From the NCBI GenBank assembly GCA_916048095.2, contig OU696576.1, positions 8,509,988 to 8,573,987 on the forward strand: a DNA stretch of 64,000 nt, written 5' to 3'. The notes under the pieces are model-generated. The model did no database searches, was not told the origin of the DNA, and worked only from the letters and a program-made list of their open reading frames with translations. The stretch comes from Sacculina carcini (taxonomy: Eukaryota; Arthropoda; Thecostraca; Sacculinidae). The position numbers and the translations under genes are program-made. This document shows, one piece after another, positions 1 to 64,000 of this stretch. Positions within the stretch are counted from its first letter, which is position 1. Every line of letters begins with the position of its first letter.

Positions 1-266
1 TTGTGTGTATATTTGTGTGTGTATGTGTATTTATTTGCATGTACTTATGTGTGTCGATGTATGTCTGTATATATGCTTGTATGTCTGTCTGTGTGCGTCT
101 GTTTGTTTCCTTATATGTCTGCGTATAAGTCCGTATGTGTGTATGTGTATTTATATGTACACATGTGTGTCTGTATGTCTTTGTTTGTACGCCTGTGTAT
201 GTGTGTGTGTGTGTCCCTGTATATCTGTATGTCTGTTTGTATGTACATCCTGATGCGGCCGAGTAG
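1..266 (+). other. Intron 3' part of NADSYN1, TG/TA-rich
   Basis: TG-, TATG- and TCTG-rich sequence ending in an AG just before the first recognisable NADSYN1 exon. The long reading frames across it (repeats of Cys/Val) are translations of a dinucleotide repeat, not genes. Confidence 0.7.
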
Positions 267-1279
267 ATGCAGCACTTCAGCGCCGAGGAGGAAATATCGC
301 TGGCGCCCGCCTGCTGGTTGTGGGACTATTTGCGACGCAGCGGTCAGGGCGGCTTGTTTCTGGCGCTGAGCGGCGGCGTTGACTCGGCGGCCAGCGCGTG
401 TATGGTGGCCTCCATGTGTCGCCTCGTCGTCGACGCCGTGCAAGACGGAGGTGCTCCAGTGTGTCTCCGTTTCTCTCTGTGTTTCTCTCTCTCTCTCTTT
501 CTCTGTGTTTCTCTCTGTTTCTGTGTCTGTGTGTGTCTTTCTTTTTCTGTGATTCTCTCTTTTTCTGTGTTTCTCTCTCTTTTTCTCTGTGTGTTTCTCT
601 CTTTTTCTGTGTGTGTCTCTCTCTTTCTATCTTTCTCTCATTCTGTCTGTGTGTGTGCGTGTGAGTGCGTCTGTGTATCAGTGTATCCTTGTGTCGGTGT
701 ATCAGTATGCTTGTGTGTGTGTGTGTATATCTGCGCATATATATGTGTGTGAGTGTCAGTGTGTACCAGTGTATCAGTGTATCAGTATGTGTGTACCTGT
801 GTGTGTGTGTCCACATTCAGACGAGGCCGTACTGCAGAGTGTTCGCCGGATGGTGGGCGACGTCGAGTTTGTGCCGACCGACGGCCGGCACTTGTGTCGT
901 GAACTGTTCACCACGTGCTACATGGCCTCGGAGAACTCCTCCGAGGAGACAGAACAACGCGCCAAACAGCTGGCTCATGAGATCGGCAGGTGTAGATTTT
1001 ACCACGCGTGTGTGTCTGCTTGTGTGCTTGTGTGTGTGTGTGTCTGCTTGTGCGTGTGTGTGTGTGCTTGTGTGTGTGTGTGTGCTTGTGTGTGCGTGTG
1101 CGTGTGTGTGGGTGTCTGTGTGTGTGTTTGTGCTTGCGTCAGTGTGTGTATGTTGGAATGATTTAGTCTATTATACTGAAAGGCCTCAATGTTGACTTTT
1201 ACGGGTCTACAATATATCCGAATTGCTTTACCTTACTTTACTTACGGATATCCTAATGTCGTGTTTATGTGTATATGTG

Positions 1280-1318
<39 letters not shown>

Positions 1319-1548
1319 GTGTGACAGTTACCACATGACCGTGGCGATCGACATGGCTGTATCTGCCATGCTGAGCATCTTCAAGACGGTCACCAGTGTG
1401 CGGCCAAGGTTCCGGCGCGACGGAGGATCTCCCCGCGAGAACCTGGCGCTGCAGAACGTGCAGGCGAGCCAGATTCAGATTCTCATCACATCCTCCCTCA
1501 TTAGCTGTGTCTCAATTCTGTGCCTCATCCTCTCATCCTTCTCTTAGC

Positions 1549-1593
<45 letters not shown>

Positions 1594-4500
1594 TCTGTGT
1601 TCGGTTTATCGTCCGACATTAAATGGTTTGTTCACTGGCCATCTGATTTCGGTGTGTATGTCTGTGCGTGTGCTTTTGTGTGTGTTTGTGTGTTCTCACC
1701 TAGTTGTTCTTCACAGGTTAATGAGTTAAACACTCGTATGTCTTGTGTCTTCCATTTATTCTAGCGTATTTCTTGAACATAAGTGTATTCTTTCTGGGCG
1801 ACATTTTCTTATGGATATTCTATGAGGGAAATTGTATTTTTGGCTATATCTTTGTGTATGTGTGTGTGTGTGTGTGTGTGTGTAGGCGCGTGTGCGCATG
1901 GTGGTGTCGTACCTGTTGGCCCAGCTGATGTTGTGGGTGCGCGGTCGACCGGGCGGCCTGCTGGTGCTGGCCTCGGCAAATGTGGACGAATCGCTGCGCG
2001 GCTACCTCACCAAGTACGACTGCAGCAGCGCCGATATCAACCCGATCGGCGGCGTGTCCAAGACCGATCTCAAGGTGTGGACTTTTTGTGCTCCCTCAAT
2101 TAATATTATTATTATTAATGACAGGCAAATCCAGTAGCATGGGGGAAGAGTGCAAGCACTATCAACACCCTAAGGTGGCCCCATGTGTACCGGAAGCGCC
2201 CAAAAGCTTCAGAGAGAAAGAGAATTCGAAGAAAAAATTCTAGAAAGAGAGTTGGAAATCAAAATGATAAATAAATAACAATAAATAATAAACCATCATC
2301 CGATAACACTCCATAATGTCACTCCGCCCACGTTCCTCAATAAATAATAACAATCAACAATAAATATGTGATTCAATAAATGACAACCATCAATAAATAG
2401 GGATAAATATTAATAAACAAGTAATAAATAACAATCAAGAACAATACATATGAATACAAATATGAACAATATATAGAAATATATCCCTCAATTATCTACT
2501 TACTCGTATTTATTTATTTAACGACACAGTATATTTCATCATGCACAATTTATTAATAACTCATTTTATTAGCCTTTTATTTAATATTTACATCACTGGA
2601 TTTTTGAGCTTAACAATTAAAGTTCTATGGAAAAGCAATATTATTCGATATGTACGCGTGCTGTTGTATGTTTGTGTGCGTGTTTGGGTGTAGCGTTTTT
2701 TGCGCTACATGCGCGACAAGTTCGCTTTTGTCTCGCTGGACGCGATTTTGTCTGCTCCTCCTACAGCAGAGCTGGAGCCGCTTGATCGGTCCACAGGCCA
2801 GCTGATACAGACCGACGAGCAGGATATGGGTGAGAGCGCGCGAACACTGTAATTTCTTCATCCATCAAATTCGCAATCATTGGCAATAATTGTCCGCTAG
2901 AGTATGTTTGTCCATGGTTTCTATGGAATTTGGTTTTGTACAAAAGTATATGTTTTGTTTGTTTTTAGTTTCTTAATTACTTACCGTATTTGCCGGTGTA
3001 TACGTTAGTCGACTCGTTGTATAAGTCGACCCCCTAAAATTCGACGGAAATTTACGATTTTATGGTTTATCCTTTGTATAAGTCGAGCTCAATTGTTTCA
3101 TTATACTAAACTTTTATATCAACAACTATATTATAATGCGACGAACGCTTTATAATGATTCAGTTTCTCGCTTTTTTGATGAGCCTGACGGACGCACAGC
3201 CACGCACAATGAGATGCATGAGAAACGGCCTCGGTTACCATCACATTTGAAACGATGAATACGAAGTTTAATTTTATGACTCGGTGTATAAGTCGAGGTC
3301 GATTTTTTCCCGTCGATTTTGATCGAAAAAGATCGACTTATTCACCGGCAAATACGGTAATCTTTTAATGTATTATGTTAAATCTTCCTGTTGATTTGTC
3401 TTTTAGAATGAAGTATCATGTTCATCTCATGTGTGTGTGTCTGTTTGTGTCTGTTTGTGTGTGTCTGTCTGTCTGTCTGTTTGTGTGTGTCTGTCTGTCT
3501 GTCTGTTTGTGTGTGTCTGTCTGTCTGTTTGTGTGTGTCTGTCTGTGTCTGTTTGTGTGTGTCTGTCTGTGTCTGTCTGTCTGTTTGTGTGTGTCTGTTT
3601 GTGTGTGTGCTTGTGTGTGTGTGTGTTTGTCTGTGTGTGTGTGTGTGTGCGTGTCTGTTTGTGTTTGTGTTTGTTTGTGTGTTTGTGTGTGTGTCTGTCT
3701 GTGTCTGTTTGTGTGTGTGTGTCTGTCTGTGTGTGTGTGTGTGTCTGTTTGTGTATGTTTGTGTCTGTTTGTGTCTGCTTGTGTGTGTGTGTGAGCGCTT
3801 TTGAGACCCTTGGGTGAAAAGCGCGATATAAATGTCTTAATGTAATGTAATATGTGTGTGTGCGTGTCAGGCATGTCATACGCTGAGCTGTCGATATTTG
3901 GTCGTTTGAGGAAGGAGGAATGTCGCGGACCTTACTCAATGTTTTGTCGTCTGCTGAACACGTGGCGTGACTGTTGCACACCTCAGGAGGTGAGCTCAAG
4001 TCCATGCAAACTGCCCCGCCCACCATTGCTGTTGGATTATTGTCAGCGTTTATGATTAATTACAGGCAAATCCAGTAGCATGGGATGAGTGCAAGTGCAC
4101 TATATTACCACCCTGCGGTACCAGCCCCATGTACCACAAGCGACCAAAAGATGTCGATATAAACAGAGTTGGAAAACTGATGTATTTCACTCAGGAAGAT
4201 TCAAGCTAATGACGAAACAAAGCGAATGAATAAAATGGAATTATAAACTCAAAAGGCTCAATAAAAGTGTATATATCAATACAATAATCAATAACAAAAA
4301 TCAGTAATTGACGTTTAATTAGAGGTTTCGTTCTATTCGAGGTGATATTCGAATATTGTTAACTTTAATATATAGGTTTTACGGTAAATATATATGTATA
4401 TATTCGTATAATTATGTCATTCATGTCATTCATGTCTGGCATGGTTGATTTGCAAGTACTTATTGGCTGGTCTTGTTTGTGCAAGTATATACAGCCACGC

Positions 4501-6625
4501 TCCGTTTAGCTTGAGGCAAACACCTTTCAATGCATGTATGTATATTTGTGTGTGTGTGTGTGTGTTAGTGTGTGTGTGTGTGTGCGTGTGTGTGTGTGTA
4601 CTGTTCTGGTTTATGTATCTGTCGCTTGCAGCCTGACTAGGGAGTGTTTACATTTGTGGCCGTGTTGTTGTGGTGTGTTGTGTTGTGTTGGCTGTTTCCG
4701 TTGGCTGGGCTGGGGCTGTGTTTTGTATTGTGCAAATCCGATCAAATTTTGTGACTTTCTGTCAGCGTTGTGTAGGTTACGAAAACAAGAACATGCACAC
4801 ACACACACACACGTACACACACATACGCACAGAATCTTGCAAAATATTTACGCTCGTCCAAATGCATTAGAACTTACATTCAACTCGATTTAGCTCGGTG
4901 TGTGCATGTTTGTGTATATATGTGTTTGTCTATGCTTGCTTGTGTCTTTGTGTATGTCCGTTTGTGTGTGTGTGTGTGTGTGTGTATGTTTCCGTGTGTT
5001 TTATACATGTGCGTGTATATTTACGTATGTATGTATATGTTCACGTATGTGTGTAAATGTTTATGTATGTAGGCGACACAGGTTAAGCACTTTCATCGCT
5101 GTTATCAGGTGGCGGATAAAGTAAAGCACTTTTATCGCTGCTACGCCGTTAATCGACACAAAATGACAGTGCTGACACCTAGCGTTCACGCCGAGAACTA
5201 CGGCGTCGACGACAATCGCTTCGACCTGCGACCGCTGCTGTACAACGCCTCGTGGAGCTGGCAGTTCAACAATATCAACGTTGCCGTGAGTAAAACGGGC
5301 TAAAGGCCTCAAGTGACAGCTGCTACACGGGAAGAAGTCGAAGCTTATGAACACACACAGGTGTGTCCCGTGCAGCTCGCTGCCACCGCAGAACCAACCC
5401 TCTCCACGCTATGACGCCACAAGGACGGAAGACGTATTAGAGAGGACCACCTCCCCATAATGCATGGCATAACAGATGACTGATATCTGGTACCATCATT
5501 TACTGCTGGGTGGACAGGGGCTGTTGGATTATAGAATTCCCCCAATAAAATTCTCCTCCGCCAGGTTTCGAACCACGGACTTCTCTCTTGTGAGGCGGGT
5601 GTGCTAACCACAACACCACGGGGTCCGGCATAAGGAGTAGTTTAGCGAGGGGTATAAATTGAGGAACGGCAAAAAGTTAGATGACGAAAATTTTGTTCAT
5701 GTACATATGAGTGTGTGTGTGTGTGTGTGTGCAGCTGAAACGGTTGGACGCACAGCGGGACAGCCAGACGGACGCCGAGGGTAGACCGCTGAACAATTTC
5801 TCTCGGCCACAGCAGCAGCGCCCTCTAGCGGAGCAGTCAGCAAGTAGTAGCAGCAGTGAACCAATGACTCGACCACGAGTCAGCCCCGTCGCCGCCACAG
5901 AACAACGAAATCGAGACTCAGGTGACAGTATTATTAATGCCAAACATCGATATAAGGCGCTAGTTGGGGCCCAAAAAAGTCGACCGCGTTGTCTCTAATA
6001 GCGCTTTTCATTATATTTTTTACCCTCTTGATATGCGATTATACAGTATTTGGCTCCAATAACCTTTCGCGCTTCATCGATGCGTCTGATACCAATGTTT
6101 GATTGTATTATAGTGTTTCTAGTGTTATCAACGTCAATTTACAGAGTTAAGTGTGAACGGAGCGTGAACGCTGTAAACTGTACTGATGCGTGGGGATTAC
6201 ATGACTGTAATCCCCACGCATCTTGATTATCAACACACAGACACACACAGAGAGAGAGGGAGAGAAGAGCAGGGAAATTTTTAGAGGTTTGACTATTTCC
6301 ATTGCTGGTATATTTTCTGTTCGTTGTTTCTGTCTGTTAGACAGACTAACTTGGTTGTGTACATATATATATATGTGTGTGTATGTTGAGAGTAGTTGGC
6401 GATGTGGCGAGACAGCAACGCGGTGCTCCAGTTGGCTCACAATCTCTTCATCACTCGACCAGCACTCCCTCGCTGGCAGCGGCCGAACCGCACTCGCTCA
6501 ACGTTCCGCTGACGTCGGCCAGCTCTCAGAACAGCACGGCGGCGGCGGCGGCGGCTTCGACAACACGCCAGTGGCGCCTGGCCGACTCGGCGCGCTGGCT
6601 CGGCGGTCGCGGCAGACTGGTGTAG
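267..6625 (+). CDS. NADSYN1: Glutamine-dependent NAD+ synthetase, C-terminal synthetase part (5' end outside window)
   Basis: Converts nicotinic acid adenine dinucleotide to NAD+ with ATP and glutamine-derived ammonia in the cytosol. Exons read by phase and conservation: 267(or 273)-450, 821-989, 1328-1463, 1886-2074, 2694-2829, 3871-3989, 5073(or 5109)-5285, 5735-5921, about 6393-6625. The first visible exon carries the PP-loop ATP pyrophosphatase motif SGGVDS; later exons carry [14 protein letters not shown]-type, [22 protein letters not shown] and [14 protein letters not shown]-type blocks typical of eukaryotic NAD synthetases. The N-terminal nitrilase (glutaminase) half must lie upstream of base 1. 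The intron after 1463 starts with GC. The last two exons give a Q/S/A-rich tail that is not conserved in the family; if the donor at 5922 is unused, translation instead stops at 5998. The family call is very secure; the last exon border is tentative. Confidence 0.93.
2101..2470 (-). repeat. Dispersed repeat family B, long copy, in NADSYN1 intron
   Basis: Shares the core ACAGGCAAATCCAGTAGCATG...GTGCAAGCACTAT...CCCCATGT with five other places in the window. The + strand begins with a TAT/TTA microsatellite, so on the minus strand the element would end in an (ATT)n-like tail, as 3' ends of LINEs or SINEs do. This copy extends about 250 bp further into AATAA-rich sequence that is again nearly identical at 58.8-59.0 kb. 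Confidence 0.7.
2981..3360. mobile_element. Short non-autonomous DNA transposon (MITE) with terminal inverted repeats, in NADSYN1 intron
   Basis: The left end TTACCGTATTTGCCGGTG and the right end CACCGGCAAATACGGTAA are exact inverted repeats over 18 bases. Just inside both ends the sequence again mirrors (TATAAGTCGA / TCGACTTATTC). The 380-bp body has no coding capacity. Superfamily is not assigned; no clear target duplication beyond 2-3 bases can be read. Confidence 0.85.
3431..3800 (+). repeat. TG/TCTG microsatellite block in NADSYN1 intron
   Basis: About 370 bp made of (TG)n interrupted by TCTG and TTTG units. It lies in the intron that ends at the acceptor before 3871. Apparent reading frames on both strands are repeat artefacts. 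Confidence 0.85.
4053..4175 (-). repeat. Dispersed repeat family B, short copy, in NADSYN1 intron
   Basis: Carries the family core ACAGGCAAATCCAGTAGCATG, GTGCAAG, CACTAT and CCCCATGTACC in the same order and orientation as the copy at 2.1 kb, then diverges. Confidence 0.65.
5300..5628 (-). mobile_element. tRNA-Val-derived SINE (family A), full-length copy in NADSYN1 intron
   Basis: Reads on the minus strand: a tRNA-like head with A and B boxes (box B like GGTTCGAAACC) and an anticodon-loop position matching CAC (Val), then a conserved body with GGTACCAGATATCAGTCAT, TTGTGGCGTCATAGCGTGG and GGACACACCTGTGTGT, and a tail ending near CTTGAGGCCTTTA. Inserted 15 nt after the exon ending at 5285, inside the intron. 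Confidence 0.85.
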
Positions 6626-7478
6626 TGACGGACAACTCAGCTCTCTGGATTCTACTCACGCCAGCGGTGTACTTGATGCGCCGACAATGTCTCCGGGAAT
6701 GAACGCGAGTGGTTGAGGAGAACACAGAACTGGAATAGCCAGAAGTTTAGATGATTGAATTCCTCTAGATCAGGCATCCGTAACCCTTTTTTCTCTCAGA
6801 TTTCACACTTCTCTGATGAGCCAACTATTCATTTTCCACAACAACGCTGAGAAATTCAATAGGGTCCGTGGTACTACCCAGCTAAATGTCACTAAATGAC
6901 CAGAAATGAAAATAAACGATTTCAAATTGATAAAAAAACACACACACGCACATAGTTGTCCTTCTCTCCTGTCCGACCTTTAATTCCTCGCTTGACAGTC
7001 CTTGCATTCTCATTTTCCTGTGGCAAATTTCCCGCAGGTTACCGACCATTGCTCTGAACAATTACGCTGGGAGAATTGGTCTTGATGGGCCTGGTTGTTG
7101 TTCAACTTGTTATCATATCATTGACTGCGTATTGCCATCTTGATTTTTGTTATTATTCTTGAATTTGGATCGTTGATGATTGATGATTGGATTGTTAAAG
7201 CTGCCGACTGATTGTTTCGAGTTTATGATTGCTGCATCATTGTTCTAGTGATGAAAACTGTTCTTATCAATAATACATATAATTCAGACGCACAGACAAA
7301 CAGCGAATAAATCAACTTTGAAACGAAACACAATTAGCATATCACATTATTGGCCACAGCCTCTTCGTGGATTCCCGCTTGACATTTTCCACTGGCATAC
7401 AAACACAGCAGACGGATACCTCGTGTTTCTGTGTAGCTTGAGAAATCAGTGCATTAGCACGTGTAACACGACGAGATA
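6626..7478. other. Intergenic, 3' of NADSYN1
   Basis: Apart from the family C repeat this stretch is AT-rich single-copy-looking sequence. AATAAAC occurs at about 6910 and could serve as the NADSYN1 poly(A) signal, but this is not decisive. No further coding signal seen. Confidence 0.5.
6764..6955 (+). repeat. Dispersed repeat family C, copy 1
   Basis: Shares an ordered set of words with 50.79-50.98 kb: TAACC(T)TTTT-CTCTCTGATT, ACAACAACGC, GAGAAATTCAATA, GTCACTAAATGAC and AAAAAACACACACAC at the end. A third, reverse copy of its first 100 bp is at 26.2-26.3 kb. Origin unknown; possibly a non-autonomous transposon. Confidence 0.6.
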
Positions 7479-7484
7479 TTTATT

Positions 7485-7825
7485 CTATTGAGTATTCTCT
7501 GAGTCGGGCGGCTCGATCGGCGGAGAACTACAACATGCGCTCTCTTTTTTACCGGTCGCATGTTGCAACTGGTGATAAGTGCACATTGCCGACTGGGCGA
7601 TATCGGAGGCCAGTTGTTGAGAAGCGGTGGCCGTCTCACATGCAGGGGCGTTTATCACGTGAGGTGTCGGTGCCGCCACAAGAAGCGGCGAATGAAACGA
7701 GCGGCCCAGCCGTCGTCGTCCGCCAGGCGCTTCTTGTGGTGGCGCCACCACTGGCAGCGCGCTCAGTGGTGGCGGCTGGCCCACGCGGTTCAACCGCCGC
7801 CATCTCACGTCCGCCGGCGAAAATA

Positions 7826-7863
<38 letters not shown>

Positions 7864-8953
7864 CCGACATTGGAGGAACGCAGACGGAGCTGATGTGTAT
7901 TGGCATATAGAATAAGAACGGAAAATTTGCTATGAAGGAGTGATTGTTCGGCATGGAAAGTGAATGGAAGAGTCAAGAGTGAATGGAAATAAACTGTCCA
8001 TGCTCCATGATCGGGATCAATTTAATATATGTATTATCCACACATAATAAATACCCCATGGATTATTATGAGGCAAACCGTGATTGGGCATCGATTTCGT
8101 TGACTAAATACCTATCGAAATGCAGGCACATGAAATCCCCCGTATGATAATCACACAGAAGAACGTACGTCAGAAATCAAGCTTTGACCATAAACGGTGT
8201 GAAGCTGTGGAATGAATTTATGAAGAATAAAGAAATAGTTCTGAGTGACATGACGTCTATGAAAAAATTCACAACATGCCTATTCAACACCATTCTCTTA
8301 AAATATATGTAAATAACAAAGCCCAATGTTGACTCAATTGCCTGGTGGAGATTGCCGATCTTTTTATGATCTCATTATGAAACTGAGTTCTTGCTGAACT
8401 GTAAATTTCAGGTACAGCAAGCAACGCGTCTATTACTTGCCACTGTACATTTCCAACTGAACTAAACTGTATAAATATGTATTTTCATTTTCTTTTATTT
8501 TATTTGTTCTTGTTTTTTCAAGGGATATCAGCCTTTATGGCTTCCCCCGACACATGCAAATATGTTGTTTGGTTTTATTATTATTACTGTGTCGTTTCGA
8601 AATACAAATACAAGAATAAAAATAATTTACGTTTTGCGGACGACGGTGAACATACCTTGACGATAATGAGCGACGGTGTTAACACGTGGAGTAAGATTCT
8701 GTGCATCACCACAGCGAGCCCACGTCGAGCCCTGGTGTGCAGGGGTGTGAGGAGAAGCTCTGTGCTGTGGTGGCGCCGGCACTGGTGACGTCGAATAAAG
8801 ACGCGCCACCATGCCGCGGCCACTGACACTGCACGACGCAGCGGTCATGACAGCAAGCGGAGTGGACGGTGCGTGAGCGTGACAGGTGGAACTTGTCATT
8901 GTTAGCCGACGATCGAGTTCGCCGTTGATAGAATCGATAATGTCCCGCTGTTT
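7485..8953 (-). CDS. Candidate last two exons of an unrecognised minus-strand gene
   Basis: Two minus-strand blocks fit each other: exon 8953-8656 is open from an acceptor, ends with one spare base at a strong donor (CAAG|GTATGT), and exon 7825-7485 begins after (TG)n-TAG with the matching phase and runs to a TAG stop. The upstream exon starts with a coiled-coil-like stretch KQRDIIDSINGELDRRLT followed by a Ser/Pro/Thr/Ala-rich region; the tail ends SSPPIEPPDSENTQ. AATAAA lies directly after the stop (7484-7479). The family is not recognised and upstream exons were not found. Composition is GC-richer than the surroundings. It could still be non-coding; the matching phase and splice signals are the main support. 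Confidence 0.4.
8160..8630 (+). mobile_element. LINE 3' fragment (end of reverse transcriptase ORF plus 3' UTR)
   Basis: Bases 8160-8312 read RTYVRNQALTINGVKLWNEF, then about 30 residues with SMKKFTTCLF before TAA. This matches the usual C-terminal end of CR1/L2/Jockey-like ORF2 proteins (R-x-S-..-G-x-KLWN-x-L..S-x-FK..L..hLL). The following 300 bp end in an A/T-rich tail. 5'-truncated. It overlaps the intron of the candidate minus-strand gene at 7.8-8.7 kb. Confidence 0.6.
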
Positions 8954-8971
8954 CTGCAGAATTTCGCATAA

Positions 8972-9095
8972 TCATTATTATTATTAATTACAGGCAAGTC
9001 TAGTAGCATGGGAAGAGTGCAAGCACTATTACCACCCTTTGCTGCCGTGTGCCCAAAAGATGTTGTAGAGTTCGAAAAAAACGAACAGCAATAAA
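8972..9095 (-). repeat. Dispersed repeat family B, short copy
   Basis: Carries ATTAATTACAGGCAAGTC, AGTAGCATGGGAAGAGTGC and CACTATTACCACCC in the same order and orientation as the other family B copies. Confidence 0.65.
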
Positions 9096-9752
9096 TAATA
9101 TAGTTTGTTAGTTTAGTTTTTGTTGTCATACCGTTTCCATATTATCTAGTTGTAGTGTGTACGTGATCTATTAAGCAGTCAGCTACACAAGCAGGGCTTG
9201 TCGCCGCTCCTAAAATCTGTATTGATAAAGATAATGTCTCCATATGTCCCCAGTATTCATCTCATGTCCCACATGTGTTCATGCCTGTGCAAATAAACCC
9301 ACAACTTAATTTTACGTGATTTTCGATGTTGTTTTTTGTAATTTCAAAAAGTTTTTGACCTTCTGTCTGTCTCTGTTGATGGTCAAGGTGCATGGGGATT
9401 CTAGTCATGCTACTATAGCACTGGCGCTGCTCCCGTTCCACCTTGCTTATTGGTTTTAACAATAATAATACTCAATTAAACAGTACACTGCACGATTGAC
9501 ATACGTCATTCTAGAAGCCTACACTCATTGTAATCACAGGGCGTTGCAGCAGCGTCGCCATGAAATATACGTGTGTGTGTGTGTGTTTCTGGAGAAGACA
9601 GTCATATGTGTGTGTGTGTGTGTGCAATGTGCATTGACCACGCTGACAATTTCCAGACAATTCGCTCATAGTTTTATCATCAACCGCGGCCAACTGATAC
9701 AAACAAACGATAAATATTTACACCGACCTATCAAGCGGTCAACACACACGAG

Positions 9753-9841
<89 letters not shown>

Positions 9842-10188
9842 ACGTGTCAATGGCACACATGGAGAGCACACGTGTGTGGACTACATAGATGTTGGAAGGT
9901 TGGTGAAGACGAATGCTGCCAATGTAGCGAATCCACCCGCGCTACGAAAACACCATGATCGCTGATAAACATCACAGGGGTCAAGCACAGATAGAGAGCA
10001 CTGGGAGCACAGTTGCGCTTGCCGTGAAGAGGCCGAGAGCCCGAGGACTCAATGACTCCGTGGGCCGGGAACGGGCACAAGATGACCGGGGTGATGAACA
10101 GCAAATCGCCACCGCCGAGTCAGATCACAGAATTCGGGGAGCATCTTCTTAACAGAGGGAAGATATAGCGAGCTGATACCTAGGACAT
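9096..10188. other. Intergenic block with a long microsatellite and a GC-rich unassigned patch
   Basis: 9365-9460 matches 49.95-50.03 kb (repeat family D). 9757-9840 is a pure (TG)n tract of about 42 units. 9841-10150 is GC-richer and open for 85 codons on the minus strand, but the frames disagree with each other, no splice pair fits, and no family is recognised. Confidence 0.5.
9748..9840 (+). repeat. (TG)n microsatellite, about 42-45 units
   Basis: The longest perfect dinucleotide run in the first 10 kb. Reading frames across it are artefacts. Confidence 0.95.
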
Positions 10189-10452
10189 TAAAGGTTAAAG
10201 GTCTACGTGACAGCTACTACATGGGAAGAAGCTTATGAACACACAGGTGTGTCCCGTGCAGCTCGCTGCCACCGCAGAACCAACCCTCTCCACACTATGG
10301 CGCCACAAGGACGAAAGACGTATTAGAGAGGGCCACCTCCCCAAAATGTATGGTACAACACATGACTGATATCTGGTACCATCATTTACTGCTGGGTGGA
10401 CTGGGCTGTGGGATTATAGAATTCGTCCAATGAAATTCTGCTCCGCCGGGTT
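10189..10452 (-). mobile_element. SINE family A, copy lacking the tRNA head, upstream of vitellogenin 1
   Basis: Minus-strand body of the tRNA-Val SINE from the TTTAACCTTTA tail to CCGGCGGAGCAGAATTTC. The tRNA-like head with both Pol III boxes is missing. Its near edge is about 215 bp upstream of the vitellogenin 1 TATA box. Confidence 0.8.
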
Positions 10453-10668
10453 GCTGCCGAAATACCAGCGTGACATGAAGCCTGCACGCACTCACCACTG
10501 GACCCACTGGACTGATGTGCAGATGCAGCAGTACATACACACACACACACACACACACACATACAAGCAAGCAAACACGAGCGAACGGGCCAAGAGCCTA
10601 CAGAGCGCGAAAGAGCATGGAGTCAAAGAACTGCATACACACACACATACACACGAGATGATGCAGGG

Positions 10669-10675
10669 TATAAAA
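10669..10675 (+). promoter_or_regulatory. TATA box of vitellogenin 1
   Basis: TATAAAA in the context GGGTATAAAAGCAG, 97 bp before the ATG at 10772. CTGCAGTCG about 30 bp downstream is a plausible initiator. Confidence 0.75.
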
Positions 10676-10771
10676 GCAGTCCACGTTGAAAAAGTCGTGT
10701 TTGTGCCATCCTGCAGTCGTTGTGTCCACACGCGCACGAGCCTTGTCTCTAGGGATCGGCAGCAGTAGATC

Positions 10772-13700
10772 ATGGTGCAGCACCTGACACTGGTGCTACT
10801 GGTGTTATTGACCGGTGAGTGTGACCAAGAATATTTCACCAACCACCATCACAACGGCACGACCGTCAACACGACACACACACACACACATTATTACCAA
10901 GTAATACATTGATAAATACATTATTAATGTGTGATTATAACCACGCAACAAATACTCGAGGCACGCCTTGTATCAATCATAGCGCACAATATACGTATAC
11001 TGTATATGTGAACGTGAACAGGTGAATCCGACCACCTCCTCAACACTTGAAACAGTAAAACTACCAGCTGAATCGCCGTAATGCGCAGTAAAGTAACAAA
11101 CAACTCGGAAAATATTCAAGGTTGAAACCTTGCAAGAGCCTTCAAGTGGAAAACTTTGTCTAAGAGGCGCACGGCTGGCGAGGGCACGAGGCACCAAAAA
11201 CCAGACAGATCAACGATAAAGAAAATCACGTTTTTATTTGATTAATCCATGTATAATTCAGAAAAAAAATAAATGCGCATTTCTACTTTATTTATGCACT
11301 GATCAATTGGTTGTTTTTCGATTTGGAACAAATTCGATTTTGTGTTAATATTCTTAAATATATCCATGAGTTGAATCTATCTTATATTCCCAAAAACATT
11401 GTTTTTGATAAAAAAAAATTAAATCTGCATTCGTTAGCTATGTGCAATTTTCATATATCTGGATTAAATTCATCACAGGCAACCATAATATTATTGAACA
11501 CAAGGGAAATTTTTTTTTAATAACATTTCAACGACCAATATACAATAAGAAATATAAAATATAGCCCAGAAAGTACGAAACGACTAAAATATTTGGAAAA
11601 TTAGGCGATATAACAAAACGAAAAGTATTAGATTGGCCAGTAATAAATGAGTTCGCATTTGAAAACAAAAATAAGCTCTCTTATGAGATATATACCTTGG
11701 TAAATATTTATAGTAGAACAAATATTGAAAATTTAAATTATCAACATTTAGAATAAAATCTCGATCATATTAGTTGAAATAATAGAAAAATCCAGGCCGA
11801 AACAAAATAAAATGAATAAAAATAAAATAAACTTGGAATATTCCAATTGGAATTTGCATATTCCGATTATAATGCTTTGGTTTCACACACAGTAGGTTTG
11901 CATTTTTGCAATGTGCATTGCAAAACAATTCTAAATATTCATATTCGCAGTGAATAATCAGCAAAGTGAAGTGATTTTAAAAAATAAGTAAAAAATATTA
12001 ATCAAACATCCACCGACAACCGAAGGAAAAATGCAGTGAACAAAAATTAAACCATAACCATTACGTTTACAATACGCAATTTCTTTGAGTAAAATAATCA
12101 TTTTCCTCTTTATCCTTTTGTGTGTACCAATTTATTTGTAGATCCATGCATGTCTCAAGAGTCAAATAAGAAAGTGTTTTGTGCACTAATTAAATGATAT
12201 CATAACTTGGATCGCATTTCAACATTTGACCCCAATTTAATATTCTCAACAGCCAACAATATGCGTAGCCAGATATTTGTATTCGTGGGTAAATATTTAA
12301 CCATAGCAAGCCTTGGTAGACATATGGCTGTACGAATTCATTTTCGCATTTTCATTCATTTTCGAATCCATTTTCCCACGAATTCATTTTCGCCTTTGTT
12401 GTCTCATTTACAAGCTTCTGCATGATCCTCACCAACCTTCTTATCTTGCTAATCTTTTGTCTCCCACTGACTCACACTCCTCTCGTCGCCCTCTTCCTCT
12501 CGCTTGTCCTCGTGCATCTAATGAATCTTCCTGGTCCTCTAAATCGTTCTTCTTTTACGCCCCTCGCTTGTATAATTCTCTTCCCTCTCATATCACCCGC
12601 GCCTCTTCATTTCGGTCATTCCGCCATCGGCTTCGCCTGTACCTTTTTGACATTTCATTTGATCCCGTCTCTCACTCTCTCTCTCCTTTCGCCTCTCTGT
12701 GATATTGTTTGAACTATTTCTCCGTTTCATGATTGTTTCAATTCTCGTTGTCTTATTTTTCCCTGTCTTGAGCACAGTTACTGCTTCCTTTCCTTCCTTG
12801 CTGCTTTATTTATTGTATTGTGAATGTTCTCTGTAATAATTCTCTGTCGATTTTATTGTTTGAACATACCACTTGATTTTTTGGAACTGTGCCCTTTGTG
12901 CTTGTGCTCGCTATTTAGCAATTTTGGTTGTTTTGTGACTTCTCTTTCTTTTACTTGCTCATTTCTCCCATATTCTTTACAATTTTCGTTTTATCTCAAT
13001 TGATGTTTTCCCTTTTTCGCGCTTGTGTTTTACCGGCGCTATAGCAAATACACGTTGTTGTCGTTGTTGTTGTACTTGACTCCTATCTACGTCATTGCCA
13101 CCATGTACATGACCTTCGTAAACTCATCAAGAAAGAGGGTCCATTCAAGTAAATAAATACAAAATCATTGTTTTTAAATAAATGAACTAGCATTTATATT
13201 TAAAAGCAAAATACAATTGGATGGGAAATTGAGCCTATATATACACTGATGTCTATATATAATATATACACTGATGTCTATATATAATATATACACTGAT
13301 GTCTATATATAATATATACACTGATGTCGATATATAATATATACACTGATGTCTATATATAATATATACACTGATGACTATCGGTCAAATAGTACCTGTC
13401 TCAAACGCCGACATAATAAATCCTTTGTAAGGTAAGTACTTTGTAATAGTAAGCGCATGCATGTTTGTGCAAGTATGTTTATGCCTTAGCTGTGTTGTAG
13501 GAATGAGACTTGTAAGCATAAAACTTCCCTAAATCCTCAATGGTCATTCGATTTGTCTTACCATCAAGTTTCTGCGTGTCTTTTTCACTATGTACGTTGT
13601 TGACTCTGTGTGTTTTGCAGCCGAAACATGCCGGTCAGACCTGGGACTGCAAAGCAAGAAACAGTATGAGTTCTTCTACGAAGGAGTGCAACGGACAGGC

Positions 13701-16700
13701 CTGCCCAAGATGGCAGCTCAGTATGCGTCCGTAGGAATTCGATGCGATGTGAAAGTGAAGGTGGAGGAGGCCAACATGTTCTTCTTCAAGCTAGACAACG
13801 TACGTCATGGGGAGACCCACGCACGAAAAGACCCAGAAACGCCGTGGTCACAGCAAATCAATTATCAGAACGTGGTCAACAACAAAAAAGAGTTGGAGCG
13901 CACATTCAAAGTGCAAACTCAAAACGGAAAAGTAATGAGCATTTCCACTCATCAAGGCGAGCCCACGTGGGTGGTAAATCTCAAGAAATCCGTTGTTCAG
14001 CTGTTTCAAGTAAACTTGCAAGGAGCGGATACAAGAGGGGTGAGCCAGAACTCTCCCAGTCTGCTCACTAGCATTAACCCAAACAGTGTGCATGGTCCGA
14101 GAATGTTTCGCGTGATGGAGGATGGTATCCAAGGAAAGTGCGAGAGCGTCTACGAAATAATACCGAGCACTTCTCCGACACAACACAATCCGATGCAGCT
14201 GAAGTCAAAAGAGCTCTACCTGAATTTCAACGTGCAAATGCCGGAACACCCGGAGAGGCCTTTTACAGTGTATAAGACGCGCAACTATAAACAATGCGAG
14301 AACGAATGGGTGGGCAAGAACACGCGGAAATGTGAAGTTGACGGAGATTGTAACGACGATCAGCCGCAGATTAGCACACAACACCAATACTTGATGGACG
14401 GCGATGAATCAAGCTTCACAATACGCGAGGTGTCCGTATTCTCCGATGTGCTATACCACCCAGACAACCAGCAAGCGCAATCAGAAGTGATACAAACAAC
14501 AAGCCAGCAAACGCTACTGTACAAACACAGTTTCAACACAAAACAACACTCAACCTTCCCAAAACAGGCACAAGAACATACAGACCTTAAATTCCAGATG
14601 CCAATAACAGCAGGTGCAAATCCATTGTGGAATGCACCTCGTTCTCCCACTGAAATGCTATTCGCGCCACAATCGACGGCACCTGGAAAGGTTCAATGCG
14701 TGAAGGATGTCATAGATGTGCTAGACAGCCAGCTGAATGGGTTCACTGAAAGTCACAAGGAAGATGTGGCATCGCTGGTCATAAAAGCGGAAGAATGCGC
14801 CACGTTCCTCTCTTATCCCAACATCCAGAGCATTATCTCACACATTCAAAGCCCAACCCAATTAGAGATTCTTAACGATATTCTGGCTATGACCGGAACG
14901 TATCCGGCACTGATGGTTCTGTTGCAGCAAATCAAGCGAGGTCAGATATCCGACAGCCAAGCATCCAGCATAATCTCACAACTGCCTCAACAAATGCAGT
15001 CTCCAATACCGCAACTCATCCAGCAATTGCTCAACCTACTCAAAGAAAAACGAATTCAAGACAAGCAGCAGATATATGCAACGTTGTGCTTGTCCCTCGG
15101 CAATATTTTCGGTCGCTGGTGTGCGGACGACGGAGAGCAAACGCCGAATACAGACGGCAGCAGCTTGGAATGGAACCAGTGCAATGGTCGAATGGAGGCA
15201 TTGATGGACGAGTTTGTTATTAGGATGATGCAAGAGGCGAGGCGCAAGCCAGAGCCGGAAAATCTGGTAGCCATACAGTCAATCGGTAATGTTGGCCACA
15301 TCAAGGTGTTATCGCCTTTGCGACAATTGATTACGGCTGGTAAAAGTCGGCAGACAGTAGTGAAAGCAGTTTACGCACTGCGCAAAATAACCCGCAATCA
15401 TCCGGAAGAGGTAGCCGACACTGTACAACCAATAGCGCTAGAAACAACGCAGCCAAGAGAGGTGCGACAGGCAGCTGTAACTGTACTGCTTTCCACCAAT
15501 CCGAAAATCTATGTATGGACTAGACTGGCCACAAGTCTGCGGCGAGAGCCCAGCAAGCACGTCGCGAGTTTTGTGTATGGTGCTCTAAAAGCGTACGCCT
15601 CCACAACAGATCAAAGCAAGAGCAGCATGAAGCACAAAGCACAAAGAAGTCTGCTCTTCATACGCGACGCTCCAAATAGCATGGGTTACAATACAATATA
15701 CAACATCAAGTCATCCGTCTTAAAGGATATATTCCCAGAAATGAAAGGAACTGCAAGCTTTGTTGTAGGTTCAACATATCCGATCACTGAGACTTTGTAT
15801 CTTTGCTTCAAATATTTAGCTGGAGGCAAAAATGACGAATTTAGCAGATTGGTGATCGACACAAAAGGATTCAACCAAATACTGAACGACCTTACGACTC
15901 AATGGCGGAATGGGAAGTTGAAGCAGGTCAGACCGGAGCGTCTTTTGAACCAACTGCCGACCACTTTCAGAAAAGTAGTTGAACAGCTCGGTATGCGACA
16001 CAGATTACAGTCAAGAATTTCACCTGAAATTTCTATTTACACGTCACTGTTTGACAAGGTGGATAGAATGTTCCAAATGAACTCCCGAGACTACGATGCA
16101 TTCAAAAGCTGGATTGAAAATGGCGGTTCAGTCAAATACCATCCCACTCAAAGAATTGTCTACAATACGGCCAAAACAACGGTTTTGCCATCCGAGATCG
16201 GTTTACCAACGGTTTTCACCCAAAAAACTCCAATGGTAGTATCAGCGAGAGGAGATGTGGAACTCAGTCTTGATTTCTTCAGCGGAAAATACTCAGTAGC
16301 TTTAACCAACATGAGCCCGACATTCTCGAAGCACACTCGCACATCAATCAGAATAAACAGTCCATTCTCGGGCAACGTTCTGGAAGCTGGCATCGATGAA
16401 ACTGTTCAAGTATCAGTGCCACTCAGTGCCAAGTTGAGTGTTAGCACTCAGACGCAAGAGATCGAGACCACAGTCGAACTGAAAAATTCGTGCTCGCCAA
16501 CAAGAGACCACGCGTGCCAACGGTTGCTCCACACACATAGAATTCCGTACACCAAGCTATCAAGCGATCAACAATGTCACACCATGTTCCAGTGTTCCGT
16601 GAGCTCAGGCAGCCAACAATCAATGACCCAGTCGAACACACATCATAAGGAGCCAGTTCAATCTGTGACCGACATTTCGTACAAAAGCACAACCATAGGT

Positions 16701-19020
16701 GATCATTTAACAAATGACCTAATAGAGAAAATATACACCACAAGTGAAGAACAGTATTACCATTCGGACGTGTTCTTCACAGCAAACGATCATACTGAAC
16801 CACCCAGCAAACTGCAAACAACGTTGACCTGGATGGATACAAGATCCTCTATACCAAACCATCAAGAAATGAGTAGCACAGCGCATACGCGCAGCGTGCA
16901 ACTCCAAAAGAGAAAAATGAAGAGAATGCACGCTGAAATGACTCACCAATCAAACGAAGATGATTGGTGGGGTGTGGCGGTGATACAAACCAGCACAAAA
17001 GACAACACAGAAAAATTGGATTTCAGCGGCTCGGTATGCTACACGCTCCACAAGCAAGACCGGGAACGAACAAGAGAGAAGATGTGGGTGGAAACACATG
17101 GAAAAACAGTATGTTTGCAAGCTGACACAGTTAGTCAAAAACCGATGAATCCATTCTCTCCAGAAAGACCCTACAGAAAACACATATCTGCATCATACGG
17201 AATCGGTAGCGACAAATGTGAGAGTGAAACAACGGTGTTCAGTATTGAAATGCAATCTGCCAAATCGCAAGAGAACTGCAGAGGCATTACTTGCAATTCA
17301 GGAAGCCAAGGGGACGATTATGAATATTACTCCTATGAAGGAGAAGAGGAGGAAAACTATTACGAAGATTATTATGAAAGAGTTGGCGATGATACCGGTG
17401 ATCACACCAGCCAAGAACAGACACCCGAACAGTGTATGGATGAAAAAAGGACGGGTGAACCTCTTTCAGATAAATGCAGCCAGCTTCAAAAAAAGCTATC
17501 GCTCATGAAATCCATCAAGTTCAAGTTACACGATCAAAGTGTGAGTAAAATCATTGTTAAATAATATATCCATATATAAACAAATATACACAAAGACATA
17601 CATATATACACAAATATATAACTATCTATATATTGAATCTATATACTGACCACTGATACCATCTATATAGATATATCTATAACTATCTATATATTGACCA
17701 CTGAAAAAAATTGAGCAGACCAGAAACAAGAATCATCGAGAACACCCATAAATAAGCACGAGATGTGACAACACAAAAAGTTTATATCACGCGTTTTCAG
17801 ATGAAAGCTAAATTTTACTGGTTATAACACATTCTGAGCTAAAATAAACTTTTACAATAATGTAGAAACATGTTCAAATACAAAGACGTGTGTTTATCCC
17901 GCAGAATCCGGTCGTCCAAAGCATTGCACACCAATTGAGGTCGTTCAACGTGCAGAACCTGCACAACTCGGACTACCAAGTTCAGTCCAGCACCCGCCCT
18001 ACCGACACTTGTGAAGTCCAAGTGGACCTGACGTACGGCAAACGCCAAGTTCAAGCCAATATCCAAATGATCACCCCTGAAGGGAAACTCTCATTATCGC
18101 GTCCGGATGTGATGGACAGTGAAAGTGCTAATCAAGTGCTGGCCATGTACACCACGGACGAGGAGGAGAACGGAGGAAGCAGCTTTGGAAGTCTATATGA
18201 CCACTGCACGCTCGGCACCAAATGGCTGCAGACGTTAGACGGTGAAAGAATGCGGGTGCCAGAGACGTTCGTCGAGGAACAAACTGGTGGCAGAGGTGGT
18301 GTTCGAATGGAAACAGGAGAGACAACAGCCGAAGGAGGAGATCGGTCGGCAGGCTGCTCTGTGGTGCTGGCACAGTGTATCGGCTGTGCACAGAGATTTG
18401 TAGTGACGGCGAGCGGCGACTCACGCTCTCGCCAGGTCACCGTTGCCACTGCACATCGCGAAGTCACACTGGTCAAACGACGACCACAGCTTGACTCGAC
18501 TAACTTTGCCCTGGAGCCGACTCAACCAGTTGATATCTACGTTGACAACGAGCCCCGGCCAGTTTACGGGACGCAGGATGTGCGGCTTCAAGACAAGCCA
18601 GTTTCTGACGATGACAGTGAACAGCAAGGTGCAATCACCATCAGTGTGCGAGACGGGCACGTGTCAGTGAAGCTGCCCAGGGAAGCGGTGCGCGTGAGGC
18701 TGGACAGCGAAAACGGGCAGGTTCGACTAAGCGTAGACCAGTTGTTATACAGCAATTGTAACGGCGCCAGAGGGTGCGGCGTGTGCGGCAAAATGGATGG
18801 TGAGTGGACGGACGCAGACGGATGCGTTCATACAAGCTCACAGACTTTGTGGGCCAGTTACCGCATGGCTCCGTCAGTGTCCCAACACGGTCGAGTGGCC
18901 AACAGGATGGGTGGGGACAATGTCAGAGGCGGTACAAACCAGTGTGAGCCGGTCAGATTGATGGCAAGCCAATGCACTAGGCAGTACCAAGTAGTGAACA
19001 GTGCACAAGTACGGCCATAA
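10772..19020 (+). CDS. Vitellogenin 1 (yolk lipoprotein precursor)
   Basis: Secreted large lipid-transfer protein that supplies yolk to oocytes. Exons 10772-10814, 13621-17540 and 17905-19020 join in frame to 1692 codons plus stop. Exon 1 encodes a signal peptide (MVQHLTLVLLVLL); intron 1 is phase 1, intron 2 phase 0. Exon 2 starts with the vitellogenin N-terminal lipid-binding module (QYEFFYEGVQRTGLP), then its helical repeat region and the open beta-sheet region. About residues 1245-1272 form an acidic, tyrosine-rich tract. Exon 3 carries a C-terminal von Willebrand type D domain: TLDGERMRVP, then a Gly/Glu-rich insertion of about 30 residues, CSVVLAQ, and the RGCGVCGKMDGE motif. No polyserine phosvitin is seen. 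TATA box and GTGAGT donor right after the signal peptide match vitellogenin 2. Which vitellogenin orthologue group this is cannot be told here. Confidence 0.95.
12380..13075 (+). mobile_element. 5'-truncated LINE 3' end in vitellogenin 1 intron 1
   Basis: In frame from about 12376 to 12704 the DNA reads IHFRLCCLIYKLLHD, then PSYLANLLSP, SFFFYAPRLYNSLPSHI and SFRSFRHRLRLYLF. This is the classic C-terminal end of CR1/L2-type reverse transcriptase ORFs (F-K-L-x-x-L-x-Y-K-x-L-H ... L..SP ... APRLWNSLP ... S-x-FK-x-L-K-x-x-LF). It is followed by a T/C-rich 3' UTR ending in GTTGTT units. The frame is intact over the preserved part, so the insertion may be fairly young. Confidence 0.8.
13241..13390 (+). 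repeat. 25-bp minisatellite, six units
   Basis: Units start at 13241, 13266, 13291, 13316, 13341 and 13366 with the word ATACACTGATGTCTATATAT. Only one or two substitutions distinguish units. It sits 230 bp before vitellogenin 1 exon 2. Confidence 0.9.
17541..17904 (+). other. Intron 2 of vitellogenin 1
   Basis: Phase-0 intron between lipovitellin-like and von Willebrand D parts, GTGAGT...ATCCCGCAG. Contains diverged TATA/CTATATA repeats with ACTGACCACTGA at 17.61-17.71 kb that resemble the minisatellite of intron 1. Confidence 0.85.
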
Positions 19021-19202
19021 AAATAATTCAAGCTGGTTAAACACACACACACACACACACACGCATACATATACACAAAACATTCATACTCACACAACCA
19101 GATCACCGACAACATGACCAAACTAGAAATCAGCATATAGGCCTAAGTGAGCCTTGCAGTCAACCAGGTGAAAACCATCTAATCCAATAGACACGTCCAG
19201 AT

Positions 19203-19203
<1 letters not shown>

Positions 19204-19269
<66 letters not shown>
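19204..19269. repeat. (CA)n microsatellite, about 33 units
   Basis: Perfect dinucleotide run just 3' of vitellogenin 1, probably in or after its 3' UTR. Confidence 0.95.
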
Positions 19270-19270
<1 letters not shown>

Positions 19271-22200
19271 TGCATGATCATACCCCACAAAGCAATGCGT
19301 TTCGTGAAAAAGTAAACTTGAACTCGAATGGTCCGAGTCAATCATCTCGATCAGATGTCAAATAATTCTCGCTCTGTCTTCCAGTGCAATTTGAAACGCA
19401 GCTGTTTTACTCGTATTACTCGTAATAGGCACAATGTGGTTGACGGTCTGTCTGCATGTATGTATGTATGTACGTGTGTGTGTGTGTGTGTGAGGTTGTA
19501 CAACTGTGTTGCGGCATAGCATTGCATATACTGATTAGAATGTGCGCTGGTATCATGTATCATGTATCAAGTATCATGCAAACTACCACACCTACGTCCT
19601 GGTGCAGCGTGTGGAAATCAACCACGACGATACGACCACACCACGACACTGTACGAACACACGCCGGGAAGCGAATATTTGTGCGAGTGACGAAATTGTG
19701 TTGACTGTTGAGCCATAGACGTGTGTACAGAGAAATGTTTTATATATATAAGAATCCAACGGGGTGCTGAAATTTCAACTATGTTTTCACTCGAATTCGG
19801 CTTCAAATACATTCAGCCGGGATATTGACCGGAAAGAAAAGTGTACGCCTATAAATATTATATTTGCTTTGTCGGTGCCTCAAAATCACATACTCCTACG
19901 CATACACACACACAGGCTCAAAGAGCTCAGCAAAGTACGCTGTTCAAATAAAACAACTTTTTTTGTGACAAATTGGCGACATTTGTAATTGGTAGGAGAA
20001 ATTCAACTTCTAGTCCTTGTAATCAAGAAATTTTAGGAAAAATGTTTGCGATGAATGCTTATTGCAGTATGTGTACAATGAAAACAAGCGACAGCTATAA
20101 AACAGAATAATAGCACGGTAAATTACAATGGTAAATTACATTACGTAATGAAGCATTACATTACGTTCCTGGGCCTCGTAATAGATCACCTATTTTCGCA
20201 TGTAATTGCTCAAAGTTGCAAACAGATACACGGTCTAGGCTAAATGTGTAAGAATTCAAGAACAATAAAAACGCTAATTTATAAAAAACGCTTAAAAACG
20301 TACAAAAACGTTTCTATAGTTTTCATAGATTTAGGTTAGGTTAGGTTTAGCGTTCTAATGTAATGTGCTGCCTTTGCAGGAGGCGAGGGACACAGTTGAA
20401 AAATACACAACAAAAATAAAAGGTATTTTCATCATGAGTTTAAGTAGTACATTGCCAAAAAAAGAGCATGCCAATTGAAACGGCTTCACACTGTGGGGTC
20501 AGAGCGTCGCTCACGCACCCTGGTGGCGGAATATGTAACCACAGTCGCTGCGGAATATCCCACCAGCGTAACATGCAATATTACGCCTTAACCAAATATA
20601 ATCATATTAATTTGAATAGTCGTGTCAGATCGAAATCGTGTTAATCGAACTGGCGCTAAGCAAAAGGTGACTACATATACTTATCCACACGTATAATTAC
20701 ACACACACACATATATATATATATACATACTTATATACACATAATTAAACATATACATTGTACATTATATACATTGTATACATATGCACGTCTTTTTACA
20801 TGCAAACTATAGCGAGACATGCACAAATTCATACAAAAAATATATTGCAAATGTGTTTGCGAGTGTGTGTGTTTGTGTGTGTGTGTGTGTATGTGTTTGT
20901 TTGTTTGTTTGCATGTATTGTCATTCAACATCAAGTACACAAATAAAACACTACAAAAACAAAACAAATGACAAAGTCCGCCGAGCATCGCTCCTTAGCA
21001 GATTTGATGTTAATTATATATCTATCATATATTATCATATATTCTATCATATCATTATAATTAATTATAATTATATATAGTTGACATTTGTGATGATGGA
21101 TAGTAATACAGAAAACTACGCATATACGAGTATATGATAATATATATGATATCGTATATGTATATGATGAGTACTCGTACTCGTATATGATAATATGCAT
21201 GAGTACAAGGGATTTACAAGGGAGTACAAGGGATTTACAAGGGAGTACACTGAATATACTAACTCTCTCACACACACGCACACACATACACACACCTGTC
21301 AATACAATATACAAAAATATTCAGGCTTTTTACCAGGGTTTGTTTGGTTTAAACCAAGTCGTTTTTTTTTAAAAAAACATTTTTTTTTGAAAATTGTTTT
21401 TTTGACAGAAATTATTTTTCTCATATAGGAATGATCAAATATTTTCAGAATTAGTAAATGAGTTCATTAATACAGTTTTAAATCTTCATAAATATTACTT
21501 TTTGGCATGATTTTATGGGTTTGCACGATATGGGAAACATTTATATTAACATTTTTGGTTTTTGCTGGAGAAACATTGTAGTTGGTATTTATGAGAAATC
21601 CTAAATATTTAGGACAAAATATTTGAGTTTCTATGGAAAATACTATTTTTAGAAACCTTTGAATTAAAAAAAACTGTGTTTACTCTAAAAACAAACATGA
21701 ATTAACCTCCATGGACAAAACGATTTTTAGTCACTAGGTTTTCATAAATAAGGCCACTGGGTATTTGGATTTGGACTTTGCAAACATATGTGGGTGTTTA
21801 AAATCGACCGCTTTCGCAATTGGAAGCGGTTTAAAACTTCCATGGCTATAGATGCTACAAGGTGAAATTCAAGATCCTGTGTGTACATTTTTATGATTTT
21901 ATTATTATTTTTTTAATATTTACAAAACTCTTGGTAAGTGGTACTAATATATGTTTAACTATGTACTAAATAGTATGGTACAATCCTTTTTTTGATTTGT
22001 GTGTGCAAAGTGTAAAAAAACAAATAAACCAAAAAACATGTTTTTGTTTGTTCTAAAAAAACATGGTTTTTGGTTTATTTTGAAAAAAACCCGGTTTTTA
22101 CAAACCCTGCTTTTTACACAACTCAACATGAGTAAGGAAAATTTACATTTTCCTCATACACGCACTAAACTGCAAAGAAACACACACACACACACTCACA

Positions 22201-22483
22201 AGACAAGTGAAACACAAGCACACGCACATTCATACATATATACAGGCATACATACATCTGAACATGAGCATATACATACTTGAACATGAAGAATCTAATC
22301 AATGGAGTCTATCTATGGCGACATTTTCAACATTGTGAGCCAACAAACGGTCACAGATTTTTTATTAAATGTTTTTCAAATTTCATTTTGACTTGTGATA
22401 TACTCATTGTATTGAGGTCGGTCTTCACATGTGTCAATAGCCTTTTCCATATTTGGGCACCTCTATCAAATAAAATGTGTGTG

Positions 22484-22494
22484 CGTGTGTGTGT

Positions 22495-22533
<39 letters not shown>

Positions 22534-22595
22534 GTTTGTTGAGTTTCCTCGGTTCGCTATTAGCTTACGTACAGGCTGCATCGGACCACTGTGTG

Positions 22596-22645
<50 letters not shown>
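22484..22645 (+). repeat. Two (TG)n microsatellites
   Basis: Runs at about 22484-22530 and 22590-22644 separated by 60 bp of unique sequence. Confidence 0.9.
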
Positions 22646-22647
<2 letters not shown>

Positions 22648-23819
22648 GGGAATGACACATGGAGAAACAGAGACAACACACGCCAGACCAAGTCAGGAGG
22701 GCCTCAGCCACGTGCGGTGTGTGCAATGGGCACACTACACCGAGAACACACACACACACACACACACAAACAAACAAGGGGAACAATGATAGCAGTGAAC
22801 AAATTCAACGATGCGCAGACAGAAAATATGTTTGTATACATAAGAAGAGAACGAAGAAATTGGAACACAAACTATGATAAAAAACAGGTGTCCATGTGAG
22901 TTACCAGCATACTTGACCAAGCAATGTTCAGTGTGTGTGTGTGTGTGTGTGTGTCGTGCTAATTTTAGAAGCGAATAATAAACACTGCAACAACATATAG
23001 CCAATGTGCTATTTACAAACGCCACAGTGCAGTGCAAGACGCAATTCGCCACAAGCAATCAGCCAAGCGTGCAAATGATATTTATAAGAGTTACAGCCCA
23101 CTTTATGAACTCTGTCCAAATTAAGCACGTCTTCTATTGCATAGCAAAAACAAAATGAAAAAAACACGCGTCAACAAACAGACTGCTGAGAAAAACATTG
23201 TTTTAAAATTTAAAAAAATTGATTATAAAAATATAAACATTACTAAATAAAAATTGGTCTTGAATTCAATAAATAAATAAAAAAATCCGCCAAAAACTTT
23301 AAAGTCAAAAAGACCCAGTAAAAGTTCTAAAATGAAAGTTAAGCTTGATTTGAATAATTGTTTGTGTCAAAATCGTTTATATTACACCAGATACAGCGTG
23401 CTAGCACAATTAATTGCTTCAAATTTAAACGCAATAAAAAACTGCGCATAGTTACAATCAACGGTGCAAGTATTGTATACGAAAATAGGGATAATAAAAT
23501 AAGTACAAATATAAAAAACAAAGGGAGATACGGCCTACTCTCCAACTTTGACAAGGCGCAAAATTTAACTAATTTTTAAATTTTATTTACAAAATTTACT
23601 CAGAATATATTCGCAGACGGGCGCGTGAGGGCCTCACCACCCCACAGGTACCCCAACACCCCAAATAATCATCAAACATAACTCCATTAACATGCTCACA
23701 CCGTCACAGCGACAAATATCACTAGACATCCTGAAAAATATAAAAAACGAAAATTATCTCTTTTGAAATCTTATGTACCTCTGAAACCTCACTATTTTCT
23801 CGCCCATATTTGTATTGCT

Positions 23820-24030
23820 ATTATTGTTATTATTTATTACAGTAATAAATTCAGTAGCATTCGGTACAGTTTAAAATTCAGTAGCATGGGGGAAGAGTGC
23901 AAGCACAATCACTATTACCACCCTGCGGTGACCCCATGTACCGGAAGAGTCCAAAACGTACAAAAACCAGAGTTCAAAAAATAAAGAATTCTAGAGAGAA
24001 AAAGAGTTCGAAAACAAAATAATAATAAAC
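23820..24030 (-). repeat. Dispersed repeat family B copy with internal duplication
   Basis: The family core appears after a partly duplicated lead-in (AAATTCAGTAGCAT occurs twice), followed by GGGGGAAGAGTGCAAGCAC, the CCCCATGTACCGGAAG word and the TTCTAGAGAGAAAAAGAGTT extension seen in the long copies. Confidence 0.65.
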
Positions 24031-24696
24031 TGTGCGTGTAATAATTTAATTTTCGCGCCTGTGTGTCATTAGTGCTCTATATCAAATGTGCATTGTTAAT
24101 GTTGTTGCTGTTATTAATAATGGTTCCAAACACAACATCACCAATAGTTGATGAGGGGATGAGATGGATGACAGAATATCCTGGATAGTCAATGGAGCAA
24201 TAACCGATGCAAACAAAAACGACTGCAACGACGACGACGAAAATCATATAATCGTTAAAAATAGTCGTTCGCCTCTGTGTGTTCTGTGTTTGGTGCGTTC
24301 AATAGTAAACATCGTTTGGGTGATGTGAAAAACAGCAACAGAAAAAAAAACTAGATCACGGCAGCCGCCAAGCAAACAGGCCCTCGACAGTATATGCCAC
24401 CGGGAGCCGACGCCGTCAACTGGCGCGCAATATAAGTCGGCAAGAGCAGCATGCATGAAAATATCGCACTAGTTCTACCAGTGCAAGACGATCAAAACAC
24501 ACACACACACACACACACAGACAGGCAGGTACACACACACACACACACACATAGATATAGACGGATATAGTGCATAACCTCTGATCAACCGCAACAAAAC
24601 AGCATAGAGTCCTTTGAGGACAGCCGAGCGGTTCGCATGGCTTGGAAAAACATTATCCAGGACGCACGTGCCCCAAGATCGTAAACACTGACTGCG

Positions 24697-24703
24697 TATA
24701 AAA
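24697..24703 (+). promoter_or_regulatory. TATA box of vitellogenin 2
   Basis: TATAAAA in GCGTATAAAAGCG, 107 bp before the ATG at 24810. A TTCCAGTGA initiator-like word lies about 25 bp downstream. Spacing is almost the same as in vitellogenin 1. Confidence 0.75.
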
Positions 24704-24809
24704 GCGTCGAGTGCACCGTTCCAGTGACAAACAGCCACCGATCGTGTCTTGAGCAAGAATCGACTGGCGATCGCTTGAACTGAATCTACACGTCCACACA
24801 GCGACAAAC

Positions 24810-27800
24810 ATGGGAAGCCGAGGGGCTCATCTCCTCCTGCTGCTAGGTGAGTGGCTTGACCATCATGATAGTGATACAGATAAAGAACCAGATAAACCCA
24901 AACAAATCGTCTCAAAGCATTGAATTCTCGCTGAAGCTGATGTTGATTAATTGAAATTATTCGATATTATCATAAGCATGTTGATGGGCACACTTATTCG
25001 TGCATTGTACTCATCGAGCACAATGTGTAGCGACTTAAAAGTGTCTGCAGTAAATTTCCACTATCGAAATACAAACGATGATGTTTACTGTTACTTTGGA
25101 CTGCGTGGTTTAGTGGTAGCATACCCGCTTTACAAGCGGGAGGCCCGTTGTGCGAAACCCGACGGAGGATAGTTTCTTTAGGCGAATTCTATAATCCAAT
25201 AGCCCCTGTCCACCGAGCAGTAAATGATGGTACGAGATATCAGTCATGTGTTGTGTCATGCATTCTGGGGAGGTGGTCCTCTCTAATAAGTCCTCCGCCC
25301 TTGTGGCGCCATAGCGTGGAGAGGGTCGGCTCTGCGGTGGCAGCGAGCTGCACGGGGCACACCTGTGTGTGTTCATAAGCTTCGACTTCTTCCCGTGTAG
25401 CAGCTGTCACTTGATGTCTTTAACCTTTATTCTAGCAATGTTCAAGCACATAACTTGGTACCAAGCCATGCCATGTCTTACCGTCAAAATGATCGCAAAC
25501 ACTTCGTCCAAGGTGATTCCTCAGCAGAATGATGACACATTTAATTCAATTGATATACAGCCTACCGTATTCTTTATTCGTATATATTTATTTATTGATT
25601 CTATATTTGCAATTTAAGCATATCTTTCCTGGAAGAGTATGCCATAATTATTTAGGGATCACATGCATCGGAATCACGAGACCATTCTCGTTGAGCTCCG
25701 TGGTGTAGTGGTCTCGTGCACACCTTACAAGTGGGAGGTCCGTGGTTCGAAACCCGGTGGATACTTTCCTTGGGCGAATTATATAATCCAACAGCCCCTG
25801 TTCACCCAGCAGTAAATGGTACCAGATATCAGTCATGTGTTGTGTCATGCATTCTGGGGAGGTGGCCTTCTCTAATACGTCTTCCGTCCTTATGGCGCCA
25901 TAGCGTGGAAAGGTTCGGTTCAGCTGCACGGGGCTGCACTGCAGCACCTTTATTCGTGAGCTTCGGCTTCTTCCCGTGTAACAGCTGTCACTTGAGGCAT
26001 TTAACGTTTAAGAGATGCGTAACGTGAAGAATTCCCCTCTACTGGAGAATTGAGAGACCGTCAAGTGAGGAATTAAAAGGCATACAGAATAACAAGTGTG
26101 TGATTTGATCAATATAAATTCGTATAAATTAAATTCGTATATTGTATATATATATATATATATTGTTTATAGTGACTTCCTCACATTCAATTGTGTAGAA
26201 CAGCGGAATTCATATGATTTATCAGCGCTGTAGCGGAAAATGAAGCGTTGGCTCGTTAAGAAGTGGGAAATCAGAGAAAAAAGGTTACGGACCACCATTC
26301 TAGACGTATCCACCTCGTGATATAAAAAGGCTCAACAGATAGTAGACGGGAGAACAATTTTTCGAGATGTTTGGAAGCCATGAAGTCAATGTATATTGTG
26401 TATGTATATATGTGTTTGTATGTGTATGTATATGTGTGTGTGTGTGCACAGCGTCGTTGTGGTCGGTGCAAGCACAGTGGGAACAGGGATACTTGTGGAA
26501 GTACCGGTATGCAGCCCGACAATGTTCGTCACTATCGAGAAACCACAACCAGTACTCGGCAGTGGCAATCAAGTGCCAACTGTGGGTGCAGCAGTTCGAG
26601 AACCAGGTGCTCGAAGTCAACCTGACCAACTGCGAATACGGAGAGCTGCACAACCAAGCCTCCAGCCATAGTTGTGAGCACACACCCATCAGCTACAGTC
26701 CACTGCCGCCCGAGCTCAGCCGAGTGATTAGCATGCCATGCCACGTGCAGCTGTCACGCGGGCTCATATCCCAAGTGACGTGCGACGCCAAAGAAACGGT
26801 GCACTCGATGAATCTGAAAAAAGCCGTGCTGTCGCGACTTCAAATGGACTGGGAAGGTCGATCATCGTTGGATAGAAGTAAACTGAACGCACCGCAGCCA
26901 CAAGGACGTGCACCGCCATATTTCGTCGTGATGGAAAAAACGGAAGGAGGAGAATGTAGAACCACTGTCATGGTCACGCCACCGATCAACGAACTCTACA
27001 AAAGGCAGACTCTACACGACCTGCGGCGAAAGTTCCCCGATATACATCTTCCTCCTGAAGTGATGAAGGCACCGCTGAGATTCGTTTACAAGGTGAACGA
27101 CTATGAACGAACACATGACCGCTCCACTTGGATTCATCAAATGCCCGCTAATCGTAATAACTATCTATGCTACGCAGGAGCGTGTCTTCAAACGCCATCA
27201 AATAGAAGTACCACGGTCAGCTACATCCTCAGTGGATATAGAGCAGCTGATGCAAGAATTTTGAAAATAATTGCTGAATCGCAAACCGTTTTGAGCCCGC
27301 TCACATACCGCACTACACAAATGTGGACAAAAACAAACCAGACATTCGTGAACATTGGCAGCGAAAGAAGCAGAAACCAGAAAACAGTTATCCCGAACCC
27401 CCAGGTTCACCGGAATCTTACTTTCTTGCTTCCAACCAGCGATAAACAACCACTCCGAAAGCCAGATCCACGATCAGAAATCGTTCAATTGTCCATGTTC
27501 TCACCTGGCAGCCCCATCCCAAAATTAACAAAAGCAGAACTGCAACAAAAGATATGGCAGAGCCTGCAGACCATTGAGCAACAGGTAGGTAAGCCAGTAC
27601 CCGACGAAGGGTACACAGTAACCGGATCTTTGCTTGAAATGGAAAAAGCAATAGCTCTACTCCCCTATTCGTCACTGAAGAGTATCTTCTCTAGTGTGCA
27701 CACCCAAAGACAAAGGGAAATTTATTATCACATGCTGGTTGGAACTGGGACACCGGCTGCACTCAGTGTGATATTTGAGGCGATTGAGAACAAACAAGTG

Positions 27801-30800
27801 GATTCCTGGTTGGCTAATTGGTTGATAGCAAGAATGCCGATGCACTCCAAGATTTTTGTGCCCAAGACGGTTCAGGAGCTTATGAGTTTGATGCAATCAC
27901 CAGTAGTTAGCTCAAGCAAGCAGCTACACTCCACCACGGTGCTCGCTCTGGGAAAAATATTCAATCAGCTGTGTGTAAACAACGCCACAGTTGATAAGAG
28001 CTATCCAACATCGGCATACGGACCGCTGTGCACAGATCAAGTACAAGAAATGATGCTGAATTTAATTACAAAATGTGAACAATACGCGCAGGCCGAACAT
28101 TCAGCATGGAGAGCTGCCTATTTGAGAGCCATAGGTTTAACAGGCCACCCGAAAGCTGTCGAGGTGTTGGAAAAATTCATCTATGGACAACAAACACCTG
28201 AGATTGTGAGCGCAATATATGCCTTGGGCGTCATAGCAGGTAAACAGCCTCAACTGGTGAGCAGAGTTCTGATGGGCAAGTTCAACGATCCATCCAGCAA
28301 CAATCAGGAACGTGGTGCAGCGTTTGTGATTTGGCTCGAGTGTAACCCGGGAATATACGAAATGCAGAGTGTGGCCATACGCATGTGGCATATCAAAAAC
28401 GTACAATTGCGAAGCCTGGTATATTCGGCATTCAAGTCACTCTCAGAATCGCCACGCCCAGAGTTCCCGCGCTTACACGCAATGAGCTGCAAGGCAACGA
28501 CCGTGCTGCCAATAGTGCCAAGACCGCCCAACGCTCTTCTATACAGCTCACATTACTTCTGGTCAACCGTTCTGCCACGCACACAAACAGGTTACGATGG
28601 TCTGTGGAGCTCACAATTCAACCCTCGCTCTGTTATTCCACAAGAACTGTACGCAAGGCTCAGCCCATACAAAGAAGGCTACGTCTACAAAGCGATAGAG
28701 CAATCGTTGACACTTCAGAATGTACAGAAGCATATCATTGCACTATTCAACAGCTCAGAAACGCCAGTTTCATGGCCGAGTCTTCCACAGCCAGTCAAGA
28801 AAGTATTGGAGAACTTGAGTGTATGGAACGCAAAGTTGAACGAGTGGCCCACCAACGTTTCTTCTTATACAAGTCTCATGGAATCGATGAATTACTTTTT
28901 CACCGCTCAATGGCACGATATCAAACAAAAAATACCAACGGGAGATAATTTCTACAATATTTCCAAGGTAGTGGTATTGAATATTGAGGACAGAACAGTG
29001 CAATCTGAGTCTGGAATAGGTATGGCTACTATTGTAACAAACAAGAGTCCAGTGCTGATTTCTATCAACGGACTGTTCCGCATACTCAACAAACCAGAAA
29101 GCGGTCGAATAATCGTCGAGTTCAAAAACATACACACATCGCTATTTGGAAAGGCACGCTCAGAAATGAGCACAGTGAGCCCTGCAACCCACAAACAATT
29201 GGGCATTGGTTTGGACTTGGATGTTGTCGTTCGTCCAGACATCTCTTTCGCCGTGAGCATCGACAAGAGAACACAGGTAGTTGAACTGAGTGCGAATATT
29301 TCGCAAACTTCATCACCACTGCACGTATTCCAGTATCGCGAAATGCCGTATACGATCGGCGGACCGGTGACATCGTTCGATCCAGCCGTACCGAGCCCCA
29401 GCAAACAACCAATACAACCCGATACTCCTTTATGGCGAGTTATCAAGTTCGGTCAGCCCGAACAAATCTCAGGTAAAATAGAAGCCAAAGGTCAAGTGCC
29501 ATTGAGCTACGCAGAGCTTTACCAACGCTACAGGGAAAGTATGTCTACCGGTGCCAGGAAAGCGTACTTCACAAACGTTCAACAGCGAGAGATCAAGGTC
29601 ATATTGGATATGCCGAGATCTAGAGTCAGCAAGGTGGCCGCTGTCATTGCACCGCAGGTTAATGTATCGCAGCCGATCCCAGCACCGCCGGCATGGTCAG
29701 TGGTGCCGAGGGAGCTATGGACACGTCTCCAACATCAGATCACCGTAGCAAAGCAAGAACTCCTGAAATATCCCCACCAAGAACCGGTAGAGTTCTATGG
29801 TAAGGCTATTGCGGCGGCCTCAGGCAGCTACCCACTCACTAGCAGCACGCCAGCAGGTAAAGCCGGTGTTTACGCCTTGTTCGCCTTGAATCCAAAACAA
29901 CGGTCAATTCATTATGAACTCAAATACGGCAGCATTGAACATCAGTTGTGTGCGAACGGAGAATATGTGCCGCCACAAACTAGCAGCGACCGACACACGC
30001 TGCTCAGATCACCAACTAAAGCCAGCGTCACTTCAACGGTGCAGTTTGGCCGTCAAAGCTGTTCGGAACAGTCGATACAGATGAAAGCCAACCTAGAGAC
30101 CGATCCGAAAGCGATCGAATTTGCCAGTTCGTGCCCGGCAGCGAGACAATGTGAGCAGCATGAGCAACAAGGCAACCCATCATCCAGCACCTGCGAATTG
30201 GCAAAGGATTACGCTGCCATGCTCTCCAAGGTCGATGTGGTCATCAAAGCCAGTCAGGTGAGTACCGTACAGTGAACAAGCACGTTCTCAGACAATAAAA
30301 ATATAAACCCATAATACAATTAATAACCCTAGGAAATGATATATCTATGGTTTAATACGCAATACTCCTTCATAGTGTATAGCACACGGAATCGAGACAT
30401 AATATTGCTACGGACCTGTCCTTCAAAAAATATAAATCAAAAAATTTACCCACAAAAAAATCAAAGAGAAGTAACAACCTAATTTGAAAATAATACATTT
30501 TAAATGCAATTATTTCAATTTATCACATATATTAGTCAATTCGGTGTAAAACCTTCACTCATCTGTTGTTGTATCTATCGTGCAGCTCAGCGATACTGCC
30601 TGGAATTACAGCAGCAAGGTGGACCAGTTGCTCAAGTATATTGGCTACCCGTACATGGACAGCAATCCGCAGCAGGTCAACACCAGCAACCAGGTGGGTG
30701 TGACCGTACACTTCGACCCTTACCTGAACTGCATCAATGCGTCCGTCTACAAGCCACACGAGCGCAACGTGTTCTCACCCATCTATCTACCGTGGGAAGC

Positions 30801-31521
30801 ACGATCCAAGCCAATTGGCTTCTGTCTGCGCCACTCAGTGCAGCAGAAAATGTGCGAGGCGCTGAACGGAGCTGAAAAACACAACTGCCGCTACGACCGC
30901 AGCGTCCTCAAGACGTTCGACAACGTGACCATACCAATACGTGGCTCGCCCTCACAACATACGCTGCTGGCTGCCATCCAATGGTCTCCGAGATACTACT
31001 TCGCTGTTCTGGGACGCATGGCTGGCCAGGGTCCTTCGCTGACGACGTACGTCGAAGGCCATAAAGTGGAAGTGCTGTCGATTGGTCAACCAGGCGCTTT
31101 CCAGGTGAAGATCAACGGCTCGACACCGCAAACTCTGCGTCCATTTGTTGCCGTCAATATTCCAGCACCTCGCAGCATTGGCTACGTGTACCTGTCGAGT
31201 CCCGACACAGCCACGCTGTGTCTCCATCGCTACAGACTGTGCGTGGATATCACTCCCAAATCGATTATTGTCGAGCCCAGCAAGCTTTTGCACGCAGGTC
31301 GTTTTAGCGGCGCGTGCGGCGACTTCAACGGCGAACAGAGCTTGGATCTGGTCGACGCCGACTTCTGCGTGCGTCAGGATAAGCAGAAATTCCTCAGTTC
31401 CTATTGCGTCAGTCTTCCCGGTGATTCTCCGTGCCCGTCTCCACATCCTCTGTCTCGTCACCGACGACAGAGGGCACCAGAGCCCGACAGCTGCCGCAAA
31501 CCGGAGCCGTACTGGCCCTAA
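24810..31521 (+). CDS. Vitellogenin 2 (yolk lipoprotein precursor)
   Basis: Second tandem vitellogenin, same strand. Exons 24810-24846, 26452-30257 and 30586-31521 join to 1592 codons plus stop, with intron phases 1 and 0 exactly as in vitellogenin 1. Exon 1 encodes a signal peptide (MGSRGAHLLLLL). Exon 2 begins with the lipid-transfer module (WEQGYLWKYRYAARQC, AVAIKCQLWV) and continues through the helical repeats and beta-sheet regions. Exon 3 has a canonical von Willebrand type D domain: C-x-x-DRSVLKTFDNVTIPI, YYFAVLG, and GACGDFNGEQSLD. A basic RHRRQR run near the C-terminus is a possible proprotein-convertase site. It lacks the Tyr/acidic tract of vitellogenin 1. No polyserine phosvitin. 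Confidence 0.95.
25098..25430 (+). mobile_element. tRNA-Val-derived SINE family A, full-length copy
   Basis: Head: GTGGTTTAGTGGTAGCAT (box A), anticodon stem-loop CCCGC-TTTACAA-GCGGG with anticodon TAC (Val), then a decayed box B. Body with ATATCAGTCATGTGTTG, GTGGCGCCATAGCGTGG and CACACCTGTGTGTGTTCAT; tail TCTTTAACCTTTA. Confidence 0.9.
25693..26010 (+). mobile_element. tRNA-Val-derived SINE family A, second copy in the same intron
   Basis: Head GTGGTGTAGTGGTCTCGTGC and box B GGTTCGAAACC are well kept; the anticodon loop again reads TTACAA. The body has a short deletion in the GGTTCTGCGGTGGCAGCGAG part. Tail CTTGAGGCATTTAACGTTTA. Confidence 0.88.
26193..26306 (-). repeat. Dispersed repeat family C, partial reverse copy
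   Basis: On the minus strand: CCGTAACCTTTTTTCTCTGA, CCCACTTCTT, GAGCCAAC and TTTTCC in the same order as the copies at 6.76 and 50.79 kb. Confidence 0.55.
30258..30585 (+). other. Intron 2 of vitellogenin 2
   Basis: Phase-0 intron, GTGAGT...ATCGTGCAG, AT-rich, no repeats recognised. Confidence 0.85.
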
Positions 31522-32371
31522 AAAGTATGTGGTCGTAAGACGAGTTATTGACTCCTCTCTTCCTACGAACTTCTTCCACCATTCCACCTCCTGATGTTCA
31601 TGTCTCCCTGATATTTGTCTCAACGAAACGGACCGAACTCACGAACGATCGACCGAAGTTTGCGCTAGAATATATATAAATTTACTGTCAAAATTACACT
31701 CAAAGGGAACTTACGTACTGGGTGTGTAGTGTCATTCTTCTGTGCATGTGTTTGTCAGATTTGTTGTATACTTAGTTTCATAAATAATGTATTTATGTAT
31801 TATTTATCATATATTTATGTGTGAATGGGTGAGTGAAATGTGTGCGAGCTCCTTGCGTGCAATATGCGTGTTCAATGTTACTCTTTCGGCATTCGGGGAA
31901 GCAATAAAACGGAGCAGTCCGATGCCGACTTTTGCTTCGATAATTAACAACACAACGCGCGAGCGCACAACAAATCCACAACCAGCACCGCACATAAACG
32001 CTGTGAACGTTAATACTCAATGCCCCAACTGCTCAGTAAAGAGAACACCTCACTCGATTAAGGACAGTGACGGCGACAGAATCTTTCCGCTGGAAGGAGC
32101 TGAAGTGGGAGGAGGGATAAGGAAAAACATGTCGGGGCTTGGCAATACATGAAGAAGTACACTAGAAATGTTCATGATCAGGGGATTCTGGGGGACTCAG
32201 GAGCGGCTGGCACATCTTTGGGGAAGGGCTTCAGTCCCTCCGAAACATCTGGCGCCGCCACTGATGGAGGACCTAATCGAGCTTGAAGGATGACTGTTCT
32301 CAGAACCTTTCTCATGGTCTAGGCGACCAGCAATCCTTAATTACCACATAACTCAACCATTGACATTTAGG
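31522..32371. other. Convergent intergenic region between vitellogenin 2 and BRCA2
   Basis: Presumably the two 3' UTRs. A 121-codon open frame on + (31787-32152) has no family likeness. 32190-32275 (minus strand) holds AGTGGCGGCGCCAG...GGAGGGACTGAAG, which recurs at 63.16 kb (repeat family E). Confidence 0.5.
31903..31908 (+). promoter_or_regulatory. Candidate poly(A) signal of vitellogenin 2
   Basis: AATAAA 380 bp after the stop codon. It is the first exact hexamer on the + strand after 31521; use is inferred. Confidence 0.4.
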
Positions 32372-32729
32372 TCACGCAATATTTGAAGCCCCTCTGAAAT
32401 GGCATGAATAGGAAAACACGTTGAAACAGATTGAAAGCCAGGCTGTGGACGCACTAACCAACATATGCTTCAGTCGATTGACGCGTTCGATGAGCTTGGC
32501 CGCACCACCAGACATGCCACCAGAGACGCCACCTGAGACGCCACCACACTCGGCATCAGGCGCCGTGACCCCGGTCAATTCGGTCACATGACACCGGGTC
32601 AGCGCGCCGCCGGTCAAATGTCGACCGATTGGCTGCACGTTGGTCAGCAGAAGAATGCGACCCTCACACACCACACGCTCCAGAGCCATGCTCTGCAAAC
32701 GCACCAGCCCACACACACACATACACACA

Positions 32730-32770
<41 letters not shown>

Positions 32771-32874
32771 CAGTCTTCCAACTTAAATACGACTAACGTT
32801 CTGACATTACTGACACTGACAAAAATATTTCATGGAAATATATATGAATTGAATAACTAAACATTATGTGTATA

Positions 32875-32916
<42 letters not shown>

Positions 32917-35504
32917 TGTGTATGACGATAGCCCATACTGATGAGAAACACTGCGATACGACACGTCACAACACATAATAATATTATATGAACGCCATCG
33001 TTAAGAAATGAATCATGAAGCATAGTCGCCACACTCAAAACGCACACAATACAAGCCACTACAGCAGATGTTCGCAATCGGTGGGTCGCGACCCACCGAG
33101 GTCACTTCAGGGGGTCGTGGGAGCCGTCTGGAAAATTAGCATCCGACATAATTTGCACAACAAATCACGTTATGAACACCTGATGTTTTTCATTTGTATT
33201 TTCGAATAAATTCAATAACGATGACATTAAAGTATTGAATGTGATAAGAATTCAGTATAAAGGTATTTTTCTAACGTATCTTATTCTTTACTGACAGGTC
33301 ATGGAGCCCTCCGGATCTGTCCTGGGGGTCGCTGAGCGAAAAAGATTGAAAATCCCTGCACTACAGTGCAGCACCTGCAATCCGCGCCAAAAATGCACGG
33401 CCACCAGATGTCGCTGATGGTCGCACATATAGACGGTCTGGTGGCGGTGGCGGTCGCTGCGGCCAGTGGTGGCGAGTGGTGGCGCCTCCACTCGAACCAC
33501 CAGCGCCACCAGATCGACCTCTCCGAACGCCGGCGGTTGTGGTGGCGGCCTCACGCCGTCACGGCCCTCACAGCTGGCGTCCAGCCAACAGCGGGGCGGC
33601 CAGTGAAAGGCCTTGTGTTGTGACGTCACGGCTAGAGGCCTGATGCGGCAATAACTGCCCGCCGACAGCTGCAGCGCCCCGTCTCTGAGGCAGAACGCAA
33701 GGTGGGAGGGGCGCGGCCGAAAAGGGGAACAAGATGATCAAGATGGTCATTGAAAAGTCGACGCCAATAAAAAATACCGGCAGCGGAAAAATGACTAAAT
33801 TGCAAAAGTGTCAGTTGACTTGCAAAACAGCGCTACAAAATAAATATTTGGAGTGCAGCTTAAAAATCAAAGGACCAATTCAAGGAGCAATACTTGCACA
33901 CAATACTGAACGAGTAGAATGATAAAGGCACATCTAAAGGAAACAAATATCATATCTGAAAAACATGTTGATACTGGACGGAATTTATATTGCATTCTAC
34001 AAAAAAATCCGCAATTTCTGCAAAATTTCCAACGCTTCAAAATAGACCAAATGAAAAACAAACAACTAAGATAGCCAGGCACCGTTTTGCGGAGGCGACG
34101 GCGCCATAGACGGACAAGCACGTGCCCTCCTTGATGAAGCGCATCAGTTCGTCGCTGGGCCGCCATATTGTCAACACAGCGCCATCTAACGGCAGATTAT
34201 TCGTACCCCATACGCGAATCTGCTCACACACACACGCGCGCTGTAGAAAGGCGCCAACCGATCAACGTATTTGTACACTTGGCAGCACGTGAGCCGAGAG
34301 GGGAGGGATAGGGGGCGGATGACGAGAAAGGGGGAGTAGAACCTTGAGCAGAGGAATGGTCGATGAATGATGGGCGGGCAGTAGATCAAGACGCCGGCGA
34401 AATTCGGCCTCCATCTTCTGCTGCTGTTCTTCGGCACATTGTCGCTGATATTGCTGCAGCAACAGCTTCTGCTGGTCGGTCAGCAATGACTACACACACC
34501 CACACACACACACACACTCACACACAAAAATAGACACAAATACACACCATGCTAAATGTTGTTCACATATAGTCTAGTGAAATAAACCTTCGAAAGCATC
34601 GATTAATCGTGTTGTCACCACTCTTACTCGCATCGTTCGTTTCCAGTCTTGAGAACTACACATGAGAAATCAAATCAGACACGCACACATACAAACACAC
34701 ACACACACACACACAAACACACATAATGCTTAAACAAGTGCGTTGTAAATTGCACAGTGTCAGTGACTATAGTGTAGGTGATATGTTAGTAGTCACTCGA
34801 GGTGGAATAATTATTATTAATTAATTACAGGCAAATCCAGTGACATGGGATGAGAGCAAGCACTATTACCAGCATGCAGTGGCCCCATGTACCACAAGTG
34901 CACAAAACATATAGATAGATTGAGAATAAAAATGGTTTAGTTAGTATGTGAGTCCAAGCACAAGCCAAACTAACGCCAAAAGTTCAACCAGAAAGCAATA
35001 CAGATAGACAGCCACACAATCACAAAATTCAAATCATTCACAAAGGAATTCATACACACACACACACACACAACAAAATTGACGTGAGATGCTCTAGGAG
35101 CCGACCTCCACTGAAGACACATCTGCCGCGTGCGTCACACACTCGTACACCTCCTGGCCGGAGCACAGCCGCGCCACCTCTTGTCTGGTGGGCGTGGCTT
35201 TTAGAGCGCCGGTGGGCGGGGCGTGGAGTTCGAGGGCGGAGCCAGACATGTCGCGCTGCACGTCGGCCAGCAGCTGTTCCAGTTGTTGTTGGCGCGCCGA
35301 ATCGCGTGCTCGTGCCGCACGACGCTCCTGTCGCTCGCTCAAAAACACTAACCGCACACACACACACACACACATATGAAGAGTGCTGTTCCGTTATTTC
35401 GCGTGTTGATTGATTTTACTTGTTTGATAACATGTGTATGTGTGTTCGTGTGTGTGAAAGAGAGAAAGAGAAAAAAAATGTGAGTGTGTATGCATATGTT
35501 TGAG

Positions 35505-35542
<38 letters not shown>

Positions 35543-35883
35543 CATATATGCGTGTAAGTGTGTATGTGTGTGTGTGTGTTTGTCACCGGCTTTTCTGACG
35601 TCCGAGGAGGCGTGGTCGCCACCCGACTTGTCGCAGTAGAGCAGCGGATAGCGGCGACCCACACACACATCCACACGCGCCACCGCACCCCCATCACCGA
35701 TCACACTGTACAGGCGCACGCAAAACTCACCACCACCACCGCCGCCGCCGCCATAGCGGTAAAAGCCTAGCTTGGTGTGCCAGCGCACGCGACGACACGA
35801 GTTGACAGAGAATCGCAGCGGTGTCGCGTTCGCCCCCATCTGGGATATCAGCGCGCACACACACACACGCACACACACACACA

Positions 35884-35936
<53 letters not shown>

Positions 35937-38900
35937 AGAATGAAGAAAACAATACAAAGAGATAAGGGCAAATATACAACAGAGTAAATAAATAATTGAA
36001 TAAATAGCGAGTATTAGTGCGAAAAACGCATATACAACTGACTACAAACTGTATAGACATTCCAATACGCTTCTACACGGAATTCAAAGATAGTTTAACG
36101 CTTGGACACTTTGAAATTCTGCACATATTCGCTGTAAATTAAGTTTTTAATAACGATCACATAGGATAACTGATCACTGGTCTAGCAAGATTGCTCCTTT
36201 AACACGAACAGTTAAAAGGTTAAAGGTCTCAAGTGACAGCTGCTACACGGGAAGAAGCCGAAGCTTATGAACACACACAGGTGTGTCCCGTGCAGCTTGC
36301 TGCCACCGCAGAGCCGACCCTCTCCACGCTATGACGCCACAAGGACGGAAGACGTATTAGAGAGGACCACCTTCCCAGAATGCATGACACAACACATGAC
36401 TGATATCTGGTACCATTTACTGCTGGGTGGACAAGGGGCTGTTGGATTATAGAATTCGCCCAATAAAATTCTCCTCCAACGGGTTTTGAACCACTGACCT
36501 CCCACTTGTGAGGAGGGTGTGCTACCAGTACATGACACAGTCCAACAAAAATGTGAGGCTAAATCCGGCATGCATCGGCTCACCTCCAGCGGAGCACACG
36601 GCTGATGCTCGGCTGACAGCTGAGCTCCGTGAATAATCAGCTTGCAGCCGACACGAATCCTACCGGCCGTTACAAGTCGCCGCAGGGCAGTGTCGCACTG
36701 AGCTCGCACACAGTACCAGCCGTCGCTGAGCAGAACACTGTCCACCACACCATTGCTGTCCTACCATGAGTGCACACACACATACATAGAAACACACACA
36801 CACACACACAAACGTAGAAACACACAGTAAAAGTATAATCAAGAGAAAATAAGATATTGCTGAGTATTAACCCAAAAAATAAGCTATCAGCAAAAACCGC
36901 CGATTAATCTACGATTGCCAAATTTAAAAGTCAAATAATAAGATAATATAAGTCTATAAATGCGTTCCTCTCCTGATTTTACTTTTCCCTGCAAACTTTC
37001 GTTACGGTAAGTCCGTGGTTCGAATCCCGGCGGAGGAGAATTTCTTTGGACGAATTCTATAATCCAATAGCCCCAGTCTACCCAGCAGTTAATGGTAGCA
37101 GATATCAGTCATGTGTTGTGCCATGCATTCTGGAGAGGTAGCTCTCTCTAATACGTATTCCGTCCTTGTGGCGCCATAGCGTGGAGAGGGTCGGTTCTGC
37201 GGTGGCAGCGAGCTGCACGGGACACACCTGTGTGTGTTCATAAGCTTCGGCTTCTTCCCGTGTAGCAGCTGTCACTTGAGGTCTTCAGCATTTAAGTTGG
37301 AATCATTTGATTCACTTCTCTGAGGCGTTTTAGCTCGCCACGGAGCGACACCATTTAACAACGCGAGTGATTTAGACCGACAGTATTTACACGCGTAGAC
37401 ACAACACGACAGCACGACCACAGCAGCAGGACAACACGCTTGAGGCCTTTAACCTTTAACCTTTATATATGAATGAGAGAGAGAGAGAGCCCTACTCTGC
37501 CAATGTCCACCACGCAGAGTACAAGAGTTCTGGCGGCCGGGTCATCGCCCTCGACAATACGACGCACGGCAGGTCGTTGACCCCGATCCAGCTCAACGTC
37601 GTATCTGTACATTAGCTGACGAACGATTTGACGAACCGTCAAGCATCTAAGATCGCATAAAAACAAACACGAATATCCAGCAAATGTGTGCTTCAACACA
37701 AACATCCACAGAATCCGTATAATTAATTCAACAAGTTAAGCATTGGCTGAATGCAGCCGCGAGCCACGCAGAAACAGGAATGATACATGAGATGCACATC
37801 TAAAGGTCATCGTGTAGACCCGTAGAGACAGGCATTTCATAATGAGTGTATATTCTACACACCATTCCCACATTCTTCTGAGCAATAGGTCAATGAATAA
37901 TGGTACAATATCGATGCGTAAATATTCTTCAGATGTCTATTGGGAGAAAATAACTGTCAAAAGAATTACCAGAATTGAAAGATACGTGAAATGCGCAGTC
38001 ACCCACCTGCCTGCCATCTGTTGGGGAAATTTTCGTTCATAACTTGCCAGCTTCCATACAACATGGCGCCAAGCGTTCAACAACCACCCGGCCGGCACCA
38101 GATCGGCCCTCACGGTGGGCGTGGCCAAAATAGCGTCCGACGCCTCGGCCACGCCCACAGTGGGCGGAGCAGTGACGTCTTCAACCACGCCCACTTGGAC
38201 AACAGCGCCCTCAAGAAAGCAGCCATCAACCGTACTGCAGGCACAATACAAGACTCATTAATTGCGCTATTTATAGAGAGAAAATATAACGAGCATATAC
38301 ACCACAAACGCTAAGCATTGAAAGTAATATAAACTACTTACAATTCAGTAAGTATACAATATAAGGATGTATAACATTAAATATATCACAAAATATATCA
38401 TATAAGATATTACACATAATATATAAACTAAAAGATGAAACGCCTAAGCATTAATGATGGATCAAAAATACGAAATTACGAGAGGTTAGCTGGCAACAAA
38501 TTGAACGAATTCTTAGTGCATTCTAACAGCATAAGTGTGGGACAAGCACATACATCGGCTCGTGCAGTGGTACTCTCAGATCTGCGGCACTGCAGAATGT
38601 CACGCGCTGCGCCTCCACAGAAACACCGTGGAGCAAGAGCTGAATAACAAACCAGGAAATGTCACTGTGTGAAACTGACACAATTGTGCAATAAAATAAA
38701 ATAGAAACGCTCGTGCATAAGGATGTGTGTATAAGGATGTGTGAGTTATCAAACAACAGACAAAAATACATCAGCAAATGCGTATAGTACAAAAAACAGC
38801 ACAGGAGAAGCAGATGGTAGTGGAAGAACACTGATGGTTGGTGTATTGCCTACCTCATTGCATGAGTAATCGCGTGGTGAGGAGCCAAGAGCCTCAGTGA

Positions 38901-41900
38901 GCTTGTAGCGACGTGAGGCTGCCTGTCTTGTCGCCAGAAGCCGGTCACGTCCGTCGTACTCCCTTTCTGTCCGTTCTGTTCGACACTCGACAGTGGCTGC
39001 GCTGGCAGCTTGAGAGCGACGCGATAGAGGTGTACCGCTGAAACTGACCGTCACGCCGCCGCGGCCGGCTTTGTAGGGCGTGCGGAACGAGCGTCGCTGA
39101 CTGCGTCGACCAGAACCAATCACCGGACTGGTAGTGAGGCGGGTCGAAGAAGAGGCGACAGTTGAGGTCGTCTCCTTCTCAACTCCCTCACGGCAGTCAG
39201 ATACCATATCAGCATTGCCGGAGTATCCATGAGCGCCGCTGGTAGGAGCACTTGAAGGTGTTGCAGGCGGCAACGCACGCGACGAGGGCCGGCTAGTGGA
39301 GGCGGCCGCCAGCACCTGAGTGAACTCAAAGCGATCGTCGACACTCTGCGTCAAGCATTGCCACTCATCGGCGGGAGGATCGTCAGTGTTGACGGCCGAA
39401 GTGCAGTCCTGCTGGTCGGGCAGCGGTTCCAGCAAGCGTCGCACACACCCACTACTTCTCGTCGCGTGATTTGTAACACGCTGCCGGTGCTGTTCCGTTG
39501 ACGACCGCAAATGAGTCGACAGCAAAGATGTGTGTCGATAGGAAGCACGCTGAGACTGGGTGGTCGAACCAAGAATATTGCTGGAAGCGCCTCTGATTGA
39601 GCCACGGTCCCGTGACGCCACTAACACACCACGTGCTGTGAGGGGAGTGTTGGCAGCGGTGTAATCCACCATGGAATTAGCCGTCGACGCAACCATGGCT
39701 GGTGAGCGACAGTCAGGAGTAGACACAGCGGATGAACGAATGTCTGAGGTGGCACTACACAACGTCCGACGGGAGTCGCTAGAAGCCGCTGGCTGTACCA
39801 ATGGGGTAGATTTTCCATTTACCTCCAGTGCCAATCCAGGAGTCAATGATTTGGTGAAAATTTTCCTGTCGTCGGTCCTATGTGTATCAACAGATTGTCC
39901 AATCTGACTTTCAACCTGATTTCTCCCGGACGAGCCCATCTGTGGCGCCTGATTGGCCTTTGGTCGACTTTCTGTTTCATCTGTCATATCAACATCCGGC
40001 AGGTCTGTGAACATAGCTCGCGCACAATCCAACGCCTTTCGGGATATGTCAACCTTTCTACCGCTGGCCGTCGAAAAACCACCCAGGTCAGAAGAGAGCA
40101 AATCAACTTTGTGATCAGATGTATCACAACCATGACGTTCTTCTGCACTTGGAAGTGCTGTTTCGCCGAGGTCAAACAAAGCTCGAGCACTAGCAAGAGC
40201 TCGCTCCGATATGTCCACCGATTTGCCACTAGCCGTCGAGAACCCCTTTATGAAATGTCTCGCTGATTCTGGTTCGCATCCCAATACAGGTGATGAAGGA
40301 ATCCTTTGAGAAGTATCGTCTATTGCGTCAATTGAGCCCCTTACACGTTTTAACGCTTCTTCACTTACGACAACACTTTTACCGCTGGCACTCATAAATC
40401 CTGCACTAAAGGTACGCACATTATCCATCTTTGCTTCACCAGACACAGCTGTATGTGGTTTCCTGGGCCCAATTGAGTCAACAGCAGCATTTACCGAGAA
40501 CTGAGAGTGTTTGAATAATACGTCTGAACCTCTACCTGGAGAATTGGTACCACTGCAATTGTCACGATTCAAAATCAAATGACCATGGTCCAGTTCTCTT
40601 CCTATTGAATGTGACCGCAACATAGCATCGGGAAGATTGGTTATGTCCTGAAGACGAGCGTCTACACAATCAGTGATACCAATGGATTCTACAGCCGCGA
40701 AATTTTCCCCAATCGAAGAATCACGTCGCAGATCTCTTTCCACGCCTTCAGGATAGTCGTTTGGCATTCCAAACAGCTGAGAAGTGGATACCCCGCAGTT
40801 GGGCTCATCAATATCATTGAAAACAGTGCGTGCATGTTCTATGGCCTCTTTAGATACTCCTACTCTCTTACCACTGGCGGTGGCAAAACCACACCCTAAG
40901 GAGGATTTGCTAAAATCCGAACGTCTCAAGCACTCCTCGACTCCATCAGTATGCATTCCACTTTGTGGGTCATGAGTGCTCTCCGATCTTTTTTCAACTA
41001 CAGTTTCCTCGTGAGACCGAGGAGAGACATCCACCCTGGGTAGACGTTCTTCTGAGTAAATATGTTCCTGACCAGAGACACAGCTACGTACACCATCGTC
41101 CGATACATTTGTAGAATCACGTTGAGTGTGCATTCCGTCAGATTTATCAGTGTTGGTAATCAATGCAATAGAGTCGTGTGGCTGTTTTGACTTCACATTT
41201 TGTATTAAAAATGAACTCTTAGTTTCTTCGTCCCGAGATACTGCTCTCATTTCATCCTCAAATAAATGCGAAACGTGCTCTAACGCTTCTTTCGAAACGT
41301 CAACCCTCTTACCACTAGCTGTTGAAAACCCTTTGTGACCGCTCTCTAGAAAAGATGGGCGAATACTTCGCGAAGAATTCGAGTTATCTCGGAACGCAGT
41401 TGATTCGTTTTGCATATCACTACCGGAAATTTTGTTATCACCGCCGTCCATCTCGACCATATTTACTTCATCAGAATCCCGTTTCTTGCGGGTGACGTCT
41501 TCAGTCATATCATGACACTCAACTACGACATTACCACAAGCAGCCTCGTCAAAGCCTTCGATACCGTCGAATAGACTTTGAGCTCGCGTGATGGCTTCAT
41601 GAGGAACGGCAATAGAAAGGCCTGATGCTGTCCGGAATCCAGCCATTCGACACCGCTCTCTTCCCTCTGGTGTATGCTCTGACCACTGATGACCTCTCAG
41701 AGAATCATCACAATGACTAGATAACAACGGAGAATTGACACGCGTCTTTTTGGCCTTGGATTGCGTGTCGGACTGTAGAACTAGTTCATCTTCATTCGTG
41801 CGTTCACAGTGCTTTTCCGCACAATCACCTCCACCTCGACTATCATAATATTCCGTTGCGCGTCCTTGAGACAGTCCAATCTGTCCTTCTGCTGATGGTC

Positions 41901-44187
41901 GCTTCGTAAGCAAATCTGACTGACCCAATAACTCGAAAGAGTCGGCTCTAAAATTCCCAGACATATTTTCCGAATTACTCTTGTCAAAAGATACCACAGA
42001 TGCATCACCAGTTGTAAGCTCTTCACACTCCAACTTAATACGTTTTTGCGTCAGCTCATCCGAGAAGCGCACCCGCTTAAAGCTGCTTATCTGCTTACGA
42101 CGTTGGCCAACATAACACCCATGGCTATCAGTCACAGACGTGTCAAGCGAACTGCGTTCTACTCGACAGCAAGAGGCACCTGTAGAATTAGTAGTACGAG
42201 GCATTTTCATAGTATCGAGGGACGCACAGTCCGCAATGCAATGCGGGATAGTGCCACTGGCTGATTCATGTTGCGTAGCACAATGCTTGATATGTAGATC
42301 AGAACAACCTTCAACTGGATGAAAGTTTCCCTGTGATGATAGTTTACGCTCAACAGTGTTACGATATCTAGTATTATCCAATGAGACCTGAAGGGAGTCC
42401 ACCAATGATGTCGTTCTATTTATATCGCCAGCACAAGATTTTTTCACCGCCATAGCAACATTGATGCTTTTCCGACAATTAGGTTTCTTGAAATCGACAT
42501 TATCGTGTGGACTTCGAGTCTCAATGGGTGAGTGATCGACCGTGGAATCAAAATGGTTTTCACAACTATCGTCGCAAACACTTTTACACGCCTGAACAGA
42601 TTCAGACGATGGCGTTGACGCTGAGTATTCATTCGCAGCAGACAGTCTAACGAACGAACTTGACGCCTCAGAACTAGCACTAGCCAGTGAACGACATTTA
42701 ACGTATTTCAATTGATTCTTGGTCGAAGTACAGCCGGATGGAAAATCGGTTCCTCCCAGCCTACAATCACAGTGCGTCCGCGTTTCGCCACAACCAGCCT
42801 GATCAACACGCAGATTTGTCGATTCAATTAGGCAACCATTCGTCGAATATGTAGGCTGTCTGCCACTGGAGCTTGACAAATATTCAGCCCTATACTGGCC
42901 TGCAGACGTGCTTGGCTGCGACACTGATGTATCTACACAACTGGACACTGTAGACACGACTGTGGTATCAGTTATTGTGGTAGATGTGTTCGTAAGCGTG
43001 CATGACTGATTGGCTCTGCTGCGTTTGGGCGCTTTAAAAGGCAAGTCGAGTGGACGCATTCGATTTTTTCCCAGAACGGCAATGTCTTCGAGATCTGTGC
43101 ATGCGCCGGGGAATTTCTGAGACATCATGGGCACATAAGAATCACATTGAGCGACAGAATGGTTGTCAAATGCACCGAAATCAGAAACACGCTTTTTACT
43201 ACTAGATTTCACATCCGAGAATGCACTAGAAACCAATAGCTGATGTTTATGGTTGGTGTGAGCTCGAGAAGCAATGCACGGTACAACTGAAATTATCTCA
43301 TTGGTAAGCACGTCGGGTTGACGAGCAATGTTGGTGTCGTCATTGGCTAGCCTCGAAGCGAAATTCTTATTGGATCCACCAGCACAAGACACAGAGGTGG
43401 AGGACGTTGAGCTAACGGAAGAACACTGGGCGATGGCCGGACGACATTGTGTGAAAACCTCCATTTCAAGACCACACTCATCGAGAGCATCAAGCGAGTC
43501 GCAAACTGTGCGTAGACACTGACTGTCCTCCATGCTACTGTTGACCTCCGGCATCACAAGTTTCCCGTCACACAAGTCACCTGAATCCAACTTCCTACCT
43601 CCATGATCCCTTGACACAGGCACATTTGTTGACCGAGATGCCGAGAAAACCCTTGACGGCTTGGCGGCAATGCTTGAAGATACAACGGGAATAGCAGACG
43701 AAGCGCTTGCAGAACAGGGGATACACTTTCTCAAAGATCGACATCCGTCAGCGTCGAGCGAACCTGGCGTTGCATTTATACTATGCGGAATATCGTTCTC
43801 ACCTAGACCAAAAGTGTCTCTGGCGCGTGAGCATTGCTTAGTACCTTCGTCGCGCGCAATCTGACTGGCACGCGGGTAGACGAAGTGAGCTCGTGACGAC
43901 AAGCTTGTAGTACTGACACGCGGCAAAAGCGACGCAGTCTCTACAGATTTAGCAGTAGTGGAGGTGCTGAACAAGGGACCGCTAATAGCACGCTGCTGTC
44001 GTCTAGTGGGCGCGAGTTTTCGACCAACACCCAGCGTGGGTGAGCTACACTCATCGCCATGTGCTATTGTCACATCGTCGGTGCTGTTAGCCACATTCGA
44101 TGCCGGACTAGCGGAATCTCTGGTGGTCGTGTTGAACGCAGACATTAGTGGTGGATCACACCCGACACGTGTGAAGCATGCCACCAC
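32372..44187 (-). CDS. BRCA2: BRCA2 homologue (RAD51 loader in homologous recombination)
   Basis: Nuclear mediator that loads RAD51 on single-stranded DNA. Eleven minus-strand exons join in one frame of 2461 codons: 44187-38854, 38639-38554, 38234-38007, 37646-37496, 36760-36584, 35839-35587, 35347-35106, 34489-34343, 34219-34083, 33684-33375, 32692-32372. The first exon (1778 codons) carries six BRC repeats. The later ones follow the BRCA2 DNA-binding region in order: helical domain (VVWKLASYERKFP; QLMYRYDVELDR; ARTLVLCV), OB1 (LSDGWYCVRAQ; NSCRRVRWHTKLGF), OB2 with the tower (QLEQLLADVQ; TRQEVARLCSGQEVYE), TIWRPSDEL, and OB3 (FGEVDLVALVV; VAVHFW). The start is tentative: ATG at 44187 or 44145, and no PALB2-binding motif is visible, so an upstream exon may be missing. 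An oligo-Gly run (about 35729-35752) and a GGVSGG-type repeat lie inside the DNA-binding region. The last exon may be split again at a GTTAGT donor. Confidence 0.95.
32876..32912. repeat. (TG)n microsatellite in last BRCA2 intron
   Basis: Run of TG on the + strand, so CA in the BRCA2 transcript; a (CA)n run at 32700-32768 on + gives the UG tract before the last acceptor. Confidence 0.9.
33065..33358. mobile_element. hAT-type MITE in BRCA2 intron
   Basis: 294-bp element with imperfect terminal inverted repeats CAGATGTTCGCAATC and CAGGGATTTTCAATC (right end read in reverse), subterminal GTGGGTCGCGACCC and GGGGGTCGC, and a perfect 8-bp target duplication CACTACAG at 33057-33064 and 33359-33366. 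Target length and CAG ends are those of hAT elements. No coding capacity. It is inserted 16 nt downstream of the BRCA2 exon-10 donor. Confidence 0.92.
34808..34932 (-). repeat. Dispersed repeat family B copy in BRCA2 intron
   Basis: ATTAATTACAGGCAAATCC, AGCAAGCACTATTACCA and CCCCATGTACCACAAG in the same order and orientation as other copies. Confidence 0.65.
35868..35932. repeat. (CA)n microsatellite upstream of a BRCA2 acceptor
   Basis: On the minus (coding) strand this is a (TG)n tract ending about 15 nt before the acceptor of exon 35839-35587. Confidence 0.9.
36211..36543 (-). mobile_element. SINE family A, full-length copy in BRCA2 intron
   Basis: Minus-strand SINE with tRNA-like head (anticodon loop CTTGTGAGG region on +, CAC anticodon), the ATATCAGTCATGTGTTG and CACACCTGTGTGTGTTCAT body words, and the TTAACCTTTTAAC tail. 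Same orientation as the BRCA2 transcript. Confidence 0.85.
37008..37470 (+). mobile_element. SINE family A, extended subfamily, 5'-truncated, in BRCA2 intron
   Basis: Starts at box B (CGTGGTTCGAATCCCGG), keeps the common body, and after CACTTGAGGTCTTCAGCATT continues about 140 bp with AAGTTGGAATCATTTGATTC, TTTTAGCTCGCCACGGAGCG and TTTACACGCGTAGACACAAC. The same extension follows the copy at 51.2 kb. It ends with a second AACCTTTAACCTTTA tail. Confidence 0.85.
39995..41645 (-). repeat. BRCA2: Six BRC repeats within BRCA2
   Basis: RAD51-binding repeats, N- to C-terminal: about 41645-41562 (GFRTASGLSIAV), 41335-41256 (GFSTASGKRVDVS), 40893-40810 (GFATASGKRVGVS), 40404-40320 (GFMSASGKSVVVS), 40250-40164 (GFSTASGKSVDIS) and 40080-39995 (GFSTASGRKVDIS). 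All six keep the FxxA core that inserts into RAD51; five keep a second hydrophobic half (F-D/E or similar) after about 16 residues, while the fourth ends RGSIDAID and lacks the usual LF. The human protein has eight repeats. Confidence 0.95.
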
Positions 44188-44628
44188 TCACTCACCCACC
44201 CACCCACACGTAAATATCACTTTCCGTCAAGAAGCTAAATGCTAGCCTCAGAGCCTAAGAGTGATAGCCACGAAGCCGCAAAGTTTCGGACATTACATGT
44301 GATCACCTGCCGAAGCCAGAACATCTGATTATACACAAACCAATTATTGTATTGATAATGGTTGTATTGAAATGGTTGTATTGATAATTTATCAATTAAC
44401 ACCATGAAAGGATCCGAGGTCAAATATTAAACACCAACGGATACTTGTGGAAATCCATTCAGGTTGGCCAACAGAAAATGAACCGTCCGTATAATGGTGA
44501 TAAGTATAATTAAGAAAATGGTGAGTCGTCCGTATAACCAGTGGTTCTCAAAATTTCTCAGTGAATGCGATCACCCCCGAAAATCGAAAAGCGCTGACAT
44601 AAACACACAAATATCTTCAAAAGAAACA

Positions 44629-44634
44629 TTTATT
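44629..44634 (-). promoter_or_regulatory. Candidate poly(A) signal of WDR76
   Basis: Minus-strand AATAAA about 670 nt after the WDR76 stop. Use is inferred. Confidence 0.3.
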
Positions 44635-45215
44635 ATTCTCTGTCGGCGCTAAGCTTGGCACAAGTGTACAGACACTACATAATGAGCACACTGAACGCTG
44701 GATGACAAAAATACTGAACCAGTATCGCAGCAACACTGAAGAAGAACACAACAGTTTGCGATACACACATTGATACTGCCAAATGCTAATACACTGAGTC
44801 GAAATTAAATCTTTCAAATACCTAATATCAAATATCGAGAAGAACAGCGGAAGTACAAAAAAGACAGATTTCACTTTCAACTCACACTTCACCACCAGGC
44901 ACTATCTATACTGAGATCTACGAAGACAAAATTCACAACAAACTCAGTGAATACTGGCAATTACAGCAGCGACACACACACGCACACACACACACGAACG
45001 CACACACATAAACGACGTAGACATCCATATGAAACCTGCAAACGTTGGCATGTAATACACATAGAAAAACAGTATAAAAGCCAAAGCTAGCCATAGAAAT
45101 ACTTCCAGAACAAACCAGCACAAACAGCAGAAAAGCAAATTGGTTGAGAACTTACAACTCGACAGCGCGAGCATGTGTACGTGAAACACAAAAAAACAGA
45201 TTAAACCAGGCAAAT

Positions 45216-45219
<4 letters not shown>

Positions 45220-45256
<37 letters not shown>
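45220..45256. repeat. (GA)n microsatellite
   Basis: Perfect AG run of about 17 units just downstream of the WDR76 stop. Confidence 0.95.
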
Positions 45257-45261
<5 letters not shown>

Positions 45262-45306
45262 GAATGAATCCAGAGTGTGAAGCGACAGACAGCGACACAT
45301 GGCAGC

Positions 45307-47436
45307 TCACTGAAACACGTAGACACGACCGGACGAATTGGCGCCCGCCACCGCCGGCACGCTCGGATGACACGCCACCGCCGACAACACCGACTGCAGC
45401 GACTCTCCCATAATCATGTGACACACACGGCCGCCGCCGCCGCCAGCGCTAGCGCCGCACACGTCAAACACTTGGACGCGTCGCGGCCGCAACATGCAGC
45501 CGATGACGAAACGCGCCGCCGAGCCCGGCAGCCAGCTGGGACGCAGCGGAGTGAGCCAGCGGCCAGTGTGGTTGTCGTGCCGCATCGTGCACACGGGCCG
45601 CACCGGTGACGCGTCGGTGACCGCGTTGACGCCGGCAAACACGCGCAAGCTGTCGTCCATACAGGCGGCAACCAGACTGTCGCCGGACGCACGGTCCAGT
45701 GCGGCGCCGTGGCACGACTGCGGCAGCTCATGACGCCACAGCGGCGACACGGACCGGCCGCAACGACGCAGGTCCCATAAGCTGAGCGTGCGCGGCCTCT
45801 CGACCAGCAGCAACAGATGTGCCCGTGATGGATGGCCACTCAACGAGCGGACACCAGTTCTGCCAGCGCTCAGCACCACTGACGCACACTCACCGGTCTC
45901 ACGCGGGTCCACACCGAACACGCGACCGTCGCTACAGCCCACCAACAATCGCCGTCCGTCGTCCACATGTACATGACCCGACGTATACGCCGGCAGATCC
46001 TTATCGCTGAGCGCATGTACCTGATCAAACGTCATTCGCGATACGTCCAGTCGCCGCGTAATGCCGTCATAGCCGGTGGTAAAGCAGGCGACATCAGCGT
46101 GGCCGACGGCAGAAATACCGCCGGCACATCCGTCGCCAGGGAACGACACCTGAGCAATGCCCTGTCGATGGGGCTGCAGCACCTGCACGTCGTGCTCCTG
46201 CTTCACGTTCTGCTGCTGTTCGATATCGGCACCGCAGTTCACGTGCCACAAGCCCAGTGCGCCTGTTTTGTCGGCGACGGCTAGGATGCGTCGCTGGCGC
46301 AGCGGACACCACGCCAGACTGGTGACGCGTGCCGACAGAACACGTCGCCAGCACTGTTCACTGTCGGCCGACAGTGAACACACGACACGCGAGTATGCGT
46401 CCAGCTCGACGGCCGCACCGTCGCGTGACCCGTCCGTCTGCCAGCAGGCCGAATCCATGTGGCTCATGAAGCTACGACACTTGTCCAACTGAGACTGGTC
46501 CGCTGATGATGTTTGTGAGTTGCGATCAGCAGTAGCTAGCTCAGGCAGACACTCGGCCACACTGAGCGGACCTAGTCGACGCTCCTCGATAGTCGGCGTG
46601 TCGTCACCGCCCTGCTGCTGCTGTTGTGACAGTATCAGTGCATCGCTGACTGCCTGTCCGTTCTCACCTCGGCCGTCTGTGTGCCCACGAGCGCTGATAC
46701 GCTGGCTGCGTCGCGTCGGACGTCGCACGAACCTCCTGCCGGCCGATGTCGACGATGATTTGGCGGCACGCGGCTGCTTCTTGGCAGTGTCGGTCTTCCT
46801 GGACGAGGACGACGACGGCGCCACGGCCAGCAGACTGTGTTTCGCGCCGTCGATATTGAAAGCACGCAGCATGCGCATCCTCTCCTCAACGTTGCGCTGT
46901 ACTTGCAGCTCCAGCTCGGACATGCCGTCGATGCCGTTGTTGCCGCATGTCGACAGCGATGATGACTGGCATTGGCCAGTATCAGATGACCTGCTGCACG
47001 AGACAGATGATGCCACCACTGGCTTTGCCTCGACATCGGCCGAAGTTTCATGGTCGAGTCCCTCTTCTCTCTTGTCCACCTTCTGCGATAGTTCTTCGCT
47101 AGAACTTTCGTCCAGTGGCTCACGCACGATCGCGGAATTACTCGATTTGTTCTCGACATTGGAGCCTATTCCATTGACGATCGGTGTGTCGGACGATTTC
47201 GGTTCATCTTTCACCTTGAGCTGGCCGAAATCCGCAGACAAACGCCGTTCTCCTGCTCGATCAGCTACGGTGCTGTCATTGTGACGAGCTCGACTGTCAC
47301 GCGCTGAATGCGTGTTGGAGCCGCCACTTTTAACTGTCACGTGTTTGTGACGATGTTTGGCGCGTTTTGTCGCCGGCTCGCCAGAAGACGACTTGCCGTT
47401 GCTGATGTCGGTCACAAGGGAGCGACGGGTTCTCAT
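45307..47436 (-). CDS. WDR76: WDR76-like WD40-repeat protein, coding region without introns
   Basis: 709 codons from ATG at 47436 to a stop at 45307. The N-terminal 300 residues are Ser/Arg-rich and acidic with a conserved patch RNVEERMRMLRAFNI and a basic RRPTRRSQRI stretch. The C-terminal half is a WD40 propeller like WDR76/DDB2: RVTSLAWCP, TGALGLWHVN, RTLSLWDLRR, then HTGRWLTPLRPSWLP, RPRRVQVFDVCG and GANSSGRVYVF, which match the end of vertebrate WDR76 closely. WDR76 proteins bind DNA-damage sites and act with CUL4-DDB1 ligases (family knowledge). Vertebrate WDR76 is split by many introns; here none is needed. High GC in third positions. Confidence 0.92.
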   Translation of the reverse strand: MRTRRSLVTDISNGKSSSGEPATKRAKHRHKHVTVKSGGSNTHSARDSRARHNDSTVADRAGERRLSADFGQLKVKDEPKSSDTPIVNGIGSNVENKSSNSAIVREPLDESSSEELSQKVDKREEGLDHETSADVEAKPVVASSVSCSRSSDTGQCQSSSLSTCGNNGIDGMSELELQVQRNVEERMRMLRAFNIDGAKHSLLAVAPSSSSSRKTDTAKKQPRAAKSSSTSAGRRFVRRPTRRSQRISARGHTDGRGENGQAVSDALILSQQQQQGGDDTPTIEERRLGPLSVAECLPELATADRNSQTSSADQSQLDKCRSFMSHMDSACWQTDGSRDGAAVELDAYSRVVCSLSADSEQCWRRVLSARVTSLAWCPLRQRRILAVADKTGALGLWHVNCGADIEQQQNVKQEHDVQVLQPHRQGIAQVSFPGDGCAGGISAVGHADVACFTTGYDGITRRLDVSRMTFDQVHALSDKDLPAYTSGHVHVDDGRRLLVGCSDGRVFGVDPRETGECASVVLSAGRTGVRSLSGHPSRAHLLLLVERPRTLSLWDLRRCGRSVSPLWRHELPQSCHGAALDRASGDSLVAACMDDSLRVFAGVNAVTDASPVRPVCTMRHDNHTGRWLTPLRPSWLPGSAARFVIGCMLRPRRVQVFDVCGASAGGGGGRVCHMIMGESLQSVLSAVACHPSVPAVAGANSSGRVYVFQ

Positions 47437-49818
47437 TGCGCTCAGCTATGCGTCCAGATCAAACAACCTATACGTCAGCCACGGCGGGTACACAGTAGTA
47501 ATCCAAGTGATATTGATGCAAATCTTGTGTATTTCAGAGACGATACAGCCGACAACAAGAGCAGGCGTTAGGTGAACTTTTGCAGCGTCAATCAAAAATT
47601 AAATTGTATAATTAAACGGCAGCTCAGTGTTATGAAATCGTTCTATAATGAAGCCACCAACGCAGATATAGGACAACGCTTAATAAGACCCCCGATAATC
47701 ATTCAAACTTGGATTAAATTCACCATCAGACCAACGTCACCTTCAATTGAGTCTCCAGTGAGAGGGTCGTGAAAACATTCGAACTATAAGATGCATGGGG
47801 ATAATGAAATGTCCACAAGTGGTCATTCGTGTGAGAAGACATCATACCACAACCCCTTATTTCGACACAATAGAGGAAAACGTGTGAAAAATCATCAATG
47901 AGGCCAGCAAGGACAACTTCCAAAAAACGTTTCCTCCAAATAACGCTAACGCTAGAAAACCTCAGTTGTGGAATGAAATTACCACAAAAAAGCAAAATTA
48001 CATTATACATATATCCACAACATCTCACCTATAATCAGTTTATTTAAATTACATGCAAGACCATGCAATCGCAAAGCAAAAATATAAAACTCACCGAAAA
48101 CGCCAGCAAGCATATCTGAAGATTCCGCTAAAACATCAAGTTCTCTTGATTACGCAATGCTCAAGAAGTTTATAAATATGGGCACCCACACTTGCCATAT
48201 ATAATAAACAAACTTTTTTTACGTGTTAAAACCTTATTACTTTGTAGTAAACGGATTTTTTCAATTGTGCATGCACATTTTTCTCATGAAATCAATCCAA
48301 ATATGTCCTTGACCAAATAACTTCATATTAATAAAATATATAATATTTAACATATTACACGTTTAGTTAAACGAGTTTAAATAATCACATTCCATACATC
48401 TCTTCTCAAATTCGCTTTGGTATATTTCAAATTTATGGTTTTTGTTGATGAGATAATTGAAAATTGAATTTTCATCCTTCTTGCATATATACAGTTATAA
48501 ATATATGTATGTATATATCTATATTCTTATATATTAAATATATAAAATATGTTCTATGTATAAATAAATATATTTAATTGCAATATATTAAATATATCTA
48601 TATATATTCTTCTGTCTTTGTTTGGTTTCATTCATATCGAAAAATACCAATGTTAAGAATATTTCAAGTAAAATATTAAATATTTCTGTTTTTTCCAAAT
48701 AAATATCTTATGGAAATTATATCTAAAGACAGCATATTTCATCGGCAAATCTGTGAAAGTCAAATTTATCAAAGTACAACTTGGCAAATGGTGTTCTATA
48801 TTGACGTTTCTTTAATTTAGTTTAACTCAGTTTAATTAGAACAATATACAGAAAATGCCGACTCTCTTTTTTGCAGATAACTTCTGCTATTGATCGTACG
48901 TTTGTTTGTTAATTAAGCATATTTGCCGGATTATTTGCATAGCATCTAAGCACCTAGCTAGGCGGAAAAAAATTTATCAAAGTTAGTAAGAAAAATGCTT
49001 ACTCTCAAACGCAATCAACATACTATTCCGTGTCAATGGAATGCTGCCATTTGAACTACGTATCGTGATTATGCCTGAAGCTATGTGCTAAATTGACATA
49101 CATCTACGTACACACACACACACAAACATATTGACACAAATGTGTGCTAATGCAATTGTGCTGTATTTAGTCTAAAACAATATGAATCAATATGGTGATG
49201 TTGACGGGATATTGGTGCACTCAAACACCATTGGTTTAGCTATTAGAGAGGAAACCAAGCAGTAAATACACGAGACTTCAGCGAAATAATTGCAATTTTG
49301 CTTTTGTATGTGCACTTAATGTTTCTAAACCACTATTTAAATTTGTATATAAAAATACTTTAGAACAGAATTTGAATATATTTCCTAAAATTGTGGTGTA
49401 GCAATACGTGCAATCTAAGACCGTTTTCATCTCGACAAAGCATATATTTTTCTTGCTATCTGACAACATTTCTGTGTGTGTGTGTATTTGATTAATAGTG
49501 CTGGAAGTCGCAGAGTATCTGATATACACTCGCTACATTGTTCCCGGATGCACCTTGCCAACATGCATGCATACCGGCTGCAAAATCGAAAAAACATCGA
49601 GATCGCTTCATGCCTCAGGTTTATTTCCGGCTCGCCTGTGAATCTGCACGTGCACGCTAGCACTGTCTGCATTGACCCCCTCCCCCCCCATTCACCCGTT
49701 GCAATGTTGATCAATTGATCAATGCTTCAAGGAGTAGAATGTCATACGGTCGCTGAACTATAGGATTCCGTTTTAATGCAAGTTCCAGTGTGGTTTTATA
49801 TTCTAAAATTATAGCTCT

Positions 49819-49850
<32 letters not shown>
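47437..49850. other. AT-rich intergenic DNA
   Basis: The first 100 bp upstream of the WDR76 ATG are its presumed promoter/5' UTR. The rest is AT-rich with runs of TATA and no supported gene; longest frames are without likeness. Confidence 0.5.
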
Positions 49851-49888
49851 AGTGTCCATGTCTCTGTGTTTGTGTGTGTCTGTGTGTG

Positions 49889-49890
<2 letters not shown>

Positions 49891-49949
<59 letters not shown>

Positions 49950-50411
49950 CTTAATGATCAAGATGCATGGAGATTGCAGTCCTTTAATTTATAGCGTTCG
50001 CGCTCTTCCAAATCCACCTTGATAATTGATTTTAGTGAATAATAATTCGAATATTAATTTACGGTTGCGAGAATTAATTTTACCGTAATTATCCAATTTG
50101 AACAAAACTCATTAATCAACCAATCTTGCCACTTCGAATGAAAATAAGTATAACAAATAAAGAATATATTTGAAATCTGTCACAAACGACAGCATAAAAC
50201 ACGTTATCATTTCAAAAAAATTATCACTTCATTCTCGGCTTCAATCGATATGAAAATATATTCTAAATGAACTTTTCTGGAAAAAAAACAGTTGTGCGAA
50301 GTACACACATTAATTTCACGAAAGCCCAAATGAATCATTTCAACTATATATGCCAGTTTTAGTGTGTGTCCATGTCTGTATGTGTGTGTATGTGTGTACA
50401 TGTCTGTGTGT

Positions 50412-50463
<52 letters not shown>

Positions 50464-50586
50464 TGGTTGGTATGTAATGTGCACTGGACGTCACCCTAAT
50501 CTCGCACGTGCATGACACGCGAGGTATCCTTCGTTGATTCTGCCTTCAGTCTAGTCTGTGCTTTGTAAGCCTCTCTCTATCTGATT

Positions 50587-50625
<39 letters not shown>
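49891..50625 (+). repeat. Cluster of (TG)n microsatellites
   Basis: TG runs at about 49.84-49.95, 50.36-50.46 and 50.59-50.62 kb, with repeat family D at 49.95-50.03 kb between them. Confidence 0.85.
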
Positions 50626-50627
<2 letters not shown>

Positions 50628-50784
50628 GTGTCACTTAGCACACGAGTGTGGTGCACTTACATCACGTTCATATCACTTTCCGTCGAGTGACTGCCGAAAG
50701 TGTGAAATTACAAAGTATCGTCGACGATTTTCAGGTGAGTTTTGGTTTGTGTGAGATGAATCGGCCGATCAAACGCACCTTATG

Positions 50785-50985
50785 AGAGGTTAATGGGTCC
50801 ATAACCTTTTTCCTCTCTGATTCCCCACTTCTTCTCATGTGAGTCAACTCTTCTATTTCTACAACAACGCCAAGAAATTCAATAAATTGATTCGTATTAC
50901 TCAATTAAGTGTCACGAAATGACTATATAAACGAAAATAGACGAATTCCGATTTATATAAAAAACACACACACATATTTGTACAT
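50785..50985 (+). repeat. Dispersed repeat family C, copy 2
   Basis: Same order of words as the copy at 6.76 kb: CATAACCTTTTTCCTCTCTG, ACAACAACGCCAAGAAATTC, GTGTCACGAAATGAC and AAAAAACACACACAC. Confidence 0.6.
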
Positions 50986-51222
50986 ATCTCAGATGTTTAA
51001 CTTCACATTTGGCAGCCCGTCCATTCCCCCAGCAGTGGGGAATTCCCATGTCCCCACGTCTCTGCAACGCCAGGGATAATTCAGTGTGGAAACAGAACGG
51101 AACAGGCGAAATAATTCATCAGTTGAACTCAGCGATAATTACTCAACTATCACAGCTTTAAAAAAACGTATAATCTGATATTTCATTCGCAAATATGTCA
51201 TCTATGTGAAGATTCGTTTTGT

Positions 51223-51678
51223 TGGACTCGGTGGTGTAGTGGTAGCACATCCGCCTCACAAGCGGGAGGTGCGTGTTTGAAACCCGGCGGAGGAGAATTA
51301 CTTTGGGCGAATTCGTTGATCCAACAGTCCCTGTCAACCCAAAAATGAATGGTACCAGATATCAGTCTTGAGTTGTGCCATGCATTCTGGGGAAGTGACC
51401 CTATATAATATGTGTTTCGTCCTTGTGGCGCCATAGCGTGGAGAGGGTCGGTTCTGCGGTGGCAGCGAGCTGCACGGGACACACCTGTGTGTGTTCATAA
51501 GCTTCGACTTCTTCCCGTGTAGCAGCTGTCACTTGAGACCTTCAGCATTTAAGTTGGAATCATTTGATTCACTTTTCTGAGGCGTTTTAGCTCGCCACGG
51601 AGCGACACCAGTTAAGAACGCGAGTGCTTTGGACCGATTGTATTTACACGCGTAGACACAACACGACAGCACGACCAG
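51223..51678 (+). mobile_element. SINE family A, extended subfamily, full-length copy
   Basis: tRNA-like head GGTGGTGTAGTGGTAGCAC, anticodon stem-loop CCGC-CTCACAA-GCGG giving anticodon CAC (Val), GGCGGAGGAGAATT, common body, and the same 140-bp 3' extension as at 37.3 kb, followed by GACAGCACGACC. It is the only copy here with both intact head and extension. Confidence 0.9.
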
Positions 51679-51704
51679 GATACACACGTAAAAACCAGCC
51701 AACA

Positions 51705-51748
<44 letters not shown>

Positions 51749-52906
51749 GTCCAACAATACATACACGATGAAGCGAACAAACATGACACACATACATACA
51801 AATACGAATAGGCGTGCATTGATATTTGGCTAGGCGTAATTCCACGTAGCACTCCACGTCTCATTTTTATTTTATTGTTTTTTATTCCCTTCCGGCATAT
51901 ATATTTATTGATGATTAACTTAGCTTTGAGTCAAATGTATATCAATTCATCAATTAACTCACAATAATGAGGATTGTCATATTTAGATTGACAATATTTA
52001 CTTTGAACCAGGGGTTTTAACCGGTGGTGCCAGATTAGCTCCTGAGGGGTACGATGATTCCTGTGAAAAAATTAAAAACAATATATTTGCTCCTATCTAT
52101 GCTTTATATTTGTCCTGGAAATAACTTTTTGCTTAATCCTCTCACATGAACTTTAGACTGCATTAATGATTATTGAATATAAACAGTTTTGTTATTACGT
52201 CGTATGTATTTTAATAGTTTTCATCATAGCTACCAATAATACAGAATAATGCGATAACTGACTGCTGATTCGAAAATAAGGTGCAAACACTGAACAAGTC
52301 CAACAAACACTGCTATAAACCATGGGCGTAGATTTGTGTCGAGGCTCGGGGGGATGACAGCCATCATCGATTAGTGTTCAAAGATGGCTCAGTTGGTCAA
52401 TCGCATGAGACCCTCAACCATTTTATGCCTAGTCAAGTACAACACACATACCTCAATGGAAAGTATATCACATATAGTTGCATACACACATTTGTCGTGT
52501 ATTGTTACTTTTTGCTATGCTTATTTTGATAACCATATACTGACAATGTAGGTAACAATATACTTTTTCCAACTGAACTCAGCAGGATTCTCGGGGAGTA
52601 AAATTGCATATTTATACCCCCAGCCTATTTGTCGTGGGGTAATATATACCACCATATCCCCAGGATCTACTCACAAGCTTCAAACGACACGTTCAGCTAT
52701 TTGTTGCTGTTTAATTTCTGATTTCTCACTGGCATCACTGCTTTGTCACCGCTCACTTGTCGACCGACTGTAAATTGTAACTGCGACACTGCTATACTAT
52801 AGTGTTGCCAGGTTTATCAGCTCCAGAAAAAAAATCCCACAAACTTTGCAGCCCGTCTGCAGACGATAACAGTGCTTGATGCTTGCACTCAGCAGCAAGC
52901 CTTCGC

Positions 52907-52962
<56 letters not shown>

Positions 52963-53799
52963 GTGTGTGTATGTGTTTCTGTTTGTGTTTGTCTGTGTAT
53001 GTGTGCAGTGGCGGATATTTGGAGCTTGGCGCCAGAGCAGTTGAAAGTGCGCCGTGTTGGTAAATTAATTCAAAATAAAATTGAATACATAAATATAATT
53101 ATTAATAATTAATTATAAAAAATCATGAGAACTAAAATAAATGTAAAAATGTATCATAAATAACCACTATAAATTGAAACAAAGTGTAGAATCAAATGGT
53201 ACGGATGCCATTTGCATAGCAAGCACAGTTTAAATTCCGCTATGCTACAATATTACATGACTGCTTTGCTAAGGCTTCCGTTAAAGTGACCTTCACTATA
53301 CAAGCGGTGATGTGTACGAGCTGCGTGTGCATTTGAGTTGTGCTAACTTCACACCAAAATCGTTCAAACTTGACACCAAATATGAGAATTGGTAGAATAT
53401 GCGAGAATAGAGGAGATAAAAATGAAATTAAAATTGTTTTTGAAGATTTAAAAGAAATCAATTCCAAAACACCAAAGTGTGAACGCAAACGTTTGCAGAC
53501 ACCATTAAAACAAACATAAACGCAAAACCCCACTAAAACATAAATATATTCCCCACTCATACATTCCACCCTGTACTATCATGGCAGAGGCGAAATGGAG
53601 TGCATAGCATCCATCTCTGTGTGTTGGCGTGTCTATGACGTGGCTGTGTCCTGTCGTCTTGTCAAGCAGACATCACAACTCGTGCTTCCTATCACGCACG
53701 TACCGCTCCAACACGGATTGAGTCATTTAGAAGTTTGCACGCCACCCGTGCGTCATATGCCACCGCGATAAGCCCAAAACCCTAGGAGACAAATCGCAC

Positions 53800-53898
53800 A
53801 CGCTCACACACACACACACACTCACACACACGCTCACACACACACACACTCACACTCACACACACACGCTCACACACGGATACACTCACACGCTCACA

Positions 53899-53997
<99 letters not shown>

Positions 53998-54000
53998 ACA
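53800..54000. repeat. (CA)n microsatellite with CT interruptions
   Basis: About 200 bp of CACA interrupted by CACACT and CGCTCACA units at the left, pure (CA)n at the right. Confidence 0.95.
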
Positions 54001-54705
54001 TTGATCATTGAATGACAAAAAACAAATTCAAAATGGAAATAATTTCAAATTGTCAACGTCCAAATGGTCCAATTACAAGCAGCTTATATGAAGAAGAGCT
54101 GAAATAGATGGCCAAAAATACAGTTACAGTTGAATACAAAAATACAGTATCAGACAGAATTATCAATCAGTAGAGAATTCATCTATTCAAGGAGCATTAA
54201 GATAAATGGAAGGCAGTACACACACGAGTGTCCAAGTCATGACTGTGAAGTTCAACTAGCTGAAAGCAGCTTGGTGAGAATACACGCGCACACACACACA
54301 TACAAACATGCACATACACGTACGAGTACACGATGCACATACACGTACAAGCACATACTCGTACACACACACACACACGACTTCAGATTTCTTGCAGTCT
54401 ATTCGCGCCGCTGTCCTCGTGTTTTTGGTGAGCAAAATTCTCCAAAACCTGCACGTGCACACACACACACACACACACAAACACAAACACACACACAAAC
54501 ACACACATACACATAGACACGTTAACAGTGCGAAATATCGTGTTCACATATGTAGACTGTGTGTAAGCCGTAACAAAACGAGTAAGTTTTGTTTCTGAAA
54601 AAAACATTTATTTGCTTTTTCGTCTAATTTTATGTTTTATCATGTATATTGGGTTGTTTTTGTTACATGCAAGAATCGACACGATTGTAAAACATCCGAG
54701 GCACT

Positions 54706-54709
<4 letters not shown>

Positions 54710-54768
<59 letters not shown>
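54710..54768 (+). repeat. (TG)n microsatellite
   Basis: About 28 perfect TG units. Confidence 0.95.
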
Positions 54769-54771
<3 letters not shown>

Positions 54772-56013
54772 AATGCTGTCTTGGTTTTGAGAGAGAAACA
54801 AGCTGGCATTCGCATCATTAAGTGTGTCAGTGTTTTTAATTTCACTACAGGAAATTTAATACACTGCCGTTCTTTTGTTAGAATTTGTGCTCTTTTCTTT
54901 CGTGCTGTCACAGATCATTGGAGAATTGACGTAAACGGCTGTTATTGTGGAGACCACTTCAGGGATCACGTCCGAGGATGCGACCTTCTGCGGTGTCAAC
55001 TAGGGTCAACGACCTGACCTCGTGTCGTACTTGCAACTGGAGGCGTGGCAGGTCATTACGGCTGAACCAGGTGTGACCCGCTTGTGCCTGAGGCAATTCA
55101 CACGTATTTCAATGCTAATCAACTCAGCTAAAGTTATTTCATTTAGTTTTGCCAAGCCGGTGGCGGAAGATTTGTCGATCATGGATTCCAGTCTCCACGT
55201 GTTGGATCTCAGAGTAGCTAATTAAGTGGGTCCCTATAATAAATTGCGCGAGGAATAGCAAAGTGTGGTGTATTATAATTTTTCAAAAATAACAATGGTA
55301 ATTGTTTGCTATTCGCATTCAGACAAAATATCTAAATTATTATACATAAAAATAATGGATGAAAATTGTAACTAAACACTGGAGAAATTAAGCCATACGT
55401 AGAAATTGATTATAAAAAATACATTTCTGTTTTTGTTCTTGTTTTTCGCTTTTCATCTCGTGTTTTAGGGCATATTTAAAACAAGCGTTGCTCAGTTATT
55501 GCATATCAGGCGAGACTCAAATGCACCCCGGCACGCAAAGCTACAGTTAATTGCATTCCGACACTGTTTTTCCGTTTGACAATGAATTATTCACCAATGA
55601 GCGCAAATTATCAAAGTTTGCCACATTGCTGTGACACGTGGCGATTTTTGCCAGAGCTGTTTATCGCTCGCAGTCGGCTTTGTGCTGTTCGTAAAGTTTG
55701 AATTGTCAAATTGCAATTAATTCTATGCAATTTCAGTCAGGGACACCGTCCTGTGGTTAATCTATTTCGACATGACATTTTTCACCTTACGCAACAAATC
55801 GAACCTCCAATAATGTCCATGTAAATTTATTAAAACCAGCAAGATGTTATTTTGAGATAAAAATTGTTTTATTCAGCTATACAACTTATTTATTGGATAT
55901 ATTTTATATGCTATAGTATATTATTGTCTGGTAATGTATACACGCTCATGGTATTCTATGAATTTGTAGTGTTTTTGCAATGTTTTATTCTGTGTTTTGT
56001 TGATGTTTGACAG

Positions 56014-56841
56014 AGAGGCCTGATGATTGGTTTTCTGGCAGTCATCATGTTGAACGGTTTGATGATTGTCAACATCAATATGTCCAATCAGCCAGTTCAA
56101 TTCCACCTGGCAGCATTGTCTCACGACGGTCAGTGATGCCACGCACGAGTTTCACAGAAAAATACATCGGCGAAATTCACTCATACCAATAAATAATTGA
56201 ATAAAATAAAACAATAAAATGCATTGTTTCAGATATTTTAACTGCCGAATCTTAAGTTTTCGTATTTTACCTTTGAAAATCTCAAAAACTTTGAATGATA
56301 AATTTCGCTTAAATTACACACCTCTTCATGTAGAATATTGAAACGGAATTCATGAAACTGTTCATTAATTACGAGTGTCAGCGTCTGAGAACAAAGTGAC
56401 CAAAAAACCGGCGCGTTTTAATTAGCCATTTCACTATTCTGCGTTTTTTCCAGCTGAGCCCCTTGGAGCGCATATAAATAATTAACCGCAGCCCAGTTTT
56501 GCATTATTATGACACAATTCGAGTGGCGTGCTGTGCCAACCAACTTCTAACATTTCACACGACTAAACTTGCGTTCGTGTCTTATTTCATCTGTACTCAC
56601 GCACCCATACACACACACACACACTGACACACACACACACACACACACACACTGACACACTCACACGCACGCACACGTACACATTCGTCTAATGTAAAAT
56701 GCATGTGTCAGTAGGACTTCATCACTGCATACACTTGACAACACGCAAACGCTAATGTCATACTCTTCCTCCCTTTCTCTTCGTCTTTGTGGCTCCTTCT
56801 GTTGTTTTGATGACACATTTGTGTGTGTGTATGTGTGTGTG

Positions 56842-56876
<35 letters not shown>

Positions 56877-59800
56877 AAGTGTGTGTGTATGTTCACTGGG
56901 CGTTTGAGTGTCAGCGTGTTTGTGTCCTTTGAACAAGTATCATTTGAACAAGTATATAAACACACGAACATCGAATAGAAAGCACAAGCACAGTTGCAAA
57001 ACATATGTTCAGGGTGTAAGCATAATATTGCTGTCTCAACCACTGGGCTTAACTTCAACAAAATTTCAAATCCATACAACGAGGAAAAGTAGCCAAAAAT
57101 ACCCCAAACAATGTTAATTGCAATTTGTGTTGATAATTACAGATGAATATACATCAAAATTAAAATTAATAATAGGAGGATGAGTCCATTATTTGTTCCC
57201 ATTATTCTCAGAGGCCGAATATTTCCTATATGTATGTGCGATATAATTTTGTTACTTATACTGTGCCATACGTTCGCTCCTGATTGGGTTGCATATATTT
57301 TGCTGGGAATATATGAAAAAATCCTCATAATTTCCTCTAATTTCCTCATGTGTTTTATTTGCGTATTGATTAGGTGAGTATTTACTGTGGAATGCATAGA
57401 AACGACATGTGTATGCTTATAGACGTTATGAACGTCACGTGACACACACACACACATGTGTGTGTGTGTGTGTGTGTGCGTGTGTGTACGGTAGAGGCAT
57501 GCTTATATGTGGTACACGCGCAAATACACACACGCATTCACACAAATATGAATGTCATTATGAGCTTCATGATGAAACAAAGACCTCAAAGGATCAATGA
57601 AAAATCACAACAGCAAAAGAAAACACATCTGAAAATTGCTGTTTGTTCAAATAATTTTTTATCAAATATAATTTGCGTCAAATATAGCAATATACCTTTT
57701 TGCTCAAGTGATGTGATGAATGTACTCTGAAAGATTGCATAATTCTTCATGAAAGTATTCTCTTCTAACTTCTCAACAATAAAAGACACAAACACATACG
57801 TACACACACACACACACTCACACACAAAGGTACACACGGACACACACGCACATACACAGATATGACACAGATATAGGCGTATTGTGTTGTATATGCTCTT
57901 GTGCATTATAGTCTATAGTGAACAGCTCATCATATATACACACACACACACACACACGGAGAGACAGCCCGATAGGCATATGATTGGACATCTTAGTCAG
58001 CATAGCATATTGTGCTGAGAGGCCTATTTGACACTGAGCAGAGGCGTGATCAGACTTCTTACTTCTTACTTAATGTTCTGAGGACGTTCTGTTGTAGTTC
58101 CACGCTCCACACGTCAATCCCACGATCATTTCATGAGCATGAATATTGTATGTTGATCACTAGATTGGAGGGATCATACATGACTTGTTGAATAAACACG
58201 TTTTCCGATTTTTTTTTCGCCAATTCACGTTTGGTGACATCCTAACTGTCATGGGCAGCATGTTGAAAGTTTGTGGTGCACTCATGTCGAAGGCTGTTTT
58301 TCCATGTTATTTGCAATATCGCTGTTCACCTAGTCGGTGATATTATTCACCAATTATTCAAAGAACTAAATCTGTATTGATTTGAAAAAATTGCCAAACA
58401 TATCTTTGGCATATACTGGATGACTTTTCGAATTTCAAAGCTTGATACATTGTTCAAACTCTATTCGAGCTTTCACCGGAAGCCAGTGCAGTTTTATAAC
58501 CAGAACAGGTGTGATCAGGTTATCTCTTAATTTTGTGTGTGGTCAGATGTGAAATATTGGCAGGTGTAAATCCCCCTTTCGCGTGTGAATCATCTCGCAT
58601 CACAGCGGCGATATCTTTACAGCAAATCTCCTTATTATTTATTATTATTATTATTAATTACAGGCAAATCCAGTAGCATGTGAAGAGTGCAAGCACTATT
58701 ACCACCCTAAGGTGGCCCCATGTACCGGAAGCGCCCAAAAGATTCAGAGAGAAAAAGAGTTCGAAAAGAAAAAAGTCTAGAAAGAGAGTTGGAAAGAAAA
58801 TAATAAATCAATAACAATAAATAATAAACCATCATCCGATAACAATACATAATGTCACTCCGCCCACGTTCCGCAATAAATAATAACAATCAACAATAAA
58901 TATGTGATTAAGTAAATAACAGCCATCAATAAATAAGAATAAATATTAATAAATAAGTAATAAATAACAATCAAGAACAATAAATATGATTCAATAAGAA
59001 ACATCCAACAATAAATATAAATATGATTCAATAAGTAACAAAAACACAAATAAATATGATTCAAAATATGATTCACAAATATGATTCATTCTCCAAGAGG
59101 CAACAAAATAATAAATTCCTGCCGTCTGACTGAATATACAGGGTCGCCCGGATATATGAGCGTTGTCGGTAGTGAAGTAAAAATATATTTATCCGCGGAA
59201 AATTACACATAAAGTATAGAAGACTGGCCCGAAGAAATACTCTCTTATAACCGGGGTTATCATATATCCGGGTCTCGTATATGCCGGATACATAGTATAA
59301 TAGACTAGATATAAGGTTCTGGGTATCAGGTAGTATTTTAGCTTAGTGTTTCGATCTCATCCACGCCTTTTTTCGTTGGGCTCCTGTGCTTGGTTGCGTG
59401 TGTGTATGTATATGTGTGTGTGTGTGTGTGTGTATGTATATGTGTGTGTGTTCTTTTGAGGAATTTCAGACGACAATTCGTCCAGGCGTGCCGTCAACTC
59501 GTCTAGCATTGCCTATATGATTCCTCTGACAAGTGAGCCACGAGCAAAAACAACGACATCGACGACGCGTGCGACATCAGTATCATCTAACGTCGACGCC
59601 GATGACGTTGGCTTCGTCGTTGCCGACGTTGTCTCCAGCGAGCAAGCAGCAATTGTGACGATTGGCGGAGTAATAACAATAACAACAACAACAAATAATA
59701 TCAACAATATTACAATACCAGAAGTATTAAAACAAATTATTATATTACAATAAATAAATATAATTAATACTTCATTCAGATAAAAAAACAAATATCTCCA

Positions 59801-60561
59801 AATGCAATGAAAATTTAAACAGGTGGAAGTTTTTAATACAAAAAATAAATAATGAAAATTTCTGGTGGTTAGAGGAATAAAATTGAAGATATGTACAGGC
59901 GGTGAATGCGACTCTCCGAGGAAAAGAGCGAGGAATACACGTGGTTTCCATTAACCAGCACTCCGGAACTGTGATGGCCATAAGAGTTTTCGACACGTTC
60001 TCGGAACGAGAGGACGCTGCCATGATGCTTTTCCTGAACATGTTGCCTGTCGGGCGATACATCGTCTTCAGCGTCAAGGTGGGTGGGGAGAAATATTGGA
60101 ACATCAAAGTGAAGACTGGAACGTACAGGTTCAAGAATAGGATATTAACTCAGGAACAGAGGACAGGTTCAGGGATAAGATACAGGTTCAGGAACAAGGG
60201 CAGGTTCAGGTTGATGGACAACTCAGGAACAAGGGCAGGTTCGAGTTAGAGGGCAACTTCAGGAACAAGGGCAGGTTCAGGTTGGAGAACAACTTCAGGA
60301 ACAACGGTAGGTTCAGGTTGAAGGATAAATTCAGGAACAAGGGCAGGTTCAGGTTGGAGGGCAACTACAGGAACAATATTGTAGTTCAGGAACAAGACAC
60401 TAATTCAGGAACAAGGTACAGATGCAGGTAAGCTTCAGGAATAGGGTACATATGCAGGTAAGCTTCATGAACAAGGTACAGGTTCCAGAACAAAATACTG
60501 ATTCAGGAACGAGTTATGCGTGTGTGAATAACTGACTATCACTTACGGATGACTCAATTGA

Positions 60562-60598
<37 letters not shown>

Positions 60599-63299
60599 CT
60601 GTATGTGTGTATGTGTGTCCTTGGCAGGATGAGTCTAGCTACCGTTTATCTGTGTCTTCACGACGCCAACTGAAACAACTGGGCTGCAGTGAGGCAGTTC
60701 GTCTATGCTGGCGCTGCATGTGGGCGTGTGTCGTACAGAAGACTGGCGTGGGCGGTGGTGTTGATGGCGGCGATAGTGGCGCTATTGGACGGCCTATTGG
60801 CGAACGACTCAGTGTCAGAGACCGCCACTACGCTGGCGAAGACCTGTTGGCATTGCCCTGGGCGCCATTGGCTCGTCTTCAGGTCAACATGACGCTCTCA
60901 CAGAAAACAGGTGACTGATATCAGGACAAAAGGCGATATTAGCCTTATATCGACGATCCGGTCAATATAAAACCTGCACCTGCAGCACTCATCTTTTCAA
61001 GGACACGATATATCACAAGAATTCATAATATTATAATTAATTAACGAAAAGAATTAATTATCACACGCACTTGAACATCAGTAATAGGTAATAATACTAA
61101 AGTGAATGGTAATTTTCGTAGTTTAAAAAAAAAATTGCCAAGTATGGATATGTATATATTCAAATAAATAAAAGTATGCTTTCGCTGTTTAAACGCAATA
61201 CAAAAGCATATAAAATTGTTTATAGCTTAGTTGGTCATTGTAGAATGCTATATTCCGAAGGATCAACTATATAATTTTGTCCCGGGATTATTTTTATTTG
61301 TAGACGCAGGTACATTGTGTGAAAATTGGCCACGCACGAATGAGACGCAGCGAAGACGTGCGTTTTGCTCGGAAGTCGACGGCTATGGTAGTGTGTGTTC
61401 TTGCCACCAGGCGGCGCCACTGGCGTTTGATAGAGACGCAAGTGGCGATCAAATTCGATATGCGGGTATACTGTCATCTATTTTGGTACTGGTAATAGCC
61501 AGCAATCGGCCGCAATATTTATACAGGTGATGAGAAATGTAATATGTCGTAAATAATTACGCAATTAAAGAATAATATAACTTGAAGAATACAAATAGTT
61601 GAGAATCAAAGTTAAATTAAATTTAATATATTTTTACAAAAATTGAAGAATAATAACGTTTCAGACTGTATAAACATGTTTTCACTGATCTAAATGATAT
61701 TATCATTTCAGTTCTATTATACAAAATGCAATCAAAATTTTTGGTTTGGTATTTATATCGATCATATATTTTATATGAAGTATTTTACAACAGAATTTTT
61801 ACCAACCTGTCATTTTGCCTGGTCATATTTTTATTAATTCTTGTTGGTTGTGTGAGCAGAATGTTGACCTCGCTGCTGGCGACGCACGGAATGGACAAAT
61901 CGCGCGTGATCGTCTCCATCGATGGCTATCACCATGAACCTCTGCTTGTTGCCAGATTATTGGGTCTGGCAGCAATACAACACGCCCCCAGCGGAGTGGG
62001 CAGCGGACGCATCTCTCAACATTACAAAGTGAATGGCATAGTAACCTTGTTCGTATTATATATTAGCTATATATATTTTATTTTGCGCGCATGTGTATTT
62101 ATATGCGCTAAAGGAGATGTATTTATTTATTATTATCATTATTCATAATATCTTTCTAGCGTAGTTGGCTTTTGTAGTTGTCCTCATGTTATTTTGTGTG
62201 TGTGTGTGCGGTGCTTTCATGTTAATGTTTTTATTTTCCCATCTTCGTTGTAGTTTGCCGCGCTTGTGTCCCTGGATGAGCGCTATACAAATATATGAAC
62301 GAATGAATATGTAACTGGCATTGCTGCGGTGTCGCACACGGTAACGTTAGTGGCATATTCTCTCACGAGATGGTGCTAACATAGCACAATAAATGTTTCT
62401 CTTGTTTTATTTCTTTAATTCACTCATTTGTTGTCGTGTTGTTGTGTATTGTTGCTTTTTTTCGTGTTATTTGGCTTTGTTTCAATTTCAATATTTAGTT
62501 TGATCAAATCATTGTCAATGTCTTTGTGTAACCGTTAACACACATTCTCCATCCTACTGAAGTGAACTTAACGCACAATTCGTGCCCAATACACGTTATC
62601 GAAGTGTTCAGGATCAATATAACCCACTCCTTCGCAGCATACTGCTTAGCCGTCCATGAGCGTAGCATCTTTTGGGCGTGTCCCCTTACCCGGTTCTAGA
62701 TTACGTTGGTGTTTCCTCCGCGAATTGTATCGTACAGCATGGGTTCATTTCGTCCTTCCCCTTGTCCAATATCTCAGAAGCCCTGTGTCCCTGACAAATG
62801 TTCTATTAGAAATAACTGAACCTAGAATTTAAACTTGGAAAAATCGCCGTGAGAGACGTTCACTTTTCGAGCATTTGCACCATTTGTCCGATAGGTGGCG
62901 TTGTCAACGGCTTTCCAAATGTTTCCCGAGGCGCGCTACGCCGCCATTTTCGAGGAGGATCTGGACGTTTCTCCCGACGCTCTTGCACTGTTCAACCACA
63001 GCGTGCCTGCGCTGGAAAACGACTCGAGTCTATTCTGCGTGTCCGCCTGGAATGACCTGGGCTTCCAGCACACTGTTCAGGTGCACACGCCTACGCCACA
63101 CACACTAGGCCATTCATTGGTCCACCCGCACACTCACACACACCTCAAACATACTCCAATGGCGGCGCCAAGGGGGAGCCTGGAGGGACTGAAGACTTCC
63201 CCCAAATGTGTCCAGATCCCCCCCGAAAACAAATCGCACAGCACGGGACTATCACTTTCTTAGCATGGGTCCTTGGTCCACTATCTCTGATGTATGTAT

Positions 63300-63369
<70 letters not shown>

Positions 63370-64000
63370 AGAACGAAAGCGAGTTGTATCGTGTCGATAC
63401 GATGCCAGGGCTGGGCTGGCTGTTGCCGCGGTCTATATACGAGACAGAACTGCAACCTCACTGGCCAACTGCCGACAAGGTCAGAACAACTCACATTCAC
63501 ACATATATATAGGGCTTCTTCAAAGAACACAAACTCGTCCGCCTCGTAGCCGAGTGGCTAAGACGCACGCTCTGTGAACGAGAGGTCCTGGGTTCGATTC
63601 CCTGGCGAGATGAAACGGGTGGGCTCGCTTCTTAAAGTGATAGCCCAATTGCCGCAAGGCGGGTTTCGTGTGCGCGCAGCCGTACAGTTTTCTGTGCTGG
63701 CCGTGACTGCGAAAACCTGTGTGTGTGTGTGGCGGCCGGACCTCCTGTGTGCCAGCCGGGGCCGTGAGGCTTTGCCCCCGCAAAATTTCACGTGAACACA
63801 GCCTTCTCTACTGCTGTGTTCAAATGTGTAATAATAATTATATAAATTTAATTAATTAAACCCGGCTTTTTCGCAAAGTTTCGTCCGAACGTTTTCAGTG
63901 GGAAATTAAGAGCAAATGAACTTCCAGCATTGTGAGTCGGCAAATACTAATGTGTGTATGTGTGTGTCCAGATGTTTGATTGGGACATGTGGATGCGCAA
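56014..64000 (+). CDS. POMGNT1: Protein O-linked-mannose beta-1,2-N-acetylglucosaminyltransferase 1 (partial)
   Basis: Golgi type II enzyme that adds GlcNAc in beta-1,2 linkage to O-mannose on proteins such as alpha-dystroglycan. Exons in phase: 56014-56128, 59470-59669, 59899-60078, 60628-60910, 61304-61526, 61860-62028, 62895-63080, 63372-63479, 63972-beyond 64000. Exon 1 here encodes the membrane anchor ([19 protein letters not shown]); it may contain the start (ATG 56023) or be preceded by another exon. Then come the ILEI-like stem domain ([38 protein letters not shown]) and the GT13 catalytic domain: [44 protein letters not shown] with the metal-binding Dx[23 protein letters not shown] and WDMWMR. 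The first junction restores a GAC codon, which supports the far-off anchor exon. The C-terminus is outside the window. Secure family call from 59.9 kb on. Confidence 0.93.
58150..58520 (-). mobile_element. Decayed LINE ORF2 C-terminal fragment
   Basis: Minus strand reads [16 protein letters not shown] near 58490-58440, the classic CR1/L2-type motif, and later, after stops and frame shifts, [14 protein letters not shown] and KTCLFNKS near 58290-58180, matching the APRLWNSLP...LKTHLF end. Several stops make it a relic. Confidence 0.7.
58631..59060 (-). repeat. Dispersed repeat family B, second long copy
   Basis: Nearly the same as 2.10-2.47 kb, including ATCATCCGATAACA, ATAATGTCACTCCGCCCACG and the AATAA-rich part (ATAACAATCAACAATAAATA). 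Same orientation as all other copies in the window. Confidence 0.8.
60126..60512 (+). repeat. Degenerate VNTR in POMGNT1 intron
   Basis: More than ten imperfect units built on TTCAGGAACAAGG, grouped in higher-order units of about 36 bp (GGCAGGTTCAGGTTGGAGGG + CAACTTCAGGAACAAG). Lies in the intron 60079-60627. Confidence 0.9.
63294..63371 (+). repeat. (TG)n tract abutting POMGNT1 acceptor
   Basis: TG/TATG run of about 70 bp ending in GTACAG at the acceptor before 63372. Confidence 0.9.
63537..63795 (+). mobile_element. tRNA-derived SINE of a second family, in POMGNT1 intron
   Basis: tRNA-like head with box A TAGCCGAGTGGCTAAG and box B GGTTCGATTCC; acceptor and anticodon stems have mismatches, so it is not a functional tRNA. 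The body (GGGTGGGCTCGCTTCTTAAA ... GCCCCCGCAAAATTTCACG) is unlike SINE family A. Single copy here. Confidence 0.65.

Follow-up and report, generated by a model that had tools for sequence, protein, structure and literature searches.

UG-rich tracts precede the 3' splice sites of many Sacculina carcini introns and may take the place of the polypyrimidine tract

The window analyzed here is a stretch of 64,000 nucleotides from contig OU696576.1 of the arthropod Sacculina carcini. It carries NADSYN1, vitellogenin and exons to which an earlier label, POMGNT1, was given, all on the plus strand, and BRCA2 on the minus strand. A preliminary description of this sequence proposed that acceptors in these genes are preceded by sense-oriented UG repeats instead of pyrimidine tracts. 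The tracts, which on the minus strand appear as CA in the plus-strand sequence, are listed in Table 1.

Table 1. Tracts at acceptors in the window, and one donor-side stretch
Feature	Position	Strand	Details
UG tract and AG, NADSYN1 exon 821	784..820	+	UG run 13 nt in last 60 nt
UG tract and AG, NADSYN1 exon 1328	1268..1327	+	UG run 27 nt
UG tract and AG, NADSYN1 exon 1886	1854..1885	+	UG run 25 nt; GC donor at 1464
Imperfect UG tract and AG, NADSYN1 exon 2694	2650..2693	+	Perfect run at most 6 nt
UG tract and AG, NADSYN1 exon 3871	3852..3870	+	UG run 10 nt; dispersed hairpin repeat upstream
Imperfect UG tract, NADSYN1 exon 5073	5041..5072	+	Perfect run at most 7 nt
UG tract and AG, NADSYN1 exon 5735	5710..5734	+	UG run 21 nt
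UG tract and AG, last predicted NADSYN1 exon	6374..6395	+	UG run 9 nt
UG tract and AG, vitellogenin exon 26452	26409..26451	+	UG run 14 nt
UG tract and AG, exon 60628 (POMGNT1 by earlier label only)	60564..60627	+	UG run 25 nt
AC-rich stretch after donor 63081, able to pair with UG tract of its own intron	63083..63148	+	RNAduplex -68.8 kcal/mol
UG tract and AG, POMGNT1 exon 63372	63295..63371	+	UG run 29 nt; exon matches PDB 5ggf
UG tract and AG, exon 63972 (POMGNT1 by earlier label)	63950..63971	+	UG run 9 nt
UG tract (CA on +) and AG, BRCA2 exon ending 36760	36761..36815	-	UG run 19 nt
UG tract (CA on +) and AG, BRCA2 exon ending 35839	35840..35937	-	UG run 15 nt in last 60 nt
UG tract (CA on +) and AG, BRCA2 exon ending 35347	35348..35374	-	UG run 20 nt
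UG tract (CA on +), BRCA2 exon ending 34489 (earlier) or 34471 (gene finder)	34472..34530	-	UG run 17 nt
UG stretch, candidate BRCA2 acceptor, border uncertain	34220..34243	-	UG run 11 nt; gene-finder intron 34186-34278
UG tract (CA on +) and AG, BRCA2 exon ending 32692	32693..32768	-	UG run 19 nt

All 15 previously listed acceptor coordinates in the window end in AG. As had been described, each has a sense UG repeat: the longest perfect run in the upstream 60 nt measures 7 to 29 nt, against 0 to 4 nt for CA in the same interval. Among the 32 introns of our gene models that lie wholly inside the window, 17 have a UG run of at least 8 nt in their last 60 nt and none has a CA run of that length; in the 20 best-supported of the window introns, the counts are 12 and 0. 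These figures agree with the earlier estimate of roughly 20 in about 33 acceptors, a tally that included imperfect tracts.

Some exon borders are ambiguous. Upstream of NADSYN1 exon 5073, a tandem duplication supplies another possible acceptor, the AG at 5107-5108, and the gene finder ended the intron at 5108. For the minus-strand acceptors at 34489 and 34219, the model introns end at 34472 and 34186, versus 34490 and 34220 by the earlier reading. The ends of modeled genes are sometimes wrong: the run on the larger block described below joined NADSYN1 to upstream exons, one vitellogenin first exon was placed at 25663 rather than at 24810, and BRCA2 was extended to 30952, beneath a vitellogenin gene.

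For a broader count, we used 284 contiguous kb and a gene finder whose acceptor model contains no tract term; its coding training set included four short NADSYN1 exons. This procedure gave 139 introns, the 85 best-supported of which constitute the main sample. Of these 85 introns, 44 contain a perfect UG run of at least 10 nt within their last 60 nt, and 1 contains a CA run. Repeat orientation tracks the gene strand, as the preliminary description had it, with 17 UG and 1 CA runs among 38 plus-strand introns and 27 and 0 among 47 on the minus strand. The chance level, estimated from 1205 random sense YAG sites within introns, is 6.6% (Fisher p about 1e-25 against 44/85). When dinucleotides are counted instead, 57/85 introns have at least 8 TG in their last 45 nt, and 2/85 have at least 8 CA. 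UG runs cover 24-29% of bases at positions -1 to -40 versus 2-6% at -61 to -400, and their density drops at about -60. Introns show a mild UG bias throughout (201-400 nt from either end, UG runs make up about 4-6% of bases and CA runs 1.5%), and a small share of the asymmetry is therefore not acceptor-specific.

Outside this block, we sampled two gene families, myosin and kinesin, by means of homology-anchored exons. For myosin, 60 of 82 matches were used (ranks 2-61); 12 of the 60 yielded no exon, and for another 5 the match start had no acceptor within 60 nt. For kinesin, 40 of 123 matches were picked by eye, first in list order, under the rule that a match span at most about 120 profile positions, start at position 20 or later and contain no internal stop; one match that satisfies this rule (C23:4230948) is absent from the sample. 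The kinesin acceptor was defined as the open-frame YAG nearest the match start, and 2 of the 40 matches had none; close to the start of one of these two lies a 15-nt CA run. UG tracts precede 17/43 myosin and 17/38 kinesin acceptors, and CA tracts precede none in either family (34/81 versus 0/81 pooled). Such tracts are found in many unrelated genes on many contigs, including before exons within conserved domains of housekeeping genes (for example, MCM2 and HSP90B1). Thus UG tracts before acceptors are confirmed as real and as reaching beyond the window. Their position, their strand specificity and their spread over the sampled genes and contigs can be read directly from the genome sequence.

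Tracts of this kind could be a mutational by-product, if microsatellites that stem from retroposon tails grow longer close to acceptors and are simply tolerated there because UG repeats are U-rich and free of AG. A dispersed hairpin repeat does end in a UG tract in four introns (3800-3870, 75525-76267, 131890-132559 and C20:1783766), TG repeats are abundant in the genome, and introns are UG-biased as noted above. In addition, myosin exons that share their first bases have different tracts (0, 0, 12 and 4 nt). However, tolerance alone predicts no more than the density of the intron body. The UG density at -1 to -40 exceeds this several-fold and drops off near -60, which argues against mere tolerance of repeats; by the pattern used, the hairpin repeat precedes only 2/85 acceptors. 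We regard this explanation as quite unlikely. The differences among same-start myosin exons, together with the 35/85 acceptors at which a UG run of 8 nt is absent, do imply that an acceptor can do without the tract and that tracts are gained and lost.

Raw pattern counts in the genome were tried as a test and dropped. The other sequences that follow TG repeats are not neutral controls. (TG)10CAG occurs 530 + 493 times and the reversed pattern 108 + 111 times; the corresponding numbers are 1323 + 1372 and 2462 + 2506 for (TG)10YAC, and 1326 + 1300 and 1837 + 1826 for (TG)10YAA. The counts were dropped after a look at the first eight (TG)10CAG loci: in three (L003, L006 and L007), the TG tract adjoins a dispersed repeat, and only L002 has a coding score above 2 directly after CAG in a check made in contig + orientation, which scored the sense strand only for L002, L005 and L007.

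Textbooks treat the polypyrimidine tract as a regular component of animal 3' splice sites. In the block, none of the 85 introns is at least 75% pyrimidine at -25 to -5, which fits the earlier statement that UG stands instead of a pyrimidine tract, given UG runs of at least 10 nt in 44/85. Runs of at least 9 pyrimidines occur in 3/85 block introns and at 0/43 myosin and 0/38 kinesin acceptors. At -40 to -5 (83 introns), the composition is T 0.41, G 0.32, C 0.12 and A 0.15; TG and GT dinucleotides are 2.6-fold above the intron body, CT, TC, CC and TT are depleted, and the pyrimidine share equals that of the intron body. Acceptors that have no UG run likewise have no pyrimidine tract, and the UG tract does not account for the recognition of these 35/85. 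The AG-free zone upstream of the acceptor has a median length of 61 nt in UG-type introns (at least 20 nt in 35/42), versus 14 nt at random YAG sites. A long zone is expected if the tract sits between the branch point and the AG. No branch-point motif stood out from k-mers or from alignment on tract starts, and the only signal was a slight rise in A (0.32-0.34) about 5-8 nt upstream of the tract.

Donors had been suspected of being weak, but this was not borne out: 79 GT donors show an ordinary consensus, with G at -1, +3 and +5 at frequencies of 0.86, 0.56 and 0.71. Lin et al. reportedly described, in 2016, introns of fish and lamprey that are bridged by AC...GU pairing. If the same occurred here, the UG tract would pair with an AC tract at the donor, and the hairpin would join the two sites without U2AF2. 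Judged by pairing energy, introns 63081-63371, 77998-78550 and 199474-200497 are good fits. Intron 35348-35586 fits by its AC run of 29 nt after donor 35586 and UG run of 20 nt at the acceptor, and is shorter than the limit for the pairing test (75 introns, each of at least 240 nt). When the threshold is set to 8 nt, there is a slight association between AC donors and UG acceptors (9/41/1/34, Fisher p 0.042). However, the donor side has no clear orientation (UG 12 and CA 8 of 85, p 0.50). AC runs of at least 10 nt at +7 to +106 occur in 8/85 introns, 6 of which also have a UG acceptor; an AC donor run of 10 nt is therefore absent from 38/44 introns with UG acceptors (Fisher p 0.27), and donor TG is associated with UG acceptors to about the same degree as donor AC. 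In folding, own donors gave a mean of -28.7 kcal/mol versus -29.8 for swapped donors, and 82% of permutations were at least as good. Bridging as a general rule, prompted by introns 63081-63371 and 35348-35586, thus fails on orientation, co-occurrence and swapped-pair folding. With no clear donor orientation and no better pairing within introns, fish-type bridging is not the general explanation and seems highly improbable as such. A few single introns (for example, 63081-63371) appear to resemble the fish class.

What, then, might read the tract? In CFTR exon 9, a (UG)m(U)n tract is bound by TDP-43, and the UG tract lowers exon inclusion; TDP-43 is not known to have a UHM able to recruit U2. 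The preliminary description had asked for TDP-43 orthologues, and three loci with the N domain are present. TDP-43 has high affinity for GU repeats (PMC12697283, in its accessible part), and TDP-43 or CELF could occupy the UG tracts and thereby regulate or define acceptors, much as in CFTR. However, tracts here precede conserved-domain exons of housekeeping genes such as MCM2 and HSP90B1, and, as no UHM is known in TDP-43 either, we consider such a role decidedly unlikely.

The U2AF2 gene is duplicated: two divergently oriented copies, each in one open frame, are 73% identical, and their UHMs are most alike (97-100% DNA identity per 60-nt bin, with the rest mostly lower). Copies with altered specificity might let U2AF itself read UG, which would make PUF60 dispensable. 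By eye, however, the aromatic RNP residues and most RNA contacts, at the positions that we take to be contacts in U2AF2, appear as in human. Because these residues look largely conserved, no change of specificity can be claimed, and this alternative is unlikely. PUF60 has two loci, one complete with RRM1, RRM2 and UHM. According to the accessible part of PMC6093180, PUF60 is a U2-recruiting factor that prefers UG-rich tracts, its binding is competed better by poly(GU) than by poly(U), and TGTGT is bound better than T5. In human cells, as far as partly available accounts go, PUF60 and U2AF affect overlapping sets of exons, at times oppositely. Because human PUF60 prefers UG-rich RNA, PUF60 is the first candidate, and it seems a better one than TDP-43 or CELF.

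We propose that a UG-rich 3' splice-site tract replaces the pyrimidine-rich tract in this genome. This tract, in many cases a (UG)n microsatellite, would occupy the interval from the branch-point region to the AG and act as a polypyrimidine tract does; RRM-UHM proteins of the PUF60/U2AF2 family would bind it and recruit U2 snRNP through the UHM. We give roughly 55% probability to this reading, that is, to replacement with a PUF60/U2AF2-family UHM factor as the most likely reader. On sequence grounds, the sampled introns are devoid of pyrimidine tracts, the factors are encoded, and donors have no general AC partner. We infer the need for the tract in splicing, PUF60 or a U2AF2 copy as its reader, and the place of the branch point.

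The findings suggest that the splicing machinery may here read a non-textbook acceptor signal. More tentatively, this could be an animal lineage in which the UG tract replaced the polypyrimidine tract genome-wide, with matched U2 recruiters (U2AF2 and PUF60 duplicates) and no hairpin partner. If acceptors do use UG instead, they would offer a natural test of which factor defines an acceptor and of the way in which a core splicing signal can change along with the factors that read it. For gene finding, UG sites would receive poor scores from acceptor models that were trained on pyrimidine tracts.

Several known systems invite comparison. As in CFTR exon 9, a UG repeat lies beside the 3' splice site and TDP-43 orthologues exist, but here many genes are involved rather than one, and usually no U tract follows the UG: a run of at least 9 pyrimidines occurs in 1 of the 50 introns that have a UG run of at least 8 nt. 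Like the canonical U2AF65 polypyrimidine tract, the UG tract is placed before the AG; unlike it, C is depleted, G is enriched, and pyrimidine content stays at intron background. Human exons activated by PUF60 share the UG-rich segment, the long AG-free zone and a PUF60 with a UHM, but they are a subset with UG and UC segments, whereas here UG is the main type and UC is rare (PMC6093180 and PMC7969005, accessible parts). In zebrafish, (GT)n reportedly precedes the 3' splice site in about 10% of introns and pairs with a donor (AC)n (PMC6093180, PMC7404189 and PMC9198270, accessible parts). The earlier remark that genome-wide use of this kind would be new is therefore not fully right, since zebrafish (GT)n was already published (PMC6093180); here the donor partner is absent from 38/44 UG-type introns. 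Vertebrates aside, we found no account of a genome-wide UG tract in titles and abstract openings, with few subscription papers among them. The fish and lamprey AC...GU introns resemble those described here in having (GU)n immediately upstream of the 3' splice site, strand-specifically and in many genes. The Sacculina introns differ from them in having no general donor (AC)n and no preferential pairing, and in the frequency of the tract, which is found at 34/81 to 44/85 of the sampled acceptors rather than in about 10% of introns.

At all 15 acceptor coordinates for which the preliminary description had claimed UG tracts directly before the 3' splice site, the intron ends in AG and has UG upstream in the sense orientation. 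The claim that tract orientation follows the gene strand also holds when 4-kb bins of the window are counted without gene models. TG runs cover 312 bases at 0-4 kb and 110 at 60-64 kb, where genes lie on the + strand, and CA runs cover 0 in both; at 32-36 kb, where BRCA2 lies on the - strand, CA runs cover 212 bases versus 76 for TG. Within the window, which spans C8:8509988-8573987, the identities of NADSYN1 (NAD synthase domain), BRCA2 (BRCA2 repeats and OB1), one vitellogenin gene (N domain) and one POMGNT1 exon (63372-63479, matching PDB 5ggf) are backed by homology, and the remaining window exons carry only the names first given to them. A single-exon gene on the - strand (45307-47436) has weak matches to WD40-type families, under the family cut-offs.

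Gene models for a contiguous 284-kb block (the window and 220 kb around it, in window coordinates) came from a simple gene finder in which 3-periodic coding statistics are combined with one general matrix for donors and, for acceptors, a four-position matrix (-3, A, G, +1) that has no tract term. This gene finder was trained on long window exons and four short NADSYN1 exons and retrained twice on the block, of which 22.5 kb was masked. Before the retraining it reproduced the NADSYN1 and vitellogenin structures drawn by eye; one exon began at 5109, versus 5073 in the preliminary description. By eye, the NADSYN1 exon start at 5073-5145 contains a short in-frame tandem duplication, which gives two possible acceptors. 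The final output comprised 139 introns, 162 exons and 23 genes, whose ends are sometimes wrong. Outside the window, HSP90, PI3K and MCM domains cross many junctions in three multi-exon predictions, and a cadherin gene was also confirmed. A high-confidence set of 85 introns in 15 genes remained once both sides of an intron had to reach a coding score of 8 or more and introns with masked bases were dropped.

For independence from our own choice of genes, exon-level matches were sampled from the whole genome (43 contigs, 264 Mb). For the myosin head, 60 of 82 matches, on 10 contigs, were fetched and gave 43 usable acceptors; for kinesin, 40 of 123, on 13 contigs, gave 38. Many kinesin-motor matches cover the whole domain in a single frame (contigs C11, C23, C29 and others), several of them clustered, for example at C11:1881371-2062534.

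Perfect alternating runs of at least 10 nt on the transcribed strand, within the last 60 nt of the intron, are UG in 58/139 and CA in 2/139 of all block introns. In the high-confidence set the counts are 44/85 and 1/85 (10/20 and 0/20 inside the window; 34/65 and 1/65 outside), with a gene-bootstrap interval for the UG share of 0.41-0.57 and at least one UG-type acceptor in 9 of the 15 genes. Control YAG sites gave 3.7% UG and 4.6% CA in gene spans on both strands (n=8149), 4.5% and 6.2% between genes (n=4541), and 6.6% and 2.9% in the sense orientation within introns (n=1205). The orientation and spread of the tract recur in both family samples. Myosin head acceptors have UG in 17 of 43 at 10 nt or more and in 24 at 8 nt or more, and CA in none at either length; the corresponding donors have UG in 3 and CA in 4. 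Kinesin acceptors have UG runs of at least 10 nt in 17/38 and CA in 0/38, and 30/38 have at least six TG dinucleotides; when no acceptor is chosen and the 90 nt surrounding the start of each match are scanned instead, such runs are UG in 19/40 and CA in 1/40. The sole high-confidence intron with an acceptor CA run of this length, in HSP90B1 (74639-75325, beyond the window), ends in a long CA tract.

Bases in UG runs make up 24-29% of positions -1 to -40, 15% of -41 to -60 and 2-6% farther upstream. Because tract density is thus several-fold that of the intron body, it is less likely that these are microsatellites merely tolerated near acceptors. Introns do have a mild UG bias throughout, since UG (4.7-6.2%) exceeds CA (1.4-1.7%) even 201-400 nt from either end. 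The last UG run lies a median of 10 nt from the exon (44 introns). The median AG-free stretch before the acceptor is 61 nt for UG-type introns, 48 nt for introns that lack a UG run and 14 nt for random YAG sites, as expected for a tract between branch point and AG. A search for a branch-point motif found none; roughly 5-8 nt upstream of the tract, the frequency of A shows a slight increase and that of G a decrease.

Other animals generally have a pyrimidine tract at this place; the figures here come from this genome. From -40 to -5 of 83 introns, composition is T 0.41, G 0.32, C 0.12 and A 0.15, versus T 0.34, G 0.20, C 0.19 and A 0.27 in the intron body, and pyrimidine content is therefore at background. 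Over the same positions TG and GT are enriched 2.6-fold, and TT, CT, TC and CC fall to 0.46-0.69 of background. None of the 85 high-confidence acceptors reaches 75% pyrimidine at -25 to -5; nine-pyrimidine runs occur in 3/85, in 0/43 myosin and in 0/38 kinesin acceptors; and at least 10 pyrimidines in a 12-nt stretch occur in 8/85, versus 284/1205 random sense YAG sites. The 35/85 acceptors without a UG run of 8 nt have raised G (0.26 versus 0.19 at random sites), and no other distinguishing mark was found in them.

In fish introns, a donor (AC)n is described as pairing with an acceptor (GT)n (PMC7404189, PMC9198270, PMC6093180). Such bridging may apply to single introns here, for example 63081-63371. 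However, AC donors are few and co-occur weakly with UG acceptors (9/41/1/34, p 0.042, for runs of 8 nt; 6/38/2/39, p 0.27, for runs of 10 nt), and the two ends of an intron pair no better with each other than after swapping. Donor sides have no clear orientation (UG 12/85, CA 8/85, p 0.50).

A dispersed hairpin repeat, which we take to resemble the tail of an L2-clade LINE, adjoins TG tracts. Because it ends in the tract directly before the acceptor in four introns, an origin of the UG tracts from repeats is plausible, and this repeat may have seeded them. A SINE-like repeat is also seen by eye, in introns and between genes.

Coordinates of dispersed repeats and candidate factor loci
Feature	Locus	Coordinates	Remark
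Hairpin repeat	window	3800-3870	ends in tract
Hairpin repeat	block intron	75525-76267	ends in tract
Hairpin repeat	block intron	131890-132559	ends in tract
Hairpin repeat	L124 (kinesin sample)	near C20:1783766	ends in tract
Hairpin repeat	L003, L006, L007		beside TG tracts
SINE-like repeat	window	5300-5640, 10190-10470, 25100-25420, 36215-36530, 51220-51550	by eye
U2AF2 copy	L031	C26:1032100-1033600	divergent; single open frame
U2AF2 copy	L032	C26:1035270-1036770	divergent; single open frame
TDP-43 N-domain	L034	C26:5885700-5887300	domain match
TDP-43 N-domain	L033	C29:894800-895700	domain match

The samples directly show where the tract lies, its orientation, its spread and the missing pyrimidine tract, and from there its function and reader are inferred: most likely, the UG tract would replace the polypyrimidine tract and be read by a PUF60/U2AF2-type factor. 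The two U2AF2 copies, which are divergently oriented on C26 and whose closest solved structures are of human U2AF65, are 73% identical; their UHM DNA is 97-100% identical and most other parts have diverged, a pattern that resembles gene conversion within the UHM. PUF60 has two loci (L095 and L096). The gene on C31 is complete in a single frame; the locus on C16 has no nearby UHM among the matches listed, and its DNA beyond the RRM part is packed with dinucleotide repeats. The TDP-43 N-terminal domain has three matches, two of them on C26 and divergently oriented.

Human PUF60 is reported to have high affinity for UG-rich motifs, and the exons it activates to have UG-rich tracts upstream (PMC6093180, PMC7969005); zebrafish PUF60 has been proposed for testing on (GT)n introns (PMC6093180). 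Both (UG)n before the 3' splice site and the UG-rich tracts of PUF60 are already known; what is new is how large a share of acceptors is involved, that a partner is lacking and that there is no pyrimidine tract. Unlike the fish (AC)n...(GT)n introns, most UG acceptors here have no AC partner at the donor; like PUF60-activated human exons, they have a UG-rich tract before the acceptor, but here it stands without a pyrimidine tract.
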